Assembly: GCF_036053395.1 (NCBI RefSeq)
Contig: NZ_CP107942.1
Coordinates: forward strand, 6,280,501 to 6,344,500
Direction of reading: 5' to 3'
From: Actinoplanes sp. NBC_00393
GTDB lineage: Bacteria > Actinomycetota > Actinomycetes > Mycobacteriales > Micromonosporaceae
Length of the DNA: 64,000 bases
Each line of letters starts with the position of its first letter. Positions within the stretch are counted from its first letter, which is position 1. Made by a program: the position numbers and the translations under genes. The notes beneath the pieces were generated by a model. That model made no database searches, was not told the DNA's origin, and worked only from the letters and a program-made list of their open reading frames with translations. This document shows, piece by piece, positions 1 to 64,000 of this stretch.

Positions 1-672
1 CGTCTGGTCCGCGGTGGCGGTCTGCTCGACCAGGCCGGCCGGGGTGTTCAGAGCGACCACCTCGCCGCGGTCGATCACCGCGATCCGGTCGCAGAGCCGC
101 TCGGCCTCCTCCATGAAGTGGGTGACCAGCAGCAGGGTGACGCCCCGGTCCCGGACCCCGGAGATCAGTTCCCAGGTGTCCCGGCGGGCCTGCGGGTCGA
201 GGCCGGTGGTCAGCTCGTCGAGGATCGCGACCTTGGGGTTGCCGATGAGGGCCAGCGCGATCGACAGCCGCTGCTTCTGGCCGCCGGAGAGCTTGCCGAA
301 GTAGGTCTTCAGTTTCTCGTCGAGACCCAGGTCGGCGGCGAGCTCCCGCCAGTCCGCCGGGTTCGGGTAGAAGGCGCTGTACAGCTCCAGCACCTCGCGG
401 ACGGTCAGCTTCTCCTGCAGCTCGCTCTCCTGCAGCTGCACGCCGACCTCCGCGCGCAGGGCCCGGTCGCGCGGCTCACGGCCCAGCACGGTGATCGTGC
501 CGGAGTCCGGCGTACGCAGCCCCGAGATGCACTCGACCGTGGTGGTCTTACCGGCCCCGTTCGGCCCGAGGATCCCGAAGATCTCGCCGGCCTCGACCGT
601 GAAGGAGACGTCCCGGACGGCGACCGTCTCGCCGTACCTCTTGCTGAGGTTCTTGACTTCGATGACTGGCAT
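1..672 (-). CDS. ABC transporter ATP-binding protein (3' end outside window)
   Basis: Nucleotide-binding subunit of an ABC exporter, of the type that pairs with a separate membrane permease (DrrA/CcmA-like), acting at the cytoplasmic face. The first 224 residues are visible. Walker A GPNGAGKTT is at about 37-45, the Q-loop near 80, the signature LSGGQKQR at about 128-135, Walker B with catalytic Glu (LDELTTGLDP) near 151-160 and the switch His in VTHFMEEA near 184. The ATG at 672 gives the usual N-terminus MPVIEVKNLS. The Shine-Dalgarno is weak and the start lies in an inverted repeat. The gene runs off the left edge, so the permease would lie outside. The substrate cannot be told. Confidence 0.93.
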   Translation of the reverse strand, partial: MPVIEVKNLSKRYGETVAVRDVSFTVEAGEIFGILGPNGAGKTTTVECISGLRTPDSGTITVLGREPRDRALRAEVGVQLQESELQEKLTVREVLELYSAFYPNPADWRELAADLGLDEKLKTYFGKLSGGQKQRLSIALALIGNPKVAILDELTTGLDPQARRDTWELISGVRDRGVTLLLVTHFMEEAERLCDRIAVIDRGEVVALNTPAGLVEQTATADQT

Positions 673-693
673 GCATCCAGCGTCACGGATGCA
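672..693. promoter_or_regulatory. Inverted repeat over ABC gene start
   Basis: TGCATCC, an 8-bp spacer, then GGATGCA: perfect 7-bp arms abutting the start codon of the leftward ABC ATPase gene. The position over the translation start region suggests an operator or an RNA hairpin controlling that gene. This is inference from position and symmetry only. Confidence 0.4.
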
Positions 694-730
694 CCCCGGT
701 GCCCGAATCGACCAGCGAGAGATCCCGGCG

Positions 731-748
731 ATCCACCGATCGGTGGAT
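731..748. promoter_or_regulatory. Perfect 18-bp palindrome (ATCCACCGA/TCGGTGGAT)
   Basis: A perfect palindrome without a loop lies 19 bp past the glycosyltransferase stop and about 59 bp upstream of the ABC ATPase start. With no loop and no T-run it resembles a dimeric repressor operator (TetR/GntR style) more than a terminator. No regulator gene is visible next to it. Confidence 0.45.
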
Positions 749-766
749 GCCCGGCTCCACCGGTGT

Positions 767-1960
767 CTAGGCCACCGCCTCCGTGCTCGCCTCGACGCTG
801 CTGCTCGTACGCCGCAGGCTGGAGTAGATCGAGCCGACCTGAGCGGCCACCCGCTTCCAGGAGTACGCCTGCCGGGCCCGGTCCAGCGCCGCGGTGGCGT
901 AGGTGAACCGGCGCACCTTGTCGTTCACCAGCCGGCGCAGCGCGCCGCCCATGGCACGCGGGTCGCGCGCCGGGACGAGATCCCCGGTCAGGCCGTCCAC
1001 GACCGTCTCGGTGAGCGCGCCCTCCGCAGTGCCGATGATCGGTACGCCGCACGCCATCGCCTCGAGCGCGGAGTGCTCCTCCCACGGGTTGCCGACGAGC
1101 AGATCAGCGGACCGGTACCAGCTCGGCATGTCGTTGCGCGGCACGGCGCCGACCAGCTTGAACCGGTCCGCCACCTGGAACTGCTCGGCCATCGCCCGCA
1201 GCGCCTTCGCACCCGGGTCGCCGGGCAGCTGCTCCGGCGACGGCCCACCGACCACGATCATCTCGGCGCCCGGGACGTAGCGCATCGCCTGGATGACGTC
1301 GCCGAACCCTTTGCGCTCGACCAGCTTGCCGACGGACAGGATGCGGGGGCGTTCCGGGTCCCGCGGCACGGACGGGCCCTCCGGGGTGAACCGGTCGCTG
1401 TTCACGCCGGACGGGACGACCGACAGCCGCGCCCGGGGGACACCGATGCGCACGAGTCCGCGTACCTCGTCCTGGGTCTGTGCGACGACCCGGTCCACCG
1501 CGCGGCCGAGCGCGCGCTCGTAGCCGGACCGGGACGGGCCCTGCGGATTCTTCCCGTGCGGCTCCACCGCGCCCAGCTCATGGAAGGACTGCACCACCGG
1601 GATGCCGATCTGGCGTGCCGCGGTGACCGCGGCGAGGCCGCTGGTCCAGAAGTGGGCGTGCGCGACCTCCGGGGCCCAGTCGCTGTCGCGCCACTGCTCG
1701 CTGAGCACCCGCGCGAACTCGCCCATGTGGGGCAGCAGAAGGTCTTCCGGGACCGGCTGGGCCGGTCCGGCGGCGACGTGGACCACGCGCACGCCGCTCG
1801 GGGTGAGCACCACCTCGGCGGCATCCGGGTCGTCACGCCGGGTGTAGACGCGAACGTCGTGCCCGAGCTCGACCAACGCCTCGGAGAGCTCGGCGACGTG
1901 GGCGTGCTGATCGCCGGAGCCGAGCGGGCTGGCCTGCTCGGAGATCATCGCAATTCGCAC
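767..1960 (-). CDS. GT4-family glycosyltransferase
   Basis: A 397-residue GT-B retaining glycosyltransferase. The N-terminal half has the donor/acceptor start VRIAMISEQASPLG and an HFWTSG stretch; the C-terminal Rossmann half begins at PRILSVGKLVERKGF. The family's E-x7-E motif is present in NPWEEHSALEAMACGVPII. The GTG start at 1960 follows GGAGGAG with good spacing. It is monocistronic and divergent from the SRPBCC gene at 2042. The acceptor is unknown; members of this actinobacterial group are usually annotated only as GT4. Function at family level is secure, substrate is not. Confidence 0.9.
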   Translation of the reverse strand: MRIAMISEQASPLGSGDQHAHVAELSEALVELGHDVRVYTRRDDPDAAEVVLTPSGVRVVHVAAGPAQPVPEDLLLPHMGEFARVLSEQWRDSDWAPEVAHAHFWTSGLAAVTAARQIGIPVVQSFHELGAVEPHGKNPQGPSRSGYERALGRAVDRVVAQTQDEVRGLVRIGVPRARLSVVPSGVNSDRFTPEGPSVPRDPERPRILSVGKLVERKGFGDVIQAMRYVPGAEMIVVGGPSPEQLPGDPGAKALRAMAEQFQVADRFKLVGAVPRNDMPSWYRSADLLVGNPWEEHSALEAMACGVPIIGTAEGALTETVVDGLTGDLVPARDPRAMGGALRRLVNDKVRRFTYATAALDRARQAYSWKRVAAQVGSIYSSLRRTSSSVEASTEAVA

Positions 1961-2041
1961 GGGGTCTCCTCCAGCCGGGATACGAATACGCGGTGCCAGT
2001 TGCCGGTAGGCCCCTGGCGTAAACATGCGTCCGCAGGGTAT

Positions 2042-2500
2042 GTGCCGGTCGTGGCGAGAGTTACGCGTACCGTTCAGGCCCCACCCGATCGAGTCTTCGA
2101 GGTCCTGGCCGACGGCTGGACCTACAGCGACTGGGTCGTGGGCACCGTCCATATCCGTGATGTGGAGCCGTCCTGGCCGCAACCCGGGTCGAAGCTGCAC
2201 CACAAGGCCGGCCCGTGGCCGCTGTCGCTGCACGACTCGTCGACGGTGCTCATCTGCGAGCCCGGCCGGCGACTGAAGCTCAACGCCGGCCTGTGGCCGC
2301 TGGGCGCCGCGGTGGTCGACATCCTCCTCGAACCGGCCGGCGAGTCCGCCACCCGGGTGATCATCGAGGAGGATTTCGAGGAGGGTCCGCTGCGCTGGGC
2401 CAGGAACAAGCTCAACGACCTGGTCCTGCACCAGCGCAACGTGGAGACTCTGCGCCGCCTGGCCGACATCGTCGAGCGGGACCGCGAGACTCAGCGGTAG
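2042..2500 (+). CDS. SRPBCC family protein
   Basis: A 152-residue START/Bet v 1-like (SRPBCC) protein that probably binds a hydrophobic ligand. The N-terminal strand-helix pattern VTRTVQAPPDRVFEVLADGW and the following WVVGTVHIRDV block fit the polyketide-cyclase/dehydrase branch. A GTG at 2042 is used here; a second in-frame GTG at 2051 is equally plausible, and neither has a strong ribosome-binding site. Its 3' end overlaps the stop of the opposite-strand oxidoreductase by 10 bp. The ligand and reaction, if any, are unknown. Confidence 0.8.
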   Translation: MPVVARVTRTVQAPPDRVFEVLADGWTYSDWVVGTVHIRDVEPSWPQPGSKLHHKAGPWPLSLHDSSTVLICEPGRRLKLNAGLWPLGAAVVDILLEPAGESATRVIIEEDFEEGPLRWARNKLNDLVLHQRNVETLRRLADIVERDRETQR

Positions 2501-4071
2501 ATCGCACGGTGCGCGCCGCTGATCACCGCCCGGTACAGCCCGCCGGTCAGCGCGCGGTCCCGGGCGATCGCCGCCCGCGCTGCGTTGGCGCCCGGCGCCC
2601 CGTGCACGCCACCACCCGGGTGCGCCGACGCGCTGCCCAGGAAGAGCCGGTCGACCGGGGTGTCCGGGCGGCCCAGGCCGGGGACCGGGCGCAGGAACAG
2701 CTGCTGGTACGCCGCTGCCGTACCGCCGCCGAGCGCCCCGCCGACCAGTGACGGGTTCTCCCGCTCCAGGTCGGCCGGGGAGAACACGTTGCGGGCCTCC
2801 ACCTGGCTGCGGAATCCGGGCGCGTGCTCCTCGACGACGGCCTCCATCCGCTGCACGTGCTCGTCGATCTCCTCCGCCTTCCAGGACCGGCGGTGCGGCA
2901 GGTGGGTGTACGCCCACACCGACTCGGTCCCCTCCGGCGAATGCGTCGGATCGGCCGTGGTCATCTGCCCGAGCAGCAGGAACGGGTGGTCGGGCAGCTC
3001 GTCGGTGGCGAGCCGGGCCGAATAGCGGGTCAGCCCGTTCAGATCCGCGCCGAGATGCACCGTGCCGGCCCCGGCCGCGGCCGGATTCCGCCACGGCATC
3101 CGGGTCCGCACCGCCCAGTCGACCTTGACGGTCGCGCCGTCCCAGCGGAAATGCGCCAGATCCTCCACGAACCTCGACGGCAGCCAGCGTTCGCCGACCA
3201 TGTCCAGGAACAGCGCCGGGGCGGGCACGTCGGCGATCACCGCACGCCGGGCCCGCCAGTCCCGGCCGTCAGCGGTCCGCACCCCCATCGCCTGCCCGCG
3301 GGCCACCAGGACCCGGCTGACCGGCGCGTTGTAGACGATCTCCCCGGGGAATCGCTTCACCAGCGCCGACGTGATCTCCTGAGCGCCGCCGACCGGGACC
3401 GGCCAGCCGAACTCCTGACCGAGCATGGCGAGCAGCCAGCCGTACACGCCGCCGCCCGCCTCCTCCGGCGACAGGTCGGTGTGCAGGGCACAGCCGGCCA
3501 GGGCCAGTTTCGCGCCCTCGCCCTCGAAGAGTTCGGCGCCGATCTCGCGTACCGACAGAACCAGGCGCCGGGCCAGCCGCAGCGCACCGGAGACGCGCAG
3601 CTGGCGGGCCAGGCCGAGACCGGCGCGGACCGGCGGGAACGGGGTGAACAGTGTGTCCAGCATCGGGCCGGAGACGTCGCGCCAGTCCTGGTACGCCTGC
3701 CGCCAGCGCTCGCCGTCACCGGCCGCGAACTGCTCCATCGACTCCATCGTCTTCGCCAGATCCCGGTTGACGGTGGCGGCCCGGCCGTCCGGGAGCAGGT
3801 GGGTGAACACGTCCGGGGCGTGCGTCCAGCGCAGACCCTGCTCGCCGAGCTGCAGCGCCTTCATCACCGGTGAGGCGTACCCGAGCGGATAGAAGGAGCT
3901 GAACAGGTCGGACAGGTAGCCCGGGGCGGTCACGAAGCCGGAACGGACCGCGCCGCCGGGCTGCGGCGTGGCCTCCAGCACCCGCACCGACCACCCCGCA
4001 TCGGCCAGCAGATTCGCCGCCACCAATCCGTTGTGCCCGGCACCGACCACGATCGCATCCACAGTCTCCAC
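2491..4071 (-). CDS. FAD-dependent oxidoreductase (phytoene-desaturase-like)
   Basis: A 526-residue flavoprotein of the amine-oxidase/phytoene desaturase superfamily. The dinucleotide-binding motif VVGAGHNGLVAANLLADAG is at about 8-26, followed by the second FAD motif LEATPQPGGAVRS near 32-45. A C-terminal FAD-contact block lies around the GSASAHPGGGVHGAPG segment near 485-500. This C-terminal pattern is typical of the NAD(P)/FAD oxidoreductases often called PDS-like, many not in carotenoid pathways. No carotenoid genes (crtB, crtE) are nearby, so a carotenoid role is not supported. It converges on the SRPBCC gene. Confidence 0.88.
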   Translation of the reverse strand: METVDAIVVGAGHNGLVAANLLADAGWSVRVLEATPQPGGAVRSGFVTAPGYLSDLFSSFYPLGYASPVMKALQLGEQGLRWTHAPDVFTHLLPDGRAATVNRDLAKTMESMEQFAAGDGERWRQAYQDWRDVSGPMLDTLFTPFPPVRAGLGLARQLRVSGALRLARRLVLSVREIGAELFEGEGAKLALAGCALHTDLSPEEAGGGVYGWLLAMLGQEFGWPVPVGGAQEITSALVKRFPGEIVYNAPVSRVLVARGQAMGVRTADGRDWRARRAVIADVPAPALFLDMVGERWLPSRFVEDLAHFRWDGATVKVDWAVRTRMPWRNPAAAGAGTVHLGADLNGLTRYSARLATDELPDHPFLLLGQMTTADPTHSPEGTESVWAYTHLPHRRSWKAEEIDEHVQRMEAVVEEHAPGFRSQVEARNVFSPADLERENPSLVGGALGGGTAAAYQQLFLRPVPGLGRPDTPVDRLFLGSASAHPGGGVHGAPGANAARAAIARDRALTGGLYRAVISGAHRAIYR

Positions 4072-4160
4072 AGCCGAACGCTACCCACGGAATCGCTGTT
4101 TACTCGCCCTACCTGGGGGCACCACTTCCATGCAGATCAAGGACGTGAAGGGAGAACCTC

Positions 4161-4625
4161 GTGAGTACCGTCACCGAGTTCGTTGATGTCAACGTCCCGG
4201 TACGCACCGCATACAACCAGTGGACCCAGTTCGAGGAGTTCCCCCGGTTCATGGAGGGTGTCCAGGAGATCAGCCAGATCGACGACACCCACACGCACTG
4301 GAAGACCGAGATCGCCGGTGTGAAGCGCGAGTTCGACGCCGAGATCACCGAACAGCTGCCCGACGAGCGGGTGGCCTGGCACGCGACCGGCGGCGAGAAG
4401 CAGGCCGGCGTGGTGACCTTCCACCGGCTCGACGACGACCACACCCGGGTCACCGTCCAGATGGACTTCGACCCGCAGGGCATCGTCGAAACCGCCGGCG
4501 ACAAGCTCGGCATCCTGGACCGCCGGGTGAAGGGCGACCTGCACCGGTTCAAGGAGTTCATCGAGAGCCGCGGCGGCATCGAGACCGGCGCCTGGCGCGG
4601 CCAGGTGGACCGGCCCGGCAACTGA
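4161..4625 (+). CDS. SRPBCC family protein (COQ10/cyclase-like)
   Basis: A 154-residue SRPBCC protein. The start MSTVTEFVDVNVPVRTAYNQ and the WTQFEEFPRFMEGV motif are characteristic of the polyketide cyclase/coenzyme-Q-binding type found widely in actinobacteria, sometimes under stress control. The GTG start at 4161 follows AAGGGAGAA. A clear factor-independent terminator sits just downstream, so it is probably transcribed alone. It shares a fold but little sequence with the SRPBCC protein at 2042. The ligand is unknown. Confidence 0.88.
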   Translation: MSTVTEFVDVNVPVRTAYNQWTQFEEFPRFMEGVQEISQIDDTHTHWKTEIAGVKREFDAEITEQLPDERVAWHATGGEKQAGVVTFHRLDDDHTRVTVQMDFDPQGIVETAGDKLGILDRRVKGDLHRFKEFIESRGGIETGAWRGQVDRPGN

Positions 4626-4641
4626 TCGGGCACCCCAGCGA

Positions 4642-4666
4642 ACGGCCGCCTCCGGGCGGCCGTTTC
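4642..4666 (+). terminator. Intrinsic terminator after SRPBCC gene
   Basis: ACGGCCGCC and GGCGGCCGT form a perfect 9-bp GC-rich stem around a 4-nt loop, followed by TTT, 16 bp after the stop at 4625. Confidence 0.8.
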
Positions 4667-4696
4667 GCATGCCCGGGTCCGGGTACCCGATCACCC

Positions 4697-4882
4697 ATGA
4701 CTGATCGTGAGCACGACGGCGTCTGGCGCGACGAGGAGAAGCTTCCCCTCTCGGAACTCACCAAGGCGATGGCTACTTCGGACATCGACGGCCAGAACGA
4801 CCCCAGCGACAACGACACCGGCCAGGAGCCGGCCGCGGCCGATGCGCGGCCGAGCACCACAGGCCGGACCGGCCCACATTAA
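4697..4882 (+). CDS. Small acidic hydrophilic protein
   Basis: A 61-residue, Asp/Glu- and Asn-rich protein without membrane segments; the N-terminal half (WRDEEKLPLSEL) looks structured and the C-terminal half disordered. Codon use fits the genome, with G/C at most third positions. The ATG at 4697 has only a weak ribosome-binding site and the SRPBCC terminator lies just upstream, so it needs its own promoter. Not recognised. The opposite strand is also open, so real coding status is uncertain. Confidence 0.45.
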   Translation: MTDREHDGVWRDEEKLPLSELTKAMATSDIDGQNDPSDNDTGQEPAAADARPSTTGRTGPH

Positions 4883-5020
4883 AACCAATTATTGGTACGA
4901 GTGACGAAAAGTCCCGCCGGTTCGACGGCCCGCCAGGCACGTGGTGCGGGCCGCGACCCGGCCGCCGGGCTCACCCACCACTCCAGCTCACCCCAACCCG
5001 ACCAGCGCCCCGCGAACCCC

Positions 5021-5395
5021 GGCTGACCGCCAGCGCTGCCTCAACGCCCCGCAAAACCCCGGCTGACCGCCAGCGCTGCCTCAGCGCCCCGCAGACAACC
5101 CTGCCCGTCAGCCCACCACCCGTGGCTGACCACCAGCGCTGCCTCAGCGCCCGCGACGACCCCGGCTGACCACCAGCGCTGCCTCAGCGCCCCGCAGACA
5201 ACCCTGCCCGTCAGCCCACCACCCTTGGCTGACCACCAGCGCTGCCTCAGCGCCCGCGACAAACCCCGGCTGACCGCCAGCGCTGCCTCAGCGCCTCGCA
5301 GGCAGCATTGCCGGTCAGCCCGCCACACTCGGCTGGCTCTCAGTGCTGTTTCAGCTGCCCGGAGACGACCCTCAGCGCCAGCTGGACTTGATCAA
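5021..5395. repeat. Tandem repeat array A (alternating 63/40-bp spacing)
   Basis: The core CGCTGCCTCA begins at 5034, 5074, 5137, 5177, 5240 and 5281, with a degenerate copy at 5344. Spacings are 40, 63, 40, 63, 41 and 63 bp. Each core is a hairpin, GCGCTG-CCT-CAGCGC, followed in the long units by a CCCGTCAGCCCACCACCC tail. The array ends in CAGCTGGACTTGATCAAGC, nearly the same end as the array at 18.2 kb. The gap from 4883 to 5020 shows no gene. Reading frames through the array are repeat artefacts. Confidence 0.9.
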
Positions 5396-6213
5396 GCTGC
5401 CGGGTCGGGGTGCTGGCCGACTGCGTTCCCAGCCCATGCCGGGCGCCCGCCGTCGCGCGTCCCGTGTTTGCCGCCGGGGCGGCGCAGGATCAGCCGGCCG
5501 AGTCCCCGTTCGGCACGGATCAGATAGCGGTCGGGAGCGCGGGCGAAACCCCGTTCCCGGAGAACGGTACCCGCGGCGGTGCCGTTGTTCGCCGACCACG
5601 GGGTGCGCACCGACCCGGCGCCCTCGTCGAACCGGATCCGGAACGGTGCAGCCGTCTCCGCGGTCAGCAGGGCAGTGCCGGTACCACCGAGGAACCGCAC
5701 CGGCACCGTGCCGACCGGATCCGGCAGCCACAACTCGGCCAGCCCGGACGCGCCCAGATCGACCCGGCTGATCCGGCCGTTACGCAGATGCAGCTGCTGT
5801 TCCCCCGCACCCGCCGGGAGGCGAATGCCCCATCGGACGTCGCGGTTCAGCACGACCCGCACCTCGTTCGGGCCGTCCCAGCCGGTCTCCCGCAGCCGGA
5901 CCACGACCCGCCCGCCCTGCCGCCGCACCACCGGCGCGACACCCGAATCGGGGGCGGTGCTGATCCGGTACAACAGGCCGGGGAGGGTCGCGAGCTGAAC
6001 ACGTACCCGGCTCGCTGCATCACCCAGAGTGAACGACGCCCGGTTCCGGTCGCCCAGCGGCCCGGCCACCACCCGGTCCGGCGCCTCCGGCGCCGGCTGC
6101 GGCAGCCGCGGCTCGGAGGCCGAGCAGGCAACCGCAACCACCGTCCCGACCAGCACGATCAAAACCGTGACGAACACGCTTGAGCGGCGGCGACGCAAGG
6201 CGGGGGGCACCAT
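5392..6213 (-). CDS. Putative lipoprotein, unknown function
   Basis: A 273-residue exported protein. Basic residues RRRR near the N-terminus precede a hydrophobic stretch (about 13-29) and a lipobox-like VAVAC-SAS, so Cys near residue 30 is probably lipidated and the rest extracellular. The mature part is rich in beta-type sequence with no recognised catalytic motif. A head-group-like adhesin or auto-transporter-like beta fold is possible but unproven. The stop codon lies inside the TGATCA at the boundary of repeat array A. The start at 6213 lacks a clear Shine-Dalgarno; a GTG one codon later is an alternative. Confidence 0.7.
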   Translation of the reverse strand: MVPPALRRRRSSVFVTVLIVLVGTVVAVACSASEPRLPQPAPEAPDRVVAGPLGDRNRASFTLGDAASRVRVQLATLPGLLYRISTAPDSGVAPVVRRQGGRVVVRLRETGWDGPNEVRVVLNRDVRWGIRLPAGAGEQQLHLRNGRISRVDLGASGLAELWLPDPVGTVPVRFLGGTGTALLTAETAAPFRIRFDEGAGSVRTPWSANNGTAAGTVLRERGFARAPDRYLIRAERGLGRLILRRPGGKHGTRDGGRPAWAGNAVGQHPDPAA

Positions 6214-6277
6214 CGGACAACGAAGAATCGGCCGAACGGGTGACGGCGATCCGTCCTGATCGCGCCAGACTGTCCGA

Positions 6278-6487
6278 GTGCGATCTGCCGGTTTCCTCTC
6301 CGAACGTCAGCGCCGCTTCGCGTGGCTGGGCTTCCTGCTAGCCGCCTTCCAGGCCCCCTTGGCCGCGCGGCTGGTCGACGACGCTTCCTGGTTCTTCGCC
6401 ATCGTGGTAGCCCTCGTCGTAGCCACGGTGATCATCGCGGACGACACCCAGCGCCGCCGCCCCGCCACCGTCGACTACCCGGAGTAA
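6278..6487 (+). CDS. Small membrane protein
   Basis: A 69-residue protein with two hydrophobic segments (about 14-32 and 38-53), a basic N-terminus and a charged tail ending in TVDYPE. The GTG at 6278 is the likely start. It converges with the gene at 6475 and the coding ends overlap by 13 bp. No family recognised; predicted from hydropathy, codon use and compact ends. Confidence 0.5.
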   Translation: MRSAGFLSERQRRFAWLGFLLAAFQAPLAARLVDDASWFFAIVVALVVATVIIADDTQRRRPATVDYPE

Positions 6488-7305
6488 TCGGGCAGCGCCT
6501 CATGCCCCGGCCGCCCATGGGTGCGCCGGCGCTCCTTCAGCTCCGCTTCGTAAAGGTGGCGCCGCCCCTGCGCGAGCTGATCCCGGGCGTCCCGCTCGAG
6601 GCTGCGAAACTCGGCGTAGTACCCGTCGTCGTAGGCCTCAACGATCTGGAACGTCCAGTGCCCCGGGATGACGTTGCGCCCGATCAGCTCCCGCTGGATG
6701 CGGTCGGCGACCTCAGTGTGCCCAGCCTGCATAAAGAGCGAGACGGCCTCATCCAGCATGAAGTCGGCGGTCCCGGTCAGCTGGTGCATCGAATACAGAT
6801 GCCCCCGCACCCTCTCCACCGTCTCCAGTGCCTCACTGAGCTTCCCCAGCGCTTGCACAGTGAGGTCATCCAGCCCATCCGGCCGCTGATGCTCCCCGTC
6901 CGGCCCATCCCCCGGCCGCTGGTCCCCCTCCGGTCGCCCTTCCCCCGCGGACCCATCCGCCGGCCGCCGCTCCGCTCCCGATTGCCGCTCCCCAGCGGAC
7001 CCGTCCGCCGGCCGCTGCTCCGCTCCCGGCTGCCGCTGCCCCGCGGGCCCGTCCGCCGGCCGCTGCTCCGCCTTCGACCCGGTCGGCGACTGCTGCTTCC
7101 CTCCAGACTTGTCCGCCGACCAGGGCTCTGACGCCGGCCGCTCTGGCGAATCCGGCCGTTGAAGCTCGCCGCCCGGGTCATCCAGGGTCTGCTGCGCCTC
7201 GCCCCCATCCGGCCGTTGGCCATCCGCCTTCCGCCGATCCGCATCGCCGGCGGTACCAGGCTTCGCCACCCCGTCTCCCCCTTCGCTGCTTCCCCGCTCA
7301 TCCAT
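6475..7305 (-). CDS. Conserved protein with disordered repeat N-terminus
   Basis: A 276-residue protein in two parts. Residues 1-143 are low-complexity and hydrophilic, with four 16-residue repeats of the form EQRPADGSAGERQ at about 80-143. Residues 144-276 form a conserved actinobacterial domain of unknown function (helical GHLYSMHQLTGTADFMLDEAV, GHTEVADRIQREL, then WTFQIVEAYDDGYYAEFR and a basic end RRRTHGRPGHEA). The ATG at 7305 is preferred; a GTG at 7332 would add nine residues. The repeat copy number is a likely site of strain variation. Confidence 0.75.
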   Translation of the reverse strand: MDERGSSEGGDGVAKPGTAGDADRRKADGQRPDGGEAQQTLDDPGGELQRPDSPERPASEPWSADKSGGKQQSPTGSKAEQRPADGPAGQRQPGAEQRPADGSAGERQSGAERRPADGSAGEGRPEGDQRPGDGPDGEHQRPDGLDDLTVQALGKLSEALETVERVRGHLYSMHQLTGTADFMLDEAVSLFMQAGHTEVADRIQRELIGRNVIPGHWTFQIVEAYDDGYYAEFRSLERDARDQLAQGRRHLYEAELKERRRTHGRPGHEALPDYSG

Positions 7306-7439
7306 GTGCCCGCCCGTTCCCCTAATCGCCACTTCATATCCCCGTTCGTCGCCATCTCACCCGCGCCCGCCGCCCAGCCAACGCCCTAGATCAAGGGAAA
7401 GGCCCGACCAAAAGCGAACCCGCCCGGCGCTTGACGAGG

Positions 7440-7672
7440 CCGAGCCCCTACCAGGCCGGCGCCGGACGAGGCCAAGCCCGAACCAGGCCGGCGCCGGCCC
7501 AGGCCAAGCTCCAGCCAGGCTGGCACCGGATCAGGCTGAGCTCCACCAGGCCGCTACCGGACCAGACTGAACCCCAACCAAGTCGGCACCGGCCTGGCTG
7601 AGCCCTAGCCAGGCCGGCGCTGGGCTTCGCCGAGCCCGAACCGGGCCGAGACCGACATCGAGCCGGGCGGCA
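7440..7672. repeat. Tandem repeat array B (about 31.5-bp period)
   Basis: Variants of CCAGGCCGGCGCCGG start at 7451, 7483, 7515, 7546, 7578, 7609 and 7641, so successive copies are 31 or 32 bp apart, half of the 63-bp period of the other arrays. The wider gap 7306-8069 holds no convincing gene. A loosely repeated GCCGAACCGG segment occurs at 7803 and 7860. Confidence 0.8.
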
Positions 7673-8069
7673 CGCCTAAATGCGGCGACCGACAGATACC
7701 GGACGACACCGGTTCACGGCATGGCCGAGATTCCGCTGAACCCCGCCGCGAAACCGGCAGCACCGGCGATCGCCGGAACCAACCTGCCCGCCCAGGGTCA
7801 CCGCCGAACCGGTCGACACCAGCTACCGCCGCAACCAGACTGCGCGACCCAGTGCCGCCGCCGAACCGGCGGACACCAGCCGCCGTCGCGGCCGAGGGTG
7901 GACCGGGCGCCGCCGGGCCGGTGTCGGGTCCGGCTGTGCCGAGCTTGATCGGGCTTGGGCGGCCGGCTCGATGAAGTGATTTCGCAGGTTCCCGGTGGGG
8001 ACGAGTTCAACCGGCCTGCAACGGTTCGGAGAACCGTTGGACACCCGACGGTCCATAACGTTTCTTCTC

Positions 8070-8426
8070 ATGAATGGCCTGTTCAGCAACGCCGCCGCCC
8101 GCGCTGCTCAGCGCTCCGCCCACGCCTCGCTCGCCGACCTGACCGCCGCAGTCGGTGTCAGTGGTATCGCCGCCGCGCAGGAGAACCCCGGCCTGATGTC
8201 CGTGATCGACCAGCACGCCGCCGGCGTGCGGGACAGCCTCGAGGCCGACAGCCGGCCGCTGACCGCGATCCTGCTGGCCGCGTACGCCGAGGGTGTCCGC
8301 GACGCCGCCTTCCAGCACGGCTGGGCCGCACCCGAGGGCCCGATCGACTGGACCGAGAACGACTGGGTCCTGCGCCGCCTGCTCGCCGTCTGCATGCTGT
8401 CGCGCAGCCTGCCGGCGCCCCGCTGA
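8070..8426 (+). CDS. DUF6401-family protein
   Basis: A 118-residue helical protein. The patterns AAAQENPGLMSVIDQHAAGVRD, LTAILLAAYAEGVRDAAFQHGW and IDWTENDWVLRRLLAVCML match my memory of the DUF6401 family, which databases label 'natural product biosynthesis protein' without strong functional evidence. No biosynthetic cluster is near. The ATG at 8070 is used; an upstream start at 7995 would add residues of poor quality. No clear ribosome-binding site. The role is unknown. Confidence 0.7.
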   Translation: MNGLFSNAAARAAQRSAHASLADLTAAVGVSGIAAAQENPGLMSVIDQHAAGVRDSLEADSRPLTAILLAAYAEGVRDAAFQHGWAAPEGPIDWTENDWVLRRLLAVCMLSRSLPAPR

Positions 8427-8524
8427 CTCTGAGCACCGCCCCGGCCTCCGCCGTCCGGGGAACCGCTCCCACCTGACCGTCACGGCCGCGAACCCGGCCA
8501 TCCAGCACCCGAAACCGGCCGTAT

Positions 8525-8592
8525 GGGGCCGGCACCGAACATCTCGCAGTCGGCTGTATGGGCCGGTGCCGGGATGTCCCGGTGCCGGCCCC
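8525..8592. terminator. Inverted repeat between convergent genes
   Basis: GGGGCCGGCACCG (8525-8537) and CGGTGCCGGCCCC (8580-8592) are perfect 13-bp arms, with another related GGGCCGGTGCC copy between them. The position between the 3' ends of the DUF6401 gene and the leftward channel gene suits a bidirectional terminator. There is no T-run. Confidence 0.5.
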
Positions 8593-8608
8593 ACGTCATT
8601 TCCCGGGG

Positions 8609-10519
8609 CTACTTCCCGGCCGGGCCGCTGCTGGGACGGTTCCGGCCGGGCTCGGTGGGAGCTTCGTCGTCGGCGGTCTGCGTTCCCTCGGCCACGGGCA
8701 GGGGCACCACCTGCGTACGCTCCCCGTCGTCAGCCGGCTCGATCACCACGGAACGCTCCGTGCCGGGGATCCGGACGAGGCTCGACTCGCGCACGTCCGA
8801 ACCAGAAGTGACCACCGTGGTGTCGTCCGCGTTGTCCTCAGCGCTACGGAAGATCACCGTCTCGGTCGCACCATCACCGGTCGGCGCTGTGTCGCCGGCT
8901 CCCCGGCCAAAAACCACCGTGTCTGTCGAACCGCCACCGCGCGCGGTCGTGTCGACTGTGTCGTCATCGCCACGGCCGAAGGTCACCGTCTCCGCCGAAT
9001 CCCTGTTGGCTGCCGTCGTGTCGGCCGTGTCATCACCGTTGCGCCCGAAAATCACTGTCTTGGTCGAGTCGTCCGCCGATTCCGGTGTGTCGTCGCGCCG
9101 AATCACGGTCGTCACCTCGTCGGCAGAAGAGTCCGGAAAGGCAGCCGATGGGGCAGACGATTCCGGGCGGGCCGCCGAGGGGGCAGACGATCCCGGAGAG
9201 GCCGCCGAGGGGGCAGACGAACCCGGGGAAGCCGCCGAGGAGGCAGACGAACCGGAGGCGACCGCGGAGGAAGCAGGTGTGCCCGAGGGAGCAGGTGAAT
9301 CCGGGGAGGCCGACGAAGGAACAGACGGGCCCGAGGAGGTCGCCGAAGGTGACGGAGAAGAGGCCGGTGACACCGGGGAGGTGAGACCTGGAGCTTCCGG
9401 GCCGAAACCGGGAACAGGGTTGCTCAGATCGCCGGCCGGTGCGGCGATGACCTGGGTCTCGTCGGCATCCCGCTCGTGGGCACGACGCTCCTCCGCGGCC
9501 ATCCGGGCTGCCCGGGCCCACTTCTCGGCGTCGGCGCGGCGTTCCTCCGCAGCCCGGCGTTCCTCCGCGAGACGTGCCTCCTCGGCGCGCGCGGCCTCCT
9601 CAGCACGGCGAGCGTCCTCAGCGCGACGTTCCTCTTCAGCCCGGCGCGCCTCCTCCGCCTGCCGCGCCTCCTCAGCACGGCGAGCTTCCGCGGCCTGCCG
9701 AGCCTCCTCGGCGCGACGGGCCTCCTCAGCGAGCCGCGCTTCCTCGGCTAGACGTGCCTCCTCGGCCCGGCGGGCCTCCTCCTCCCGGCGCGCCTCCTCC
9801 TCGGCGGCCTGCCGCGCGCGGTCCTCCGCATAGACCCGGGCCTGCTGGCGGATCGCAGCGGACTCGGTCGCCGCCCGGTCCAGCCAGCCTTCCCAGCGCC
9901 CTTGCATGGGCCGGATCAAGCCGCCGCCGACACCGACGATGATCACGCCGGCGACGGTGGCCAGGATCGTGATGAGCAGCGGCCGGGTCACCGAAGTAGC
10001 GATGCCGATCTGGTCGAGCCCGGCGATCACACCGAGAGTGACGATCACCGCGGCGACGGCTTTGGCGAGCACCCGCGCGTAGCCCAGGTCGCCGAGCGCG
10101 GCCACGATGAGATCGTGGGCGGCGCCGGCGACGGCGGCGGCGACCACCACCACGACGATGCCGACGAACACCTGTGGCAGCCAGGCGATCAGGGAGTTGA
10201 GCAGGTCGCTGACTGGGTTGGGACCCCAGAGACCGAAAGCGATCTGTACGGCGATCAGCAGCACCACGAAGAACGCGAGCCGGGCGCAGACGTCGGTGGC
10301 GCTCGGCGCCTTGCCCCGGAACAGCCGCCCGGCCGGACCCCGCTGGATCGCCCGGTCGAAGTTGACCCGGCGCAGCGCCTTGCCGGTCACCGTGCGGGCC
10401 AGCCGGGCCAGCAGGTAGCCGACGATCAGGATCGCCAGGAACGCCAACGCGTACGGCAGGAACAGCACCACCGATCGCCACAGGTCGCTCAGCCCTCGGC
10501 TCAGCCCGTCCTGGCTCAT
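8609..10519 (-). CDS. Mechanosensitive-channel-like membrane protein with long coiled coil
   Basis: A 636-residue protein. The first 205 residues carry about five membrane helices (about 17-40, 80-97, 112-135, 150-170, 180-203), resembling the conserved TM-helix repeat of mechanosensitive-channel-related proteins. Residues about 225-360 are an almost uninterrupted E/A/R heptad-like coiled coil built from AEEARRAEEAR-type repeats. The tail is Ser/Pro/Ala-rich and then carries repeated TV-x-FGR and DDT motifs. No MscS beta domain is seen. The ATG at 10519 follows GAGGGAGGGCGG. It probably links the membrane to a cytoplasmic partner; the partner is unknown. Confidence 0.8.
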   Translation of the reverse strand: MSQDGLSRGLSDLWRSVVLFLPYALAFLAILIVGYLLARLARTVTGKALRRVNFDRAIQRGPAGRLFRGKAPSATDVCARLAFFVVLLIAVQIAFGLWGPNPVSDLLNSLIAWLPQVFVGIVVVVVAAAVAGAAHDLIVAALGDLGYARVLAKAVAAVIVTLGVIAGLDQIGIATSVTRPLLITILATVAGVIIVGVGGGLIRPMQGRWEGWLDRAATESAAIRQQARVYAEDRARQAAEEEARREEEARRAEEARLAEEARLAEEARRAEEARQAAEARRAEEARQAEEARRAEEERRAEDARRAEEAARAEEARLAEERRAAEERRADAEKWARAARMAAEERRAHERDADETQVIAAPAGDLSNPVPGFGPEAPGLTSPVSPASSPSPSATSSGPSVPSSASPDSPAPSGTPASSAVASGSSASSAASPGSSAPSAASPGSSAPSAARPESSAPSAAFPDSSADEVTTVIRRDDTPESADDSTKTVIFGRNGDDTADTTAANRDSAETVTFGRGDDDTVDTTARGGGSTDTVVFGRGAGDTAPTGDGATETVIFRSAEDNADDTTVVTSGSDVRESSLVRIPGTERSVVIEPADDGERTQVVPLPVAEGTQTADDEAPTEPGRNRPSSGPAGK

Positions 10520-10628
10520 CCGCCCTCCCTCGTCCGGCACGCCACTCGGCCACCTCAACGAACGATAGGACTCAGGAGTACCACGTGCCTCCGACAATCT
10601 CCGCGGCCCCCGAGTCGGCGGGGACGAC

Positions 10629-11723
10629 TCAGGCGCAAGCGGTTCCGTTGATCGCGCAGCCGGTCGGCAGTTCCTCGGGCACGCCGTCGATGGTGAAACT
10701 GATGGTCACCGACTCACCGGCGGCGAGTTCAGCTCCACCGGCCGGCCGGAACGTGACCCTGCTCCCGGATTGCGACATCCGCACGTCGCCGCCGGACAGG
10801 GTGACCTCCTCCCCGCCCGGCACGGTGAGGGAGACGGACCAGTCGGCGCCGGCGCTGCCGCCGGAGTTGACCACCTGAACTGTGCCGCTGTAACCGGAGG
10901 CGGCGTCCGACCGAAAGCCGTAGAACGCGGTGTACGCAGCCGGGTCGGCGGCCGGCCCGCTTGATTCGGGACTCAGTGACCGCGTCGGCTCGCGGACCAC
11001 GGCACCGAGATCGATGCTGGGCAGCGACGGTGAACTGCTCGCGGAAGCCGAGGCGGACGGTGAGCGGCTGGCCGAAGGAGAAGCCGAGGTCGGGGCGCTG
11101 CTGGCGGGAACCGGATCCTCCGAGTCCGCTGCCGGCGAGTCGGTCGCTGAGGCCTCGGCGCCGACCGGCGCGGTGCTGACCGCGACCGGGGTCTCGGGCT
11201 CGTCGTCGCCGCCCCGGACGAACGCCACGCCACCGACCAGCAGGGCCAGCGCCGCAACGGTCACGGCCGCGGCCCGGATCCGGCGGACGCGGGTGGCGCT
11301 GCCAGGCGCGACGTGGGACACCGGAAGCCGCCCGGACTCGGCGCCGGGCGCCGGCCAGGGCCGCTCGAACCGCGCCTCGGTGACCGCCGACATCGTGACC
11401 GTCTCCGCAGAATCGGCCCAGTCCGCGAGAGCCGCATACCGCTCAGCCGTCATGTCCGCCGAAGGCTCAGCAGGCACGTCCGAGGATGGAGACGAGGCAA
11501 CGGCAGGAGACGAAGGAGGAGACGAGGCAACGGCAGCAGACGAAGGAGGAGGAGAGGAAGGGGACGAGGACCAGTCGACGGTCACGCCTGAGGAAGGTCC
11601 GAACGAGGAGGGCGACCCAGCCGACGGCTGATCATCGAACCACCCCGGCTCGGAGGGAGCGAACTCCGACAATTCAGAATGCTCCGCGTTGTGGCGCATC
11701 ACACGGCGCGGTCGATCGGTCAC
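10629..11723 (-). CDS. Membrane-anchored protein with C-terminal CBM2-like domain
   Basis: A 364-residue single-pass protein. A Ser/Pro-rich cytoplasmic part is followed by a membrane helix near 150-170 (AAAVTVAALALLVGGVAF), a Ser/Ala/Pro linker and a C-terminal domain of about 100 residues. The domain resembles carbohydrate-binding module family 2: SGTVQVVNSGGSAGADWSVSLTV-type core, LAAGESVTISF and two late Cys (GCAINGTACA). The start is uncertain; the GTG at 11723 has AAGG upstream, and a GTG at 11786 would extend it. Probably displays a glycan-binding module outside the membrane. No catalytic domain is present. Confidence 0.72.
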   Translation of the reverse strand: MTDRPRRVMRHNAEHSELSEFAPSEPGWFDDQPSAGSPSSFGPSSGVTVDWSSSPSSPPPSSAAVASSPPSSPAVASSPSSDVPAEPSADMTAERYAALADWADSAETVTMSAVTEARFERPWPAPGAESGRLPVSHVAPGSATRVRRIRAAAVTVAALALLVGGVAFVRGGDDEPETPVAVSTAPVGAEASATDSPAADSEDPVPASSAPTSASPSASRSPSASASASSSPSLPSIDLGAVVREPTRSLSPESSGPAADPAAYTAFYGFRSDAASGYSGTVQVVNSGGSAGADWSVSLTVPGGEEVTLSGGDVRMSQSGSRVTFRPAGGAELAAGESVTISFTIDGVPEELPTGCAINGTACA

Positions 11724-11912
11724 GGCGGCGACCTTAGCCGAATCCCGATCATGTAGACCAAGCTCAGAACGCCGCCGACCTGCCACGCTGTGTCACCTCC
11801 CGCGTGAAACAGTCACGACACATCTGCCTGGCAGGCTTGAGAGACAGTCAATAACCGGACGGACGGCCGGTGGGGCATCGTACAAACGGACCACTCGGGA
11901 TAGGCTTTCCGC

Positions 11913-14087
11913 ATGGTCGGCTCGGGAGGGATCAGCTCGGGCGGGATCAGTCCGGGCGGGTTGTCCTCGCCTGCGATCTCGGCATTGCCCGTGCAGGCGG
12001 TCGGCGCAGAGCACACCGGCAAGGGCTGCGCGGCGCTGGTGCATGCGTTCGACTGGTCCCGCACTTCGCTCGGCCCGATGGTCCGGTGGGACCCGGCGTT
12101 CCGGGCAGCCGTCGAGCTGATGCTCGCCTCCCCGGTGCCGATGATGCTGGCCTGCGGCGACGACTTCGTGGTGCTCTACAACGACGCCTACGCCGAGGTT
12201 CTGCACGCCCTGCACCCGACCGCGCTGGGTTCGCCCGCCGAGGAGGCGTTCGGCGAGGCCTGGCATCAGCCCGGGATGGGTGACGTGGTCGCGCAGGTCT
12301 ACCGCACCGGCCGCGCGGTGCTGGAGCCGGAGAGCCAGGTTCCGGTCACGCCGGGCGGCACCGAGCCCGCGTTCTACACGCAGGGTCACTCGGCGATCCG
12401 CGACTCGCGGGGTGCGATCGCCGGCGTGCTGATCGTCGCCGCCGAGACCACGCAGGTGATCCACCGCCTGCAGAGCCTCGGCGAGCTGACCGCTCGACTG
12501 GCCGGCGCGCTCACCATCGACGACGTCACGCGCGTCGTCCTCACGTACGCAATGGCCTCTTTTGATCTTGATCATTGCGTGCTCGCGGTGGATGACGGCA
12601 GTGCCTACCGCTATGTCCGCCGGATTCGCGGCGAAATGCTGGACGAGGCGGACGAACGGCTGCCGCCGGTCTGGCGGCGCGTCGGCGCCGATCCGGCGGC
12701 GCCGCTGGTGGCTGCGGCCGAGACCGGCCGCGCGACGTTTGTGAACGACGGTGAGCCGCTGCGTGCGGTGGCCACCGACCGGCATGAGCGGCGGGTCCGG
12801 GCCCTGGCCGCGCTGCCACTGCGGACGCCGTCCCTGCGCGGCGCGCTGACCATGGGCTTCCGTCACGCGCATGCCTGGCTGCCCGCGGAGCGTGCGCTGC
12901 TGAAAGCCGCGGCCGAGCTGGTGGCCCAGGCAGCGGAGCGGGCGCGGCGTTTCGAGGCCCAGCACGGTACGGCGCAGTTGCTGCAACGGAGCATGTTGCC
13001 CGAGCACCTCCCGGAACTGGACACGTTCCGCATCGCCGCACGCTATGACGTCGGCGTGGACGGCAATGCGGCCGGCGGCGACTTCTACGACGCGTTCCAC
13101 CTGCTGGACGGCCGGCTCGCGATGGTCCTGGGCGACGTGGCCGGGCACGACGTGCGGGCGGCGGCGGTGATGGGCCAGGTGCGGGCCGCGCTGCGGGCCC
13201 TCGCGCTGACCGATCCGGCCCCACCGAGCGTGCTGGCCGGGCTGGACCGGCTGGTCGGTTCGCTCGGCGCGGAGTCCCGGAACGAGGAGATCTTCGTAAC
13301 CGTCGTGTACGGCGTGCTCGACCCCGCCGACGGCTCGATCACCCTGGCCAGCGCGGGTCACCCGCCGCCGGTGCTGCGCCGTGCCGGGCAGGGCGGCGAG
13401 CGGGCCACCGCCGAGCTGGTGAAGGTGCCACCCGGCGCCCCGCTCGGGCTGGGCGGCCGCTGGCAGACCGGTTCGCTGATGCTGGAGCCGGGCGACACCA
13501 TACTGATGTTCAGCGACGGCGTGGTGGAGCGCCGCGGCCGGCCGCTCAACGAGGGGCTGGACGCCCTGGTCGCCGCCGCGGCGGGTTCGGCCAGCGGCGA
13601 CCCGCGCAACATGTGTTCGCTGGCCACGGCCGCGGTCGAGGGCACCACCGACGACGACGTGGCGGTGCTCGCGGTGGAGCACGCGCTGGCGATGAGCCGG
13701 TCGGCGACCATGCAGGTGGCCGCCGAGCCGACCGGCCCGAGCCGGGTCCGGCAGTGGATGACGACCCGGCTGCGGGAGTGGTCGGTGCCGGAGCCGGTGA
13801 TCGGCGCGGCCATCCTCTGCACCAGCGAGCTCACCACCAACGCGCTGCTGCACGCCGGCACCCCGGCCCAGGTGCACATCGATCTGAACGCCGAGCGGCT
13901 GCTGGTCTCGGTGGCCGACACCGGTACGCGGGGCAGCGTGATCCGGGCGCAGACCGACACGCTCGCCAGCCGGGGCCGCGGGCTCGGCCTGATCGAGGAG
14001 CTCAGCGATTCGTGGGGCACCGACCCGACGGTTCGTGGATCAACAGTCTGGTTCGAGATGCTGCTTCCGGGTAATGCGAGGGCATGA
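11913..14087 (+). CDS. SpoIIE-type PP2C phosphatase with GAF/PAS sensor and HATPase domain
   Basis: A 724-residue regulator. A PAS-like region (about 60-170) and a GAF-like region (about 190-340) precede the PP2C-like SpoIIE domain with motifs GGDFYDA (near 387), GDVAGHD, SAGHPPP, FSDGVVERRG and DDDVAVL. The C-terminus is a serine/threonine kinase-type ATPase domain (SELTTNALLHAG near 635, ADTG, GRGLGLIEEL) as in anti-sigma factors. It could therefore both phosphorylate and dephosphorylate an anti-sigma-antagonist (STAS) pathway. No STAS or sigma gene is in the window. The HAD gene overlaps its end by 4 bp. Confidence 0.93.
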   Translation: MVGSGGISSGGISPGGLSSPAISALPVQAVGAEHTGKGCAALVHAFDWSRTSLGPMVRWDPAFRAAVELMLASPVPMMLACGDDFVVLYNDAYAEVLHALHPTALGSPAEEAFGEAWHQPGMGDVVAQVYRTGRAVLEPESQVPVTPGGTEPAFYTQGHSAIRDSRGAIAGVLIVAAETTQVIHRLQSLGELTARLAGALTIDDVTRVVLTYAMASFDLDHCVLAVDDGSAYRYVRRIRGEMLDEADERLPPVWRRVGADPAAPLVAAAETGRATFVNDGEPLRAVATDRHERRVRALAALPLRTPSLRGALTMGFRHAHAWLPAERALLKAAAELVAQAAERARRFEAQHGTAQLLQRSMLPEHLPELDTFRIAARYDVGVDGNAAGGDFYDAFHLLDGRLAMVLGDVAGHDVRAAAVMGQVRAALRALALTDPAPPSVLAGLDRLVGSLGAESRNEEIFVTVVYGVLDPADGSITLASAGHPPPVLRRAGQGGERATAELVKVPPGAPLGLGGRWQTGSLMLEPGDTILMFSDGVVERRGRPLNEGLDALVAAAAGSASGDPRNMCSLATAAVEGTTDDDVAVLAVEHALAMSRSATMQVAAEPTGPSRVRQWMTTRLREWSVPEPVIGAAILCTSELTTNALLHAGTPAQVHIDLNAERLLVSVADTGTRGSVIRAQTDTLASRGRGLGLIEELSDSWGTDPTVRGSTVWFEMLLPGNARA

Positions 14088-14749
14088 GGCCCGGAGTTCT
14101 GTTCGACGTCGACGGCACCTTGATCGACACCACATATCTGCACGCCGTCTCCTGGTGGGAGTCGCTGCGGCAGCACGACCACGACGTACCGATGGCGGAG
14201 ATCCACCGCGGCATCGGCATGGGCTCCGACAAGCTGCTCGACCATCTGCTCGGCGCGGACCGTGACCACGACGCGGACGAGGAGATGACCACCGCGCACG
14301 ACGTGCTCTACGGAGCCTGGTGGGAGCGGTTGCGGCCGCTGCCGGGCGCCGCCGATCTGGTTCGTGCGGTCGCCGCCAGAGACCTGGCCGTGGTGCTCGC
14401 CTCCTCAGCCCGGGAGCCCGAGTTGAACCAGCTCCGCCGGGTCCTCGGCGCCGACGACGTGATCACCGCCGCCACCTCGTCCGCCGACGCCGAGGAGAGC
14501 AAGCCGGCCCCGGACATCCTCCAGGCCGCCCTGGACCAGTCGGACGTCGACCCGGAACACGCCGTCTACGTCGGTGACGCCGTCTGGGACGTGCAGGCCG
14601 CCGGCAAGCTCGGCATCCCCTGCATCGGCCTGACCTGCGGTGGCACCAGCGCCGCAGAGCTGCGGGAGGCGGGCGCGATCGCGACGTACGCGAACCCGGC
14701 CGCCCTGCTCGAGGACCTGGAGTCCACCGCCATCGCTGACCTGAAGTAA
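14084..14749 (+). CDS. HAD-family phosphatase
   Basis: A 221-residue haloacid-dehalogenase superfamily hydrolase of the beta-phosphoglucomutase/phosphoglycolate phosphatase type. Motif I FDVDGTLID is at about 7-15, motif II ASSA near 107, the motif III Lys in ESKPAPD near 140 and motif IV GDAVWDVQAA near 164. A helical cap lies between motifs I and II. The ATGA overlap with the upstream phosphatase gene implies translational coupling. The physiological substrate cannot be deduced. Confidence 0.9.
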   Translation: MRPGVLFDVDGTLIDTTYLHAVSWWESLRQHDHDVPMAEIHRGIGMGSDKLLDHLLGADRDHDADEEMTTAHDVLYGAWWERLRPLPGAADLVRAVAARDLAVVLASSAREPELNQLRRVLGADDVITAATSSADAEESKPAPDILQAALDQSDVDPEHAVYVGDAVWDVQAAGKLGIPCIGLTCGGTSAAELREAGAIATYANPAALLEDLESTAIADLK

Positions 14750-14753
14750 GAGC

Positions 14754-15986
14754 ATGCAACTGTCCGATGTGGTGTTCGCCCTGATCGGGGTGGGCGCCCT
14801 GCTCGCCGGTATCCTCCCGCGCCTGGTGGAACGCCGCCCGCTCTCCATGCCGATCGCCTTCCTCGGCCTGGGCATGCTGGTCTTCGGCCTGCCCCTGAAC
14901 CTGCCCGAGGCGGATCCGCTGGCCCACGCCAAGCTCACCGAGCACCTCACCGAGGTCGGCGTGATCGTCGCGCTGATGGGCGCCGGCCTGAAGATCGACC
15001 GCCCGTTCGGCGTACGCCGCTGGGCCTCGACCGGCCGCCTGCTGATCATCGCGATGCCGGTGACCATCGCCGCGATGGCATTCCTCGGCTGGTGGTGGGT
15101 GGGCCTGGTGCCGGCGTCCGCCCTGCTGCTCGGCGCCGCGATGGCGCCGACCGACCCGGTGCTCGCCTCGGACGTGCAGGTGGGCGAGCCGACCGACGAG
15201 GAGGACTCGGAGGACGAGGTACGGTTCGCCCTCACCTCCGAGGCCGGTCTCAATGACGGCCTGGCCTTCCCGTTCGTCTACGCCGCGATCGCGATGGCCA
15301 TCGGCGGATCCTGGTTCGGCGAATGGGTCCTCAAGGACGTCCTCTACAAGGGCGCGGTCGGGCTGGTCGGCGGCATAGTGATCGGGCACCTGCTCGGTAA
15401 GCTCTTCTTCCGGGCGAAGCGGGACGCGCTACGACTCGCCCGGCATTCCGAGGGCTTCCTGGCGCTGGCTGCGACCTTCCTCGCGTACGGCCTCGTGGAG
15501 GTGATCGGCGGCTACGGTTTCCTGGCCGTGTTCGTGGCGGCGCGGGCGATCCGGGCTGCCGAACGCTCCCACGAGTACCACCAGGTGCTGCACGATTTCG
15601 CCGAGCAGACCGAGCGCCTGCTCACCGTACTGTTGCTGCTGCTCCTCGGCGGCGCCGTGGTCAGCGGCCTGCTGGCGCCGCTCACCTGGCAGGCTGCTCT
15701 GGCCGGCCTGTTCCTGATCTTCCTGGTCCGGCCGCTGGCCGCTTTCGCCTCCCTGCGAGGCGCCCCGGGGACGACCGCGGAACACTGGGTGATCGCGGTG
15801 TTCGGGATCCGTGGCATCGGCTCGTTTTATTACCTTGCGTATGCAATGACACACGCCGATTTCGCGTCCGCCGACCTCCTCTGGGCGACCGCCGGATTCG
15901 TGGTCGTCGTCTCGGTCGTGCTCCACGGAATCGCCGCAACTCCGGTCATGCGTCACCTGGATCACTCAGTCACTCACGCTAGGTAA
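14754..15986 (+). CDS. Cation/proton antiporter (CPA superfamily)
   Basis: A 410-residue membrane protein with about 12 helices. The core motif APTDPVLASD (near 130-139) and EAGLNDGLAFPF (near 163-174) are the ion-binding signatures of Na+/H+ exchangers of the CPA1 group; the acidic loop EPTDEEDSEDE between them is notable. It starts 4 bp after the HAD stop, making a three-gene operon with the SpoIIE-type phosphatase. Likely exports Na+ or K+ in exchange for protons. Confidence 0.9.
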   Translation: MQLSDVVFALIGVGALLAGILPRLVERRPLSMPIAFLGLGMLVFGLPLNLPEADPLAHAKLTEHLTEVGVIVALMGAGLKIDRPFGVRRWASTGRLLIIAMPVTIAAMAFLGWWWVGLVPASALLLGAAMAPTDPVLASDVQVGEPTDEEDSEDEVRFALTSEAGLNDGLAFPFVYAAIAMAIGGSWFGEWVLKDVLYKGAVGLVGGIVIGHLLGKLFFRAKRDALRLARHSEGFLALAATFLAYGLVEVIGGYGFLAVFVAARAIRAAERSHEYHQVLHDFAEQTERLLTVLLLLLLGGAVVSGLLAPLTWQAALAGLFLIFLVRPLAAFASLRGAPGTTAEHWVIAVFGIRGIGSFYYLAYAMTHADFASADLLWATAGFVVVVSVVLHGIAATPVMRHLDHSVTHAR

Positions 15987-16091
15987 TACTTTTCTGCTCT
16001 AAACCGGACAATGAACCGTGCGGTGGTGACGAAGCGTATTCAGTGCCGTAGAGTGCTCAAGCAACTGGGGATGTCCACAACGGAGCGGCTC

Positions 16092-16847
16092 ATGCGGATC
16101 AGAGGCTATGCACCCTTGACACCATGCTGGGTGGAACTCGCGAGTGCGGACCCCGCACGCGCGGCGGAGTTCTACGGAGAGTTGTTCGGCTGGGAGTCGG
16201 CGGGTGATCGGTTCAAGCTCGGGGGGCGTGCCGTGGCCGGCCTCACCCGCAGCCGGCTCGACCGGCCGGACGGCTGGCTCACCCATCTCAGCACTCCCGA
16301 TCTGGAGGAGACCCTCGAGCAGGTCGCTCTCTCCGGCGGGCACTGCCTGAGCCACCCGGCCGAGGCGCATGGCGGGCGCCGCGCGATCGTGGCGGACCCG
16401 TCCGGCGCGATCATCGGTCTGTGGCAGGGCTACGACTTCGCCGGCGCACAGGCCGGTGGCGAGCCGGGCACCATGTCCTGGCCGGAACTGATCACTGACG
16501 ACGCGAACGCGGCGGCCCGTTTCTACGGTTCGGCGTTCGGCTGGCTGCTGCGGCACGAGTTCGGCACCGGCGAATGGCTCAACCAGGGGCACGACGCGAT
16601 CGCCGGGCTGGCGGCCGGTTACCGCGGCGCCTGGTGGCGGGCGGCGTTCCAGGTGGACGACATCGAGCAGTCGGCCGCGCACTGCGAGCGTATCGGCGGC
16701 ACCGTCGTCAGCGAGCCGGCCGAGGCGGGGCTCACCGCGTTCGCCGAGCTCGCCGACCCGTACGGTGCTCGCTTCACCGTCGCGGCGCCGGTGCACCACC
16801 CGGTCGAGCTGACCGTCTCGCTGGGAAATCTCCCTGCATGGGAGTGA
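16092..16847 (+). CDS. VOC-family protein with two glyoxalase-like domains
   Basis: A 251-residue vicinal-oxygen-chelate protein. Two tandem domains begin at TPCWVELASADPARAAEFY and SWPELITDDANAAARFY, each with the beta-alpha-beta pattern ending in DPSGAIIGLW or DPYGARFTV. Members include glyoxalases, extradiol dioxygenases and antibiotic-binding proteins; no specific reaction can be assigned. The ATG at 16092 has GGAG 7 nt upstream; an earlier ATG at 16071 lacks spacing. Confidence 0.85.
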   Translation: MRIRGYAPLTPCWVELASADPARAAEFYGELFGWESAGDRFKLGGRAVAGLTRSRLDRPDGWLTHLSTPDLEETLEQVALSGGHCLSHPAEAHGGRRAIVADPSGAIIGLWQGYDFAGAQAGGEPGTMSWPELITDDANAAARFYGSAFGWLLRHEFGTGEWLNQGHDAIAGLAAGYRGAWWRAAFQVDDIEQSAAHCERIGGTVVSEPAEAGLTAFAELADPYGARFTVAAPVHHPVELTVSLGNLPAWE

Positions 16848-16902
16848 CCTTCAGCGGGTAATGGCACAGGCGTTCGAGACAATCGACCGGAAGGACGGCG
16901 TC

Positions 16903-17112
16903 ATGGCCGACCAGACGAGCGCCGATACCGGCAACACGATCAAGGACCCCGCCGACTGGACCACGGGCGAGGAACCGGCGACCGGCGCACAGGAGTCGTA
17001 CCTGCGCACGCTCGCCTCCGAGGCGCACGAGGAGGTCCCCGAGGACCTCACGAAGGCGGATGCCTCCCGCAAGATCGACGAGTTGCAGGAGAAGACCGGC
17101 AGGGGACGCTGA
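16903..17112 (+). CDS. DUF3072 domain protein
   Basis: A 69-residue small protein matching DUF3072: KDPADWTTGEEPATGAQ, then SYLRTLASEAHEEVPEDLTKADASRKIDELQ. Probably a compact helical DNA- or protein-associated domain, function unknown. The ATG at 16903 has GGAAGGA upstream at good spacing. A strong terminator follows directly. Confidence 0.88.
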   Translation: MADQTSADTGNTIKDPADWTTGEEPATGAQESYLRTLASEAHEEVPEDLTKADASRKIDELQEKTGRGR

Positions 17113-17123
17113 GTCGATCCGCG

Positions 17124-17156
17124 GGACCGGCCCGATCGGGCCGGTCCTTTCTTTTG
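17124..17156 (+). terminator. Intrinsic terminator after DUF3072 gene
   Basis: GGACCGGCCC-GATC-GGGCCGGTCC is a perfect 10-bp stem with a 4-nt loop, followed by TTTCTTTT. It separates the DUF3072 transcript from the HTH-Clp_N operon. Confidence 0.92.
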
Positions 17157-17164
17157 CCCTCTGT

Positions 17165-17180
17165 GTCAACTTCGGTTGAC
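17165..17180. promoter_or_regulatory. Operator copy 1, GTCAAC-N4-GTTGAC
   Basis: Perfect palindromic half sites GTCAAC and GTTGAC around TTCG. A second copy starts 28 bp downstream. Both lie between the terminator and the HTH gene at 17213, so autoregulation by that HTH protein is likely by context. Confidence 0.65.
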
Positions 17181-17192
17181 GAGGCGCCCTTC

Positions 17193-17208
17193 GTCAACGT
17201 AAGTTGAC
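17193..17208. promoter_or_regulatory. Operator copy 2, GTCAAC-N4-GTTGAC
   Basis: Same palindrome around GTAA. Its end is 4 bp before the ATG of the HTH gene, covering the place where a ribosome-binding site would be, so binding would block translation start or transcription directly. No Shine-Dalgarno is seen, hence a leaderless mRNA is possible. Confidence 0.65.
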
Positions 17209-17212
17209 AGCC

Positions 17213-17449
17213 ATGACCGAAGCGACCGATCTGGCCGCGGCCGCCGGCAGCACCGACCCCCGGGTCGGCCTGCGCGCGGTCGTGGCGCTGCGCCGCCTCC
17301 TGGAGGGCCTGGAGCACCTCCAGGTCGCCAACGCGCGCGACAAAGGCTGGTCCTGGCAGGAGATCGCCGACGCACTCGAGGTGACCCGCCAGGGCGTGCA
17401 CAAGAAACACGCGAAACTGATGCCGATGCAGGACCCACGGGAGGGCTGA
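17213..17449 (+). CDS. Small HTH DNA-binding protein
   Basis: A 78-residue protein. The C-terminal half contains a helix-turn-helix, WSWQEIADALEVTRQGVHKKHA at about 45-66, of the sigma-70 region 4-like type. It immediately precedes the Clp_N gene with 1 bp between stop and start, a conserved actinobacterial pairing. Two matched operators upstream suggest it represses its own operon. The ATG at 17213 is used; a TTG at 17204 falls inside the operator. Confidence 0.85.
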   Translation: MTEATDLAAAAGSTDPRVGLRAVVALRRLLEGLEHLQVANARDKGWSWQEIADALEVTRQGVHKKHAKLMPMQDPREG

Positions 17450-17450
17450 C

Positions 17451-18059
17451 ATGTTCGAGCGATTCACCAAGGAAGCCCGCGCCGTCGTCGTCGGCGCCCA
17501 GCAGCAGGCCCGCGAGCTGGGACACGAGACCATCGGCACCGAACACACCCTGCTCTCCCTGCTCGCCGGCGACAACGGCGCGATCCGCGACGCCCTGAGC
17601 AACCGCGGCGTCGATCAAACCTCGGTCCGGCAGGCGATCATCGAGCACGTCGGCGACCACAGCGAGGCCACCACCATCGCCGACCGCGACGCCGAGGACG
17701 CGGCCGCACTCAAGGCCATCGGCATCGACCTGGACGCCGTCCGCGCCGCCATCGAGGAGAACTTCGGAGCCGGCGCCCTGCGCCTGCCCCGCCCCGCCCC
17801 CAAGAAACGCGGCATCTTCGGCCGCTTCCAGACCGGCACCAGCCACATCCCGTTCTCCCCCCGCAACAAGAAGGTCCTCGAGCTCTCCCTGCGCGAAGCC
17901 ATCCGCCTCAAGCACAACTACATCGCGCCGGAACACATCATGCTCGGCCTCCTGCGCGAAGGCGCGGGCCTGGCAGCCCTCATCCTCGCCGAAAAAGCAG
18001 TCGACTTCGATGCGGTGCGCGAGCAGCTGACTCGCTCACTCAACAGCCACGCGGCCTGA
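17451..18059 (+). CDS. Clp N-terminal domain protein (ClpC-like, no ATPase)
   Basis: A 202-residue protein with two Clp_N repeats: FERFTKEARAVVVGAQQQARELGHETIGTEH at 2-33 and PFSPRNKKVLELSLREAIRLKHNYIAPEHIMLGLL in the second half. There is no AAA+ module. Such proteins may act as adaptors for or competitors of ClpC/ClpP-bound substrates. It is cotranscribed with the HTH gene. Function is inferred only from the domain. Confidence 0.9.
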   Translation: MFERFTKEARAVVVGAQQQARELGHETIGTEHTLLSLLAGDNGAIRDALSNRGVDQTSVRQAIIEHVGDHSEATTIADRDAEDAAALKAIGIDLDAVRAAIEENFGAGALRLPRPAPKKRGIFGRFQTGTSHIPFSPRNKKVLELSLREAIRLKHNYIAPEHIMLGLLREGAGLAALILAEKAVDFDAVREQLTRSLNSHAA

Positions 18060-18222
18060 AACCTCTGCGGGGTACGCGCGGCGCCGCTCCGCCGAATTTT
18101 CGCCGTCCCCCGCTACGGCGCGGCCACCAGCCCACTCACGGCCCTACCGCGGCCGCCGGGCTTAAGCAGCCGGTCACCAGCGCTCGGCGCCCCGCCCCGG
18201 CCCCAGCGCCACTCACCCAGCG

Positions 18223-18560
18223 CCCGCCCGGCTGACACCCAGCGCTGCTTCGCAGCCGCGGAAGCAGCACTCACCGTCAGCCACGAACGACCAGCTGACC
18301 ACCAACGCTGCTTCGCAGCCACCGAAGCAACCCCCACCGTCAGCCACGAACCACCAGCTGACCACCAACGCTGCTTCGCAGCCCCGGAAGCAACACTCAC
18401 CGTCAGCCACGAACCACCAGCCGACCACCAACGCTGCTTCGCAGGCCCGGAAGCAACACTCACCGTCAGCCACGAACCACCAGCCGACCACCAACGCTGC
18501 TTCGCAGGCCCGGAGGCAACGCTCAGAGTCAGCTCGACATGATCAAGCTGGTCGACGCCG
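18223..18560. repeat. Tandem repeat array C (63-bp period, five copies)
   Basis: CGCTGCTTCGCAG starts at 18243, 18306, 18369, 18432 and 18495, an exact 63-bp spacing. Each unit has the hairpin GCTGC-TTC-GCAGC and a tail ACCGTCAGCCACGAACCACC. The last unit ends in CAGCTCGACATGATCAAGC, matching the end of array A. Because 63 is divisible by three, the minus strand stays open as a 21-residue repeat, which I treat as an artefact. The gap 18060-18222 shows no gene. Confidence 0.93.
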
Positions 18561-18632
18561 AGCGCGGCGGTTCGGGGACGGTGATAGCCATAAGGCACAG
18601 CCGGGGCCCGTTTCAGGGCCTCTTCGATCATT

Positions 18633-18687
18633 CGGCTGGGTGTGAGGGCTGTTTCAACGGCCAGGAAGCAGCCCTCACACCCAGCCG
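18633..18687. repeat. Long inverted repeat related to array C
   Basis: Perfect 19-bp arms CGGCTGGGTGTGAGGGCTG (18633-18651) and its complement at 18669-18687; four further pairs including one G-T extend the stem to 23 bp around a 9-nt loop. The element ends in GTGATCAACAAGC shortly after, like the array ends, so it is probably a diverged single unit of the same repeat family. Confidence 0.85.
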
Positions 18688-18834
18688 GCGTGATCAACAA
18701 GCATGAATTCGGGGCCGGGCTGGGCTTAAGGACCTGGGCGCCGCTCGGTGGGTATCGCCGCCGGTCCGGCTGGCGTGTCCGGCACTTGCGGGTCGCTCGG
18801 TTAGTGCCCCGCCGGCGGCTCGACCGGGGCGGCG

Positions 18835-19160
18835 CCGAGCTGGCAGTCCAACCCGGGCGGCGTTGAGCTAGCAGCTCGACCGGGGCGGCGCCGAGCTGGC
18901 AGCTCAACCCCCGGCAGCACCAAGCTGGCAGCTCAACCCTGGCGGCACCAAGCTGGCAGCTCAACCCCCCGGCAGCTCAAGTCCGGCAGCACCAAGCTGG
19001 CGGCTCAACCGCGGCAGCCCAAGCCCGGCAGCACCAAGCTGGCAGCTCAACCCCGGCAGCCCAAGCCCGGCAGCACCAAGCTGGCAGCTCAAGCCCGGCA
19101 GCGCTGAGGTGGCAGCTCAACCCGGCAGGCGCCGAGCTGGCAGCGAGACCCGGCGGCATT
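18835..19160. repeat. Tandem repeat array D (14-nt modules)
   Basis: AGCTGGCAG or close variants start at 18838, 18866, 18894, 18923, 18951, 18995, 19037, 19079, 19107 and 19135. The spacings are close to 28 or 42 bp, which are multiples of 14. Interleaved GGCAGC/GGCGGC motifs fill the gaps. No gene is supported in 18688-19224. Confidence 0.8.
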
Positions 19161-19224
19161 GAGCGGGTGGCTGGGCGCGGCCGGCGCCGTTGGGTGGTCG
19201 GTGACGCACGAGCCGGCGGTGTTC

Positions 19225-19250
19225 TTCAGATTTGAAGTTTCAGATTTGAA
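19225..19250. promoter_or_regulatory. Two tandem TTCAGATTTGAA boxes (MarR operator)
   Basis: TTCAGATTTGAA (19225-19236) is repeated exactly at 19239-19250; each is TTCA-N4-TGAA, itself palindromic, with 14-bp centre spacing. The AT-rich sequence stands out in this genome and lies 16 bp before the MarR start. Probable binding site for the MarR regulator encoded next. Confidence 0.7.
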
Positions 19251-19266
19251 GGAGTACGGTCTACCC

Positions 19267-19707
19267 ATGGCCGAACCGCTCAGCGAGACCCAGCTGCTGC
19301 ACTGGCGCACGTTCCTCGAGAGCTCGTGGGCCCTGCACACCCGCCTCGAGGACGAGCTGCGGGCCGCGACCGGGCTGAGCATGAACGACTACCACGTTCT
19401 GGTCGCGCTCGCCGAGGCGCCGGGCCGCCGGATCAGGATGGGCGAGCTGGCCAATCGTCTGGTGCTCTCGCCGAGCCGGATCACGTACCAGATCAGCTCC
19501 ATGGTCAAGCGTGGCCTGGTCCGCAAGGAGAGCTGTCCCGACGACGGCCGCGGCCAGGAGGCCGTGCTCACCGAGGAGGGCCTGGAGACGCTGCGTTCTG
19601 CCGCGCCGGCCCATCTGGCGACCGTCCGCGAGAGCTTCATCGACCATTTGGACGACGAGGAACTGGCCGTGATCGGCCGCGTCTTCGCCAAGATCAGGAA
19701 GGTGTGA
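19267..19707 (+). CDS. MarR-family transcriptional regulator
   Basis: A 146-residue winged-helix repressor. The wHTH spans about 50-100 (IRMGELANRLVLSPSRITYQISSMVKRGLVRK), followed by the wing DDGRGQEAVLTEEGLETL. The ATG at 19267 is 14 nt past a GGAG. It lies 3 bp upstream of the pirin gene and is preceded by two tandem operators, so it likely autoregulates the operon. Ligand or redox signal unknown; no conserved Cys pair is evident. Confidence 0.92.
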   Translation: MAEPLSETQLLHWRTFLESSWALHTRLEDELRAATGLSMNDYHVLVALAEAPGRRIRMGELANRLVLSPSRITYQISSMVKRGLVRKESCPDDGRGQEAVLTEEGLETLRSAAPAHLATVRESFIDHLDDEELAVIGRVFAKIRKV

Positions 19708-19710
19708 ACC

Positions 19711-20658
19711 ATGCCCGCCATCACCGTCGACGACGTCCTCGTCCTGCCCCGCCTGCCCCGGCTCGACGCGATGACCGACTTCCGGCCGGTCCGCCGGCTG
19801 ACCACCGCCCCGCAGGGATATGAGGGTGAGGGTTTCCCGGTCCGCCGGGCCTTCGCCGGGGTGCCGCTGACCGAGCTGGACCCGTTCATCCACCTGGACC
19901 AGATGGGTGAGGTCGACTACGCGCCGGGCGAGCCGAAGGGCACGCCGTGGCACCCGCACCGCGGCTTCGAGACCGTGACCTACATGATCGACGGCATCAT
20001 GGACCACCAGGACTCGCTGGGTGGCGGCGGTTCGATCACGAACAGCGACACCCAGTGGATGACCGCCGGTTCCGGCATCCTGCACATCGAGACTCCGCCG
20101 GAGCATCTGGTGATGAGCGGCGGCCTCTTCCACGGCCTGCAGCTCTGGGTGAATCTGCCGCGCGCCGCGAAGATGCTCGACCCGAAATATCAAGACATCC
20201 GGGGTAAGTCGGCGGCGCTGCTGACCACCCCGGACGGTGGCGCCCTGATCCGTGTGATCGCCGGTGAGATCGCCGGGCAGAGCGGCCCCGGTTCCACCTT
20301 CACCCCGATCAACCTGGCGCACGTCACGCTGCAGCCCGGCGCACGGCTCGACCTGCCGTGGCAGCCGGATTACAACGCGCTGGTCTACACGCTGTCCGGC
20401 GAGGGCTGGGTCGGCACCGATCTGCGGCCGATCCACATGGGACAGCTCGCCACGCACGGTCCGGGCGACGCGATCCGGGTCGAGGCGAAGACCGAGCTGG
20501 ACCTGTTCATCATGGGTGGCAAGCCGATCCGGGAGCCGATCGCGCACTACGGCCCGTTCGTGATGAACACCCGCGACGAGCTGAAGCAGGCCTTCGAGGA
20601 CTTCCAGAAGGGCCGGCTCGGTGTCGTTCCGGCGACCCGCGTGCCGCACACGGACTAA
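19711..20658 (+). CDS. Pirin family protein
   Basis: A 315-residue bicupin of the pirin family. The metal site motif HPHRGFETVTYM lies at about 77-88, with further ligands in SGILHIETPP near 121. Pirins bind Fe and some act as quercetin dioxygenases or redox co-regulators; the role here is unknown. Downstream of marR by 3 bp, a common actinobacterial pairing, so expression is probably controlled by that regulator. Confidence 0.93.
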   Translation: MPAITVDDVLVLPRLPRLDAMTDFRPVRRLTTAPQGYEGEGFPVRRAFAGVPLTELDPFIHLDQMGEVDYAPGEPKGTPWHPHRGFETVTYMIDGIMDHQDSLGGGGSITNSDTQWMTAGSGILHIETPPEHLVMSGGLFHGLQLWVNLPRAAKMLDPKYQDIRGKSAALLTTPDGGALIRVIAGEIAGQSGPGSTFTPINLAHVTLQPGARLDLPWQPDYNALVYTLSGEGWVGTDLRPIHMGQLATHGPGDAIRVEAKTELDLFIMGGKPIREPIAHYGPFVMNTRDELKQAFEDFQKGRLGVVPATRVPHTD

Positions 20659-20672
20659 CTAGGCTGACCGGC

Positions 20673-21869
20673 ATGGACCGGATTCAGCGTTTCGCGGAAG
20701 TCGTGGTCCGGGCGGGGGTCGACCTTCAGCCCGGCCAGGGCGTCATCCTGAACACCGACATCGCACATCTGGAGATCGCCCGGGCGGTGGTCGAGGCGGC
20801 GTACGCGGCGGGCGCCGCCTGGGTCGAGCCGATCTGGCGCGACGGGCCGATGCACCGCTCGGCGGTCGATCACGCCGACCTGGAGACGTTGCGCCGCAGC
20901 CGCCCGTGGGCCCTCCAGCGGATCAAGGAGTGGAGCGAGCAGGGCGCCGCCTGGATCAGCCTGCACGGCGACCCGGATCCGCACGTGTTCGACGGCGCCG
21001 ACCCGGCGAAGGCCGCCGCCTTCCCGCTCGAGGAGGCCCGGGCCCGCCGCGAGGCGGTTCTCGGCAAGCTGCGCTGGACCGTGGTGGGCGCACCCAACCC
21101 GGGTTGGGCCACCCAGGTCTTCGGCGAGCCGGACGTGGACCGGCTGTGGGAGGCGGTGGCGACCGCGATGCGCCTGGACGAGCCGGACCCGGCCCTCGCC
21201 TGGCAGCAGCGGGCCGAGACGCTGGCCGCGCGCGGCGCCGAGCTCGACGCCCTGGAACTGACCGAGATCCGGTACGTCGGAGACGGCACCGACCTGACCG
21301 TCGGCCTGATCCCCGGCTGCCACTGGACCGGCGGCGGGATGGTCGACGCGGACGGTTTCGCCTACCTGCCGAACATCCCGACCGAGGAGGTCTGCACCAG
21401 CCCGGACCGCCGTCGCGCCGACGGGGTGATCCGGTTGACGAAGCCGCTGGCTCTGAACGGCGCGCTGGTCACCGGACTGCGGGCCCGGTTCGCCGGAGGC
21501 CGGATCGTCGAGGTCACCGCCGACTCCGGCGCGGACATCGTGGAGGCGCAACTGGAGACCGACCCGGGCGCCCGCTACCTGGGCGAGGTGTCCCTGGTGG
21601 ACCGGGACAGCCGGATCGCGCGGGCCGGCATCGTCTTCCACAACACGCTCTTCGACGAGAACGCCGGCTGCCATGTGGCGTGGGGGCAGAGCTTCCCGTT
21701 CGCCGTGCCCGGCGGTGTCGCCATGACCGACGAGCAGCGCGCCGGCCTCGGCCTGAACATGTCGAGCGTGCACACCGACGTGGTGATCGGCGGCGACGGC
21801 ATCACCGTGACCGGGACCGGCCCGAAGGGAACGGTCGACCTCATCCGCGACGACGAGTGGGTGCTGTGA
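20673..21869 (+). CDS. M29-family metallo-aminopeptidase
   Basis: A 398-residue aminopeptidase of the AmpS/T-type M29 family. Conserved metal-ligand regions are NIPTEEVCTSPDR (near 240-250), FHNTLFDENAGCHVAWGQ (near 325-340) and NMSSVHTDVVIGG near the end. It removes N-terminal residues from peptides in the cytoplasm, using two metal ions. The gene begins 14 bp after the pirin stop and overlaps the methyltransferase by GTGA. Confidence 0.92.
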   Translation: MDRIQRFAEVVVRAGVDLQPGQGVILNTDIAHLEIARAVVEAAYAAGAAWVEPIWRDGPMHRSAVDHADLETLRRSRPWALQRIKEWSEQGAAWISLHGDPDPHVFDGADPAKAAAFPLEEARARREAVLGKLRWTVVGAPNPGWATQVFGEPDVDRLWEAVATAMRLDEPDPALAWQQRAETLAARGAELDALELTEIRYVGDGTDLTVGLIPGCHWTGGGMVDADGFAYLPNIPTEEVCTSPDRRRADGVIRLTKPLALNGALVTGLRARFAGGRIVEVTADSGADIVEAQLETDPGARYLGEVSLVDRDSRIARAGIVFHNTLFDENAGCHVAWGQSFPFAVPGGVAMTDEQRAGLGLNMSSVHTDVVIGGDGITVTGTGPKGTVDLIRDDEWVL

Positions 21870-22528
21870 GGGCGGCCTACGACGAGATCGCCGACTGGTA
21901 CGAGCGGGAGTTCCTCCCGGCGAGCACCCCGGGCGATCCGCTCGGCATCCGCCAGGCCCTCGCCGACCTGCTCGGCGAGGGCCGCGGCCGCTGTCTGGAG
22001 ATCGGCTGCGGCACCGGCGTCCACGCCACCCAGCTGCGCGAACTCGGCTGGACCCCGCTCGGCGTCGACCTCTCCGCCAACATGCTCGGCTACGCCGCGA
22101 CCCGCCTGCCGGTGGCCCGGGCCGATGCCACCCGCCTGCCGATCCGCGACGCCGGTCTGGACGCCGCCGTCGCCGTGATGGTCCACACCGACATGCCCGG
22201 CTATCCCTCGGTCTTGCGCGAGATCGCCCGGGCACTGCGCCCGGGTGCCCCATTTGTCCACATCGGCGTCCACCCGGCGTTCTGCGGCGGCTTCGCCGAC
22301 CGCACCGACCCGTCCGCGGTGATCATCCGCCCCGGCTATCTGGACGGCCACTGGACCAGGGCGTCCTGGACCACCCAGGGCGTACGCGACAAGGTCGGCG
22401 CCAGCCACTGGCCGCTGCCGGCCCTCCTGCACGCTTTCCTCGACGCAGGGCTGAGCTTCACCCGCTTCACCGAGGGAGGCACGCCGGTGCCCACAGTGCT
22501 GTCGATAAACGCTTTCCGGTACGAGTAA
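21866..22528 (+). CDS. Class I SAM-dependent methyltransferase
   Basis: A 220-residue methyltransferase. SAM motif I is CLEIGCGTGVHATQLRELG near 47-65, followed by LGVDLSANML (motif II) and DATRLPIRDAGLDAAVAVMV (motif III region). The GTG at 21866 overlaps the aminopeptidase stop (GTGA). Last gene of the MarR-pirin operon. The substrate is unknown; the short YxxxF N-terminus DEIADWYEREF is typical of small-molecule methyltransferases. Confidence 0.9.
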   Translation: MRAAYDEIADWYEREFLPASTPGDPLGIRQALADLLGEGRGRCLEIGCGTGVHATQLRELGWTPLGVDLSANMLGYAATRLPVARADATRLPIRDAGLDAAVAVMVHTDMPGYPSVLREIARALRPGAPFVHIGVHPAFCGGFADRTDPSAVIIRPGYLDGHWTRASWTTQGVRDKVGASHWPLPALLHAFLDAGLSFTRFTEGGTPVPTVLSINAFRYE

Positions 22529-22674
22529 GCGCCGCCCCCGAGAATCCACACCTCCCTGCGCTACGACGCGACCGGGCACAACGCAGGGCCGCCCGGCGGC
22601 CGCCGGGCTTATGCACAACCCGGGCTTTCACGATGCCCGCAGCGAGCGGCATCGCCGGGCGGAGGGCAAAAGGG

Positions 22675-22712
22675 GCGCCCGCCGGGACCATCTGCTCAAG
22701 CCCGGCGGGCGC
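22675..22712. terminator. Perfect 12-bp inverted repeat
   Basis: GCGCCCGCCGGG (22675-22686) and CCCGGCGGGCGC (22701-22712) with a 14-nt loop, in the 304-bp gap between the methyltransferase and the leftward small peptide gene. Suits a terminator of both converging transcripts, though no T-run follows. Nothing else is evident in 22529-22832. Confidence 0.55.
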
Positions 22713-22832
22713 GGTGAAGGCCGTGAGTGGGCTGGTGATCGCGTCGTAGAGCGGGGACGGGAGTGATTTTGGGAACAGTCACACCCGTACCCCCGAAAGA
22801 GCGTGAGTGAAATGCCTGGTCTCCCCGGCGGA

Positions 22833-22958
22833 TCAGGACATCAGCAGCATCGCTGTGGTGCCCAGCAGGACCAGAAGCAGGACCGCGATGAGCAGGCCCT
22901 TCTCGGCGGAATCGGCGGTCTCGGGCACGGTTGTGGTGGCCAGCGGCTCGCTGCTCAT
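22833..22958 (-). CDS. Small single-pass membrane peptide (41 residues)
   Basis: ATG at 22958 with a full GGAGGAG 7-8 nt upstream. The first half is Thr/Ser/Glu-rich (MSSEPLATTTVPETADSAEK), the second half a single membrane helix GLLIAVLLLVLLGTTAMLLM ending at the stop. It is divergent from the phospholipase D gene. Not recognised; small actinobacterial membrane peptides of this form are common and unassigned. The strong ribosome-binding site is the main support. Confidence 0.65.
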   Translation of the reverse strand: MSSEPLATTTVPETADSAEKGLLIAVLLLVLLGTTAMLLMS

Positions 22959-23057
22959 GGGATCCACTCCTCCGCGGGATCGGGGGTACCGCTCCGGGGT
23001 GCGGGCGGCGTGCGGGAGGCTTACGGTGAGGGCGTCGTCGACCTCGAAGGGGTTGCT

Positions 23058-24641
23058 GTGCCGCCGCAGGAATGGCTTCTCACCGCTGCCGAACGCGGCA
23101 ACCCGGACACCTCCATACCCACATGGAACACCGGAAACACGGTCGAGCCACTTATTCACGGGCAAATGTACTTCGATCGGTTGTTATCCGAGGTGGAAGC
23201 GCTGGCGGCCGGTGATCATCTCTTCTTCACCGACTGGCGGGGTGACCCGGACGAGCAGATGCACGACGGCGGGCCGACGATCGCCGAGCTGTTCGCGGCG
23301 GCAGCCAAGCGCGGTGTCGTGGTCAAGGGGCTGCTGTGGCGGTCCCATCTGGACAAACTCGCCTACAGCGAGGAGGAGAACCGCACGCTGAGCGACGACA
23401 TCGAGGCCGGCGGCGGTGAGGTGCTGCTCGATCAGCGGGTGCGGCGGGGCGGCTCGCACCATCAGAAGCTGGTCGTGCTGCGGCATCCGGAGCATCCGGA
23501 GCGGGACATCGCGTTCGCGGGCGGGATCGACCTGTGTCACAGCCGGCGCGACGACGCGGAGCACCACGGGGACCGGCAGGCGGTGCGGATGGCGAAGGCG
23601 TACGGGCCGCATCCGCCCTGGCACGACGTCCAGCTGGCGTTGCGCGGTCCGGTGGTCGGCGCGCTGGACACCTCGTTCCGGGAGCGGTGGAACGATCCGG
23701 CGCCGCTCGACCAGCACGGCCCGATCTCCACGGCCACGGACATGCTGCGGCACGAGGACATGCGGGCCGACCGGTTGCCGCCGCAGCCCTCGGACCCGCC
23801 GGAGTGCGGCTCGATGACCGTGCAGGTGCTGCGGACATATCCGGCGATGCGCCCGGCGTACGGGTTCGCCAAGCTCGGCGAAAGGTCGGTGGCCCGCGGC
23901 TACACCAAGGCGATCAAGCGGGCCCGGCGGCTCGTCTACCTGGAGGACCAGTACCTGTGGTCCAAGGAGGTCGCGCAGCTGTTCGCCGAGGCGATGCGTG
24001 ACAACCCGGACCTGCACCTGGTCGCCGTGGTCCCCCGGCACCCGGACGTGGACGGCGCGTTCGCGCTGCCGCCCAACCAGGTCGGCCGGGAGCAGGCGAT
24101 CGAGCTCTGCAAGAAGGCCGCGGCCGACCGGGTGCACGTCTTCGACCTGGAGAATCACGCGGGCACGCCGATCTACGTGCACGCCAAGGTCTGCGTGATC
24201 GACGACGTCTGGTGCAGTGTCGGCAGCGACAACTTCAACCGTCGTTCGTGGACGCACGACAGCGAGCTGTCCTGCGCGGTGCTCGACGGCACCCGGGACG
24301 AGCGGGAGCCCGCCGATCCGGCGGGGCTCGGCGACGGCGCCCGGCAGTTCGCCCGCGAGCTGCGGCTCTCGCTGATGCGCGAGCACCTGGACCGGGCCGA
24401 GGACGACGACGCCGACCTGCTGGATCCGGCGTCCGCGATCGAGGCGATGACCGAAGCCGCCGACCGGTTGCGGGAGTGGCGGGACGGGGGCCGGCAGGGT
24501 CCGCGGCCGCCGGGCCGGTTGATCCCGCACGAGACGAGCCGGCTGCCCTGGTATCAGCGGTGGTGGGCGACTCCCGCGTACCGGCTGGTCTACGACCCGG
24601 ACGGCCGGCCCTGGCGGGATCGCCGGGCCGCCTCCTGGTGA
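23058..24641 (+). CDS. Phospholipase D-like protein (two HKD motifs)
   Basis: A 527-residue phospholipase D superfamily enzyme with both catalytic motifs: HHQKLVVL with GGIDLCHSRR in the first half, and HAKVCVIDDVWCSVGSDNFNRRS in the second. It would hydrolyse phosphodiesters or transfer phosphatidyl groups (phosphatidyltransferase/cardiolipin synthase-like). No signal peptide is seen, so a cytoplasmic or membrane-face location is likely. GTG at 23058 follows AAGGGG. Its 3' end overlaps the opposing GNAT gene by 52 bp. Confidence 0.9.
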   Translation: MPPQEWLLTAAERGNPDTSIPTWNTGNTVEPLIHGQMYFDRLLSEVEALAAGDHLFFTDWRGDPDEQMHDGGPTIAELFAAAAKRGVVVKGLLWRSHLDKLAYSEEENRTLSDDIEAGGGEVLLDQRVRRGGSHHQKLVVLRHPEHPERDIAFAGGIDLCHSRRDDAEHHGDRQAVRMAKAYGPHPPWHDVQLALRGPVVGALDTSFRERWNDPAPLDQHGPISTATDMLRHEDMRADRLPPQPSDPPECGSMTVQVLRTYPAMRPAYGFAKLGERSVARGYTKAIKRARRLVYLEDQYLWSKEVAQLFAEAMRDNPDLHLVAVVPRHPDVDGAFALPPNQVGREQAIELCKKAAADRVHVFDLENHAGTPIYVHAKVCVIDDVWCSVGSDNFNRRSWTHDSELSCAVLDGTRDEREPADPAGLGDGARQFARELRLSLMREHLDRAEDDDADLLDPASAIEAMTEAADRLREWRDGGRQGPRPPGRLIPHETSRLPWYQRWWATPAYRLVYDPDGRPWRDRRAASW

Positions 24642-25231
24642 AGCTCGACCCGCATCACCGCGCGCCGCGGCGTCGGCCGGCTGACCTCGGCGAAACCGGC
24701 GTCGACGAAGATCTGGTAGCTGCCGACGTAGAGCTCGCCCCAGGTGTACTCCCGGCCGGCGACGGTGACGATCGGATAGCCCTCCAGCGCCCGGGCCCCG
24801 CGGTCACGCGCGAACGGCACGGCGGCCGCGGCGAGAGCCCGGCTGACGCCGCGACGGCGATATCCGGTCCGGGTGACGAAGCAGGTCACAGCCCAGACAT
24901 CCGGATCGGTCCGCCTCTCGTCGCGCCCCGCCCACGGCACCCGAGCCGAGCCCAGCCGGGGGTACACCGTGCGGGACTCGACCGCGCACCAGCCGGCCGG
25001 CTCCCCCTCGAAGTACGCCACCAGGCCGCTGCTCGACTCCGCCGCCGGGTCGTCGCAGCCGGTCTGCTCGTGCAGCCGGCGGGCCCGCTCCCCGACCGGC
25101 ACGGACCGCCACTCGGCCGCCGTGATCTTGAACCATTGGCACTGGCAGCGGGCCGGCTCGCCACGGGTGCCGAAGACCGTCTGCAGATCCGCCCAGGACG
25201 CCTCGTTCGCCGGAACCACCGAGATGTCCAT
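24590..25231 (-). CDS. GNAT-family N-acetyltransferase
   Basis: A 213-residue GCN5-related acetyltransferase. The acetyl-CoA loop is in VTCFVTRTGYRRRGVSRALAAAAV (near 125-150), preceded by the GLVAYFEGEPAGWCAVESR strand pair; CQCQWFK near 30 is typical of this subgroup. The ATG at 25231 is used. It is 11 bp downstream of the PCMT-like gene, last in the leftward allantoin operon. Substrate unknown. Confidence 0.85.
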   Translation of the reverse strand: MDISVVPANEASWADLQTVFGTRGEPARCQCQWFKITAAEWRSVPVGERARRLHEQTGCDDPAAESSSGLVAYFEGEPAGWCAVESRTVYPRLGSARVPWAGRDERRTDPDVWAVTCFVTRTGYRRRGVSRALAAAAVPFARDRGARALEGYPIVTVAGREYTWGELYVGSYQIFVDAGFAEVSRPTPRRAVMRVELHQEAARRSRQGRPSGS

Positions 25232-25242
25232 GACATGCGAGC

Positions 25243-26352
25243 TTAGGCGGGATCGGGCCGGCGCGTGAGCGTCCAGGTACGCGGCACCCGGATCGGCGCC
25301 GCCGGGTCTCCGCCGGGAGCCAGCCCCACCCGCCACGCCCGCATCGGCGGCCGTCCCAGTGCCCACCAGCGTTCGGCGAGGGCCACCGCGACAGCGGTGT
25401 ACTGCTCGGCTGCGGGGCCGGATGCGAGGACCCTGCCGTCCGGCAGCACGGCCGCCCCCGCGGCGCCGCTGTCGTCGACCAGGGCGAAACAGGTCTGCTC
25501 CCGGCGGGGCACCCCGGCCCGGGTGACCCGGTGGTGCCAGGCGCCGGCCGCGTACCAGAGGTCCCGGTAGGCGAGCGCGTCCAGGGCGGGATCCCACCGC
25601 TGTTCGGCGGTCTCGTCCAGGTCACCGGCGAAGACCGTCGGCTGCGGGTGGCTGCCGGTGTGCTGGGCGGTGAGCGGGCCGGCGGCGCTCATGAAACCCG
25701 CTGGGCAGACCACCGCGCCGGTCACCTCGTCCTCGGCACCGTTGCGGACGGCCAGGACCGGGTGGGTGCCGGCATGCTCGACCGGTACGACGATCACGCC
25801 GCCCGGCGCCAGCCGGTCCAGCCAGTGCGGGGAGACCCCGGCCACGCCCACGGTCACGATGATCCGGTCGTACCGGCCGTCGGGGCCCGCCGTGTAGCCG
25901 TCGGCGGTCTCCACCCGTACCCCGCCGATGCCGGCCCGGGCCAGCGCGGACCGGGCCCGGTCCGCGACGTCCGGCTGCACGTCCACTGTGGTGACCACCG
26001 CCCCCATGGTGGCCAGCAACGCCGCGTTGTAGCCGGTGCCGGCGCCGATCTCGAGGACCCGCATGCCGGGCTGCACGCCGAGCGCGTCGATCATGAGCGC
26101 CATGAGCGACGGCTGGCTGGACGAGCTGACCGGCACGTCGCCGGTCAGCTTGGTGACCAGCACGTCGTTGCTGTAGACGGTGGGCAGGAACTCCGGGTCG
26201 GCCGGGAGCACCCGCCTGCCGTCGCCGGTGTAGAAGCCGTCCGGGACGAAGACCTCGCGGGGCACCGCGCCGAACGCCTTGGCCACGGCCGGCGCCAGGG
26301 TGACGCCGTCGCGGCGGATCTGGTCGAGGTAGTGCCGGCGGGCATGGTCCAT
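25243..26352 (-). CDS. PCMT-like SAM methyltransferase
   Basis: A 369-residue protein of the protein-L-isoaspartate O-methyltransferase family. The SAM site VLEIGAGTGYNAALLATMGAVV is near 95-115, with the SSSSQPSLMALMIDALGVQPG block before it, as in Pcm. It is about 150 residues longer than typical Pcm (about 210), with an extra C-terminal domain. Such extended PCMT-like enzymes can be lanthipeptide-associated, but no precursor is seen here. A GTG at 26361 is an alternative start. It lies 21 bp after the phosphotransferase. Confidence 0.85.
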   Translation of the reverse strand: MDHARRHYLDQIRRDGVTLAPAVAKAFGAVPREVFVPDGFYTGDGRRVLPADPEFLPTVYSNDVLVTKLTGDVPVSSSSQPSLMALMIDALGVQPGMRVLEIGAGTGYNAALLATMGAVVTTVDVQPDVADRARSALARAGIGGVRVETADGYTAGPDGRYDRIIVTVGVAGVSPHWLDRLAPGGVIVVPVEHAGTHPVLAVRNGAEDEVTGAVVCPAGFMSAAGPLTAQHTGSHPQPTVFAGDLDETAEQRWDPALDALAYRDLWYAAGAWHHRVTRAGVPRREQTCFALVDDSGAAGAAVLPDGRVLASGPAAEQYTAVAVALAERWWALGRPPMRAWRVGLAPGGDPAAPIRVPRTWTLTRRPDPA

Positions 26353-26373
26353 GCCTGCCACGGTAGGCCCCTT

Positions 26374-27492
26374 TCAGGCCGCCTTCACCGCTGCGGCGAG
26401 GTTGGCCGGCACGTCACCGGCGTGGTACGGCCATTCGGCCGGCTCAATGTTCGCGACGAACCCGGCGTAGGCGACCGCCCCGCGCAGCGCCGCCACCGGT
26501 CGCAGCAGGTCGACCGCCCGTTGCGGATCGCTGCCCGGCGCGGATGCCCGCCACCGGTCCGCCCAGGCCCGCAGATCGCCCCCGAGCCGCAGGATGTCGA
26601 AGGCCGGGTTGCCGACGCCCGAGTCGCCCCAGTCCACGATCACCAGGGATTCGGCGCCGTCGGTCCGCACGTTGCCCGGATGCAGATCCCCGTGGATCAG
26701 CGTGTCCGGCAGGCCGCACGCCGCCACCTCGGCGAACCGCGCCGGCAGCCCGTCGATCAGTTCGGCGAGCCCGGGAATGTCGTCGAGGTACGGAGCCGCC
26801 ACCGCCGCGAACCGTTCCGGGTTCAGCCGGTGGTCCGGCACCCCGGCCGCGAGCAGTTCCCCTACCCGCCCGGCGAAATGCTCCTGCACCGGGTGGAACG
26901 CCGCCGCCACCTCGGCGCACAGCTCCGGACCGGCCTCGTAGCGGTCCTCGCCCGGCACGTGCGCCAGCAGCATCCGGCCCTCGTCGCCGGCCGCCAGCAC
27001 GTACGGGACCAGGCCCGGCGACACCGCGTCGACCAGGCCGAGCACCACGGGCTCGTGCCGGAAGAACGCCGGGACCTGCTTGAGCCAGGCCGCCGGCGTC
27101 CCGTCCGGCAGGTCGAACCGCCAGATCGCCGACAGGTTCCAGGTGCGCTGCTGACGGGCGACGGTCCCGGTCAGCCCGATCCGGTCGAGCGCGCCGGCCG
27201 CCCACGCCACCGACGCGGCCGGCCCGCCGATCTCGGCGTAGGGCGCCCGCTTCGGATGCGGCGCCAGGTCCACGTCGACCGGCAGCAGCCCGGCCGGCCG
27301 TTCCGAGGCCTCGGCGAGGTAGGTGACGTGCCCGCCGGGCGGATGCTCCCGGTCGGCGTGCAGCAGGCGGAGCACGGGATAACCGAACTCCGCGACCTCC
27401 TGCCACCAGGGTGTGGCGACCGGGAACGGCGGCAGGGCCCCGAGCAGCGTGCCCGAAGGATCGACCAGGACCAGCGAGACGGTACGAGTCAC
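26374..27492 (-). CDS. APH/choline-kinase-like phosphotransferase
   Basis: A 372-residue kinase-fold protein. The APH catalytic motif LIHGDLHPGNV is near 255-265 and the metal-binding VDWGDSGVGNPAFDI near 275-290. The first 100 or so residues are not typical of APH and have no assigned domain. The GTG at 27492 overlaps the allantoicase stop (GTGA); an ATG at 27510 is possible. It phosphorylates an unknown hydroxyl-containing substrate; no aminoglycoside genes are near. Its coupling to allantoicase is unusual. Confidence 0.85.
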   Translation of the reverse strand: MTRTVSLVLVDPSGTLLGALPPFPVATPWWQEVAEFGYPVLRLLHADREHPPGGHVTYLAEASERPAGLLPVDVDLAPHPKRAPYAEIGGPAASVAWAAGALDRIGLTGTVARQQRTWNLSAIWRFDLPDGTPAAWLKQVPAFFRHEPVVLGLVDAVSPGLVPYVLAAGDEGRMLLAHVPGEDRYEAGPELCAEVAAAFHPVQEHFAGRVGELLAAGVPDHRLNPERFAAVAAPYLDDIPGLAELIDGLPARFAEVAACGLPDTLIHGDLHPGNVRTDGAESLVIVDWGDSGVGNPAFDILRLGGDLRAWADRWRASAPGSDPQRAVDLLRPVAALRGAVAYAGFVANIEPAEWPYHAGDVPANLAAAVKAA

Positions 27493-28463
27493 CGTCGCAT
27501 TCTCGCCCATAGATGATCGCGGTCGGCACGGCCCAGCAGACGCAGCCGGGCCATCCCGCCGTCCGGGAAGACGTCCAGCCGGGCGTGGGTCACCTCCGGG
27601 CCTTTGCGCAGCCGGAACCGGTGCGGGGTGTCCGGGCGCAACGCGGTCCTCGGCAGCAGCTCGACCTGGTCGCCCTCGGCGGTGATCCCGGTGAGCGCGG
27701 CCCAGCCGGGCGCGTTGCCCTTGAAGTGGCTGGTGTCCAGGTCGGCGAAGCGCAGCCGGGCCGGGGCGGCGAGCTGCACCAGCACCCAGTCGTTGCCGTC
27801 GTCGCGCCGCCGGGAGGTCTCCCAGCCGTCGCCCATGTTGCGGGCCCGGCCGGGCATCAGCATCCGCTGCGGGTTGCCGTAGAACATGTTGCTGCAGTCG
27901 ACGACGGTGGCGCCGTATTCCGCCGCGGCCACGTCGAAGACCTTCGGCAGCAGCGCCGGGTCGGGGACCACCTCGCCGTGGACCCGCAGCCGGGCCACCC
28001 CGCCGTCCGGGAAGATCCGCAGCCGCACGTGGGTCCAGCGGCGGCGGTCGGCGACCGGGAACAGGTTCCTGCTGTCGCCCTTCAGCGACGAGCGCGGCAC
28101 GATCTCGGCCCACTCGGCGGCGGCCAGTTCGTCCGGCCCCGGGTAGCCGGGGACCGCGACGGCCTCCGCAGATGCGTACGGAGGGTAGTTGCCGGTGAAG
28201 AACGCTGTGTCGATATCCACGCCGTGGATCACGCCGGCCGCGCCGAGCCGCACGATCGCGAAGTCGTGCCCGGCCGCCCGGCGGCGGCGCGTCTCCCAGC
28301 CGTCGTAGACCTGTCCCTTGTGGTCGAAAGTCTTCGGCGCATGCCCCGGCGGATCCGGCAGGACCAGGTGATCCGCGGCGGCGAAGAACTCGTCGTTGGC
28401 CGAGACGACGCCACCGCCGAACGCCCGCGACGCCAGGTCGGGCAGCGTGGTGAAGTCCTCCAT
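27489..28463 (-). CDS. alc: Allantoicase
   Basis: A 324-residue allantoate amidinohydrolase: allantoate + H2O to (S)-ureidoglycolate + urea. Two allantoicase repeats are visible, each with a GWETRRRR or GWETSRRRDDGNDW block and an IDTAFFTGNYPP or LDTSHFKGNAPG strand. The ATG at 28463 overlaps the allantoinase stop (ATGA). Middle of the coupled allB-alc-phosphotransferase operon. Two-domain length (about 320-350) is normal. Confidence 0.93.
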   Translation of the reverse strand: MEDFTTLPDLASRAFGGGVVSANDEFFAAADHLVLPDPPGHAPKTFDHKGQVYDGWETRRRRAAGHDFAIVRLGAAGVIHGVDIDTAFFTGNYPPYASAEAVAVPGYPGPDELAAAEWAEIVPRSSLKGDSRNLFPVADRRRWTHVRLRIFPDGGVARLRVHGEVVPDPALLPKVFDVAAAEYGATVVDCSNMFYGNPQRMLMPGRARNMGDGWETSRRRDDGNDWVLVQLAAPARLRFADLDTSHFKGNAPGWAALTGITAEGDQVELLPRTALRPDTPHRFRLRKGPEVTHARLDVFPDGGMARLRLLGRADRDHLWARMRR

Positions 28464-29776
28464 CAGTTCTCCCCTCGGATCAGGAACCTGCCGCGAGCCT
28501 CAGCGCCGGTCACTTTCTGCCCGCGCAGCCAGGTGGTGCCGACCACACCCCGCAACACCTTTCCCGCGTACGGGGTGACCGGATTGCGGTGATGCAAAGT
28601 GTGCGGATCGACCGTGAACTCCTCATCCGGCTCGAAGGCCACCAGGTCGGCGTCGGCGCCCACCGCGATCCGCCCCTTCTGCCGCAGCCCCACCAGGTCG
28701 GCGGGGCGGCGTGCCATCCAGTCGACCACGTCGGCGAGGGTGTGTCCGCGTTCCGCGGCGGCGGTCCAGATCACCGGGAGGCCGAGCTGCACCGAGGCGA
28801 TCCCGCCCCAGGCCGCCGCGAAATCACCGGTCTCCTGGCGCTTCAGGTCGGGCGTGCAGGGCGAGTGGTCGCTGACGACACAGGTGATCAGGCCGTCGGC
28901 CAGGGCGGCCCAGAGCAGGTCGGCGTTGGCGGCGTCCCGGATCGGCGGACAGCACTTGAACTCGGTGGCGCCGTCCGGGATCGCAGCCGCGTCCAGGGTC
29001 AGATAGTGGGGGCAGGTTTCGGCGGTCACGCGTACGCCATCGGCTCTTGCCTGAGCGATCAACGGCAGCGCGGAAGCCGCGGAGAGATGCAGGATGTGCA
29101 CCCGCCGGCCCGCATCGCGGGCGACCGCGATCGCGGTGGCCACCGCGGCATGCTCGGCGTCAGCCGGTCTCGAGGCCAGAAAGTCGGCGTACGCGGCCGA
29201 GCTCGCCGCCGCGTGCAGGTGGTACGGATCCTCGGCGTGCACCACGAACAAGGCGTCCACCGCCTGCATCGCCTCGGCCAACTGTGCCGCGTCGACCGGC
29301 GGGAACTCCGGCACCCCCGAGTCGGCGAGGAACGCCTTGAAGCCGTAGACCCCGGCGCCGTGCAGGTCGGGCAGCTCGCCCGCGTTGCCGGGGATCGCGC
29401 CGCCCCAGAACCCGACGTCCACATGGCACTGGCCGGCGGCGGCCTTCTGCTTGATCGCCAGCGCGTCGGTGTTCACCGTGGGCGGCAGGCTGTTCAGCGG
29501 CATGTCGACGATCGCGGTGACCCCGCCGGCCGCCGCCGCCCGGGTCGCGGTGGCGAAACCCTCCCACTCGGTGCGCCCCGGCTCGTTGACGTGCACGTGC
29601 GTGTCCACCAGGCCGGGCAGCAGCGCGGTGTCGCCGAGATCCACCACTTCGGCAGCCTCGATCCGGGCGTCGTAGCCGTGGACCGCGACGATCCGTCCGC
29701 CCTCGACAGCGACCGCGGCCGCCCGCTCACCCTCCGGCGTGATCGCACGCCGGGACCGCACCACCAGATCAACCAT
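28463..29776 (-). CDS. allB: Allantoinase
   Basis: A 437-residue amidohydrolase: allantoin + H2O to allantoate, dinuclear Zn. The metal site [17 protein letters not shown] is near 58-75, the carbamylated Lys in [12 protein letters not shown] near 140-150, further ligands in VVHAEDPYH and LHLSAASAL, and [13 protein letters not shown] near 310 with the catalytic Asp. Together these favour allantoinase over dihydropyrimidinase. The ATG at 29776 is preceded by a degenerate duplicate of its own start region. First gene of the operon. Confidence 0.95.
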
Positions 29777-29849
29777 GGGCCGCCGCCGACCGCCCACCCA
29801 CGGGCGTCACCGCACCGCGGGCCCGCCCCACCAGATCAACCATGGGCCG
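29751..29849. repeat. Tandem duplication of the allB start region
   Basis: The 32 bp at 29751-29782, which include the allB start codon, recur at 29818-29849 with two mismatches, a 67-bp offset. The first copy holds the real ATG (29776), the second an ATG at 29843. The offset is not a multiple of three, so the two starts are in different frames. Confidence 0.9.
29769..29843 (-). CDS. Upstream ORF over duplicated allB start (24 residues)
   Basis: From the duplicated ATG at 29843 a frame encodes [19 protein letters not shown] and five more residues, resembling the allantoinase N-terminus [19 protein letters not shown]. It stops at a TGA (29769-29771) 3 bp into the allB coding sequence, so its end overlaps the allB ATG. 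Either a relic of tandem duplication or a translated leader ORF that affects allB initiation. Real translation is unproven. Confidence 0.3.
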
Positions 29850-29935
29850 ACCCTATCCGTGGTTTGTTTCACCGGATGCTCATCCGCCCGGTCGGGGATA
29901 TCGCTACCGCGAGTAACGGAGTAGCCTCCCGCTCC

Positions 29936-30364
29936 ATGGTGCGACGGTGGAGGCTGGCGGCGTTGACGGCCGCCTGCGGTGTGCTCATCGCCTCGGTCAA
30001 GGTCGGCGACGGTTCACCCGGTGCGGCGGCTTTCGTGCTGCTCATCTTCCTGGGCCTGGCCGTGGCAGTGTCACCGCAGGTCTTTCCACGTTCCACGAGC
30101 GCCGCCGAGGCCCGCGCGGACGGCCGCCCGGTGATCTACTGGCGGCCCGGCTGCCCCTTCTGCATCCGCATGCGGGCGCGCCTCGGCCCGGACGCCGCCC
30201 GCCTGCACTGGGTCGACATCTGGCACGACCCGGAGGGCGCCGCCGCAGTCCGAGAAATCACCGGCGGTGACGAGACGGTGCCTACTGTGGTGCTGGGCGG
30301 GCAGGCCTACGTCAACCCGGACCCGAGCTGGGTCCGCGACCAGATCGCGCCCGCCCAGACCTGA
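29936..30364 (+). CDS. Membrane-anchored glutaredoxin-like protein
   Basis: A 142-residue protein. Two hydrophobic segments (about 7-23 and 32-47) precede a glutaredoxin fold with the redox motif CPFC in YWRPGCPFCIRMRARLG near 72-85 and the cis-Pro site TVPTVVLGGQAYVNP near 118-132. This resembles mycoredoxin (Mrx1), which uses mycothiol in actinobacteria. Likely reduces mixed disulfides at the membrane. ATG at 29936, weak ribosome-binding site; divergent from allB. Confidence 0.85.
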   Translation: MVRRWRLAALTAACGVLIASVKVGDGSPGAAAFVLLIFLGLAVAVSPQVFPRSTSAAEARADGRPVIYWRPGCPFCIRMRARLGPDAARLHWVDIWHDPEGAAAVREITGGDETVPTVVLGGQAYVNPDPSWVRDQIAPAQT

Positions 30365-30426
30365 GCCCTTCCTCACCGCAGCCGCAGCGCCTGCCGCCGC
30401 TGCGGCTGCCGCCCTTTCTGCCCACC

Positions 30427-30516
30427 CTTTTCTGCCGACCGCCGCGCGCTGCCGACCGCCGCACGCTGCCGACCGCCGCACGCTGCCGACCGCCGCACGC
30501 TGCCGACCGCCGCGGC
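30427..30516. repeat. 17-bp tandem repeat, five copies
   Basis: CTGCCGACCGCCGCACG-type units start at 30432, 30449, 30466, 30483 and 30500, a 17-bp period. Lies between the glutaredoxin gene and the leftward gene at 30531, a 166-bp gap with no other feature. Confidence 0.88.
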
Positions 30517-30530
30517 GGGCTGCCGCGGCT

Positions 30531-30818
30531 CTATTCGCTGGCGCGGGCTGTGTGGTGGTGCCGGTGGGTCCAGCCGACGAAGCGGTCGAAGAGTTCCGCC
30601 GGCGTGCGCCGGGGCAGATCGAGCATGGCCAGATCGAGGTTGCCCCACATGTACATGGCCAGCGAAACCCGGTCGGCGTCGTTGCCGGTCAGGCTGGCCT
30701 GCGCCGGAGCGCACGGCCAGGCGGCGCCACAGGCCCGGCAGTGCCAGGACGGCCGCTGCCAGCTGTGTTCGAGCGCCGCGGCGCCCCGCTTCCACGGCGT
30801 GAACGAGATGTACCGCAC
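30531..30818 (-). CDS. Conserved Cys-containing small protein
   Basis: A 95-residue protein with a CRACGAAWPCAPA motif near 31-43 (CxxC and third Cys, zinc-binding or redox), then helices MYMWGNLDLAMLDLPRRTPAELFDRFVGWTH. I recognise it only as a conserved actinobacterial small protein of unknown function. The GTG at 30818 has GGAGG 7 nt upstream. Next gene on the same strand starts 55 bp upstream. Confidence 0.7.
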   Translation of the reverse strand: MRYISFTPWKRGAAALEHSWQRPSWHCRACGAAWPCAPAQASLTGNDADRVSLAMYMWGNLDLAMLDLPRRTPAELFDRFVGWTHRHHHTARASE

Positions 30819-30873
30819 TACGTTGCCTCCATGACCGGTCGCGCGCCCGCCAGGTAGTACCCGCGGGGGACGC

Positions 30874-31551
30874 CTAAGGTTCGATCGGATCAAAGCCGGA
30901 TTCGGCGGCCGGCCCGATTTCCTGCGCCGCACCGTCGCGGATGACATAGGCGTAGTTGTGCCGGGTCGCCGCCGCGAACCGGTCCCACACGTCAGTCCCC
31001 CATTCCTGCGGCGGCAACTCGTCGAACGTGTAGTAGTCCGGCCGGGTCACCAACCGGACCACGTGGACGGCATTGTCACGGACCTCGATCCGCCAGACGT
31101 CGTCCTCCTCGTCACCCTCGGCGTCGATCACCCCGTTCACCACGTGGTCGAAGGTGAAATGCCGGAACGCCTCCGGGTACACCCGGCCGGGCACCGGTTC
31201 GGCGAGCTCAGCCGCGACCGTGGCGCCCGGTTTCAGGAAGGTGTCGATCACATACGCCATCCACAGCTCGGCGTAGTAGAACTTCTCCTCCTCGTCCCAG
31301 GCCAGAGTCTTCCCGGCCGGGTCCGGCACCCACTGGCACCAGTAGCCGGGCAGACCGGGCTGCGGCTCGCTGTCGTTAACCACGTCGGACTCGTCGGCGC
31401 CGTCGACCACGTAGAGCCCGGTCGCCCGGTGCGAATGCCGGACCCGGGAGAACCGGTCAAGATACTCGATTTCGTACGCGTTGAGCGGCGGATCAACGCT
31501 CACCTGTCCGGTGAAGAAGGTGTTGTAGCCCACCGCGGCATGGTGCCGCAT
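30874..31551 (-). CDS. Conserved protein of unknown function
   Basis: A 225-residue soluble protein. The blocks GYNTFFTGQVSVDPPLN, WCQWVPDPAGKTLAWDEEEKFYYAELWM, and FRHFTFDHVVNGVIDAEGDE resemble an uncharacterised family I have seen in phage and actinobacterial genomes, without known activity. Aromatic- and acid-rich; no signal or membrane segment. It is 31 bp downstream of the aldolase gene and could be co-transcribed with aceB. Function not assigned. Confidence 0.72.
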   Translation of the reverse strand: MRHHAAVGYNTFFTGQVSVDPPLNAYEIEYLDRFSRVRHSHRATGLYVVDGADESDVVNDSEPQPGLPGYWCQWVPDPAGKTLAWDEEEKFYYAELWMAYVIDTFLKPGATVAAELAEPVPGRVYPEAFRHFTFDHVVNGVIDAEGDEEDDVWRIEVRDNAVHVVRLVTRPDYYTFDELPPQEWGTDVWDRFAAATRHNYAYVIRDGAAQEIGPAAESGFDPIEP

Positions 31552-31582
31552 CGATGCGCTCTCCGCTGCCCCGTGTCGTGCT

Positions 31583-32719
31583 TCAGGCCAATGCGGTGAG
31601 CTGCTCGCGGGTGAACCCGGCGTCGGTCAGGGCGCCGCAGTCGAGACCGCGGAGCAGGTAGCCGGCGAGCGCGCGGGCGGTGGCCGGCTCGTCGGCGATG
31701 CCGCTGTCCTGCCGGTCCAGGTAGCGGTGCAGTCGCTCGACGGCGGCGTCCCGGCCGTCGCGGAAGAATTCGTAGGTGGCGGCGTACCGGCTGGGCAGCT
31801 GTGCGGGGTGCAGATCCCAGCCCTGGTAGAAGCCGCGTTCCAGGGAGCGGCGGACCAGCCGGTGGTGCAGCTCCCAGGCGGCACGGACCTGTTCCGAGGA
31901 GCCCACCGGGAGGATGTTCGTGGAGCCGTCGGAGAGGCGCACACCCGTCTGTGCGGCAGCGGCCTGCATCACGGCCTTGGCGTAGTCGGCCACCGGATGC
32001 TCCATCGACTGGTAGGCCGCGGCCACCCCGGCGGCCGCGCTGTAGTCGTAGGTGCCGTAGTGCAACCCCGTGCACCGGCCATCGACTGCCGTGATGAGCC
32101 GGGCAACGGTGGCGGTCCCGTCGGCGGCCAGCACCGCGGACGGCAGCTCGATCTGGATCTCGAAGGTCAGGGTTCCGGCGCTCAACCCGTACGCATGCTC
32201 GAGTTTCTCGCAGAGGGTGACCATCGTGGCGACCTGATCGGTACCGCTGACCTTGGGCAGAGTGATGGTGAAGAGGTCCTGGTAGGTCTCGAGGAAGAGA
32301 TCCAGGGTGCGCAGCGAGCGGCGGCGGGTGGCGGCTTCGAGGGATTTGATCCGGATGCCGAGGAACGGCGGTTTCGGGCCGGCGGCCAGGATCGCGGCCG
32401 CCTTCTCGACCGCCGCGTCCTCCTGGTCGTCGTCGCGCACGCCGTAGCCGTCCTCGAAGTCGACCCGCAGGTCCTCGATCGGCTCACGCTCCAGCTTGGC
32501 CCGCACCGACGGGTCCGGCCAGGGGAAATCGTGCTCGTCCATCGCCTGCAGGGCGGTCGCGCCCCAGTCCCGAAAGCCGTCGAGCCGGTCGGCGGGCACG
32601 TAGACGGTGTGCACGGGTTGCCGCCCGGCGCGCTCCCCCGGGTAACGGGCCCGGAGGAACGCGTCGTGGGCAGCGAGGCGCCCGTCGATCTCGGTGTAGT
32701 CATGATCGGACAGGCGCAT
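31583..32719 (-). CDS. HpcH/HpaI-like aldolase, DUF6986 family
   Basis: A 378-residue protein of the citrate lyase beta/HpcH-HpaI TIM-barrel superfamily. The features VDFEDGYGVRDDDQEDAAV, FLGIRIKSLEAATRRR, FTITLPKVSGTDQ and LTFEIQIELPSAVL fit acidic metal-binding and Arg sites of class II aldolases. Recognised as DUF6986, commonly found next to malate synthase. It starts 17 bp after aceB. Reaction unknown; probably cleaves or makes a C-C bond in a small carboxylic acid, perhaps glyoxylate-derived. Confidence 0.85.
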   Translation of the reverse strand: MRLSDHDYTEIDGRLAAHDAFLRARYPGERAGRQPVHTVYVPADRLDGFRDWGATALQAMDEHDFPWPDPSVRAKLEREPIEDLRVDFEDGYGVRDDDQEDAAVEKAAAILAAGPKPPFLGIRIKSLEAATRRRSLRTLDLFLETYQDLFTITLPKVSGTDQVATMVTLCEKLEHAYGLSAGTLTFEIQIELPSAVLAADGTATVARLITAVDGRCTGLHYGTYDYSAAAGVAAAYQSMEHPVADYAKAVMQAAAAQTGVRLSDGSTNILPVGSSEQVRAAWELHHRLVRRSLERGFYQGWDLHPAQLPSRYAATYEFFRDGRDAAVERLHRYLDRQDSGIADEPATARALAGYLLRGLDCGALTDAGFTREQLTALA

Positions 32720-32736
32720 TCTCAGGTCTCCGGAGA

Positions 32737-34284
32737 TCAGTCGATGGAGTCGTAAGCGGCACTGGTCAGGAAGTCGGCGAAGTCGTCGGCGAGGGCGACC
32801 CGCTCGAACAGCTTGCGGGCGTCGTCGTAGCGCCCAGCGGTCCACGCCTCGTCACCGACCGTCTCGCGGATCTTGGCGAGTTCCTCGTCCTCGATCCGGC
32901 CGACCAACTCGGCGGTGATCGGGGTGCCGTCCTCGAGCTTCACGCCGTTGTGGATCCACTGCCAGACCTGCGAACGGGAGATCTCGGCGGTGGCCGCGTC
33001 CTCCATCAGGTTGTGAATCGCCACCGCACCGTTGCCGCGCAGCCAGGCCTCCAGGTACTGAAGGGCCACGTTGACGTTGTTGTGCAGACCGGCCCGGGTG
33101 ACGCCGCCGCCGGTGCCGGCCACGTTGAGCAGGTCCGCGGCGTCGACGGCGACGTCGGGACGCAACTTGCCGAGCTGGTTCGGCTTGTCGCCGAGCACCC
33201 GGTCGAAGATCTCCTTGCAGACCGGGACCAGGTCGGGGTGCGCCACCCAGGAGCCGTCGAAGCCGTCGCCGGCCTCGCGCTCCTTGTCCTCACGGACCTT
33301 GGTGAGCGCGACCTTGTTGACTTCTTCGTCGCGCCGGCTCGGGATGAACGCGGCCATGCCGCCCATCGCGAACGCGCCCCGCCGGTGGCAGGTGGAGACG
33401 AGCAACTCGGTGTACGCCCGCATGAACGGCGCCGTCATCGTCACCGCGGCCCGGTCGGGAAGGATCATGTTCGGGTTGTCGCGGAAGTACTTGATGATGC
33501 TGAACAGGTAGTCCCAGCGGCCGGCGTTGAGTCCGGAGATGTGCGGGCGCAACGCGTACAGAATCTCCTCCATCTCGAACGCGGCCGGGATGGTCTCGAT
33601 CAGCACCGTGGCCCGGATGGTGCCGACCGGGATGCCTCGCTGCTCCTGCGCGTACGTGAAGACGTCGTTCCACAGCTCAGCCTCTTTGTGGGACTCCATC
33701 TTGGGCAGGTAGAAGTACGGACCGCTCCCCCGCTCCAGCAACTCGGCGGCGTTGTGGAAGAAGTAGAGACCGAAATCGACCAGCGCGCCGACAGCCGGCT
33801 CGCCGTCCACCGGCAGGTGCCGCTCGTCCAGGTGCCAGCCGCGCGGGCGCATCACAATAGTCGGGTACGGCCCGCCCTTGAGCTCGTACTTCTTGGCCGG
33901 AGTCTCCAGCGAGATGGTCCGCCGGATCGCGTCGTAGAGGTTCTGCTGGCCGTCGACCACGTTCGACCAGTGCGGGGTGTTCGCGTCCTCCAGGTCGGCC
34001 AACCACACCTTGGCGCCGGAGTTGAGCGCGTTGATCGTCATCTTCCGCTCGGTCGGGCCGGTGATCTCGACGCGGCGGTCCTGCAGGTCGGCAGGGGCCG
34101 GCGGGGCGGACCACTCGGCGGCGCGGATGTCCGCGGTCTCGGCGAGGAAGCCGAGGCCGGCCCCCGCGGCGATCTCCGCGCGGCGGGCAGCGCGAGCCTC
34201 GAGCAGCTCGTTACGGCGCGCCCGGAATCGCCGGTTCAGGTCGGCGACGAACGCCACCGCCTCGTCGGACAGGATCTCGGTCAT
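32737..34284 (-). CDS. aceB: Malate synthase A
   Basis: A 515-residue malate synthase: glyoxylate + acetyl-CoA + H2O to malate + CoA. Hallmarks include [20 protein letters not shown] near 90-110, [33 protein letters not shown] and [18 protein letters not shown], and the catalytic-Asp region [23 protein letters not shown]. Length (about 530) fits isoform A. In this island it would take glyoxylate from ureidoglycolate. Isocitrate lyase is not in the window, so a purine-linked role is favoured. Confidence 0.95.
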
Positions 34285-34404
34285 CGTTGACGGTTCCTCT
34301 CGGTGTGGTTACTCCCCCGTACCGTAATCGAGCATTATTCATGGTCTCTGCCTCCGGTCTACCACCTGGAGACTGTGGCTTTCTTCTCTATCTATGTCTC
34401 TGTT

Positions 34405-35748
34405 CTACGTCGCCTGCATGAGGCGCCGGTGTGCCCGCCGGGCCTCCGCGGTGAGCACGTCGGCGTCGGCATGCACCAGCTCGCCGCGCTCGACCACCGG
34501 CCGGCCGCCGACCAGCGCCAGCTCGACCCGGGCCGGTGGGCCGAAGACCAGAGCGGCGACCTTGTCGTCGATGCCGTCGTGACCGAGCCCGTCCAGCCGC
34601 CACAGCACCAGGTCGGCCAGCTTGCCCACCTCGAGCGAGCCGAGATCGTCCTGCCGCCCCAGGCAGCGGGCCCCACCGATGGTGCCGAGCCGCAGCGCCG
34701 CACGGGCGTCCATCGCCTTCGGGCCACCGCGCAAGCGCGCGGTGTAGAGCGCCTGCCGCAGCTCAGCACCGAGATGCGAGACCTCCTGCGAGGCCGACCC
34801 ATCGACACCGAGACCGACGGGTACGCCGTGATCGAGCAATTCCCGCACCCGGGCGACCCCGGCCCCGAGCCGCGCGTTCGAGCTCGGACAGTGCGCGACG
34901 CCGGTGCCGGTCGCGCCGAGCCGCGCGATCGCCGAGTCGTCCAGGTGCACACCGTGCGCCAGCCAGACGTCGTCGCCCAGCCAGCCGACGCGCTCCGCAT
35001 ACTCCACCGGCGTGCAGCCGAACTGCTTGCGGCAGAACTCCTCCTCGTCGTCGGTCTCGGCGAGGTGGGTGTGCAACCGGACGCCCTTGCGACGGGCCAG
35101 GACAGCGGCCTCCTCCATGAGCCGGGTGGTGACCGAGAACGGCGAACAGGGCGCCACCGCGATCTGCAACATCGCGTCCGGCGACGGATCGTGCCAGCGG
35201 TCGATCGCCGCCTCGGTGGCCGCCAGCGCCTCGTCAGTTTCCTCGACGACGTGGTCCGGTGGGAGGCCACCGTCCTTGCGGCTCAGGTCCATCGAGCCAC
35301 GGGTCGGGTGGAACCGCAGCCCGATCCGGCGGGCCGCCTCGATCTCGGCCGCCAGCACGTCGCCGCCGTCCCGGGGGAAGACGTAGTGGTGATCCATCGA
35401 CGTGGTGCACCCGGACAGCGCCAGCCAGCCCAGGCCGGCGCCGGCCGCCGCGCCGACGATCTCCGCGTCGAGCCGGCCCCAGATCGGGTAGAGCGTGGTC
35501 AGCCAGCCGAACAGGGTCTCGTCGAGGGCGAGGCCGCGGGTGGCCCACTGATAAAGGTGGTGATGGGTGTTCACCAGTCCCGGAGTGACCAGGCAGCCCG
35601 ACCCGTCGAATCTCTGCCCGGGAACATCGGATCTTCCGGTGCCGACAGCGGCGATCCGGCCGTCGTCGCCGACCACGACATGGCCATCGGTGTACTCCGT
35701 GCCCTCGCCGTCGACCGTGGCGATCGCAGCGTTCTCGATGATGATCAC
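34405..35748 (-). CDS. 8-oxoguanine deaminase-like amidohydrolase
   Basis: A 447-residue metal-dependent amidohydrolase. The HxH motif VNTHHHLYQWATRG is near 60-73, the Zn-His region LHTHLAETDDEEEFCRKQFG near 230-250, and CPSSNARLGAG near 290, typical of guanine/8-oxoguanine deaminases (aryl amine to keto purine plus NH3). The GTG at 35748 has GGAG at 8-nt spacing and overlaps the uricase stop (GTGA). Guanine deaminase or an atrazine-type hydrolase are possible alternatives. Confidence 0.85.
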   Translation of the reverse strand: MIIIENAAIATVDGEGTEYTDGHVVVGDDGRIAAVGTGRSDVPGQRFDGSGCLVTPGLVNTHHHLYQWATRGLALDETLFGWLTTLYPIWGRLDAEIVGAAAGAGLGWLALSGCTTSMDHHYVFPRDGGDVLAAEIEAARRIGLRFHPTRGSMDLSRKDGGLPPDHVVEETDEALAATEAAIDRWHDPSPDAMLQIAVAPCSPFSVTTRLMEEAAVLARRKGVRLHTHLAETDDEEEFCRKQFGCTPVEYAERVGWLGDDVWLAHGVHLDDSAIARLGATGTGVAHCPSSNARLGAGVARVRELLDHGVPVGLGVDGSASQEVSHLGAELRQALYTARLRGGPKAMDARAALRLGTIGGARCLGRQDDLGSLEVGKLADLVLWRLDGLGHDGIDDKVAALVFGPPARVELALVGGRPVVERGELVHADADVLTAEARRAHRRLMQAT

Positions 35749-36605
35749 AGCCACCACTCCGCCAGGGCCGGGGGCGCGTCATCGCGGGTCACGGTGCCTT
35801 CGATCAACCCGTACGGCCGGTCGCCGGCGATGAACACCTCGTTGTCGTTGGCCAGGTCGAACCGGGAGAGATCGACCAGGTAGTGATGCTTGTTCGGCAG
35901 GGCCAGCCGCACCTCGGCAATCTCCGGGCGGGCGGTCAGGACCTCGTTTCCCATCGCGTACAGGGTCTGCTGCAGCGAATAGCTGTAGGTGCCGACGAAC
36001 GCCCTCACCAGCGCGTCCAGCGCTCCCGTGAACGACTTGCCCCAATCGGTGTCGTCGCCGAGGTGCCGCCAGCGCGCGTCGACCGCGGTGGCCAGGATCC
36101 GGTCGGTGGCCGGCGGCAACGTCGTGAACCTGTCCTCGACGAAGCCGTGGAACTCGGAATCCGTCGAGTTCAGCAGCACCAGCCCGGTGACGCCGGAGAC
36201 CACCTGAACGGCATCCGCGGTCACCGTCACCACGGTCGTCCTCGTGTGGTCGCCGCGTTTCTGGAACGAGTGCGGGCCGAGCCGGTCCCACGCGAACGAC
36301 TCGATCGAGATCTTCGCGGTGTGCACCTGCTCCTGGGTCGCGACGAAGTGCCGGCCCAGGAGCAGCGCGAACGCCTCCGGCTCACCGACACCGTGCTCCT
36401 TGGCGAACGCGTAGACCGTGTTCTTCATCGTGTCGGTCGGCAGGACACCGGAGTTGTCGCCGGTCAGGTGGGTCGCGGCCAGGTCACCGGAGAGGGCGAC
36501 GCTGACGTTGAGATCCACCAGAGCGTGCGTGTCACCGTCGCGGGACACCCGGACCAGCCGGGTCTCCGCCTTGCCGTAACGGTTCGGTCCGAGCACGATC
36601 GCCAC
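35745..36605 (-). CDS. Urate oxidase (uricase)
   Basis: A 286-residue uricase: urate + O2 to 5-hydroxyisourate + H2O2, cofactorless. Conserved blocks are ALSGDLAATHLTGDNSGVLPTDTMKNTVYAFAKEHG with the active-site Thr near 55-60, GLVLLNSTDSEFHGFVEDRFTTLPP near 145-170 and SLQQTLYAMGNEVL near 215. GTG start at 36605, 3 bp after the HIU hydrolase stop. Two T-fold domains; normal length. Coupled to the deaminase gene. Confidence 0.95.
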   Translation of the reverse strand: MAIVLGPNRYGKAETRLVRVSRDGDTHALVDLNVSVALSGDLAATHLTGDNSGVLPTDTMKNTVYAFAKEHGVGEPEAFALLLGRHFVATQEQVHTAKISIESFAWDRLGPHSFQKRGDHTRTTVVTVTADAVQVVSGVTGLVLLNSTDSEFHGFVEDRFTTLPPATDRILATAVDARWRHLGDDTDWGKSFTGALDALVRAFVGTYSYSLQQTLYAMGNEVLTARPEIAEVRLALPNKHHYLVDLSRFDLANDNEVFIAGDRPYGLIEGTVTRDDAPPALAEWWL

Positions 36606-36608
36606 GGC

Positions 36609-36971
36609 TCAGCTCCCTCGGTAGGTGGTGTAGCCGTACCGGCTGAGCAGCAGCGGCACGTGATAATGCCGGTCCGGGTCGTGCACGTGGAAGGCGACCG
36701 TGATCTCCGGGAAGAAGCAGTCACCGCCCAGGTAGGGCTCCACGTAGAAGAAGAGGCGGTAGCCGCCGGCCTGCCAGTCGTGCATCGGCACCCGGTAGCG
36801 CAGGCGGCCGTCGTCGTCGGTGCGCCCCTCGTCGACGGTGCGCCAGCCGTCCGAGTCGCGCCGCTCCAGCCGCACGTAGACGTCGCGGGCCGGATCGCCG
36901 GTCACGGTGTCCAGGATGTGTGTCGAGATCCGGGCGTGGACCTCGGCCGCGGTGCCGTCATCAGAGGGCAT
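36609..36971 (-). CDS. uraH: 5-hydroxyisourate hydrolase
   Basis: A 120-residue transthyretin-like enzyme: 5-hydroxyisourate + H2O to OHCU. It has the start HARISTHILDTVTGDPARDV and the signature C-terminal YRGS tetrapeptide. His and Arg active-site residues (HILD, the R in RYRVP, HVPLLLSRYGYTTYRGS) are present. The ATG at 36971 overlaps the uraD stop by 11 bp. Second in the operon. Confidence 0.95.
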   Translation of the reverse strand: MPSDDGTAAEVHARISTHILDTVTGDPARDVYVRLERRDSDGWRTVDEGRTDDDGRLRYRVPMHDWQAGGYRLFFYVEPYLGGDCFFPEITVAFHVHDPDRHYHVPLLLSRYGYTTYRGS

Positions 36972-37467
36972 CAAGCACCCGCTCCAGCCGGAGCCGCGCG
37001 ATCTTGCGCAGCTCGTCCCGGACGATCGCCCGCTCGGTCTCCTCGCCGTTGCCGAGACGCTCGCGTGCCGCGGCCAGGATCTCCGGCTGGCTCCGGCCGC
37101 TCGCGAAGATCAGGAAGACGTGGTCGAACCGAGCCTCGTACGCCCGGTTGGCCTCGATCAGGGCGGCCCTGGTGACGTCGTCAGCGGTCTGCGCCGCGGC
37201 TGACTGCTCGGTCCGGGACCAGGACGCCTCCTTCGAATCCCCGGCGGCCCGCTCGCCGATCCGCGGGTGCGCGGACAGGGCGCCCAGCACATCCGGCCAG
37301 CTCAGCGCGCTCGCGGCGGCATCGGCCGCGGCGAGCAGCCCGGCCCGGTCCGGATACGGCCGCTTGGCGATGATCTCGGCGCCCCAGGACGGCGCGGCCA
37401 GGCAGGCGAGCAGGTCCTTCTCCAGGCGCTCGGCGGGCAGCCCGTTGAAGGTCTCCACAGCGCTCAC
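36961..37467 (-). CDS. uraD: OHCU decarboxylase
   Basis: A 168-residue 2-oxo-4-hydroxy-4-carboxy-5-ureidoimidazoline decarboxylase, producing (S)-allantoin. It contains SAHPRIGERA near 64-73 with the catalytic His, the WSRTEQSAA helix and FLIFASGRSQPEIL near 118-131. GTG start at 37467 with a near-perfect AAGGAGGTGA. First gene of the uraD-uraH-uricase-deaminase operon. Confidence 0.95.
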   Translation of the reverse strand: MSAVETFNGLPAERLEKDLLACLAAPSWGAEIIAKRPYPDRAGLLAAADAAASALSWPDVLGALSAHPRIGERAAGDSKEASWSRTEQSAAAQTADDVTRAALIEANRAYEARFDHVFLIFASGRSQPEILAAARERLGNGEETERAIVRDELRKIARLRLERVLDAL

Positions 37468-37486
37468 TCGTCACCTCCTTCACGAT

Positions 37487-37500
37487 CTTGATCAGTCAAG
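37487..37500. promoter_or_regulatory. Palindrome CTTGA-TCAG-TCAAG upstream of uraD
   Basis: CTTGA and TCAAG flank TCAG, 20 bp before the uraD start. Placed between the divergent uraD and hrpB genes. It could be the operator of a purine-degradation repressor; no regulator gene is in the window. The same sequence is not repeated at aceB or allB as far as I can see. Confidence 0.4.
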
Positions 37501-37654
37501 CAGGATCGGTCCGTCGGATGCAGCGGCGGACCGAAGAATTAACACGGCCACCCTGCCACGAATCCCGGCCCGAAACATCGCCGGTCGCTCAGGCTGTGGA
37601 CAACGGCGATGCGGTTCGGCGGGGCTGTGGACAACGCGCGGAGTTGTCGTACGC

Positions 37655-40192
37655 ATGGGCCAGACTGGGCCCGTGCTGATCCCTGCCGACGCGTTGCCCG
37701 ACCTTCCGGTCCGTCCTGTGCTGCCCGAGGTGGCCGGCACGCTGGCCGAGGCGGGAGCGGCCGTGCTGGTGGCGCCGCCGGGCACCGGCAAGACGACGCT
37801 GGTCCCACTGGCGCTCGCCGAGCCGGGCGGGCGCGTGATCGTCGCCGAGCCGCGCCGGGTCGCCGCACGGGCCGCGGCCCGCCGGATGGCCGCCCTGCTC
37901 GGCGAGAAGGTCGGCGCCCGGGTGGGCTATGCGGTTCGTGGCGACCGGCAGGTGTCCCGGGAGACCGTGGTCGAGGTGGTGACCACCGGCCTGCTGGTCC
38001 GCCGTCTGCAGAGCGATCCTGAGCTGGCCGGCACCACCACGGTCGTGCTCGACGAGTGCCACGAGCGGCATCTCGACTCCGATCTGGCGCTGGCGTTCCT
38101 GGTCGAGGTCCGCGCCGCGCTCCGGCCGGAGCTGCGGTTGCTCGCCACCTCGGCCACCGCCGACTCGGATCGGCTGGCCGCCGTCCTGGGCGGGGCGCCG
38201 GTGCTCACCGCCCACGCCCGCACCCATCCGGTGGAGGTGATCTGGGCACCACCGTCCGGACCGATCGCTCCCCCGCTCGGTCTGCGGGTCGATCCGCGGC
38301 TGCTCGACCACGTCGCGGCCACCACCCGCCGGGCGCTCGCCGAGGACGACGGCGACGTGCTGGTCTTCCTGCCCGGCGCCCGGGAGATCGACACTGTCGC
38401 CCGGCGGCTGGGCGGGGTGGACGCCGAGGTGCTCACCCTGCACGGCCGGCAGTCCGGCGCGACCCAGGACGCGGCCCTGCGCGCCGGGCCGCGGCGCCGG
38501 GTGGTGCTGGCGACGGCGGTCGCCGAGAGCAGCCTGACCGTGCCCGGAGTGCGCGCGGTGGTCGACGCGGGCCTCAGCCGGGTGCCGCGGATGGACCATG
38601 CCCGTGGTCTCGGCGCCCTGGCCACCGTGCCGGTCTCCCGGTCCTCTGCTGAGCAGCGCGCCGGACGGGCCGGGCGGGAAGCGCCCGGCCGGGTCTATCG
38701 CTGCTGGTCACCCGCGCTGCACGACCGGCTGCCCGCGCAGCCCGAGCCGGAGATCGCGGCTGCCGACCTCACCGGCTTCGTGCTGGACCTGGCGTTGTGG
38801 GGCCATCCGGACGGCAGTGGGCTCGCCCTCCCCGACCCACCACCGGCCGGGGCGCTGCGGGCCGCCACCGCGACGCTGCACGATCTCGGCGCCGTCGACG
38901 CGGACGGCCGGGTCACGCCACGCGGCCGGGCCCTGGCCGGCGCCGGCCTGCACCCACGCCTGGCCCGCGCCCTGCTGGACGGCGCGGCCGTCATCGGGCC
39001 ACGCCGGGCTGCCGAGATCGTCGCGGTCCTGGACGACGACCGTTCCGCCGCGGGCGACGTGACAGCCGCCTGGCGCCGCGCCCGCAGCGACAACGACCAG
39101 GCCTGGCGTGCTGAGGTCCGCCGGCTCCTCGCCGCAGTGGACCGCGGCCGGCAACCAGACACCGACGCAGCAGGACCGACCGGCGAGACAGGCCCAACCG
39201 GCAAGGCGGCTCGGCTGCCGGATGACCTTGCGGCTGGGCTGGTGGTCGGGCTGGCCTTTCCCGAGCGCGTGGCACGGGTTCGGGAGCCGGGCGGGCGGGC
39301 CTATCTCATGGCCGGTGGGACCGCTGCAGCGCTGCCGGACGGCAGCCCGCTCGCCGGTGTGCCGTGGCTGGCGGTGGCCGGGGCCGATCGCACGGCCGGC
39401 TCGCGGACCGCGCGGATCCGCAGCGCCGCGCCGCTCGACGAGCCCACCGCCCTCGAGGTCGCTGCCACGCTGCTCACCGATGCCACCGAGATCGGCTGGA
39501 CCGACGGTGACGTGGTGGCCCGGCAGGTGCGACGGCTCGGCGCGATCACGCTGGCCTCGGTCCGGCTCGCCGACCCCGATCCGGCCCTGATCCGGGACGC
39601 CCTGGTCACCGGCGTGCGGGAGTCCGGCCTAGGCCTGCTCACCTGGACCCGCAACGCCGAGGAGCTGCGCAACCGGCTGGCCTTCGCCCATGCCGCGCTC
39701 GGCGAGCCCTGGCCGGACGTCTCCGACGCTGCCCTCCTGGAGACCCTGCCGGACTGGCTCGACCTCGGTTCCGCCCGCCGCCGCGCTGACCTGGCAAAAC
39801 TCGATGTCGCCGCCGGGCTGCGCCGGCTGCTGCCGTGGTCGGTGGCGGGCCGGCTGGACGAGATCGCTCCCGAGCGGCTGCCGGTGCCGAGCGGGTCGCA
39901 GATCCGCGTCGACTACACCGATCCGGCGGCGCCGGTGCTCGCGGTCAAGGTGCAGGAGGCGTTCGGTTGGCGGGTGGCGCCCCGCCTGGCCGACGGGCGG
40001 GTGCCGGTCCTGCTGCACCTGCTCTCCCCAGCCGGGCGGCCGGTTGCGGTCACCCGGGACCTGGCCTCCTTCTGGGTGCAGGGCTATCCGCAGGTGCGGG
40101 CCGAGATGCGCGGGCGGTATCCGCGCCACCCCTGGCCGGAGGACCCGACCACCGCGGTACCCACTCGGCGGGCTAACCCACGCTCCAGATGA
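37655..40192 (+). CDS. hrpB: ATP-dependent helicase HrpB
   Basis: An 845-residue DEAH/RHA helicase. Motif I APPGTGKTT (near 44-52), Ia EPRRVAARAAARRMA, II DECHERH (near 135), III ATSATADS, IV VFLPGAREI, V ATAVAESSLTVPGV, VI AEQRAGRAGREAPG, followed by the HrpB C-terminal domain ending in SFWVQGYPQVRAEMRGRYPRHPWPEDP, diagnostic for HrpB. ATG at 37655 used; GTG at 37673 gives the usual short N-terminus. RNA/DNA role in bacteria poorly known. Confidence 0.95.
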   Translation: MGQTGPVLIPADALPDLPVRPVLPEVAGTLAEAGAAVLVAPPGTGKTTLVPLALAEPGGRVIVAEPRRVAARAAARRMAALLGEKVGARVGYAVRGDRQVSRETVVEVVTTGLLVRRLQSDPELAGTTTVVLDECHERHLDSDLALAFLVEVRAALRPELRLLATSATADSDRLAAVLGGAPVLTAHARTHPVEVIWAPPSGPIAPPLGLRVDPRLLDHVAATTRRALAEDDGDVLVFLPGAREIDTVARRLGGVDAEVLTLHGRQSGATQDAALRAGPRRRVVLATAVAESSLTVPGVRAVVDAGLSRVPRMDHARGLGALATVPVSRSSAEQRAGRAGREAPGRVYRCWSPALHDRLPAQPEPEIAAADLTGFVLDLALWGHPDGSGLALPDPPPAGALRAATATLHDLGAVDADGRVTPRGRALAGAGLHPRLARALLDGAAVIGPRRAAEIVAVLDDDRSAAGDVTAAWRRARSDNDQAWRAEVRRLLAAVDRGRQPDTDAAGPTGETGPTGKAARLPDDLAAGLVVGLAFPERVARVREPGGRAYLMAGGTAAALPDGSPLAGVPWLAVAGADRTAGSRTARIRSAAPLDEPTALEVAATLLTDATEIGWTDGDVVARQVRRLGAITLASVRLADPDPALIRDALVTGVRESGLGLLTWTRNAEELRNRLAFAHAALGEPWPDVSDAALLETLPDWLDLGSARRRADLAKLDVAAGLRRLLPWSVAGRLDEIAPERLPVPSGSQIRVDYTDPAAPVLAVKVQEAFGWRVAPRLADGRVPVLLHLLSPAGRPVAVTRDLASFWVQGYPQVRAEMRGRYPRHPWPEDPTTAVPTRRANPRSR

Positions 40193-40354
40193 CCTGGAGA
40201 CTTCGGTGCCGGGGTCTCGCCGGCGCGGCCGGCAGGGCATCGGAACCGCACCGCGGTGGGTGGATCGGAGACCGCGCAGGTCCGGGGACGGGCTGGGGAG
40301 GCGTCATTCGAGGGACCCCTTCCCGTAAGCGTTCACACCCGCTCCGGATGTAGT

Positions 40355-40373
40355 CACACCCGCAGCGGGTGTG
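40355..40373. repeat. Short palindrome CACACCCGC-A-GCGGGTGTG
   Basis: Perfect 9-bp arms with a 1-nt centre, in the 367-bp gap between hrpB and the leftward GGDEF-EAL gene; a third CACACCCGC half lies at about 40335. May be an operator or part of a terminator. No gene is seen in 40193-40559. Confidence 0.4.
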
Positions 40374-40422
40374 GTGGCATCCGAGAATCACGGGCACTTC
40401 GCAGCGGATGACGTGCGGGAGC

Positions 40423-40473
40423 GTGGTGGATCGGGAGACGTGGTGGATCGGGAGACGTGGTGGATCGGGTGAC
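40423..40473. repeat. 17-bp tandem repeat, three copies
   Basis: GTGGTGGATCGGGAGAC starts at 40423 and 40440, and a copy with GGTGAC starts at 40457. Period 17 bp, the same as the unrelated repeat at 30.4 kb. Confidence 0.85.
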
Positions 40474-40559
40474 CCAGGGCGCTCCCGATCAACCGCGCTG
40501 CGCCGACGTCGTCGGACAGGAACGACGGCGGCGGGAACTGGGCTCCGGCAGGGTGCTGA

Positions 40560-43169
40560 TCAGCTGTTCAGTCTGCTGAGTGGTACTGGGGCGCCGAACA
40601 GGTAGCCCTGGCCGAGAGGGCAGCCCAGCCCGGCCAGCGCCTGCGAGCGTTCCGGTGTCTCCAGGCCTTCGGCCACCACGGTGATGCCGAGTTCGGCGCA
40701 GATCGCCAGCACCGAGCGGCAGAGTGCGCCGGCCCGGTTCGGTTCGCCGCTCATGTCGGTCAGCGTGGAGTCGAGCTTGACGATGTCGACCGGGATGGAG
40801 TGCAGCTGCGCCAGGGCGTTGTAGCCGCTGCCGAAGTCGTCCAGGGCGACGCGTACGCCGAGGTCCCGCAACCGGGCGACGACGGCGGCCGCGCGTGGCA
40901 GGTCGGGGATCCGCAGCGTTTCGGTGATCTCGATGATCAGCCGGCCCGCCGGTACGCCGTGCCGTTCCAGGGCCGCCGTCACCGCTTCCTCGAGGCCCTC
41001 CTGGCCGAGCCGCCCGGCGGAGACGTTGACGTGCAGGTCGATCGGGCGGCCGAAACGCTCGGCCAGGGCGGCGGCGTCGGCGCAGGCGCGGTCCAGTACG
41101 AAGTCGTCGATCGCGGCGACCAGGCCGGTGCGTTCGGCCATGGTGACGAAGACGTCAGGGTGGACCCGGCCGGCCACCGGGTCGGTCCAGCGGGCGAGCG
41201 CCTCGACGGCGACCGTCGCGCTGTCGGTGAGCCGCACGATCGGCTGGTAGTGCACCTCGAAACCGGCGGCGGCCGGGCTGCCGCCCTCGGCGAGAGCACC
41301 GGCCAGCAGTTGGGGCAGGTCGGCGTTCGGGACGGTGTCGCGGGGGCCGCTATACCGGACGAGTGCGCCCTTGCCGTGGCGTTTCACCGCGTACATGGCG
41401 GCATCGGCGCGGCGCAGCAGGATGTCGGCGGAGAGCTGGTCGCCCGGTTCGGCGGTGACCAGGCCGATGCTGACGCCGACGCCGACCGAGCGGCCGTCGA
41501 TCACATACGGCTCGCGGAGCGCGGCCAGAACACGCTGCCCGATCGCCTCGGCCTCGGCAGCAGCAGACGAGCCGGCTACAGACGAACCATCAGAGCCAGC
41601 AGCGGCCGCAGCAGCAGGCGAAGCGGAGCCAGCAGAGGCAGACGAGACAGAGGCCGCAGCAGCAGGCGAAGCGGAGGCCGCAGCAGCAGGCGAGGCGGAG
41701 GCAGCAGCGGCAGGCGAAGCGGAGGCGGCGGAGGAAGGCGAGGCGGGTGAGGCGGCGAAGGCGGAGTCAGCGGCCCGGCGTGGAGTCCAGTCAGCAGCGG
41801 GGCTCACCCGTACCCCCGCCGCGGACAACACATAGCGACGCCCACCGAGACGCTGCCTGATGACCGTGCGCAACCGGCCGGCAGGCGGCCGCGGCAGCGG
41901 CGCCGGCTCGCCGCCCTGGTCCAGGACCACGGCGAATTCGTCGCCGCCGAGCCGGGCCACCAGGTCGGTGGAACGCACGCAGGCGCGCATCCGCTCACCC
42001 ACGGCGTGCAGCACCCGGTCGCCCATGGCGTGCCCGAAGGTGTCGTTGATCAGCTTGAAGTCGTCCAGGTCGGCGAAGAGCACGGCGACCGGCGCCTGCC
42101 GGCTCTCGTGCGCCTCCACCGCGAGCACCAGCCGCTCCCGGAACAGCGCGCGGTTGGGCAGGCCGGTGAGGGAGTCGTGGTACGCCTGGTGGTGCAACCG
42201 CTGCTGCGTCTCGGCGACCCGGTCCAGCAGCACGGTGTTGTCCATGATCGTCAGCATCTGGCGGGTGACGACCAGGGCCAGGCCGAGCCAGCCGAGGTAC
42301 GCCTGGAACGGCGTCAACGGATCCCCGGCGACCGTACGCGCCGCCAGCACCACCCCGGCCACCAGCACCGGACCGTACGGGATGAGCAGGTGGAACCAGT
42401 CCCGTTCGAGAAGCGCCGTGACCGGCCGGTCCGGGTTGGCCCGGTTCGGGCTGAGTGCCGCCACCGCGACGAACACCGGTCCGAGCAGGTATCCCGCGGT
42501 CTCCAGCCAGACCGGCCCGGTGCTCAGCAGCCGGACCGTGTCGGCGGTGCCGAACGCGAGCAGGGCCGCGCCGATCAGCCGGAGCGGGCGCCGCCCGGCC
42601 GGCGAGTCGGGCCGGGTGGTGAGCAGCAGGCCGACCATGGTGAGCAGCACCAGGTCGGCGATCGGGTACGCGAGCAGGCCCGTTTCCAGACTGTCGGGCA
42701 CCGGGTCGCCGGGAATCACCGACCAGATCAGCGCCAGCACCGAGCCGGTGATGAGCACGCTGTCGAGGACCAGGGCCACCTGGTCGCGCCGCGGTGAGGT
42801 GGGCACCGGCCGCGGACGGGTGTGTGTCGCGGCGAGCAGGCCGAACAGCATGCACGCGGGCAGCACGAGGAAACCGATGTCGGTGAGCGGACCGGGCAGG
42901 CTCCGCTCGTGGCCGGCCAGTGCCTGGACCACCAGGCCGAGCCGGGTCAGCGACCAGACGAGCAGGCCGGCGGCGGCGAGGAACCGCCAGTACCGCCGGA
43001 CGCCGGCCCGGTGCCGTGCGGCCACGAAGCATACGCCCGCGGCGAGCAGCCCGGCGACCAGTTGCACCGCGTCGCTGTAGAGGCGCGAGGCGCCGGGCGC
43101 GAGTTCGCCGAGGGCGACCACCACCAGGACGAGCGCCAAGGTGCCGAGCAACCGCACCGTCGTGATCAC
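40560..43169 (-). CDS. Membrane GGDEF-EAL protein with Ala/Ser insertion in the GGDEF domain
   Basis: An 869-residue c-di-GMP enzyme. About eight membrane helices in residues 1-320 (MASE-like) are followed by a GGDEF domain starting near 340 (DSLTGLPNR, LGGDEFAVVLDQ near 408). After GGDEF comes an insertion (about 420-538) with SASPAAAA-type repeats; the domain then resumes with GVGVSIGLVTAEPG. The EAL domain has intact motifs: VEALARW (near 655), IEITETL, DDFGSGY and VVAEGLET, suggesting an active phosphodiesterase. Whether the cyclase still works is uncertain. GTG at 43169; start uncertain. Confidence 0.9.
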   Translation of the reverse strand: MITTVRLLGTLALVLVVVALGELAPGASRLYSDAVQLVAGLLAAGVCFVAARHRAGVRRYWRFLAAAGLLVWSLTRLGLVVQALAGHERSLPGPLTDIGFLVLPACMLFGLLAATHTRPRPVPTSPRRDQVALVLDSVLITGSVLALIWSVIPGDPVPDSLETGLLAYPIADLVLLTMVGLLLTTRPDSPAGRRPLRLIGAALLAFGTADTVRLLSTGPVWLETAGYLLGPVFVAVAALSPNRANPDRPVTALLERDWFHLLIPYGPVLVAGVVLAARTVAGDPLTPFQAYLGWLGLALVVTRQMLTIMDNTVLLDRVAETQQRLHHQAYHDSLTGLPNRALFRERLVLAVEAHESRQAPVAVLFADLDDFKLINDTFGHAMGDRVLHAVGERMRACVRSTDLVARLGGDEFAVVLDQGGEPAPLPRPPAGRLRTVIRQRLGGRRYVLSAAGVRVSPAADWTPRRAADSAFAASPASPSSAASASPAAAASASPAAAASASPAAAASVSSASAGSASPAAAAAAGSDGSSVAGSSAAAEAEAIGQRVLAALREPYVIDGRSVGVGVSIGLVTAEPGDQLSADILLRRADAAMYAVKRHGKGALVRYSGPRDTVPNADLPQLLAGALAEGGSPAAAGFEVHYQPIVRLTDSATVAVEALARWTDPVAGRVHPDVFVTMAERTGLVAAIDDFVLDRACADAAALAERFGRPIDLHVNVSAGRLGQEGLEEAVTAALERHGVPAGRLIIEITETLRIPDLPRAAAVVARLRDLGVRVALDDFGSGYNALAQLHSIPVDIVKLDSTLTDMSGEPNRAGALCRSVLAICAELGITVVAEGLETPERSQALAGLGCPLGQGYLFGAPVPLSRLNS
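41606..41735. repeat. 24-bp minisatellite inside GGDEF coding region
   Basis: CAGGCGAAGCGGAG and variants start at 41615, 41663, 41687 and 41711; spacing is 24 bp or a multiple. On the minus strand it encodes eight-residue SASPAAAA units, so gain or loss of copies keeps the frame. Confidence 0.82.
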
Positions 43170-43219
43170 CACCAGTTGTTCCGAGCCACGATGGTCGCGG
43201 CCGGAGTAACCTACCTGCT

Positions 43220-43942
43220 TCAGTCTCCGGCGGTCACGTCGGCGATGATCACGGTGACGTTGTCCGGGCCGCCGCCGCGCAGAGCCAGGTCGACCAGGCG
43301 TTCCGCGCAGGCCTTCGGGTCCGGGATGCTGCGCATCTCCTGCTCGAGCACCGGGTCGGGGACCACACCGGTGAGGCCGTCGCTGCACAGCAGCCAGCGG
43401 TCGTTGAGCACCGGTTCGACGATCACGTACGCCGGGCTGACCGGCTCGCCCTGCAGGACCCGGGTGACGACCGCCCGGCGTGGGTGGCCGGCCGCCTCTT
43501 CCGGCTTGAGCAGGCCCTGGTCGATCAGCATCTGGACGTACGTGTCGTCCTTGGTGAGCTGGTTGAGCCGCCCGTCGCGCAGCAGGTACGCCCGGGAGTC
43601 CCCGACGTGTGCCATCGCTGCCCGCTCGCCGTTGAAGAGCACCGCGGTCAGCGTGGTGCCCATGCCGGCCAGCGAGGGGTCGGCCGCGACGCACTCGGCG
43701 ATCCGCCCGTTGGCCACTTCGAGCGCCTTGTGCAGCGCGTCCATCTGGTGCTCGGTGTCGATCGGGACGTCGAGCGAGACCATGGCTTCGATGGCGACCC
43801 GGCTGGCCAGGTCGCCGGCTGCCATCCCGCCCATGCCGTCCGCGACGACGATGAGCCGGTCACCGGCGTAGTGACAGTCCTCGTTGTTGCTCCGGACGTG
43901 TCCCTGATCGGTGACGCCCGCCCACCGGAGGTGCAAGGTCAT
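43220..43942 (-). CDS. PP2C-type serine/threonine phosphatase
   Basis: A 240-residue soluble PP2C phosphatase. Metal-site motifs are RSNNEDCHY (near 18), VADGMGGMAAGDLAS (near 35), MGTTLTAVLF, HVGDSRAYLLRDG, LLCSDGLTGVV and GGGPDNVTVII. It lacks the PstP membrane tail. It likely reverses a Ser/Thr kinase; none is in the window. ATG at 43942, though the frame stays open to a GTG at 44023 right after the upstream stop, giving 27 more residues. Third gene of the binding-protein locus. Confidence 0.9.
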   Translation of the reverse strand: MTLHLRWAGVTDQGHVRSNNEDCHYAGDRLIVVADGMGGMAAGDLASRVAIEAMVSLDVPIDTEHQMDALHKALEVANGRIAECVAADPSLAGMGTTLTAVLFNGERAAMAHVGDSRAYLLRDGRLNQLTKDDTYVQMLIDQGLLKPEEAAGHPRRAVVTRVLQGEPVSPAYVIVEPVLNDRWLLCSDGLTGVVPDPVLEQEMRSIPDPKACAERLVDLALRGGGPDNVTVIIADVTAGD

Positions 43943-44023
43943 GGCGTGCAGCCTGCCAGGTCGATGCTCGGCTGTCTGCACGTGGGAGGCGGCGCGTCGT
44001 CCATGTCGTTGGACAAAATACAC

Positions 44024-45058
44024 TCAATCCCGGTCGACTGGACGGCCGAGGCACCTCGGATCGATCTCGGTGACCTTCCGTGTCGGCGCGATCCACTGGA
44101 GTGCCGACGCTTCGACCGGCCATCCGCGGACCGCCACGGCGCTGTCCGGAGGGCGTACCGGCTCCGGGCAGAGGGTCTTGGAGCGGACCTCGCCGTTGGG
44201 GACGAAGGTGACTTCGCCGGTCGGTTCCAGCATGGTCGTGGACGTGTCGTCGACCGCGATGAGCTGGCCGCGGATCACCTCGACCGATTCGCCTTCCGCG
44301 GCCACCTCGATGGCACTGTTCGGCAGCACGGGCGCGCGCAGGAAGACCACACCCACCACGAACGGCAGAGCGAAGGCCGCGGCTACCGCCGGCCAGTGGG
44401 TGGCGATCCGGGCCCAGCGTTCTGGCACCGGGCCGGTGAGAAAAGGACCGATGAGCGGGGGTACGGCTAAAAGCGCCGCCGTGCTGTACTCGCCCGCCTC
44501 GACGGCCGCCACCACGCCCGGCCACACGAAGATCCAGATCAGCAGCCCGGTGAGCACCGGCACGCCGATCGTGATCCACCGCATCAGCCACTTCTCGCCC
44601 TGGACGCTCTGCACCGCGGTCAGCCCGAGGATCGCCACCACCAGCATCATGAGCAGCGGCAGCATGCGCAGCTGCCAGGTGAACGCGGCGATCCCGGCCG
44701 CGATCGCCACGACCCAGCCGGGCATCCGCAGCGCTGCCACCGCCAGGAACGAGGTCGCGGTCCGGTCCGGGACGCTGACCAGCAGGATGCCGCCGAGCAC
44801 CCGGACCACCAGGATCATCGCCGGGATGGTCCAGCTCAGCGTGATGAACAGTGCGCCGATCATGCCGAGCGGATTGATGTACTGGACCAGCAGCAGCATG
44901 GTCGGCAGGTCCTGGCGGCTCAGGTACCAGAGTCGAAGGACGAGGAGCAACAGCGGAAAACCGGGGAGTACGGCGAGCAGCCAGTTGAGTTCCGCCCGGT
45001 AACTCTGCCGGGGCAGCACCCGTTCCTTGCTCACGGCGCCGGTGTGGATCTCGCTCAT
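44024..45058 (-). CDS. Integral membrane protein, unknown
   Basis: A 344-residue protein with about eight membrane helices in residues 20-240 and a soluble C-terminal domain of about 100 residues containing two Cys (SKTLCPEPVRPP and IDPRCLG). No transporter signature is seen. The ATG at 45058 overlaps the stop of the binding-protein gene (ATGA), so the two products probably work together. Analogous in setting to the GlnX membrane protein that pairs with GlnH in mycobacteria, but the sequences were not compared. Confidence 0.78.
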   Translation of the reverse strand: MSEIHTGAVSKERVLPRQSYRAELNWLLAVLPGFPLLLLVLRLWYLSRQDLPTMLLLVQYINPLGMIGALFITLSWTIPAMILVVRVLGGILLVSVPDRTATSFLAVAALRMPGWVVAIAAGIAAFTWQLRMLPLLMMLVVAILGLTAVQSVQGEKWLMRWITIGVPVLTGLLIWIFVWPGVVAAVEAGEYSTAALLAVPPLIGPFLTGPVPERWARIATHWPAVAAAFALPFVVGVVFLRAPVLPNSAIEVAAEGESVEVIRGQLIAVDDTSTTMLEPTGEVTFVPNGEVRSKTLCPEPVRPPDSAVAVRGWPVEASALQWIAPTRKVTEIDPRCLGRPVDRD

Positions 45059-46251
45059 CCCAGCAGAGTCTCCCAAGGCAACTGACGCACGGCGGGCCGC
45101 TCGGCGCGGGGCTGTTGAGCGACCGCTATCGGGGTCTCGTCGTTGGCGTCGATCTCCACCTGGAAGTTGTCCAGCCACGCCTCCTCCCACCGTGCGTCCT
45201 CGGGATCGGTGTAGGACTGGTAGAGGGTGAGGTCGACGAGCGTCTTCAGCGCCGGGTTCTCCCCGACGTTGACGCCCCACCGCTCGGTCTTCTCCAGGCC
45301 CAGGTCCCAGTGGTGGTACTTGTCCGGGAACTTGTACTTGTACCCGGCCAGGATCGCGGCGTCGGTGCTCACCGCGTCGACGGTGCCCTTGTCCAGCTCG
45401 GCGAAGCACTCCCGGACCCGGTTCTTGCGGATCACTATGGCGTCCGCCCGGTCCAGCGCCGAACTGCTGGTCGAGGTGGAGAGCGTGCAGACCCGTTGGA
45501 AGGCCAGGTCCTCGAGGGCGGAGATCGGCTCGTCCTTCACCGTCACCACCGACTGCTCGGTGTAGAGGTACGGCGTGGAGAACCGGACGCCGGCGGCCTC
45601 GCGTTCCGCGGTGACGCTGTAACTGGCTATCACCAGTTGCACCGGCACCCGCTGGCCGGTGGCCGGGTCGGTGGCCTGCATCCGGGCCCGGTCCTCGCTC
45701 TCCAGGCCGTAGAAGCGCACGTCGTCGCGGCGGAACCCGAGATCCTCAGCGATCATGTACGCGATGTCGATGTCGAAACCGGACCAGCTCTTCGAGGCGG
45801 CGTCGTAGTAGGCCACCCCGTACTGGTCGTCCTTCACACCGACGGCCAGCTCGGTCCACTCGTCCACCCCGGCCTGGGCGCGCAGCTCAGCGACGGACGG
45901 CGGCCCGCCCACCAGCACCCGGCCCAGCGTCACCGCGAGGGTGAGCACCAGCAGCGCCCCCAGCCCGGCGAGCCGCCAGGCCTTGTACCGGTACTCCCCG
46001 TCGAGGATCGTCCGGTGCTCGATCTCGGAGATGACCTCCTCGATCGCGTCCTGCTCGGCGATGTCGCGGGAGGCGATCTCCTCGACCGTGACCGGCTCGG
46101 GTTCCGGCGGGCGGCGGCGCAGCCAGCCGAGTTCACCGTTCCACTGCCGCGGCCAGCGCCGGCTGCGCTCGTCCGTGGGTGGGCGCGACGGGTCCGGCGG
46201 TCCCTGCGCGGGCCAGACCACCTCGTCGTCTCCCGTGTCCCTGTCGCCCAT
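45055..46251 (-). CDS. Membrane-tethered solute-binding protein (SBP_bac_3)
   Basis: A 398-residue protein. Residues 1-90 are cytoplasmic and charged, a single membrane helix lies near 92-112 (LAGLGALLVLTLAVTLGRVL), and the rest is an extracellular amino-acid-type binding domain: VGVKDDQYGVAYYD, SGFDIDIAYMIAEDLGF, VIASYSVTAEREAAGVRFSTPYLYTEQSVV, VDAVSTDAAILAGY. No ABC permease or ATPase is adjacent, so it more likely senses than transports. ATG at 46251 with GAGGGAG. Asp/Gln-type ligand is a guess. Confidence 0.88.
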   Translation of the reverse strand: MGDRDTGDDEVVWPAQGPPDPSRPPTDERSRRWPRQWNGELGWLRRRPPEPEPVTVEEIASRDIAEQDAIEEVISEIEHRTILDGEYRYKAWRLAGLGALLVLTLAVTLGRVLVGGPPSVAELRAQAGVDEWTELAVGVKDDQYGVAYYDAASKSWSGFDIDIAYMIAEDLGFRRDDVRFYGLESEDRARMQATDPATGQRVPVQLVIASYSVTAEREAAGVRFSTPYLYTEQSVVTVKDEPISALEDLAFQRVCTLSTSTSSSALDRADAIVIRKNRVRECFAELDKGTVDAVSTDAAILAGYKYKFPDKYHHWDLGLEKTERWGVNVGENPALKTLVDLTLYQSYTDPEDARWEEAWLDNFQVEIDANDETPIAVAQQPRAERPAVRQLPWETLLG

Positions 46252-46298
46252 CGGCTCCCTCTGTCCGTCGCCTCAGGGAGTCATGGTGCACCAGGTCG

Positions 46299-46664
46299 TC
46301 AGGGAACGGGATCCCCGGTACCGAACGGGACACCCGGGCGGCATCGGGCGATCCGGGCCGCGGCCAGCCGCAGCCCGGTCCGCAGCCCGTGCCGCTCGAT
46401 CGCGTCCAGCGCGTACGCGCTGCAGGTCGGCGTGTAGCGACAGCGCGTGGGCAGGTGCGGGGAGACCCGGCGGTAGCCCCGGATCGCCCCGGTCACGGCC
46501 CGTTCGGCCCGGCCACTTCCGGGGGTACGCGCCAGCATCGCCGTGAACCGGAGCATCATGCTCAGTGAGAAACAGTCGCATCCCGGGATGTCGCAGTCAC
46601 AGGCCGGTACGTCGCACCAGTCCCGTTTCTTCTTCCGCTTCCGTTTCCGCTTCCAGACGCTCAT
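46299..46664 (-). CDS. yidD: YidD membrane insertion efficiency factor with Cys-rich N-terminus
   Basis: A 121-residue protein. The C-terminal part (about 45-115) has the YidD signature GAIRGYRRVSPHLPTRCRYTPTCSAYALDAIERHG, which aids YidC/SecY insertion at the inner membrane. The first 35 residues are Lys/Arg-rich then Cys-rich (DVPACDCDIPGCDCF). The start at 46664 has a weak ribosome-binding site; an ATG at 46559 would give a plain YidD. The coding bias of the N-terminal part favours the long form. Confidence 0.82.
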   Translation of the reverse strand: MSVWKRKRKRKKKRDWCDVPACDCDIPGCDCFSLSMMLRFTAMLARTPGSGRAERAVTGAIRGYRRVSPHLPTRCRYTPTCSAYALDAIERHGLRTGLRLAAARIARCRPGVPFGTGDPVP

Positions 46665-46692
46665 GGATCACATGATGGCCGACCGCGGAAAG

Positions 46693-48420
46693 TCAGCGGA
46701 CCGATACCACCGCAGCCGTCTCCGGCGGCAGCACCAGCCGATCCCGTTCCACGACCACGCCGGGCGCGGTGGCGAGCAGCACCGACCGGGGCAGCGCCCG
46801 GATGCTGACCGTCTGCGGTGTCCCGGCCAGGTTCGCCGCGACCACGTGCGAACCGCGGCGGATCACCACGTGCTGGTCGCCGTGCCAGACCTCGACCTCG
46901 GCGAGCCACGGGTCGGCCAGGTCCGGAACGCTGCGGCGCAACGCGATCAACTGCCGGTAGAACTCCAACATCGCGGAGTGGTCCGGCTTGGCCAGCTCGG
47001 ACCAGTCGAGCTTGGACCGCTCGAACGTGGCCGGGTCCTGCGGGTCGGGCACGTCGCCCTCGGCCCAACCGTGCCGGGCGAACTCGCGCCGCCGCCCGTT
47101 CTGCACGGCGGAGGCGAGGTCCGGTTCGGGGTGGCTGGTGAAGTACTGCCAGGGGCTGGTCGCCGCCCACTCCTCCCCCATGAACAGCATCGGCGTGAAC
47201 GGCGAGGTGAGCAGCAGGGTCGCGGCGACCTTGAGCAGACCGGGCGAGAGGGTGGCGGTGAGCCGGTCACCGATCGCCCGGTTGCCGATCTGGTCATGGT
47301 TCTGCAGGAAGGCGACGAAGCGGTGCCCGGGCACGCGCTGCCGGTCCACCGGGCGGCCGTGCCGCCGGCCACGGAAGCTGGACCAGGTGCCGGCGTGGAA
47401 GAAGGCGCCTTCCAGCACGGTCCGTAGGCAGTCCAGCGACCCGAAGTCCCCGTAGTAGCCCTGCCGCTCGCCGGTGAGGGTGGCGTGCAGGGCGTGGTGG
47501 ATGTCGTCGTCCCACTGCGCGTGCAGGCCGTATCCCCCGGCCTCGCGCGGGGTGATCAGACGGGGATCGTTGAGGTCGGACTCGGCGATCAGCGAGAGCG
47601 GCCGCCGCAGGTGGGTGGAGAGCGACTCGACCTCGACCGCCATCTGCTCCAGCAGGTGCACCGCGCCCTCGTCGTGCAGCGCGTGCACGGCGTCCAGCCG
47701 CAGGCCGTCGACGTGGTAGTCGCGCAGCCACATCAGCACGCTGTCGACGATGTAGCGGCGGACGCCCTCGGAATCCGGCCCGTCCAGGTTGAGCGAGCTG
47801 CCCCAGGTGTTGCTGCCGGTGCTCAGGTAGGGCGCGAACATCGGCGCATACGCGCCGGAGGGGCCGAAGTGGTTGTAGACCACGTCGAGCACCACGCCGA
47901 GGCCCTTGTGGTGGGCGGCGTCGACGAACCGCTTCAGCCCGTCGGGCCCGCCGTACGCCTCGTGCGGGGCGAACCAGCAGACCCCGTCGTAACCCCAGTT
48001 GTAGGTGCCGTTGAACGCGTTGACCGGCAGCAGCTCGACCAGGTCGACGCCGAGGTCGACCAGGTGGTCCAGCTTCTCGATCGCGGCGTCGAAGGTGCCC
48101 TCCGGCGTGAAGGTGCCGATGTGCAACTCGTACAGCACCGAGCCGGGCAACTGCCGGCCGGTCCAGGCCTGATCGGTCCAGTTGAAAGCGGAGTGGTCGT
48201 AGACCCGGCTGGGGCCGTGCACACCCTGCGGCTGCCAGGGCGACCGCGGGTCGGGCAACGGATCGTCCCGGTCCGGAAGGAGGAAACCGTAGTCGGCGCC
48301 CGGGTCGGAGGGGACGTCGAGACGCCACCAGCCGTTCGCACCGGACTCCATCTCGTAGTCACGGTCACCCAGACGCAGCTTCACCGGCTTCTCCGGCGCC
48401 CATACCTCGAAGATCGTCAT
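46693..48420 (-). CDS. treZ: Malto-oligosyltrehalose trehalohydrolase
   Basis: A 575-residue GH13 enzyme that releases trehalose from maltooligosyltrehalose. An N-terminal CBM48-like domain (FEVWAPEKPVKLRL) precedes the barrel with LGVDLVELLPVNAF, VVLDVVYNHFGP, VDGLRLDAVHAL (nucleophile Asp), LIAESDLNDPRL (acid Glu) and FLQNHDQIGNRA. ATG at 48420 overlaps the treY stop (ATGA). Last gene of treX-treY-treZ. Confidence 0.95.
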   Translation of the reverse strand: MTIFEVWAPEKPVKLRLGDRDYEMESGANGWWRLDVPSDPGADYGFLLPDRDDPLPDPRSPWQPQGVHGPSRVYDHSAFNWTDQAWTGRQLPGSVLYELHIGTFTPEGTFDAAIEKLDHLVDLGVDLVELLPVNAFNGTYNWGYDGVCWFAPHEAYGGPDGLKRFVDAAHHKGLGVVLDVVYNHFGPSGAYAPMFAPYLSTGSNTWGSSLNLDGPDSEGVRRYIVDSVLMWLRDYHVDGLRLDAVHALHDEGAVHLLEQMAVEVESLSTHLRRPLSLIAESDLNDPRLITPREAGGYGLHAQWDDDIHHALHATLTGERQGYYGDFGSLDCLRTVLEGAFFHAGTWSSFRGRRHGRPVDRQRVPGHRFVAFLQNHDQIGNRAIGDRLTATLSPGLLKVAATLLLTSPFTPMLFMGEEWAATSPWQYFTSHPEPDLASAVQNGRRREFARHGWAEGDVPDPQDPATFERSKLDWSELAKPDHSAMLEFYRQLIALRRSVPDLADPWLAEVEVWHGDQHVVIRRGSHVVAANLAGTPQTVSIRALPRSVLLATAPGVVVERDRLVLPPETAAVVSVR

Positions 48421-50684
48421 TCTTTCACCAGGAGAGCGACGGGATAGGTGTGCAGCAGCTCGGCCACCGACAGACGATTGCCACCGTAGCTGGTATTCGT
48501 GAACACTTCCGTCCAACTATGTCCGTCCAGTGACAGCGTGGTGTCGTGCCAGCCGCCGTGGCGTGACAATCCCACCGGCAGCCGGGTGGCGACCGCCACC
48601 ACGCCGCCGCGGTCGAAGGCGAGCACGTGCTCACCGACCCGCCCGTCGGCGAAGACCGGGCGGTATCCGCTGAACAGTTCCGGCCGTTGCCGGCGCAGGC
48701 GCAGCACCCGGCTGGTCACCAGCAACTTCGCCGCCCCGCTCTCGTCCACCGGCGGCAGCCAGCCGTCGTCGAGCCGGCCCAGCAGCTCGCGGCGGGCGGC
48801 GAAGTCGACCGGGCGGCGGTTGTCCGGGTCGACCAGCGAGTGGTCCCACAGTTCGGTGCCCTGGTAGACGTCGGGTACGCCGGGCATGGTGAGCTGCACC
48901 AGCTTCTGGCCGAGCGAGTTCGACCAGCCGGGCGGGGTGATCGAGGCGGCGAAATCGGACACCTCACGATGCAGGGCCGGGTCGTCGTAGATCTTGTCGA
49001 CCATCTGCTTCAGCGCCGTCTCGAACGACTCGTCCGGGCGCTGCCACGTCGTACCGCTCCCGGCTTCACGGGCGGCCTTCACCGCGTACGCCTGCAGTCG
49101 CTTCCGGGAGATCGGCCACGCGCCCACCGCGACCTGCCAGATCAGATGGGCCAGAGCCGGATCCGGGAGTGGAGCGAACCGGACCCACCGGCGCACCACC
49201 TCGGTCCAGTCGCCCGGCACCTCGGAGAGCACCGCGAGCCGGGCCCGCAGGTCCTCGCCGCGTTTGGTGTCGTGGGTGGCCAGCGAGGTCATCGATTCCG
49301 GCCAGTCGAGCTGGCGCTCCTCGGCCGTCTCGTGGAACTCGTCCGTGGTGACGCCGAACTTCGCCGGGTCGTTGCCGACCTCGTTGCGGGCGACGAACCG
49401 GGTCCAGCGGTAGAACGCGGTGTCCTCCACGCCCTTGGCCATCACCGCACCGGTGAACTGCTGGAACCGGATCGCCAGCTCGTCGCCGGGCAGGCGCAGC
49501 CGGGCGGTGAGCTGGTCCAGCGCGCTGATCAGTTGCGGACGGCGGCGCCCGGCCTCGGCGCGGGCCGCGGCCAGATGACGGGAGCCGAACGGCAGGTAGG
49601 AGCGGTAGACCGGGAAGCAGGCGGCCAGCTCGGCGAGCGCGCGGGGCGCGTCCTCGATCTCCGGCACCAGCCGGGCCAGGCGGGCGAGTTCGGCGGCGAG
49701 CAGCTCGGTCGCCGCCGCGTACTTGCACTCGTGGACCAGGTCCTGCCAGGAGGTGACGCCGCCGGTCAGGTGGTGGTCGAGGGTGTCGAAGAAGGCTTCC
49801 GTGCCGGAGTCCACGAAGACGCCGTTGACCTGGGCCATCGCGTCGTAACCGGTGGTGCCGGCGACCGGCCAGGCCGGCAGCCGCTCGCCCGGCTCGAGGA
49901 TCTTCTCCACCACCAGCCAGGCGTCCGGGGCGGCCTCGCGGAGCCGGGCGAAGTAGCCGCCGGGGTCGCGCAGCCCGTCCGGGTGATCGACCCGGATGCC
50001 CTGTGCGATGCCCTCGCGGTACCAGCGCAGGATCTCGGCGTGGGTGGCGTCGAAGACCTCGGGGTCCTCGACCCGCAGACCGGCCAGGTCGACGATCGCG
50101 AAGAACCGGCGGTAGTTCAGCTCCTTGTCGCCGCGGGTCCAGTTGACCAGCTCGTAGTGCTGCCGGTCGTGGATCTCCCGCGCGGTGCCCTCGCCGGTTC
50201 CGTCGGCGATCGGGAAACGCTTGTCGTAGTAGCGGAGTTCGCCGTCCTCGACCCGCAGCTCGTCCAGGGCGTCCGGGTCGTCGGCGAGCACCGGCAGCAA
50301 CAGCCGGCCGCGCGACCAGTCGATGTCGAACCAAGCCGATTTCTCTGATTTCTGGCCGTTTTTCAGGACGTCCCACCACGCCGGGTTCGCGTCCGGCACC
50401 GCCACCCCGGCGTGGTTCGGGACGATGTCGACCACCAGCCCCAGATCCGCGGCCTGCAGTGCCCGGCTCAGCGAGCGCAGTCCCTCGGACCCGCCCAGCG
50501 CCGGGTTCACCTGCGAATGATCCACCACGTCGTAGCCGTGTTCGGACCCTGGCGCCGCGGTGAGCAGCGGCGCGGAGTAGAGGTGGCTCACCCCGAGATC
50601 AGCCAGATAATCGGCTATCTCTGCGGTGGCCTGCAGCGGAAACTCGGGACGGATCTGGACTCGATAGGTACTGCTGGGGTGCAT
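48417..50684 (-). CDS. treY: Malto-oligosyltrehalose synthase
   Basis: A 755-residue GH13 transglycosylase that converts the reducing end of malto-oligosaccharides to alpha,alpha-1,1 trehalose. It has the start STYRVQIRPEFPLQATAEIADYLADLGVSHLY, LVVDIVPNHAGV, GIRVDHPDGLRDPGGY (catalytic Asp region), WLVVEKILEPGERLP (Glu) and TSLATHDTKRGED. ATG at 50684 overlaps the treX stop by one base (TGATG). Confidence 0.95.
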   Translation of the reverse strand: MHPSSTYRVQIRPEFPLQATAEIADYLADLGVSHLYSAPLLTAAPGSEHGYDVVDHSQVNPALGGSEGLRSLSRALQAADLGLVVDIVPNHAGVAVPDANPAWWDVLKNGQKSEKSAWFDIDWSRGRLLLPVLADDPDALDELRVEDGELRYYDKRFPIADGTGEGTAREIHDRQHYELVNWTRGDKELNYRRFFAIVDLAGLRVEDPEVFDATHAEILRWYREGIAQGIRVDHPDGLRDPGGYFARLREAAPDAWLVVEKILEPGERLPAWPVAGTTGYDAMAQVNGVFVDSGTEAFFDTLDHHLTGGVTSWQDLVHECKYAAATELLAAELARLARLVPEIEDAPRALAELAACFPVYRSYLPFGSRHLAAARAEAGRRRPQLISALDQLTARLRLPGDELAIRFQQFTGAVMAKGVEDTAFYRWTRFVARNEVGNDPAKFGVTTDEFHETAEERQLDWPESMTSLATHDTKRGEDLRARLAVLSEVPGDWTEVVRRWVRFAPLPDPALAHLIWQVAVGAWPISRKRLQAYAVKAAREAGSGTTWQRPDESFETALKQMVDKIYDDPALHREVSDFAASITPPGWSNSLGQKLVQLTMPGVPDVYQGTELWDHSLVDPDNRRPVDFAARRELLGRLDDGWLPPVDESGAAKLLVTSRVLRLRRQRPELFSGYRPVFADGRVGEHVLAFDRGGVVAVATRLPVGLSRHGGWHDTTLSLDGHSWTEVFTNTSYGGNRLSVAELLHTYPVALLVKE

Positions 50685-52795
50685 CACACCGTCCTGTCCA
50701 GCACGATGAGGGACCGGTCCGGCACCCAGATCTTGTGTCCGGCCTCCACGACGGACGGGCGATCCGGGGACGGATCTGCGGTTTCGATGACTCTTTCCCA
50801 CTTCTCCCCGTATTCAGCGGGAGGCGTGGTGAATTCGAGCGGCGCGTCGTGCGCGTTGAAGAAGAGCAGGAACGAGCTGTCCACGTGGCGCTGGCCGTAC
50901 TGGCCGCGCTCCCGGATGCCCTCGCCGTTGACGAAGAGCGCGACCGCCCGGCCGAAGTCGTTGCCCCAGTCGTCACCGGCCATCTGCCGGCCGTCCGGGG
51001 TGAACCACTCCAGGTCGGGCAGCGGGTCCCCGCCGCCGCGGGCGGTCACCGGCAGCCCGGTGAAGAAGCGGCGGCGCTGGAAGACCTGGTGCCGGTGCCG
51101 GAACGCGGTCAGCTTGCGGGCGAAGTCGAGCAGCTGCTCGTCGGCGTTCTCCCAGTCGATCCAGCTGAGCTCGTTGTCCTGGCAGTACGCGTTGTTGTTG
51201 CCCTGCTGGGTGCGGCCCATCTCGTCGCCGTGCGAGATCATCGGCACGCCCTGGCTGAGCATCAGCGTGGCCAGGAAGTTGCGCCGTTGCCGGGCCCGCA
51301 GCGCCAGCACCTTCTCGTCGGTGGCCGGGCCCTCGATGCCGCAGTTCCAGGACCGGTTGTGGCCCTCGCCGTCCCGGTTCTCCTCGCCGTTCGCCTCGTT
51401 GTGCTTGTCGTTGTACGACACCAGGTCGTTGAGCGTGAACCCGTCGTGCGCCGTGACGAAGTTGATCGAGTGGAACGGCTTGCGGCCGTCGTCCTGGTAG
51501 AGGTCGGCCGAGCCGGTGATCCGGGACGCGAACTCGGCCAGGGTGGCCGGCTCGCCCCGCCAGAAGTCCCGGACGGTGTCGCGGTACTTGCCGTTCCACT
51601 CGGTCCAGTTCGGCGGGAAGTTGCCGACCTGATAGCCGCCGGGGCCGACGTCCCACGGCTCGGCGATCAGCTTGACCTGGCCGACCACCGGGTCCTGCTG
51701 GACCACCTCGAAGAACGTGGAGAGCCGGTCCACGTCGTAGAACTCGCGGGCCAGGGTCGAGGCGAGGTCGAAGCGGAAGCCGTCGACGTGCATCTCGGTC
51801 ACCCAGTAGCGCAGCGAGTCCATGATCAGCTGGAGGCTCTGCGGGCTGCGCACGTTGAGGCTGTTACCCGTACCCGTGTAGTCCATGTAGAACTGCGGTT
51901 GATCGTCGACGAGCCGGTAGTAGGTCCGGTTGTCGATGCCCTTCAGGCTGAGTGTCGGCCCCAGATGATTGCCCTCCGCGGTGTGGTTGTAGACCACATC
52001 GAGGATGACCTCCATCCCGGCCGCGTGCAGCGCCTTCACCATGCCGCGGAACTCCTGGGTCTGCTGGCCCAGCGAGCCCATCGCCGAATACCCGTGGTAC
52101 GGCGCGAAGAAGCCCAGCGTGTTGTAACCCCAGTAGTTGCGCAGCCGCAGGTCGTGCAGGCGGTTGTCGTGGACGAACTGGTGCACCGGCATCAGCTCGA
52201 CCGCGGTCACGCCGAGGCTCTTCAGGTGCTCGATGATCGCCGGGTGCCCGATCGCCGAGTAGGTGCCGCGCATGTCCCGCGGAATCTCCGGGTGCCGCTG
52301 GGTGAGGCCCTTCACGTGGGTCTCGTAGATCACCGAGTGGTGGTACGGGATGTCCGGGCGGCGGTCGTTGCCCCAGTCGAAGTACGGGTTCACCACGACG
52401 CCCTTGGGCATGTACGGCGCCGAGTCCAGATCCGACATCTGGTCCGGGTTCGCGAAGTCGTAGGCGTACAGCGAGGGGTGCCAGTCGATGTCCGAGTCGA
52501 CCGCCCGCGCGTATGGGTCGAGCAGCAGCTTGTGCGGGTTGCACCGCAGTCCCCGGTGCGGCTCGTACGGGCCGTAGACGCGGTAGCCGTACCGCTGGCC
52601 CGGCTCCACCCCCGGCAGGTACGCGTGCCAGACGAACGCGTCCTGCTCGTGGAGCTGCACCTTCCGCTCGTTGCCGGAGGGGTCGAACAGGCAGAGCTCG
52701 ACCGCCTCGGCCACCTCGGAGAAGATCGCGAAGTTCGTGCCCGTCCCGTCGTACGTGGCACCCAACGGGTACCGGTGACCAGGCCAGACCTGCAT
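50684..52795 (-). CDS. treX: Glycogen debranching enzyme GlgX/TreX
   Basis: A 703-residue GH13 isoamylase-type enzyme that hydrolyses alpha-1,6 branches of glycogen for TreY/TreZ. Features: CBM48 N-terminus GATYDGTGTNFAIFSEVAEAVELCLF, MEVILDVVYNHTAEGN, VDGFRFDLASTLA (Asp), KLIAEPWDVGPGGYQVG (Glu) and NFVTAHDGFTLNDLVSYNDKHNEANGEENRDG. The ATG at 52795 has GGGAGC; an upstream ATG at 52855 would add 20 residues. First gene of the operon. Confidence 0.95.
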   Translation of the reverse strand: MQVWPGHRYPLGATYDGTGTNFAIFSEVAEAVELCLFDPSGNERKVQLHEQDAFVWHAYLPGVEPGQRYGYRVYGPYEPHRGLRCNPHKLLLDPYARAVDSDIDWHPSLYAYDFANPDQMSDLDSAPYMPKGVVVNPYFDWGNDRRPDIPYHHSVIYETHVKGLTQRHPEIPRDMRGTYSAIGHPAIIEHLKSLGVTAVELMPVHQFVHDNRLHDLRLRNYWGYNTLGFFAPYHGYSAMGSLGQQTQEFRGMVKALHAAGMEVILDVVYNHTAEGNHLGPTLSLKGIDNRTYYRLVDDQPQFYMDYTGTGNSLNVRSPQSLQLIMDSLRYWVTEMHVDGFRFDLASTLAREFYDVDRLSTFFEVVQQDPVVGQVKLIAEPWDVGPGGYQVGNFPPNWTEWNGKYRDTVRDFWRGEPATLAEFASRITGSADLYQDDGRKPFHSINFVTAHDGFTLNDLVSYNDKHNEANGEENRDGEGHNRSWNCGIEGPATDEKVLALRARQRRNFLATLMLSQGVPMISHGDEMGRTQQGNNNAYCQDNELSWIDWENADEQLLDFARKLTAFRHRHQVFQRRRFFTGLPVTARGGGDPLPDLEWFTPDGRQMAGDDWGNDFGRAVALFVNGEGIRERGQYGQRHVDSSFLLFFNAHDAPLEFTTPPAEYGEKWERVIETADPSPDRPSVVEAGHKIWVPDRSLIVLDRTV

Positions 52796-52999
52796 GTCGT
52801 GCTCCCACCCCTCGGCCGTCACTGCGATCGCGGCCGGCGGCGACGGTATGCCCATCAGAGGGACCGGCTAACCCTGCGCGGCCGCGTCAGCGGTCATTCT
52901 CTCGGACCTGACTGCTGACGTCGGCCCGACTGTCCGGTTAGCCGCTGATATCTCCCCGTCCGGGGGTTTGATGTGTCGCAAATTGAGCATTGAGGCACC

Positions 53000-54949
53000 G
53001 TGCCGCAAACTGATCAGATCACGTTCGGGCCGCAGATTTGCGGCTCAATTCACGAGGACGCCGGTGGAGGCCGGGAATGGCTGGTCACCGACGGCCTCGG
53101 CGGATACGCGACGGGAACGGTCAGCGGACTTCGGACTCGCCGCTATCACGCGCTGCTGACCGTCACCGATCAGCATTCGGTGCGTCATGTCGCACTCGCC
53201 GCGCTCGATCTGACTGTGACGCTCGCCTCTGGCGCCAAGGTCGCGCTCTTCACCCACGAGTGGGAGTCCGGCGTCCTCGATCCGGCCGGGCACCGCCACC
53301 TGGAGACGTTCACTCTCCGCGACGGCCTGCCCCGGTGGCGCTGGCGCATCGGCGACGTGGTGATCGAGCGGGAACTGGCCCTGCGGCACGGACATCCTTC
53401 GCTCGCCGTCGTGCACCGGGTGGTGAGCGCGCCCGGGCCGGTCGGTCTTGCGGTCGCCGCGATGTGCACGTGGCGTGACGCGCACGGCGTGCGGCACGCC
53501 GACGGTCCGCTCGGCGCCGAGCCGGTCGCCGACGGCGTGGTGGTCGCCGGCGCGTACCGGCTGGCCGGTCCGGGCTGGCAGCCGGCCGGAGTCTGGCACC
53601 TGGGCGTGCGCGCCCGTCTCGAGGCCGAACGTGGCCTGCCGGCGACCGAGGACCTCTGGCACGCCGGGACATTCTCCCGCCAGGTCGGCCCGGGCGAGGC
53701 GATGGAGATCTCGGCATGGGCCGGTGAGCTGGGCGAACGGCCGCCGGCCGCGGCGGTGGTCATCGCCGAGCAGCGCGAGCGCGCACACCGCCTGGTCACT
53801 GCCGCAAAAGCTGAGGGGTACGCGGAAACGCTCGTTCTCGCCGCGGACAAGTTCGTGATCCACGCCCCCGACGGTCCGGACGTGGTCGCCGGCTACCCGT
53901 GGTTCGGCAGCTACCTGGGCGACACGATGACCGCGTACGAGGGGCTGTTCCTGGACACCGGCCGCGCCGAGGAGGGCCGGGAGCTGCTGATCGCCCGGAC
54001 CCGGACGGCTGCCCGGGCCGCGGCCGAGCCGACCGAACCGTGGCAGCGCCACGACTCCCTCGATGCGCCGCTCTGGCTGGTGCACGCGGTCGACCGGCAC
54101 GTCACGCGTACCGGTGACAGCGACCTGGCCGCCAGACTGGCGATGCCGCTCGGCCGCCTGCTGCGCCGCCGCCTCAGCGGAACCGGCCCGCTCAGCGTGG
54201 ACCCGGCCGACGAGCTGCTGCGCCTCGAACCGCCGCCCGGCCACGACGCCGGCACCTGGATGAGCGGCTTCACCGAGGACGGCCCGGTCACCCCGCGGAT
54301 CGGCAAACCCGTGGAGATCAACGCGCTCTGGGTGAACGCGCTCGCCGCGATGTGCGACCTGCTCGCCGAAGCCGGCCGGGACGACACCGAGCCCCGCGCC
54401 CGGCACGCCCGCGCCCGCGATGCGTTCCTGGCCCGCTTCCCGGCCCCGGAAGGCTGGCTGTACGACGTGGTCGAAGGGCCGGCCAGCACCTACCCGCTCG
54501 GCGCCGGGGCGCACCACGACGACCCGTCGCTGCGGCCGAACCAGCTGCTCGGCTGGTCGCTGCCGCACGCGCCGATGCGGGGACACAGCGACGCCGCGGT
54601 CCACACCCTCGCCGAGGCGCTGCTCACCCCGCTGGGCCTGCGCACCCTCGCCCCGAACGAGTACGGCTACCAGGGCCGGCACCGCGGTGGGCGGGACGAC
54701 CGGGACATGGCGTACCACCAGGGCACCGTCTGGCCGTGGCTGATCGGCCCGTACGCCGACGCCTGCGCCGCCACCGGCCGCCCGGCCGACGGCCTGCTCA
54801 CCGGCCTGGAAGCACACCTGTCCGAGTGGGGCGTCGGCTCGGTCAGCGAGACCGCGGACGGCGACGCCCCGCACCGCGCCACCGGCTCCCCGTTCTCCGC
54901 CCGGGCAGTCGCCGAAGTCCTGCGAGTGAAACGAAGGTACTCGTCATGA
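53000..54949 (+). CDS. GDE-type amylo-alpha-1,6-glucosidase
   Basis: A 649-residue protein of the bacterial glycogen-debranching/amylo-1,6-glucosidase family (GH133-like). N-terminal GREWLVTDGLGGYATGTVSGLRTRRYHALL is diagnostic; the (alpha/alpha)6 catalytic half has AGYPWFGSYLGDTMTAYEGLFLDTGR, KPVEINALWVNALAAMCDL, GHSDAAVHTL and DMAYHQGTVWPWLIGPYADA with acidic catalytic candidates. GTG at 53000 with GAGG 5 nt upstream. Divergent from treX, so two unrelated debranching enzymes share one intergenic region (52796-52999). Confidence 0.92.
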   Translation: MPQTDQITFGPQICGSIHEDAGGGREWLVTDGLGGYATGTVSGLRTRRYHALLTVTDQHSVRHVALAALDLTVTLASGAKVALFTHEWESGVLDPAGHRHLETFTLRDGLPRWRWRIGDVVIERELALRHGHPSLAVVHRVVSAPGPVGLAVAAMCTWRDAHGVRHADGPLGAEPVADGVVVAGAYRLAGPGWQPAGVWHLGVRARLEAERGLPATEDLWHAGTFSRQVGPGEAMEISAWAGELGERPPAAAVVIAEQRERAHRLVTAAKAEGYAETLVLAADKFVIHAPDGPDVVAGYPWFGSYLGDTMTAYEGLFLDTGRAEEGRELLIARTRTAARAAAEPTEPWQRHDSLDAPLWLVHAVDRHVTRTGDSDLAARLAMPLGRLLRRRLSGTGPLSVDPADELLRLEPPPGHDAGTWMSGFTEDGPVTPRIGKPVEINALWVNALAAMCDLLAEAGRDDTEPRARHARARDAFLARFPAPEGWLYDVVEGPASTYPLGAGAHHDDPSLRPNQLLGWSLPHAPMRGHSDAAVHTLAEALLTPLGLRTLAPNEYGYQGRHRGGRDDRDMAYHQGTVWPWLIGPYADACAATGRPADGLLTGLEAHLSEWGVGSVSETADGDAPHRATGSPFSARAVAEVLRVKRRYSS

Positions 54950-55014
54950 CCGACCGCACCGACCGGTGCCCAGCCGCACCGACCTGCCGCCTCGCAAGTG
55001 AGGGCCCAGCCTGA
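54946..55014 (+). CDS. Candidate 22-residue bridging ORF
   Basis: A tiny frame starts in ATGA over the debranching gene stop and ends in TGATG over the glycosyltransferase start, so ribosomes could step through all three by overlap. Encodes MTDRTDRCPAAPTCRLASEG plus two residues. No own ribosome-binding site is seen. It may only serve translational coupling. Chance is possible, but both junctions being overlaps is notable. Confidence 0.35.
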   Translation: MTDRTDRCPAAPTCRLASEGPA

Positions 55015-56288
55015 TGCGCATCCTGATGCTGTCGTGGGAGTACCCGCCGCTGCTGGTCGGCGGTCTCGGCCGGCACGTGCACGCGCTCGCCACCACCCTG
55101 GTCGCGGCCGGGCACGAGGTCACCGTGGTGACGCGGCACGTGCCGGGCGCGCTGCTCGAGGAATACACCGAAGGGGTACGCGTGATCCGCGCCCCCGACG
55201 ACCCACCCGGCTTCGACACGTCCGGCGGGAACCTGCTGGCCTGGGCGGTGGCGTTCAACCACACCCTCACCCGGGCCGCCCTGCGCGCCGCCCGCACCGG
55301 CCGGTACGACGTCGTCCACGCCCACGACTGGCTCGTCGCCCACGCCGCCATGACCGTGCGCGACCACCTGGACGTGCCGCTGGTCGCCACGATCCACGCC
55401 ACCGAGTCCGGCCGGCACCAGGGCTGGCTGCCGGACGCGCACAACCGCACCATCGACGACATCGAACGCTGGCTGGCCGGTGAGGCGGTCCGCACCATCG
55501 TCTGCTCGGCGTACATGAGGCTCGAGGTGGGCCGGCTGTTCGGGGTGCCGGCCGGGCGCACCGACGTGGTCTTCAACGGGGTCGACGCGCTGCGCTGGCG
55601 GGCCCGGCCCCGCGCGGTCGCCGCCGCCCGAGCCCGATACGCCGGGGACGGGCCGCTGGTCAGCTACGCCGGCCGGCTGGTCTACGAGAAGGGCGTGCAG
55701 CACCTGCTGGCCGCGGTGCCCATCCTGCGGGAACAGCATCCCGGCCTGCGGGTGGTGATCGCGGGCGACGGCCCGTACCGGGAAGATCTCGAAGCCCTCG
55801 CCACGCCCGGCGTGACCTTCGCCGGATTCCTCGGCGGGCACGAACTGACCGCGCTGATGGGCGCCTCGGACTGCTACGTCGTACCCAGCATCTACGAACC
55901 GTTCGGCATGGTCGCGCTGGAGGCAGCCGCGGCCGGCACCCCCGTCGCCGTCGCCGACACCGGCGGCCTCGCCGAGATCGTCGACCATGGCGTGACCGGC
56001 GTGAAGTTCCCCTCCGGCTCGCCCGCCGCCCTGGCCGCCGCAACCGCTGAGGTGCTCGCCGACCGCGACTACGCCCGGGCCCTCGCCCTCCGCGCGCTCG
56101 ACCGTGTCCGCGCCGACTTCAACTGGCCGGCAATCGCCGCACAAACCGTCGCGGTCTACGAACGCGCCCGAGCCTGCGACGCCCGCCGCGTCTCCCGCGA
56201 AGCCGAACACCTCCTCGCCCGAACCCCGCTGAGGGCTGCTTCGCAGCCCTCAAAACAACCCTCCCCGTCAGCCACCCACACCGGCTGA
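55014..56288 (+). CDS. GT4 glycosyltransferase, glycogen-synthase-like
   Basis: A 424-residue GT-B retaining glycosyltransferase. The N-terminus MRILMLSWEYPPLLVGGLGRH carries the GGLG nucleotide loop seen in GlgA-like enzymes; the C-domain has VSYAGRLVYEKGVQHLL, VVIAGDGPYRE and the E-x7-E in PSIYEPFGMVALEAAAAG. Placed after a debranching enzyme, it probably extends alpha-1,4-glucan or makes a precursor of it. The last 20 residues (RAASQPSKQPSPSATHTG) are encoded by a copy of the 63-bp repeat family and are unlike the rest. Confidence 0.9.
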   Translation: MRILMLSWEYPPLLVGGLGRHVHALATTLVAAGHEVTVVTRHVPGALLEEYTEGVRVIRAPDDPPGFDTSGGNLLAWAVAFNHTLTRAALRAARTGRYDVVHAHDWLVAHAAMTVRDHLDVPLVATIHATESGRHQGWLPDAHNRTIDDIERWLAGEAVRTIVCSAYMRLEVGRLFGVPAGRTDVVFNGVDALRWRARPRAVAAARARYAGDGPLVSYAGRLVYEKGVQHLLAAVPILREQHPGLRVVIAGDGPYREDLEALATPGVTFAGFLGGHELTALMGASDCYVVPSIYEPFGMVALEAAAAGTPVAVADTGGLAEIVDHGVTGVKFPSGSPAALAAATAEVLADRDYARALALRALDRVRADFNWPAIAAQTVAVYERARACDARRVSREAEHLLARTPLRAASQPSKQPSPSATHTG

Positions 56289-56455
56289 CCCAGCGCCGCC
56301 CCCGGCCCCGCCGACCCCGCCGCCCCCGCCGCCCCCGCCGCCCCCGGCCCCGCCGGCCCCGCCGGCCCCGGAAGCAGCCCTCACCGTCAGCCACCCACAC
56401 CAGCCAACCCAGCGCCGCTTCCTCGAAGCCCTCCGAACAGCCCCACCGTCAGCGC
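56231..56455. repeat. Repeat copies E with simple-sequence expansion
   Basis: A unit of the 5.0/18.2 kb family (hairpin GAGGGCTGC-TTC-GCAGCCCTC at 56231-56251 with 9-bp stem, then CCCGTCAGCCACCCACA) covers the 3' end of the glycosyltransferase gene. A CCGCC/CCCCG simple-sequence tract of about 75 bp (56285-56358) follows, then further unit pieces with ACCGTCAGCCACCCACACC up to about 56455. Confidence 0.85.
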
Positions 56456-56499
56456 GGCGACTCAGCTCAAACGGCCCTGCAACACCGAACCAGCCACGA

Positions 56500-56775
56500 T
56501 CACGTGCCTGACCGCCGGCCGGAAAGGCTCAGCTGGCGCTGAGGCATGGAATGAGCCCGGATAACCTGCCTGACCGCCAGCCGGACACGCCCAGCCGACA
56601 CTGAGACATGGAATAAGCCCCGGATAACCTGCCTGACCGCCAGCCGGACACGCCCAGCCGACACTGAGGCATGGAATGAGCCCCGGATAACCTGCCTGAC
56701 CGCCAGCCGGACACGCCCAGCCGACACGGAGACACCGAGGCCCCCGACTACGTGCCTGACCGCCAGCCGGACGCG
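56500..56775. repeat. Tandem repeat array F (63-bp period)
   Basis: GCCTGACCGCCAGCCGGA or variants start at 56506, 56568, 56631, 56694 and 56754 (62, 63, 63 and 60 bp apart). The unit includes GACACTGAGGCATGGAATGAG and CCCCGGATAACCT. It shares CTGACCGCCAGC with array A but otherwise differs. The gap 56289-56868 has no gene apart from these repeats. Confidence 0.9.
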
Positions 56776-56868
56776 CTCCTCGCTTTGAGCGCAACCACCC
56801 ACATAAGCCCGGCACCCGCGCTGAGACCCGGACCCGGCAGCCGCCCGCGCCGAACAGGCAGAGCAGGG

Positions 56869-57783
56869 CTAGTTCGGCGGGACCCCATGCCCGTACCGAG
56901 AATCGCTGTAAATCGCGAGACCGGTATAGGCCGCGGAGAGCAGCGGCACCGCAACCCCGTGCTTGGCCGCCTCCGCGACCATGTCGCCGACAATGGCGTC
57001 AGCCTCCACCGGAAGCCCCTGGACAAGATCGCGGTACATGGATGACGTAGTCGGCTCAGTCGTAGAGATCGCGCCCTCCAGCATCGCCAGAGCCTTGGCA
57101 CGCGGAGCGTGACCAGCCGCCGTAGCCACCGCGACCGCTTCAGCAGCAAGCGCCTGCCCAAAGGCCGCGCCCCCTGGTGCCGCATTGATCGCACCCATCG
57201 AAGCCCGCAGCAGAGTGGTAGCCGACCCCAACGTGGCCAGCAGAACCCACTTCTCCCACATCTCCTGAACAATCGCCGTCGACGGCCGCGAATCGAAACC
57301 CGCGCCGGTCAGCGCCGCAGTCACCCCCTCGAGACGATCATCCGGACCGCCGTCGAGCGGCCCGTAGGCGATCCGGTGCAACCCGGTCATCTGTATGACG
57401 TCCCCAGCGTCGTCCAACGTTGCATGAATCATGCAGACGCCACCCCAGGCCCGCTCCGCACCGAACGCCCCGACCATCGCATCGACGTGCCGCATGCCGT
57501 TGAGCAGGGGAATGACCACGCTGCGCGGACCGACCGCCGGAGCCACATCGGCAAGCGCCGACTCCAGCGAGTAACTCTTGACCGCCAGCAGAACCAGGTC
57601 GTAGGTGCCGCTCACCGCGGTCGACGGCTGCAGAACGGCCTCACCCTTGATCCGCAGACCACGCTCAGCAAGCAGGGCCGCGCGGGCCGGCCGGACCAGG
57701 AAGGTCACGTCCCGCCCGGCCTGCAGCAGCCGCCCGCCGAAGTATCCGCCGGTTGCGCCGGCCCCGACGACCAGGATCCGCAT
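56869..57783 (-). CDS. 2-dehydropantoate 2-reductase (ApbA/PanE family)
   Basis: A 304-residue NADPH-dependent reductase of the ketopantoate reductase family. The NAD(P) site MRILVVGAGATGGYFGGRLLQAG starts at residue 1; the C-terminal half carries LQ/E and Lys candidates (VKSYSLESALADVAP, WEKWVLLATLGSATTL, SSMYRDLVQGLPVEADAI). It likely reduces ketopantoate in coenzyme A synthesis, but family members with other 2-oxo acids exist. ATG at 57783 is 1 bp after the zinc-finger gene stop. Confidence 0.9.
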   Translation of the reverse strand: MRILVVGAGATGGYFGGRLLQAGRDVTFLVRPARAALLAERGLRIKGEAVLQPSTAVSGTYDLVLLAVKSYSLESALADVAPAVGPRSVVIPLLNGMRHVDAMVGAFGAERAWGGVCMIHATLDDAGDVIQMTGLHRIAYGPLDGGPDDRLEGVTAALTGAGFDSRPSTAIVQEMWEKWVLLATLGSATTLLRASMGAINAAPGGAAFGQALAAEAVAVATAAGHAPRAKALAMLEGAISTTEPTTSSMYRDLVQGLPVEADAIVGDMVAEAAKHGVAVPLLSAAYTGLAIYSDSRYGHGVPPN

Positions 57784-57784
57784 C

Positions 57785-58048
57785 TCAGCCCAGCTGTTCG
57801 TCGTCGTAGCACCAGCGCCAGGTCTCCCCCGGTTCGAAGGAGCGCATCACCGGATGCCCCTCGTCGGCGTGGTGCGCGGACATGTGCCGGCGCGGCGACG
57901 AGTCACAGCAGGCGACCAGACCGCAGCCCATGCAGAGGCGCAGGTGCACCCAGTTGTGGAAGCCGGCGGCCACACATTGCGGGCAGCCCTCGGCGTACGT
58001 CGTCATCGGCGTCGGGTCGACCGACTCCTTCAGGTGCTGGCAGGTCAA
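57785..58048 (-). CDS. UBP-type zinc finger protein
   Basis: An 87-residue Zn-finger domain of the UBP type: CPQCVAAGFHNWVHLRLCMGCGLVACCDSSPRRHMSAHH with the Cys/His ligand order typical of ubiquitin-binding ZnF-UBP. Bacteria lack ubiquitin, so the ligand may be another protein end or C-terminus. TTG start at 58048 overlaps the antiporter stop (TTGA). Coupled translation suggests it works with the transporter, or reads out of it. Confidence 0.88.
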   Translation of the reverse strand: MTCQHLKESVDPTPMTTYAEGCPQCVAAGFHNWVHLRLCMGCGLVACCDSSPRRHMSAHHADEGHPVMRSFEPGETWRWCYDDEQLG

Positions 58049-59619
58049 TCGTCACTCCGTTGCAGCTGGGACTCTTCCAGGTCGAGCTCGCGCTGTGCGC
58101 GGACCAGCACTTCCTCGGGGATTCGCCCCTCGTTCCGGGCGATCTTGAAGACGTGCCGCTCGGCTTTGATCATCTCGCGACGCAACCGACCGTACGCCGC
58201 CGACGGTGTTTCCCGCTCCTGGCTGCCGAGCCGTTCCCAGGCGTTGTTGGACCGGCTCTCGACCAGTCCGCGCAGCCGCTCCACCACCGAGGCGGGCGCG
58301 CCGTCGGCGTGCTCGTCCAGGGCTTCCAGAGCGGCCCGGCTCGCCGAGTGTTGCACCCCGGCCTCGGCCAGGGCGTCCTCGGCGCTGCTGTCCTCGCGCA
58401 CCTTCAGGCCGCGGGCCAGCGCGGGCAGCGTGGTGCCCTGCAGCAGCAAGGTCAGCACGATGACCGCGAATGCGACGAAGACGAACAGCTCACGCGGATA
58501 GTCGGGCACGCCGTCCACCCCAGGCGGCGGCAGGGTCTGCGCAGCCGCCAGGGTGACCACGCCGCGCATCCCGGCCCAGGCGATGATCGTCGGCACGGTC
58601 ACCGGCGGCCGGGCCTCGCGGTTGCGGATCCGCGGGATGAGCCGGGCCAGGTAGGTGGCCGGGTACATCCACAGGAACCGCGTCACGATCAGCGCCCCGA
58701 AGACCACCGCGGTCACCTGCATCGTGGTGACCCAGTCGGTCTCGATGCTGTTCACCACGCTGCGCAACTGGAGACCGACCAGCAGGAAGACGACGCCTTC
58801 CAGCAGGAAGGTGACCAGCCGCCAGACCGCGTCCGTCTGCAGCCGCGAGGAGGCGGAGAGCAGGTAAGGGATGCGGTGTCCCAGGTAGAGGCCGGCGATC
58901 ACCACGGCTACGACGCTGGACGTGTGCAGCTCCTCGGCGACGATCACCACGATGAACGGGGTGAGCAGCGCCACCGCGTCGTCCAGCAGCGGATCCTCGA
59001 TCTTGCGGTGCAGCCAGGCCGCGACCACGGCAAAGGCCAGGCCGATCAGCACGCCGCCGCCGGCCTTCAGCGCCACCTCACCGGCGATCTCGGCGAACCC
59101 GACCGCGGCGCCGGCCAGCGCACCGGCCGCGACCCGCACCATCACCAGCGCGGTCGCGTCGTTGAGCAGACTCTCGCCCTCCAGGATGGTGACGACCCGG
59201 CGCGGCAGCCCGACCCGGCGGGCGATCGCGGTCGCGGAGACCGCGTCCGGTGGCGCGACGATCGCACCCAGCGCGACGCACGCAGCCAGCGGCACAGCAG
59301 GCAACAGCAGGTGTACGAGGTACCCGACCACGAACGCCGTCAGCACCACGAGTCCCACCGCGAGCAGCAGGATGGGCCGCAGAGCGAGGCGGAACGCGGG
59401 CACCGAGGTCTGCAGCGCCGCCACATACAGCAGCGGGGGCAGAATCCCGATCAGTACGAGCTCCGGCTCGAGGTGCGCCTCCGGAAAGCCCGGCACGTAC
59501 GACAGTCCCAGACCGGCGACCAACAGCACCAGCGGTGCCACGAAGCCCAGTCGCCGGGCCAGCGCCGCGCCCACGACGGAGATCGCCACCAGGACGACCG
59601 TGTCGATAATGCTTTCCAT
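58045..59619 (-). CDS. Na+/H+ antiporter (CPA1/NhaP-like)
   Basis: A 524-residue CPA1 exchanger with about 12 helices in residues 1-405 and a cytoplasmic tail of about 120 residues with helix-rich charged sequence. The core GAIVAPPDAVSATAIAR (near 120-136) and LEGESLLNDATALV (near 148-161) are the transport motifs. Coupled to a UBP zinc finger at its 3' end. Distinct in sequence from the antiporter at 14.8 kb. Confidence 0.93.
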   Translation of the reverse strand: MESIIDTVVLVAISVVGAALARRLGFVAPLVLLVAGLGLSYVPGFPEAHLEPELVLIGILPPLLYVAALQTSVPAFRLALRPILLLAVGLVVLTAFVVGYLVHLLLPAVPLAACVALGAIVAPPDAVSATAIARRVGLPRRVVTILEGESLLNDATALVMVRVAAGALAGAAVGFAEIAGEVALKAGGGVLIGLAFAVVAAWLHRKIEDPLLDDAVALLTPFIVVIVAEELHTSSVVAVVIAGLYLGHRIPYLLSASSRLQTDAVWRLVTFLLEGVVFLLVGLQLRSVVNSIETDWVTTMQVTAVVFGALIVTRFLWMYPATYLARLIPRIRNREARPPVTVPTIIAWAGMRGVVTLAAAQTLPPPGVDGVPDYPRELFVFVAFAVIVLTLLLQGTTLPALARGLKVREDSSAEDALAEAGVQHSASRAALEALDEHADGAPASVVERLRGLVESRSNNAWERLGSQERETPSAAYGRLRREMIKAERHVFKIARNEGRIPEEVLVRAQRELDLEESQLQRSDD

Positions 59620-59652
59620 GCCGGGAAGCTTAAAGACTCCCGGATCGATGCA

Positions 59653-60237
59653 TCAGGTGGTGCTCACCACCTGCGAGCGAGCCACAGTACGCGTGGTGAT
59701 GCCGTCCAGCCCCGCCCGGCTCATGACCGCGTCGACCGAGAAGACGTAGTCCGTCCCCGGCTCCAGCCCGGTGACCGTGGCCGTCACGTCGCCGCACGTG
59801 GCCGGGGCCACCTGGGTCCAGCCGACCTCGCTCTGCGCGCCGGACCGCAGGTCCTGGCTGATCGCGGTCACCCGGTAGTCGACGATGTTGCCGCCACCCG
59901 GGTGGTACCAGGTCACCACGGCGCTGGTGCTGCCCGGCTCGACGCCCAGGCCGTTGATGCCGCCGATCTTCTGCACCGGCGTGCAGCCGGCACTGGGCCG
60001 GCTGGTCGGCGAACTGGTGGCCGGCAGTGTGGGCAGCGTCTCCGACGGGGTCGGCGAGGCGGTGCCGTACTTGACCGTGGGCGAAGGTGTGGCCTTGCCC
60101 TCCTCCACGAGGATCCACTCGGGGCCACCGCTCGCCGCCTCCTCGGCCTTCTCGGCCGCGGAGGCACAACCGGCGAGCAGCAGCGGCAGCGCGATGACGG
60201 ACAGGGCGACGGCCGACCTCTTGCGATATCCCAGCAC
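59653..60237 (-). CDS. Lipoprotein with fibronectin-III-like domain
   Basis: A 194-residue lipoprotein. Basic N-terminus, a hydrophobic h-region and lipobox LLAGC (Cys near 24) predict surface anchoring. A Pro/Ser/Thr linker (about 50-82) is followed by a fibronectin type III-like domain (VTWYHPGGGNIVDYRVTAISQD ... TATVTGLEPGTDYVFSVDAV). GTG start at 60237. Function unknown; perhaps a glycan or protein-binding surface module. Confidence 0.85.
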   Translation of the reverse strand: MLGYRKRSAVALSVIALPLLLAGCASAAEKAEEAASGGPEWILVEEGKATPSPTVKYGTASPTPSETLPTLPATSSPTSRPSAGCTPVQKIGGINGLGVEPGSTSAVVTWYHPGGGNIVDYRVTAISQDLRSGAQSEVGWTQVAPATCGDVTATVTGLEPGTDYVFSVDAVMSRAGLDGITTRTVARSQVVSTT

Positions 60238-60268
60238 GTCAGGGAGATCGGACCGCCGCCCGCGTTGC

Positions 60269-60943
60269 TTAGCCCTTCCGGTACTGGATCCTGGCCCGCC
60301 GGGCCAGCTCCTTGGTGGCCGCCGAGTTGACCCAGGTGCCGAGGATCATGCCGGCGCCGGGCACCATCTTGGCGAAGACACGGCGCGCGGCGCGCACGCC
60401 GGCCATCTGGGCAAGCCGGACACCCATGGTGATCAGTACGCGCGTCAGCGGCCGACCGCTAGCGCCGGTGAAGAGCCGGCTCGCCCGCTCCCGTCCGGCG
60501 GCGACCCCGAGCGCGATCCGCGCGGTCTCGCCGTACTTGTGGACCCGCTGCAGCACCAGCAGCTCGGTGGCCCGTTCCGGGGCGGTCGGGTCGACGCCGT
60601 ACGCCGCGGCGACGTGCAGGACCATCCGCGCCTGGGTCCAGGCCAGGATGCCGACGTCGAGCACCGCGCCGGGCAGGCCGGCCGCGCCGGAGACCGCACC
60701 GGAGACCCGGGCCAGCGTGGTGAAGTGCTTCACGGCCAGGACGGCCAGTTCGTCGGGGCTCAGCCCGGGTCGTTCGGCGCGCGTCCGCTCGGCCCAGCGG
60801 GCGGCTTCCGGGCCGAGGCGGCGGACCGCTTCCAGGGCCAGGTGCTCGGGGGCGTACTGCGGGTCGGACTTCATCCGGGACCAGAGGGTGCCGGGTGGGG
60901 TGGTGGTCTCGATGGCGATGGGTGTGGTGGTGGGCTGCGTCAC
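60269..60943 (-). CDS. EcsC family protein
   Basis: A 224-residue EcsC-family protein: KHFTTLARVSGAVSGAAGLPGAVLDVGILAWTQARMVLHVAAAYGVDP near 70-120, then ELLVLQRVHKYGETARIALGVAAG, and the Gly-rich VPGAGMILGTWVNSAATKELARRA near the end. Function unresolved; a hydrophobic middle suggests membrane association. Start near 60943 (GTG). Divergent from the PAC2 gene. Confidence 0.88.
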   Translation of the reverse strand: MTQPTTTPIAIETTTPPGTLWSRMKSDPQYAPEHLALEAVRRLGPEAARWAERTRAERPGLSPDELAVLAVKHFTTLARVSGAVSGAAGLPGAVLDVGILAWTQARMVLHVAAAYGVDPTAPERATELLVLQRVHKYGETARIALGVAAGRERASRLFTGASGRPLTRVLITMGVRLAQMAGVRAARRVFAKMVPGAGMILGTWVNSAATKELARRARIQYRKG

Positions 60944-61091
60944 AGACTCACTCCGAGGGGGGCGAAGAAGCCGATCTGCACCTCATTGTGGCGGGTGCGC
61001 GCACATAGGTGATCATCGCGGTTGGTGGAATGAACGTCGCGGGTTCACTGTTGGCACAAGAACCCGCTCTGCTCTCAAGGAGGTCCGCAGC

Positions 61092-61994
61092 GTGCTTGAT
61101 CCACACGGGCTCTACGAGGTGTCCGGTGATCTGCCGGACCTGGACGGCCCGGTGCTCATCCAGGCGCTCACCGGTTTCGTGGACGCGGGCAGCGCGATCC
61201 AGCTCGCCCGGGAACACCTGCTGGAGCATCTGGAGAGCGAGGTCATCGCCACCTTCGACCTGGATCAGCTCCTGGACTACCGGTCCCGCCGCCCTCCGAT
61301 GATCTTCGTGGCCGACCATTTCGAGAGCTACGAGGACCCTCGGCTGGCCCTGCACCTGGTGCGTGACCAACTCGGCAACCAGTTCCTGCTGCTCGCCGGC
61401 CCGGAGCCGGATCTGCAGTGGGAACGGTTCATCGCCGCGATCACCGCACTGATCGACCAGCTCGGCGTACGGGTCACTGTCGGCCTCAACGCCATCCCGA
61501 TGGCCGTGCCGCACACCCGCCCGGTCGGGGTCACCGCGCACGCCACCGACAAGCGGCTCCTCGGTGATCACGAGTCGTGGCTGCAGCGCGTGCAGGTGCC
61601 GGCCAGCGTCGGCAACCTCCTCGAGTTCCGGCTCGGGCAGTCCGGCCACGACGCCCTCGGGTACGCGGCTCACGTACCCCACTATCTCGCCCAGACCGGC
61701 TACCCGGCCGCCGCCGAACTGCTGCTCGACTCGGTCTCCGCGAGCACCGGCCTGGCCCTGCCGACCGGCGGGCTGCGGGAGGCCGCCGCGCTGGTCCGCG
61801 AGGAGGTCGACAAGCAGATCGCCGACGACGAGCAGGCCGGGCGCCTGGTCACCTCGCTGGAGGCGCAGTACGACGCGTTCCTGCGCGGGCGCCAGGGCAA
61901 CCTGCTGGCCGAGACGGACGGGCCGCTGCCCACCGCTGAGGAGCTCGGCGCCGAGCTCGAGCGCTTCCTCGCCGAGCAGAGCAGGGACGAGTAG
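61092..61994 (+). CDS. PAC2-family protein (proteasome assembly chaperone-like)
   Basis: A 300-residue PAC2-fold protein: LIQALTGFVDAGSAIQLAREHLLEHL near 18-43, IATFDLDQLLDYRSRRPPMIF, and TVGLNAIPMAVPHTRPVGVTAHAT, GQSGHDALGYAAHVPHYLAQTGYPAAAELLLDSV. Actinobacteria have 20S proteasomes and PAC2 proteins are often linked to them; this role is inferred. The GTG at 61092 follows AAGGAGG at 8 nt. Confidence 0.9.
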   Translation: MLDPHGLYEVSGDLPDLDGPVLIQALTGFVDAGSAIQLAREHLLEHLESEVIATFDLDQLLDYRSRRPPMIFVADHFESYEDPRLALHLVRDQLGNQFLLLAGPEPDLQWERFIAAITALIDQLGVRVTVGLNAIPMAVPHTRPVGVTAHATDKRLLGDHESWLQRVQVPASVGNLLEFRLGQSGHDALGYAAHVPHYLAQTGYPAAAELLLDSVSASTGLALPTGGLREAAALVREEVDKQIADDEQAGRLVTSLEAQYDAFLRGRQGNLLAETDGPLPTAEELGAELERFLAEQSRDE

Positions 61995-62000
61995 AAGCTC

Positions 62001-62744
62001 TCAGCGCTTGATCGGTAACCAGTCGAGCACGGCCGGGAGCTGCTCGTCCCAGTAGTCCCAGGCGTGCCCGCCCGGTCCGAACTCCGCGTCCAGCTCGACG
62101 CCGGCCGTCGCGCACGCCTGCACGAAACGGCGGTTCTGCGCCAGCAGGTGATCCTCGGTGCCGCAGCGCAACCTCAGCTGCGGCGCCGAGGCACGGTCCG
62201 CCACGCGGACCAGATGCATCAGATCCTCGTCGCCGCCGGCCACGTGCCGGTCCGCGAAGACCCGCGCAACCAGGGCACGCATGTGCGGTCGCAGGTCGTG
62301 TTCCTGGATGTACGCGAGATCGAGCGCCCCGGACAACGTAGCGGCGGCGGCGAACCGCTCCGGCTCCCGCAGCGCCCACTTGATCGCGCCGTAGCCGCCC
62401 ATCGACAGTCCCGCGACGAAGGTGTCCTCGCGCCGCGCCGACACCCGGAAGAGCCGGCCGACCGTCTCCGGCAGCTCCGCGGAGAGAAAGTCCCAGAACC
62501 GCATCCCGTACGCCTCGTTGGCGTAGAAGCTGCGGTGCACCTGCGGCATCACGACCGCCAGCCCGCGCTCGGCCGCGTATCGCTCCACCGACGTGTACCT
62601 GGTCCACGCCGTGTGGTCGTCGGTCAGCCCGTGCAGGAGGTAGAGCACCGGTGGCGGTTCGCTCACGCCGTCGGGCAGCAGCACCGTCATGGAGGTGCTC
62701 AGCTCGAGTGCCTTGGAGTTGAAGTCGCAGCGGATCAAGGCCAT
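62001..62744 (-). CDS. Esterase, alpha/beta hydrolase (esterase D type)
   Basis: A 247-residue esterase of the tributyrin-esterase/EstA family. The nucleophile elbow is GLSMGGYGAIKWA (near 108-120), with the catalytic His in GGHAWDYWDEQLPAVLDWL near the end and an Asp between. The start MALIRCDFNSKALELSTSMTVLLPDG is the family's usual N-terminus, so the ATG at 62744 is preferred over 62762. Cleaves small acyl esters, perhaps cell-surface ones; no signal peptide seen. Converges on the PAC2 gene. Confidence 0.88.
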   Translation of the reverse strand: MALIRCDFNSKALELSTSMTVLLPDGVSEPPPVLYLLHGLTDDHTAWTRYTSVERYAAERGLAVVMPQVHRSFYANEAYGMRFWDFLSAELPETVGRLFRVSARREDTFVAGLSMGGYGAIKWALREPERFAAAATLSGALDLAYIQEHDLRPHMRALVARVFADRHVAGGDEDLMHLVRVADRASAPQLRLRCGTEDHLLAQNRRFVQACATAGVELDAEFGPGGHAWDYWDEQLPAVLDWLPIKR

Positions 62745-62785
62745 TCCGACAGTCTCCGCCATCGACGGCCGCCGCCTTCGTCCAG

Positions 62786-62814
62786 TTGGGAATGTCGTAC
62801 CTGTCGATTAGAAT
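62786..62814 (+). promoter_or_regulatory. Candidate promoter of the 62901 gene
   Basis: TTGGGA (62786-62791), 17-bp spacer, TAGAAT (62809-62814): close to a housekeeping -35/-10 pair, with an AT-rich stretch after. The transcript would have an 80-nt leader before the GTG at 62901. Not tested. Confidence 0.5.
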
Positions 62815-62900
62815 GTATGTACGAAAGAGGGGCCCTGAGCTGCGGATCTTCAGGCGCTTCCGAGCGCAGCTGTGTCCGCGGCGCGAGTGAGGAGACCGAC

Positions 62901-63581
62901 GTGACCACGTCCACCCTGTCCACGATCTCGACCACCCCCGTGCCCGTGATCCCGCCGTATGCGACGATGCTCGGCTTCACCCGGTACGTGTCTCGCACCG
63001 GCCCCGCCAAGGCCACCTTCGTCGGCGGCCTGCGCCGCCAGCGGGAGCGCCGCAGCGGCTTCAACCCGCACGGCCAGCTGGTGAAGGCGCTGAAGGCCGA
63101 CATCGCGTTCCGCACCGGCGGCAGCTACCTCGCCGGCGTGACCAACCTGGTGAAGGAGCGGTGGAAGCCGCTGTACGAAACGCTTCGCACCGGCGCCGGC
63201 ACCTACCTGTCCTCACTCGGCGACCCGGAGCAGGTCAGCCTCGCCCAGACCCGCGACGCCATCGCCACCGTCGGCCCGCTGGCCGTGAAGATCAACCCCC
63301 ACTTCGGCCTGCGCTACGAGGACGGCCGCCGCGAAGCCGTCCGCCTGCACTTCGACGAGGACCCGCCTAGCGCCGAGGCCACCACCGCGATGCTGCACCT
63401 GATGGCCCGCCACATGGACCAGATCCTCCCCAACGCCGAGCCCGTCCTCGTCGACCTGCGCCGCGGCGTCACCCACCGCATCGACCCAGCCGCCCGCCCC
63501 GCCGACATCGAAAGCTGGCTCTCCGGCGAGGCCGCCGCCTTCACCGCGATGTGGGCCGCCACCGCCACCCCAGCCGCCTGA
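62901..63581 (+). CDS. Conserved actinobacterial protein, unknown
   Basis: A 226-residue protein. A variable N-terminal 20 residues (Thr/Ser/Pro-rich) precede a conserved block: YATMLGFTRYVSRTGPAKATFV, GGLRRQRERRSGFNPHG, then ALKADIAFRTGGSYLAGVTNLVKERWKPLYETL, and VKINPHFGLRYEDGRREAVRLHFDE and LPNAEPVLVDLRRGVTHRI. I recognise it as a conserved family but know no function. GTG at 62901 with GAGGAG 6 nt upstream; a candidate promoter lies at 62786-62814. Confidence 0.8.
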   Translation: MTTSTLSTISTTPVPVIPPYATMLGFTRYVSRTGPAKATFVGGLRRQRERRSGFNPHGQLVKALKADIAFRTGGSYLAGVTNLVKERWKPLYETLRTGAGTYLSSLGDPEQVSLAQTRDAIATVGPLAVKINPHFGLRYEDGRREAVRLHFDEDPPSAEATTAMLHLMARHMDQILPNAEPVLVDLRRGVTHRIDPAARPADIESWLSGEAAAFTAMWAATATPAA

Positions 63582-63639
63582 CCACCCACCGCCGGCCGCC
63601 CTCCCGGCCTAGCCCTCACCACTGACCCCACACCCGTCG

Positions 63640-64000
63640 AGCCGGAGCCGATCGCCCCACAGCGATCGGCCCGCTCGACCGGCGATCAGCCAACCTTGCG
63701 CTGACCCGCCGATCTCGCGGCAATCGGCCAGCTACACGGTGATCGCCGACTGAGCAATGATCGCCCGCCTGCGCGGCGATCGGCCAGTTGCCCGATTGTC
63801 AGCTGGGCTTGCAGCGATCGGCCGGCTGCACGGTGATCGCCCAGCTGCGCGTTGATCGGCTGGGTGTGCGGTGATCGCCCAGCTGCGCGTTGATCGGCTG
63901 TGTGTGCGGTGATCGCCCAGCTGCGCGTTGATCGGCTGTGTGTGCGGTGATCGCCCAGCTGCGCGTTGATCGGCTGTGTGTGCGGTGATCGCCCAGCTGC
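63640..64000. repeat. Tandem repeat array G (38-bp period, runs off window)
   Basis: CGGTGATCGCCCAGCTGCGC starts at 63831, 63869, 63907, 63945 and 63983, an exact 38-bp period made of two 19-bp halves (GATCGCCCAGCTG and GATCGGCTGTGTG). Upstream of 63831, looser GATCGGCCAGCTG-like copies extend back to about 63640. The array continues beyond the window edge. The gap 63582-63639 has no gene. Confidence 0.9.

Follow-up and report, generated by a model that had tools for sequence, protein, structure and literature searches.

Background

In most discussions, palindromic repeats figure as remnants of transposons, as gyrase sites or as the ends of mRNAs. The MIRU/VNTR minisatellites of mycobacteria are intergenic tandem repeats of about 50-100 bp, scattered over the genome of an actinobacterium, and the KOPS-type octamers are short motifs of fixed sequence that signal by their orientation, which follows the leading strand in both replichores. 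The REP elements, grouped into the GTAG and CGTC super-families, are 20-40 bp long and carry an unpaired GTAG or CGTC tag (PMC3733652); the main text of that paper mentions neither Actinoplanes nor Actinobacteria. BIMEs are clusters of regularly spaced palindromic units (PMC2817692), and these units alternate in orientation.

The repeats described here were found in an Actinoplanes genome of 11.4 Mb, in a window (the whole stretch of DNA analysed) of 64,000 nucleotides. Compared by description only, they resemble MIRU/VNTR minisatellites as dispersed intergenic tandem repeats, but their units are long palindromes. Like KOPS, they have a polarity that follows the leading strand in both replichores, but in a second family (family F) the element orientation is free (7:7 loci) and the composition is polar. 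The likeness to REP elements (PMC3733652) is closer: both are high-copy extragenic palindromes located downstream of genes or between convergent genes, with G-T stem pairs and a sequence that varies among species. They differ in that the Actinoplanes unit is 51 bp with 21-bp arms rather than 20-40 bp, has a paired end in place of the unpaired GTAG or CGTC tag, forms long tandem arrays at steps of 62/63 bp, and occurs in five carriers without a Y1 transposase. The regular clusters recall the BIMEs, but where BIME units alternate in orientation, the near-symmetric main unit is simply repeated with a skew that follows replication, and family F units share one orientation per array. Judged from sequence, the repeats are apparently a non-coding, REP-like, genus-restricted palindromic family of Actinoplanes. 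Among the papers listed, none was recognised by title or the start of its abstract as describing the family, in a search that covered few subscription journals.

Results

The main-family unit is a 51-bp imperfect palindrome with 21-bp arms and a 9-nt loop, and the match is 51 bp long in 278 of the 330 fetched units. An earlier note on this DNA had described a hairpin core followed by a CCGTCAGCC tail. Such a core is real locally (GCTGC-TTC-GCAGC type); the family-wide feature is instead the 51-bp dyad, whose right arm has this tail at its 3' end. The tail is paired with GCTGAC in the left arm, the GTCAGC/GCTGAC pairing running up to the unit end. Arrays A, C and E (Table 1) belong to one family as the note had claimed (profile matches, E 3e-13; on the reversed window used as control a single weak place was matched, E 0.16). 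The family is indeed dispersed: BLAST gave at least 146 matches with 40 of the 109 candidates scored, genome-wide pattern searches gave 554 and 568 matches against controls of 0 and 0 (about 560 close copies), and sampling points to perhaps 890. Array B, taken earlier for a half-period member, is unrelated to the main family by profile search of the window. Array F, also assigned to the family, has no match to the main-family profile and belongs to the second family, which keeps the 51-bp unit and the 63-bp step.

Table 1. Repeat features of the window
Feature	Position	Strand	Units	Basis or spacing
Array A	5022..5382	+	Full 51-bp units 5062-5112, 5165-5215, 5269-5319, 5332-5382, GCTGGC type	Profile matches
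Array A, truncated units		 	5022-5053, 5125-5156, 5228-5259	Steps 40/63/40/63/41/63, full and truncated units taken together
Array C	18231..18533	+	Five units at 18231, 18294, 18357, 18420, 18483	Exact 63-bp step
Single near-perfect hairpin	18633..18687	.	23-bp arms, 9-nt loop, main-family architecture	Profile E 1.4e-5
Array E	56227..56391	+	Two partial units 56227-56272, 56363-56391	Profile matches
Array F	56532..56767	+	Second family, core TGAGRCATGGAAT; units 56532-56581, 56594-56644, 56657-56707	Steps 62/63

Array A is flanked by a plus-strand ORF that ends at 4882 and a minus-strand ORF from 5392, neither with a Pfam match. Array C sits behind a Clp_N-domain gene (17451-18059, +) and is A/C-rich on the plus strand, which is the lagging-strand sequence at this site. 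The first unit of array E overlaps the 3' end of a glycosyltransferase ORF (55014-56288), and array F ends in a decayed copy from 56720 (both it and the opening base of unit one were read directly in the sequence). No tRNA was found in the window.

Across the fetched arrays the steps are 62 bp (146), 63 bp (66), 61 bp (8) and a few others, and relatives also have steps of 84, 92, 97 and 107 bp. The period fixed at 63 bp that the earlier note had read as six helical turns is contradicted by these counts, and we rejected a fixed helical phase: 62 bp is the commoner step here, other steps occur and the linkers vary in sequence between arrays with a weak shared consensus only. The 63-bp spacing ascribed to arrays A, C and F is exact in C; array A alternates between 40 and 63 bp owing to the truncation of every second unit, array F has steps of 62 and 63 bp, and the match starts of the two partial units of array E are 135 bp apart. 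What recurs across loci and species is a 62/63-bp step. The note's observation of a family was in sum partly confirmed and its interpretation partly supported; the strand skew described below had escaped it.

Relatives of the main family, with units mostly ending in GCCAGC, were found in 12 carriers among 67 congeners. The other congeners are defined by having no pattern match, and for 31 same-genus genomes the window-type pattern was the only one applied. In 164 genomes from 43 further genera of the Micromonosporaceae the pattern search had no match, and a 100-kb scan in three pattern-negative congeners, too small to exclude diverged relatives, showed five hairpins, by eye none of the main-family kind. 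Compensated stem changes, which the note had read as selection for structure, are real in a second species (G038) and in A. palleronii, and among the single copies of relatives many form near-perfect hairpins of 51 nt. Within this genome compensation was rejected: 68% of the stem pairs in its arrays are Watson-Crick (z -3.7 vs shuffles), the paired positions being less complementary than shuffled ones, although the shuffles ignore the relatedness of units within arrays; the pairing has decayed.

The units lie behind genes, mainly between convergent pairs. With genes called by our own codon-usage caller in place of curated annotation, 26 of 40 assigned arrays in a systematic sample lie between convergent genes (10.6 expected by intergenic length), as do 35 of 72 in the named species (7.3 expected), an enrichment that the earlier note had anticipated. 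Of the 92 arrays at the named loci, 5 fell inside called genes; in the systematic sample this held for 1 of 45.

In the tandem arrays the leading strand is G/T-rich, whatever the strand of the neighbouring genes. Orientation was measured by leading-strand base composition and mismatch type, fixed by position; the profile strand-score difference was dropped because profile iteration had made it symmetric. Among arrays of at least three units, 48 follow the replichore and 4 oppose it; over all arrays 62 follow, 13 oppose and 2 are neutral (p 8e-9). The systematic sample, whose counts take in all units including stretches also covered earlier, gave 20 following and 3 opposed among arrays of at least three units, and 24 loci outside the fetched units gave 21 and 3. 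The position of dnaA supports the replichore assignment, as does an octamer whose strand changes at about 2.9 Mb and again at 8.1-8.4 Mb. Variable unit positions have a leading-strand GC/TA skew of +0.35/+0.43, and linkers one of +0.38/+0.55; the skew grows with array size (Spearman 0.58), and single or paired units are nearly unskewed (14:9). One of the four exceptions among the 52 larger arrays, at 11.270 Mb, is mixed: three of its units have skews of -0.22 to -0.29, and next to them stand two with +0.33 and +0.41.

In G038, 25 of 31 informative loci follow the rule and 20 loci are tied. In A. xinjiangensis, arrays of at least three units (a cut chosen after the result in the present genome) share the same sign on one contig (permutation p 0.016), and sign sharing over all 26 informative loci is not significant (p 0.15). 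The same-contig test in A. palleronii, with 29 informative loci, had only 4 concordant and 5 discordant pairs.

Taking the majority base within an array as ancestral, apparent recent changes run AC>GT in 81 of 332 columns and GT>AC in 105 of 628 (p 0.005), with a weaker bias over all unit columns (97/650 vs 118/982). The bias is modest, predicting an equilibrium of 59% G/T against 65% observed; selection, or a stronger past bias, may therefore contribute. Leading-strand mismatches favour GG over CC (390:132) almost as strongly as GT over AC (619:168), a pattern that simple deamination does not predict and that counts against the reading favoured below. The leading-strand copy folds better in 173 of 220 units with DNA parameters.

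The family F core lies on the leading strand at seven loci and on the lagging strand at seven; within one array all units share one orientation. The skews are all at least +0.157 in the former and all at most +0.059 in the latter (exact p 0.0006), and a profile-based sample of eight arrays shows the same pattern (0.14 to 0.32 vs -0.20 to 0.07).

Averaged over both flanks, the skew stops at the array edge, a sharp limit if the stretch is an exposed one. Viewed separately, the flanks have opposite skews, the 5' flank being C-rich (about -0.23) and the 3' flank G-rich (+0.5 falling to +0.13), more than at ordinary gene ends (-0.04); none of the readings given below explains this.

Discussion

That the base composition of the arrays follows replication direction points to a strand-specific imprint left on them by DNA copying. 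As a full explanation we slightly favour REP-like palindromes whose arrays collect replication-strand-biased change on the lagging-strand template. The leading-strand sequence of an array is that of the lagging-strand template. As the fork passes, this template would fold into hairpins, stay single-stranded or be gap-filled at low fidelity, and would accumulate strand-biased changes; conserved boxes may be kept by selection or by homogenisation between units, and arrays may grow by slippage or template switching. We infer the cause of the skew to be lagging-template hairpins, mutation or selection. The arrays may in addition serve as transcription boundaries between convergent genes.

One alternative is an RNA function, in which the units act as bidirectional terminators or stabilisers of mRNA 3' ends at convergent gene pairs, the transcribed strand being marked by G.U pairs. 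It fits the strong preference for convergent genes, the TGA within the unit that serves as stop of 8 of 116 neighbouring gene 3' ends, the better folding of the leading-strand sequence with RNA parameters (178 of 220) and the compensated stems in two relatives. The polarity, however, ignores the strand of the flanking genes, with 47 of 50 following replication, and the skew is also present in unpaired linkers and loops; the window holds no Rfam family at gathering score and its units have no T-run behind them (read in the sequence). We consider this account of the arrays rather unlikely. Selection for polarity, with the arrays as KOPS- or Chi-like orientation signals that a recombination enzyme or a translocase reads and with the G/T richness of the leading strand itself selected, would account for the strict agreement with the replichores and for the distribution of GGGNAGGG, the E. 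coli form of the octamer (12:1 on the leading strand in arrays vs 166:125 outside). Against it, the asymmetric family F core occurs on either strand, the fetched arrays contain no copy of CGGGGGAG, an octamer that is strongly polar in this genome (149:10 outside arrays), the linker consensus is weak and small arrays are nearly unskewed; a KOPS role was rejected on the first two of these grounds, and selected polarity in general appears unlikely.

The skew could also have been brought in with the units, if an asymmetric, already G/T-rich unit was placed into lagging-strand templates by a single-strand transposase of the REP/RAYT or IS200/IS605 style. Known enzymes of this kind target the lagging template (PMC6006769); PF01797 (Y1_Tnp) matches occur in 21 of the 67 congeners and are commoner in carriers (7/12 vs 14/55 others; Fisher p 0.04); and the weak linker consensus and the strongly opposed three-unit block at 11.270 Mb, as from a chance wrong-way insertion, point the same way. 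Yet carriers G028, G033, G047, G054 and G065 have no Y1 match and this genome has two partial matches only, one with an internal stop. In family F the core stands in either orientation while composition follows replication, oppositely oriented elements taking opposite skews set by the site; oriented insertion therefore does not explain family F, for which it is strongly disfavoured. Overall we hold it to be improbable; RAYT/IS200-type mobilisation is left open for the main family and disfavoured for family F. Ordinary genome-wide replication skew, merely visible in neutral repeats, has the expected sign, but with every unit masked the remaining intergenic DNA of the systematic sample is skewed by only +0.015/+0.022, and intergenic DNA near units by 0.036/0.087, whereas linkers and the variable positions of units have 0.35 to 0.55; this reading has next to nothing to recommend it.

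Returning to biased change on the lagging-strand template, we give about an even chance to the more specific proposal that in two Actinoplanes species at least, and perhaps in a third, the arrays locally amplify the asymmetry between replication strands, with continuous G/T-ward change on that template more than tenfold above other intergenic DNA of the chromosome and a polarity that records the replication direction of the site. Inside the arrays, replication direction gives the clearest signal, independent of gene strand and, in family F, of element orientation. If this signal reflects single-stranded exposure of the lagging template at hairpins, the arrays would be natural reporters of lagging-strand events, with hundreds of units chromosome-wide, and would make the behaviour of palindromes at live bacterial replication forks accessible to plain resequencing.

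Structure and spacing of the repeat unit

The window covers positions 6280501-6344500 of the genome of Actinoplanes sp. NBC_00393 (G000), a single contig of 11,433,213 bp. Its arrays A, C and E, which represent the main repeat family, are built from an imperfect palindrome of 51 bp, in which arms of 21 nt enclose a 9-nt loop; the small hairpins that the earlier note took as the hallmark of the family form part of this unit and are not shared across the family. Among 220 distinct 51-bp matches the outer GCTG/CAGC showed no variation, positions C6, G14, T20, A32, C38 and G46 were nearly invariant, and positions 7-10, 13 and the loop, together with their partners, were variable. The fixed ends are partly a selection effect, since the local search trims units with altered ends, which are thus excluded; two units with changed ends (GCCGAC) are present in array C. 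When the G000 genome was searched with a pattern of 25 fixed bases and up to three mismatches, the two strands gave 554 and 568 matches (the pattern is palindromic, so most sites are counted twice), and the reversed control gave 0. To estimate the total, 99 stretches of 20 kb each were sampled systematically (1.98 Mb); this systematic sample contained 154 main-family units, 135 of them at E<1e-3, i.e., roughly 890 per genome. A 59-bp near-perfect hairpin in another genome (G041, stretch L178 965-1023) has an arm sequence related to, yet different from, that of the main unit, hinting that the unit architecture is wider than the search patterns detect.

Neighbouring units in the fetched G000 arrays are spaced by steps of 62 bp (146 cases), 63 bp (66), 61 bp (8) and a few other values, with linkers of 11 or 12 nt that differ in sequence between arrays and have a weak consensus. 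The 63-bp step accounts for 59 of 65 steps below 200 bp in A. xinjiangensis and for 9 of at least 25 such steps in A. palleronii, which also has steps of 84, 85, 97 bp and others; among the arrays listed for the congener G038, steps of 92, 107 and other values occur. Because 62, 61, 84, 92, 107 bp and other steps are found across genomes, 62 bp being the commoner in G000, the fixed 63-bp period of six helical turns proposed previously has to be given up as a law: the 62/63-bp step is a strong tendency.

Location relative to genes

The anticipated enrichment between convergent genes was borne out in G000 and in the named species. The systematic sample contained 45 arrays (here, runs of one or more units), of which 40 were assigned to gaps, one lay inside a called gene and four were without one flank. 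Convergent gaps held 26 of the 40, as compared to 10.6 expected by intergenic length and 7.2 by gap number, divergent gaps held one (10.2 expected), ++ gaps nine (9.0) and -- gaps four (10.2). In the named species (80 of 97 loci) there were 92 arrays, with 72 assigned, 5 inside called genes and 15 without two flanks; 35 of the 72 were in convergent gaps (7.3 expected), 5 in divergent (26.1), 18 in ++ (24.3) and 14 in -- gaps (14.4). Of the 116 gene 3' ends adjacent to units in G000, 8 have the TGA of the unit's GCTGAC as their stop codon. According to one published account (PMC3733652), REPs in other bacteria are found downstream of coding regions and, for the most part, between ORFs that are unidirectional or convergent.

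Relatives and stem compensation

The window-type unit (ends GCTGAC/GTCAGC) was matched in 11 of 67 same-genus genomes, G000 included, and the GCTGGC-type congener form (ends GCTGGC/GCCAGC) in 8 of 36 same-genus genomes, G040 having the most copies (438). Of 164 genomes belonging to 43 other genera of the bacterial family, 0 matched the latter pattern. Across the named genomes the congener form was found in 97 stretches, and all 80 listed are from Actinoplanes (A. utahensis, siamensis, xinjiangensis, palleronii, flavus, lutulentus and philippinensis). Many single units in the relatives are near-perfect hairpins. The z values show that the claim of compensated stem changes holds for some relatives and fails for G000 as a whole: compensation exceeded that of shuffles for the 71 distinct units of G038 (z +4.8) and the 69 of A. 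palleronii (z +7.3), and was not above shuffles in A. xinjiangensis (z -3.2, 99 units) or in G000 as a whole (z -3.7, 220 units; by type, GCTGAC z -7.3 and GCTGGC z -1.8, the latter with 24 units). The z values below zero are consistent with G.T-rich and A.C-rich units being mixed together. Compensation without selection is possible through template switching, as a passage in PMC8794818 has it.

Second family and other repeats

Array F had been grouped with the others in one 63-bp family; its spacing is indeed mostly 63 bp, but it has no match to the main-family profile and belongs to a separate family. The family F unit, like the main one, is 51 bp long and mostly repeats at 63 bp, with ends GCTGGC/GCCAGC and a conserved asymmetric core, TGAGRCATGGAAT. 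It is dispersed, with 20 matches at E up to 0.01 when 40 of the 87 candidates were scored, and G000 was the sole genome among 67 congeners to match its pattern at up to two mismatches. Array B, the half-spacing array, drops out of the repeat family, the best profile match in its stretch having an E of 0.05. A short hairpin found at two places is perhaps another small repeat.

Coordinates of family F arrays and of other repeats (L-numbers, fetched stretches)
Feature	Stretch	Position	Remark
Family F array (core TGAGRCATGGAAT)	window	56532-56767	
Family F array (core TGAGRCATGGAAT)	L063	2821-3679	
Family F array (core TGAGRCATGGAAT)	L123	7019-7382	
Tandem array of GGCAGCTCAAGCC-like units	window	18814-19144	periods 28 and 42 bp; just behind array C
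38-bp tandem repeat	window	63831-64000	99% matches; reaches window end
Short hairpin CACACCCGC ... GCGGGTGTG	window	40334-40373	
Similar short hairpin CACACCCGC ... GCGGGTGTG	L154	4034-4073	

Comparison with known elements

No Rfam family reached the gathering score in the window, and among the papers listed by the literature searches none could be recognised as an account of the main repeat family. The main repeats are like REP/BIME families in habitat and copy number, but depart from the REP definition in length and in the unpaired tag, and we class them with the extragenic palindromic repeats, as a novel variant. Y1 transposases are present in 21 of 67 congeners, i.e., 7 of 12 carriers of the repeats versus 14 of the 55 others (p 0.04). 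Five carriers lack them, so that a link to the repeats may or may not exist.

Replication polarity

In G000, dnaA is located at 8.534 Mb and its antipode at 2.82 Mb. The replichore assignment is independently supported by the octamer CGGGGGAG, which outside arrays is distributed 149:10 in favour of the leading strand (systematic sample, L074-L172) and changes from one strand to the other at about 2.9 and 8.1-8.4 Mb, counts around the origin being few. This octamer, a candidate FtsK-type polar sequence of this Actinoplanes, is absent from the fetched arrays, in which GGGNAGGG was counted 12:1. On the leading strand the GC/TA skews are +0.35/+0.43 at the variable positions of the unit, +0.38/+0.55 in linkers and +0.18/+0.44 in loops, as compared to +0.036/+0.087 in intergenic DNA near units and +0.015/+0.022 in other intergenic DNA of the systematic sample with all units masked.

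In 62 of the 77 fetched arrays (from the window, stretches picked by similarity to array C, eight control stretches and the systematic sample) the leading strand is G/T-rich, as the rule has it; 13 do not follow and 2 are neutral. Arrays of at least three units follow 48 to 4, those of one or two units 14 to 9 with 2 neutral, and larger arrays tend to be more skewed (correlation 0.58). Taken by itself, the systematic sample, which shares arrays with the 77, gave 20:3 for at least three units and 12:8 (2 neutral) for one or two. The strand of flanking genes is irrelevant, as 47 of 50 arrays with at least three units and both flanks follow replication, and loci away from the fetched units follow 21:3 (p 0.0003; 24 loci from 100 of the 554 places). 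At 11.270 Mb (L062 5082-5567) three A/C-rich, strongly opposed units are succeeded by two G/T-rich units that follow; this mixed array may be a local inversion.

For G038 (dnaA at 1.765 Mb, chromosome length rounded to 10.3 Mb), 51 loci were obtained from the best 75 of 293 matches; 25 of the 31 with unequal mismatch types follow the rule. By overall base count the tendency is less marked, 30 of the 51 loci pointing the expected way. All four A. xinjiangensis contigs with at least two arrays of at least three units are uniform in sign (p 0.016), the test over all loci being not significant (p 0.15), and A. palleronii gave no polarity signal in the same-contig test.

Origin of the polarity

Polarity could be separated from element orientation in family F, the main family being too symmetric. 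Its core lies on the leading strand at seven loci and on the lagging strand at seven, and the G/T excess read in core orientation is at least +0.157 at all of the former and at most +0.059 at all of the latter, one of which is positive (exact p 0.0006; 31 pattern places, grouped within 1 kb). The profile-based sample from fetched stretches likewise gave four arrays at 0.14 to 0.32 versus four at -0.20, -0.16, -0.10 and +0.07. Since orientation is free and skew tracks the strand, the composition of family F is set in place by replication direction and did not arrive with the element.

Apparent recent changes were counted as single departures from the array majority in 32 arrays with at least four similar units. 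In variable columns AC to GT changes numbered 81/332 and GT to AC changes 105/628 (Fisher p 0.005), rates that predict 59% G/T where 65% is observed; C to T occurred in 37/246 C columns versus G to A in 33/450 G columns, and C to G in 30/246 versus G to C in 36/450. The contrast is smaller when every column is included (97/650 versus 118/982). The leading-strand copy folds more stably in 173 of 220 units with DNA parameters and in 178 of 220 with RNA parameters. Two findings count against a mechanism of strand-biased change: the imbalance of GG:CC mismatches (390:132) comes close to that of GT:AC (619:168), and the skew, averaged over both flanks, stops at the array edge. The flanks of G000 arrays with at least three units have opposite skews, about -0.23 on the 5' side and +0.5 falling to +0.13 on the 3' side. 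They are C-rich towards the array on either side, for which ordinary gene ends (-0.04) are no explanation. Because of the AC to GT excess and the more stable folding of the leading-strand copy, we favour strand-biased change, which would take place while the lagging-strand template at the array is folded or single-stranded.
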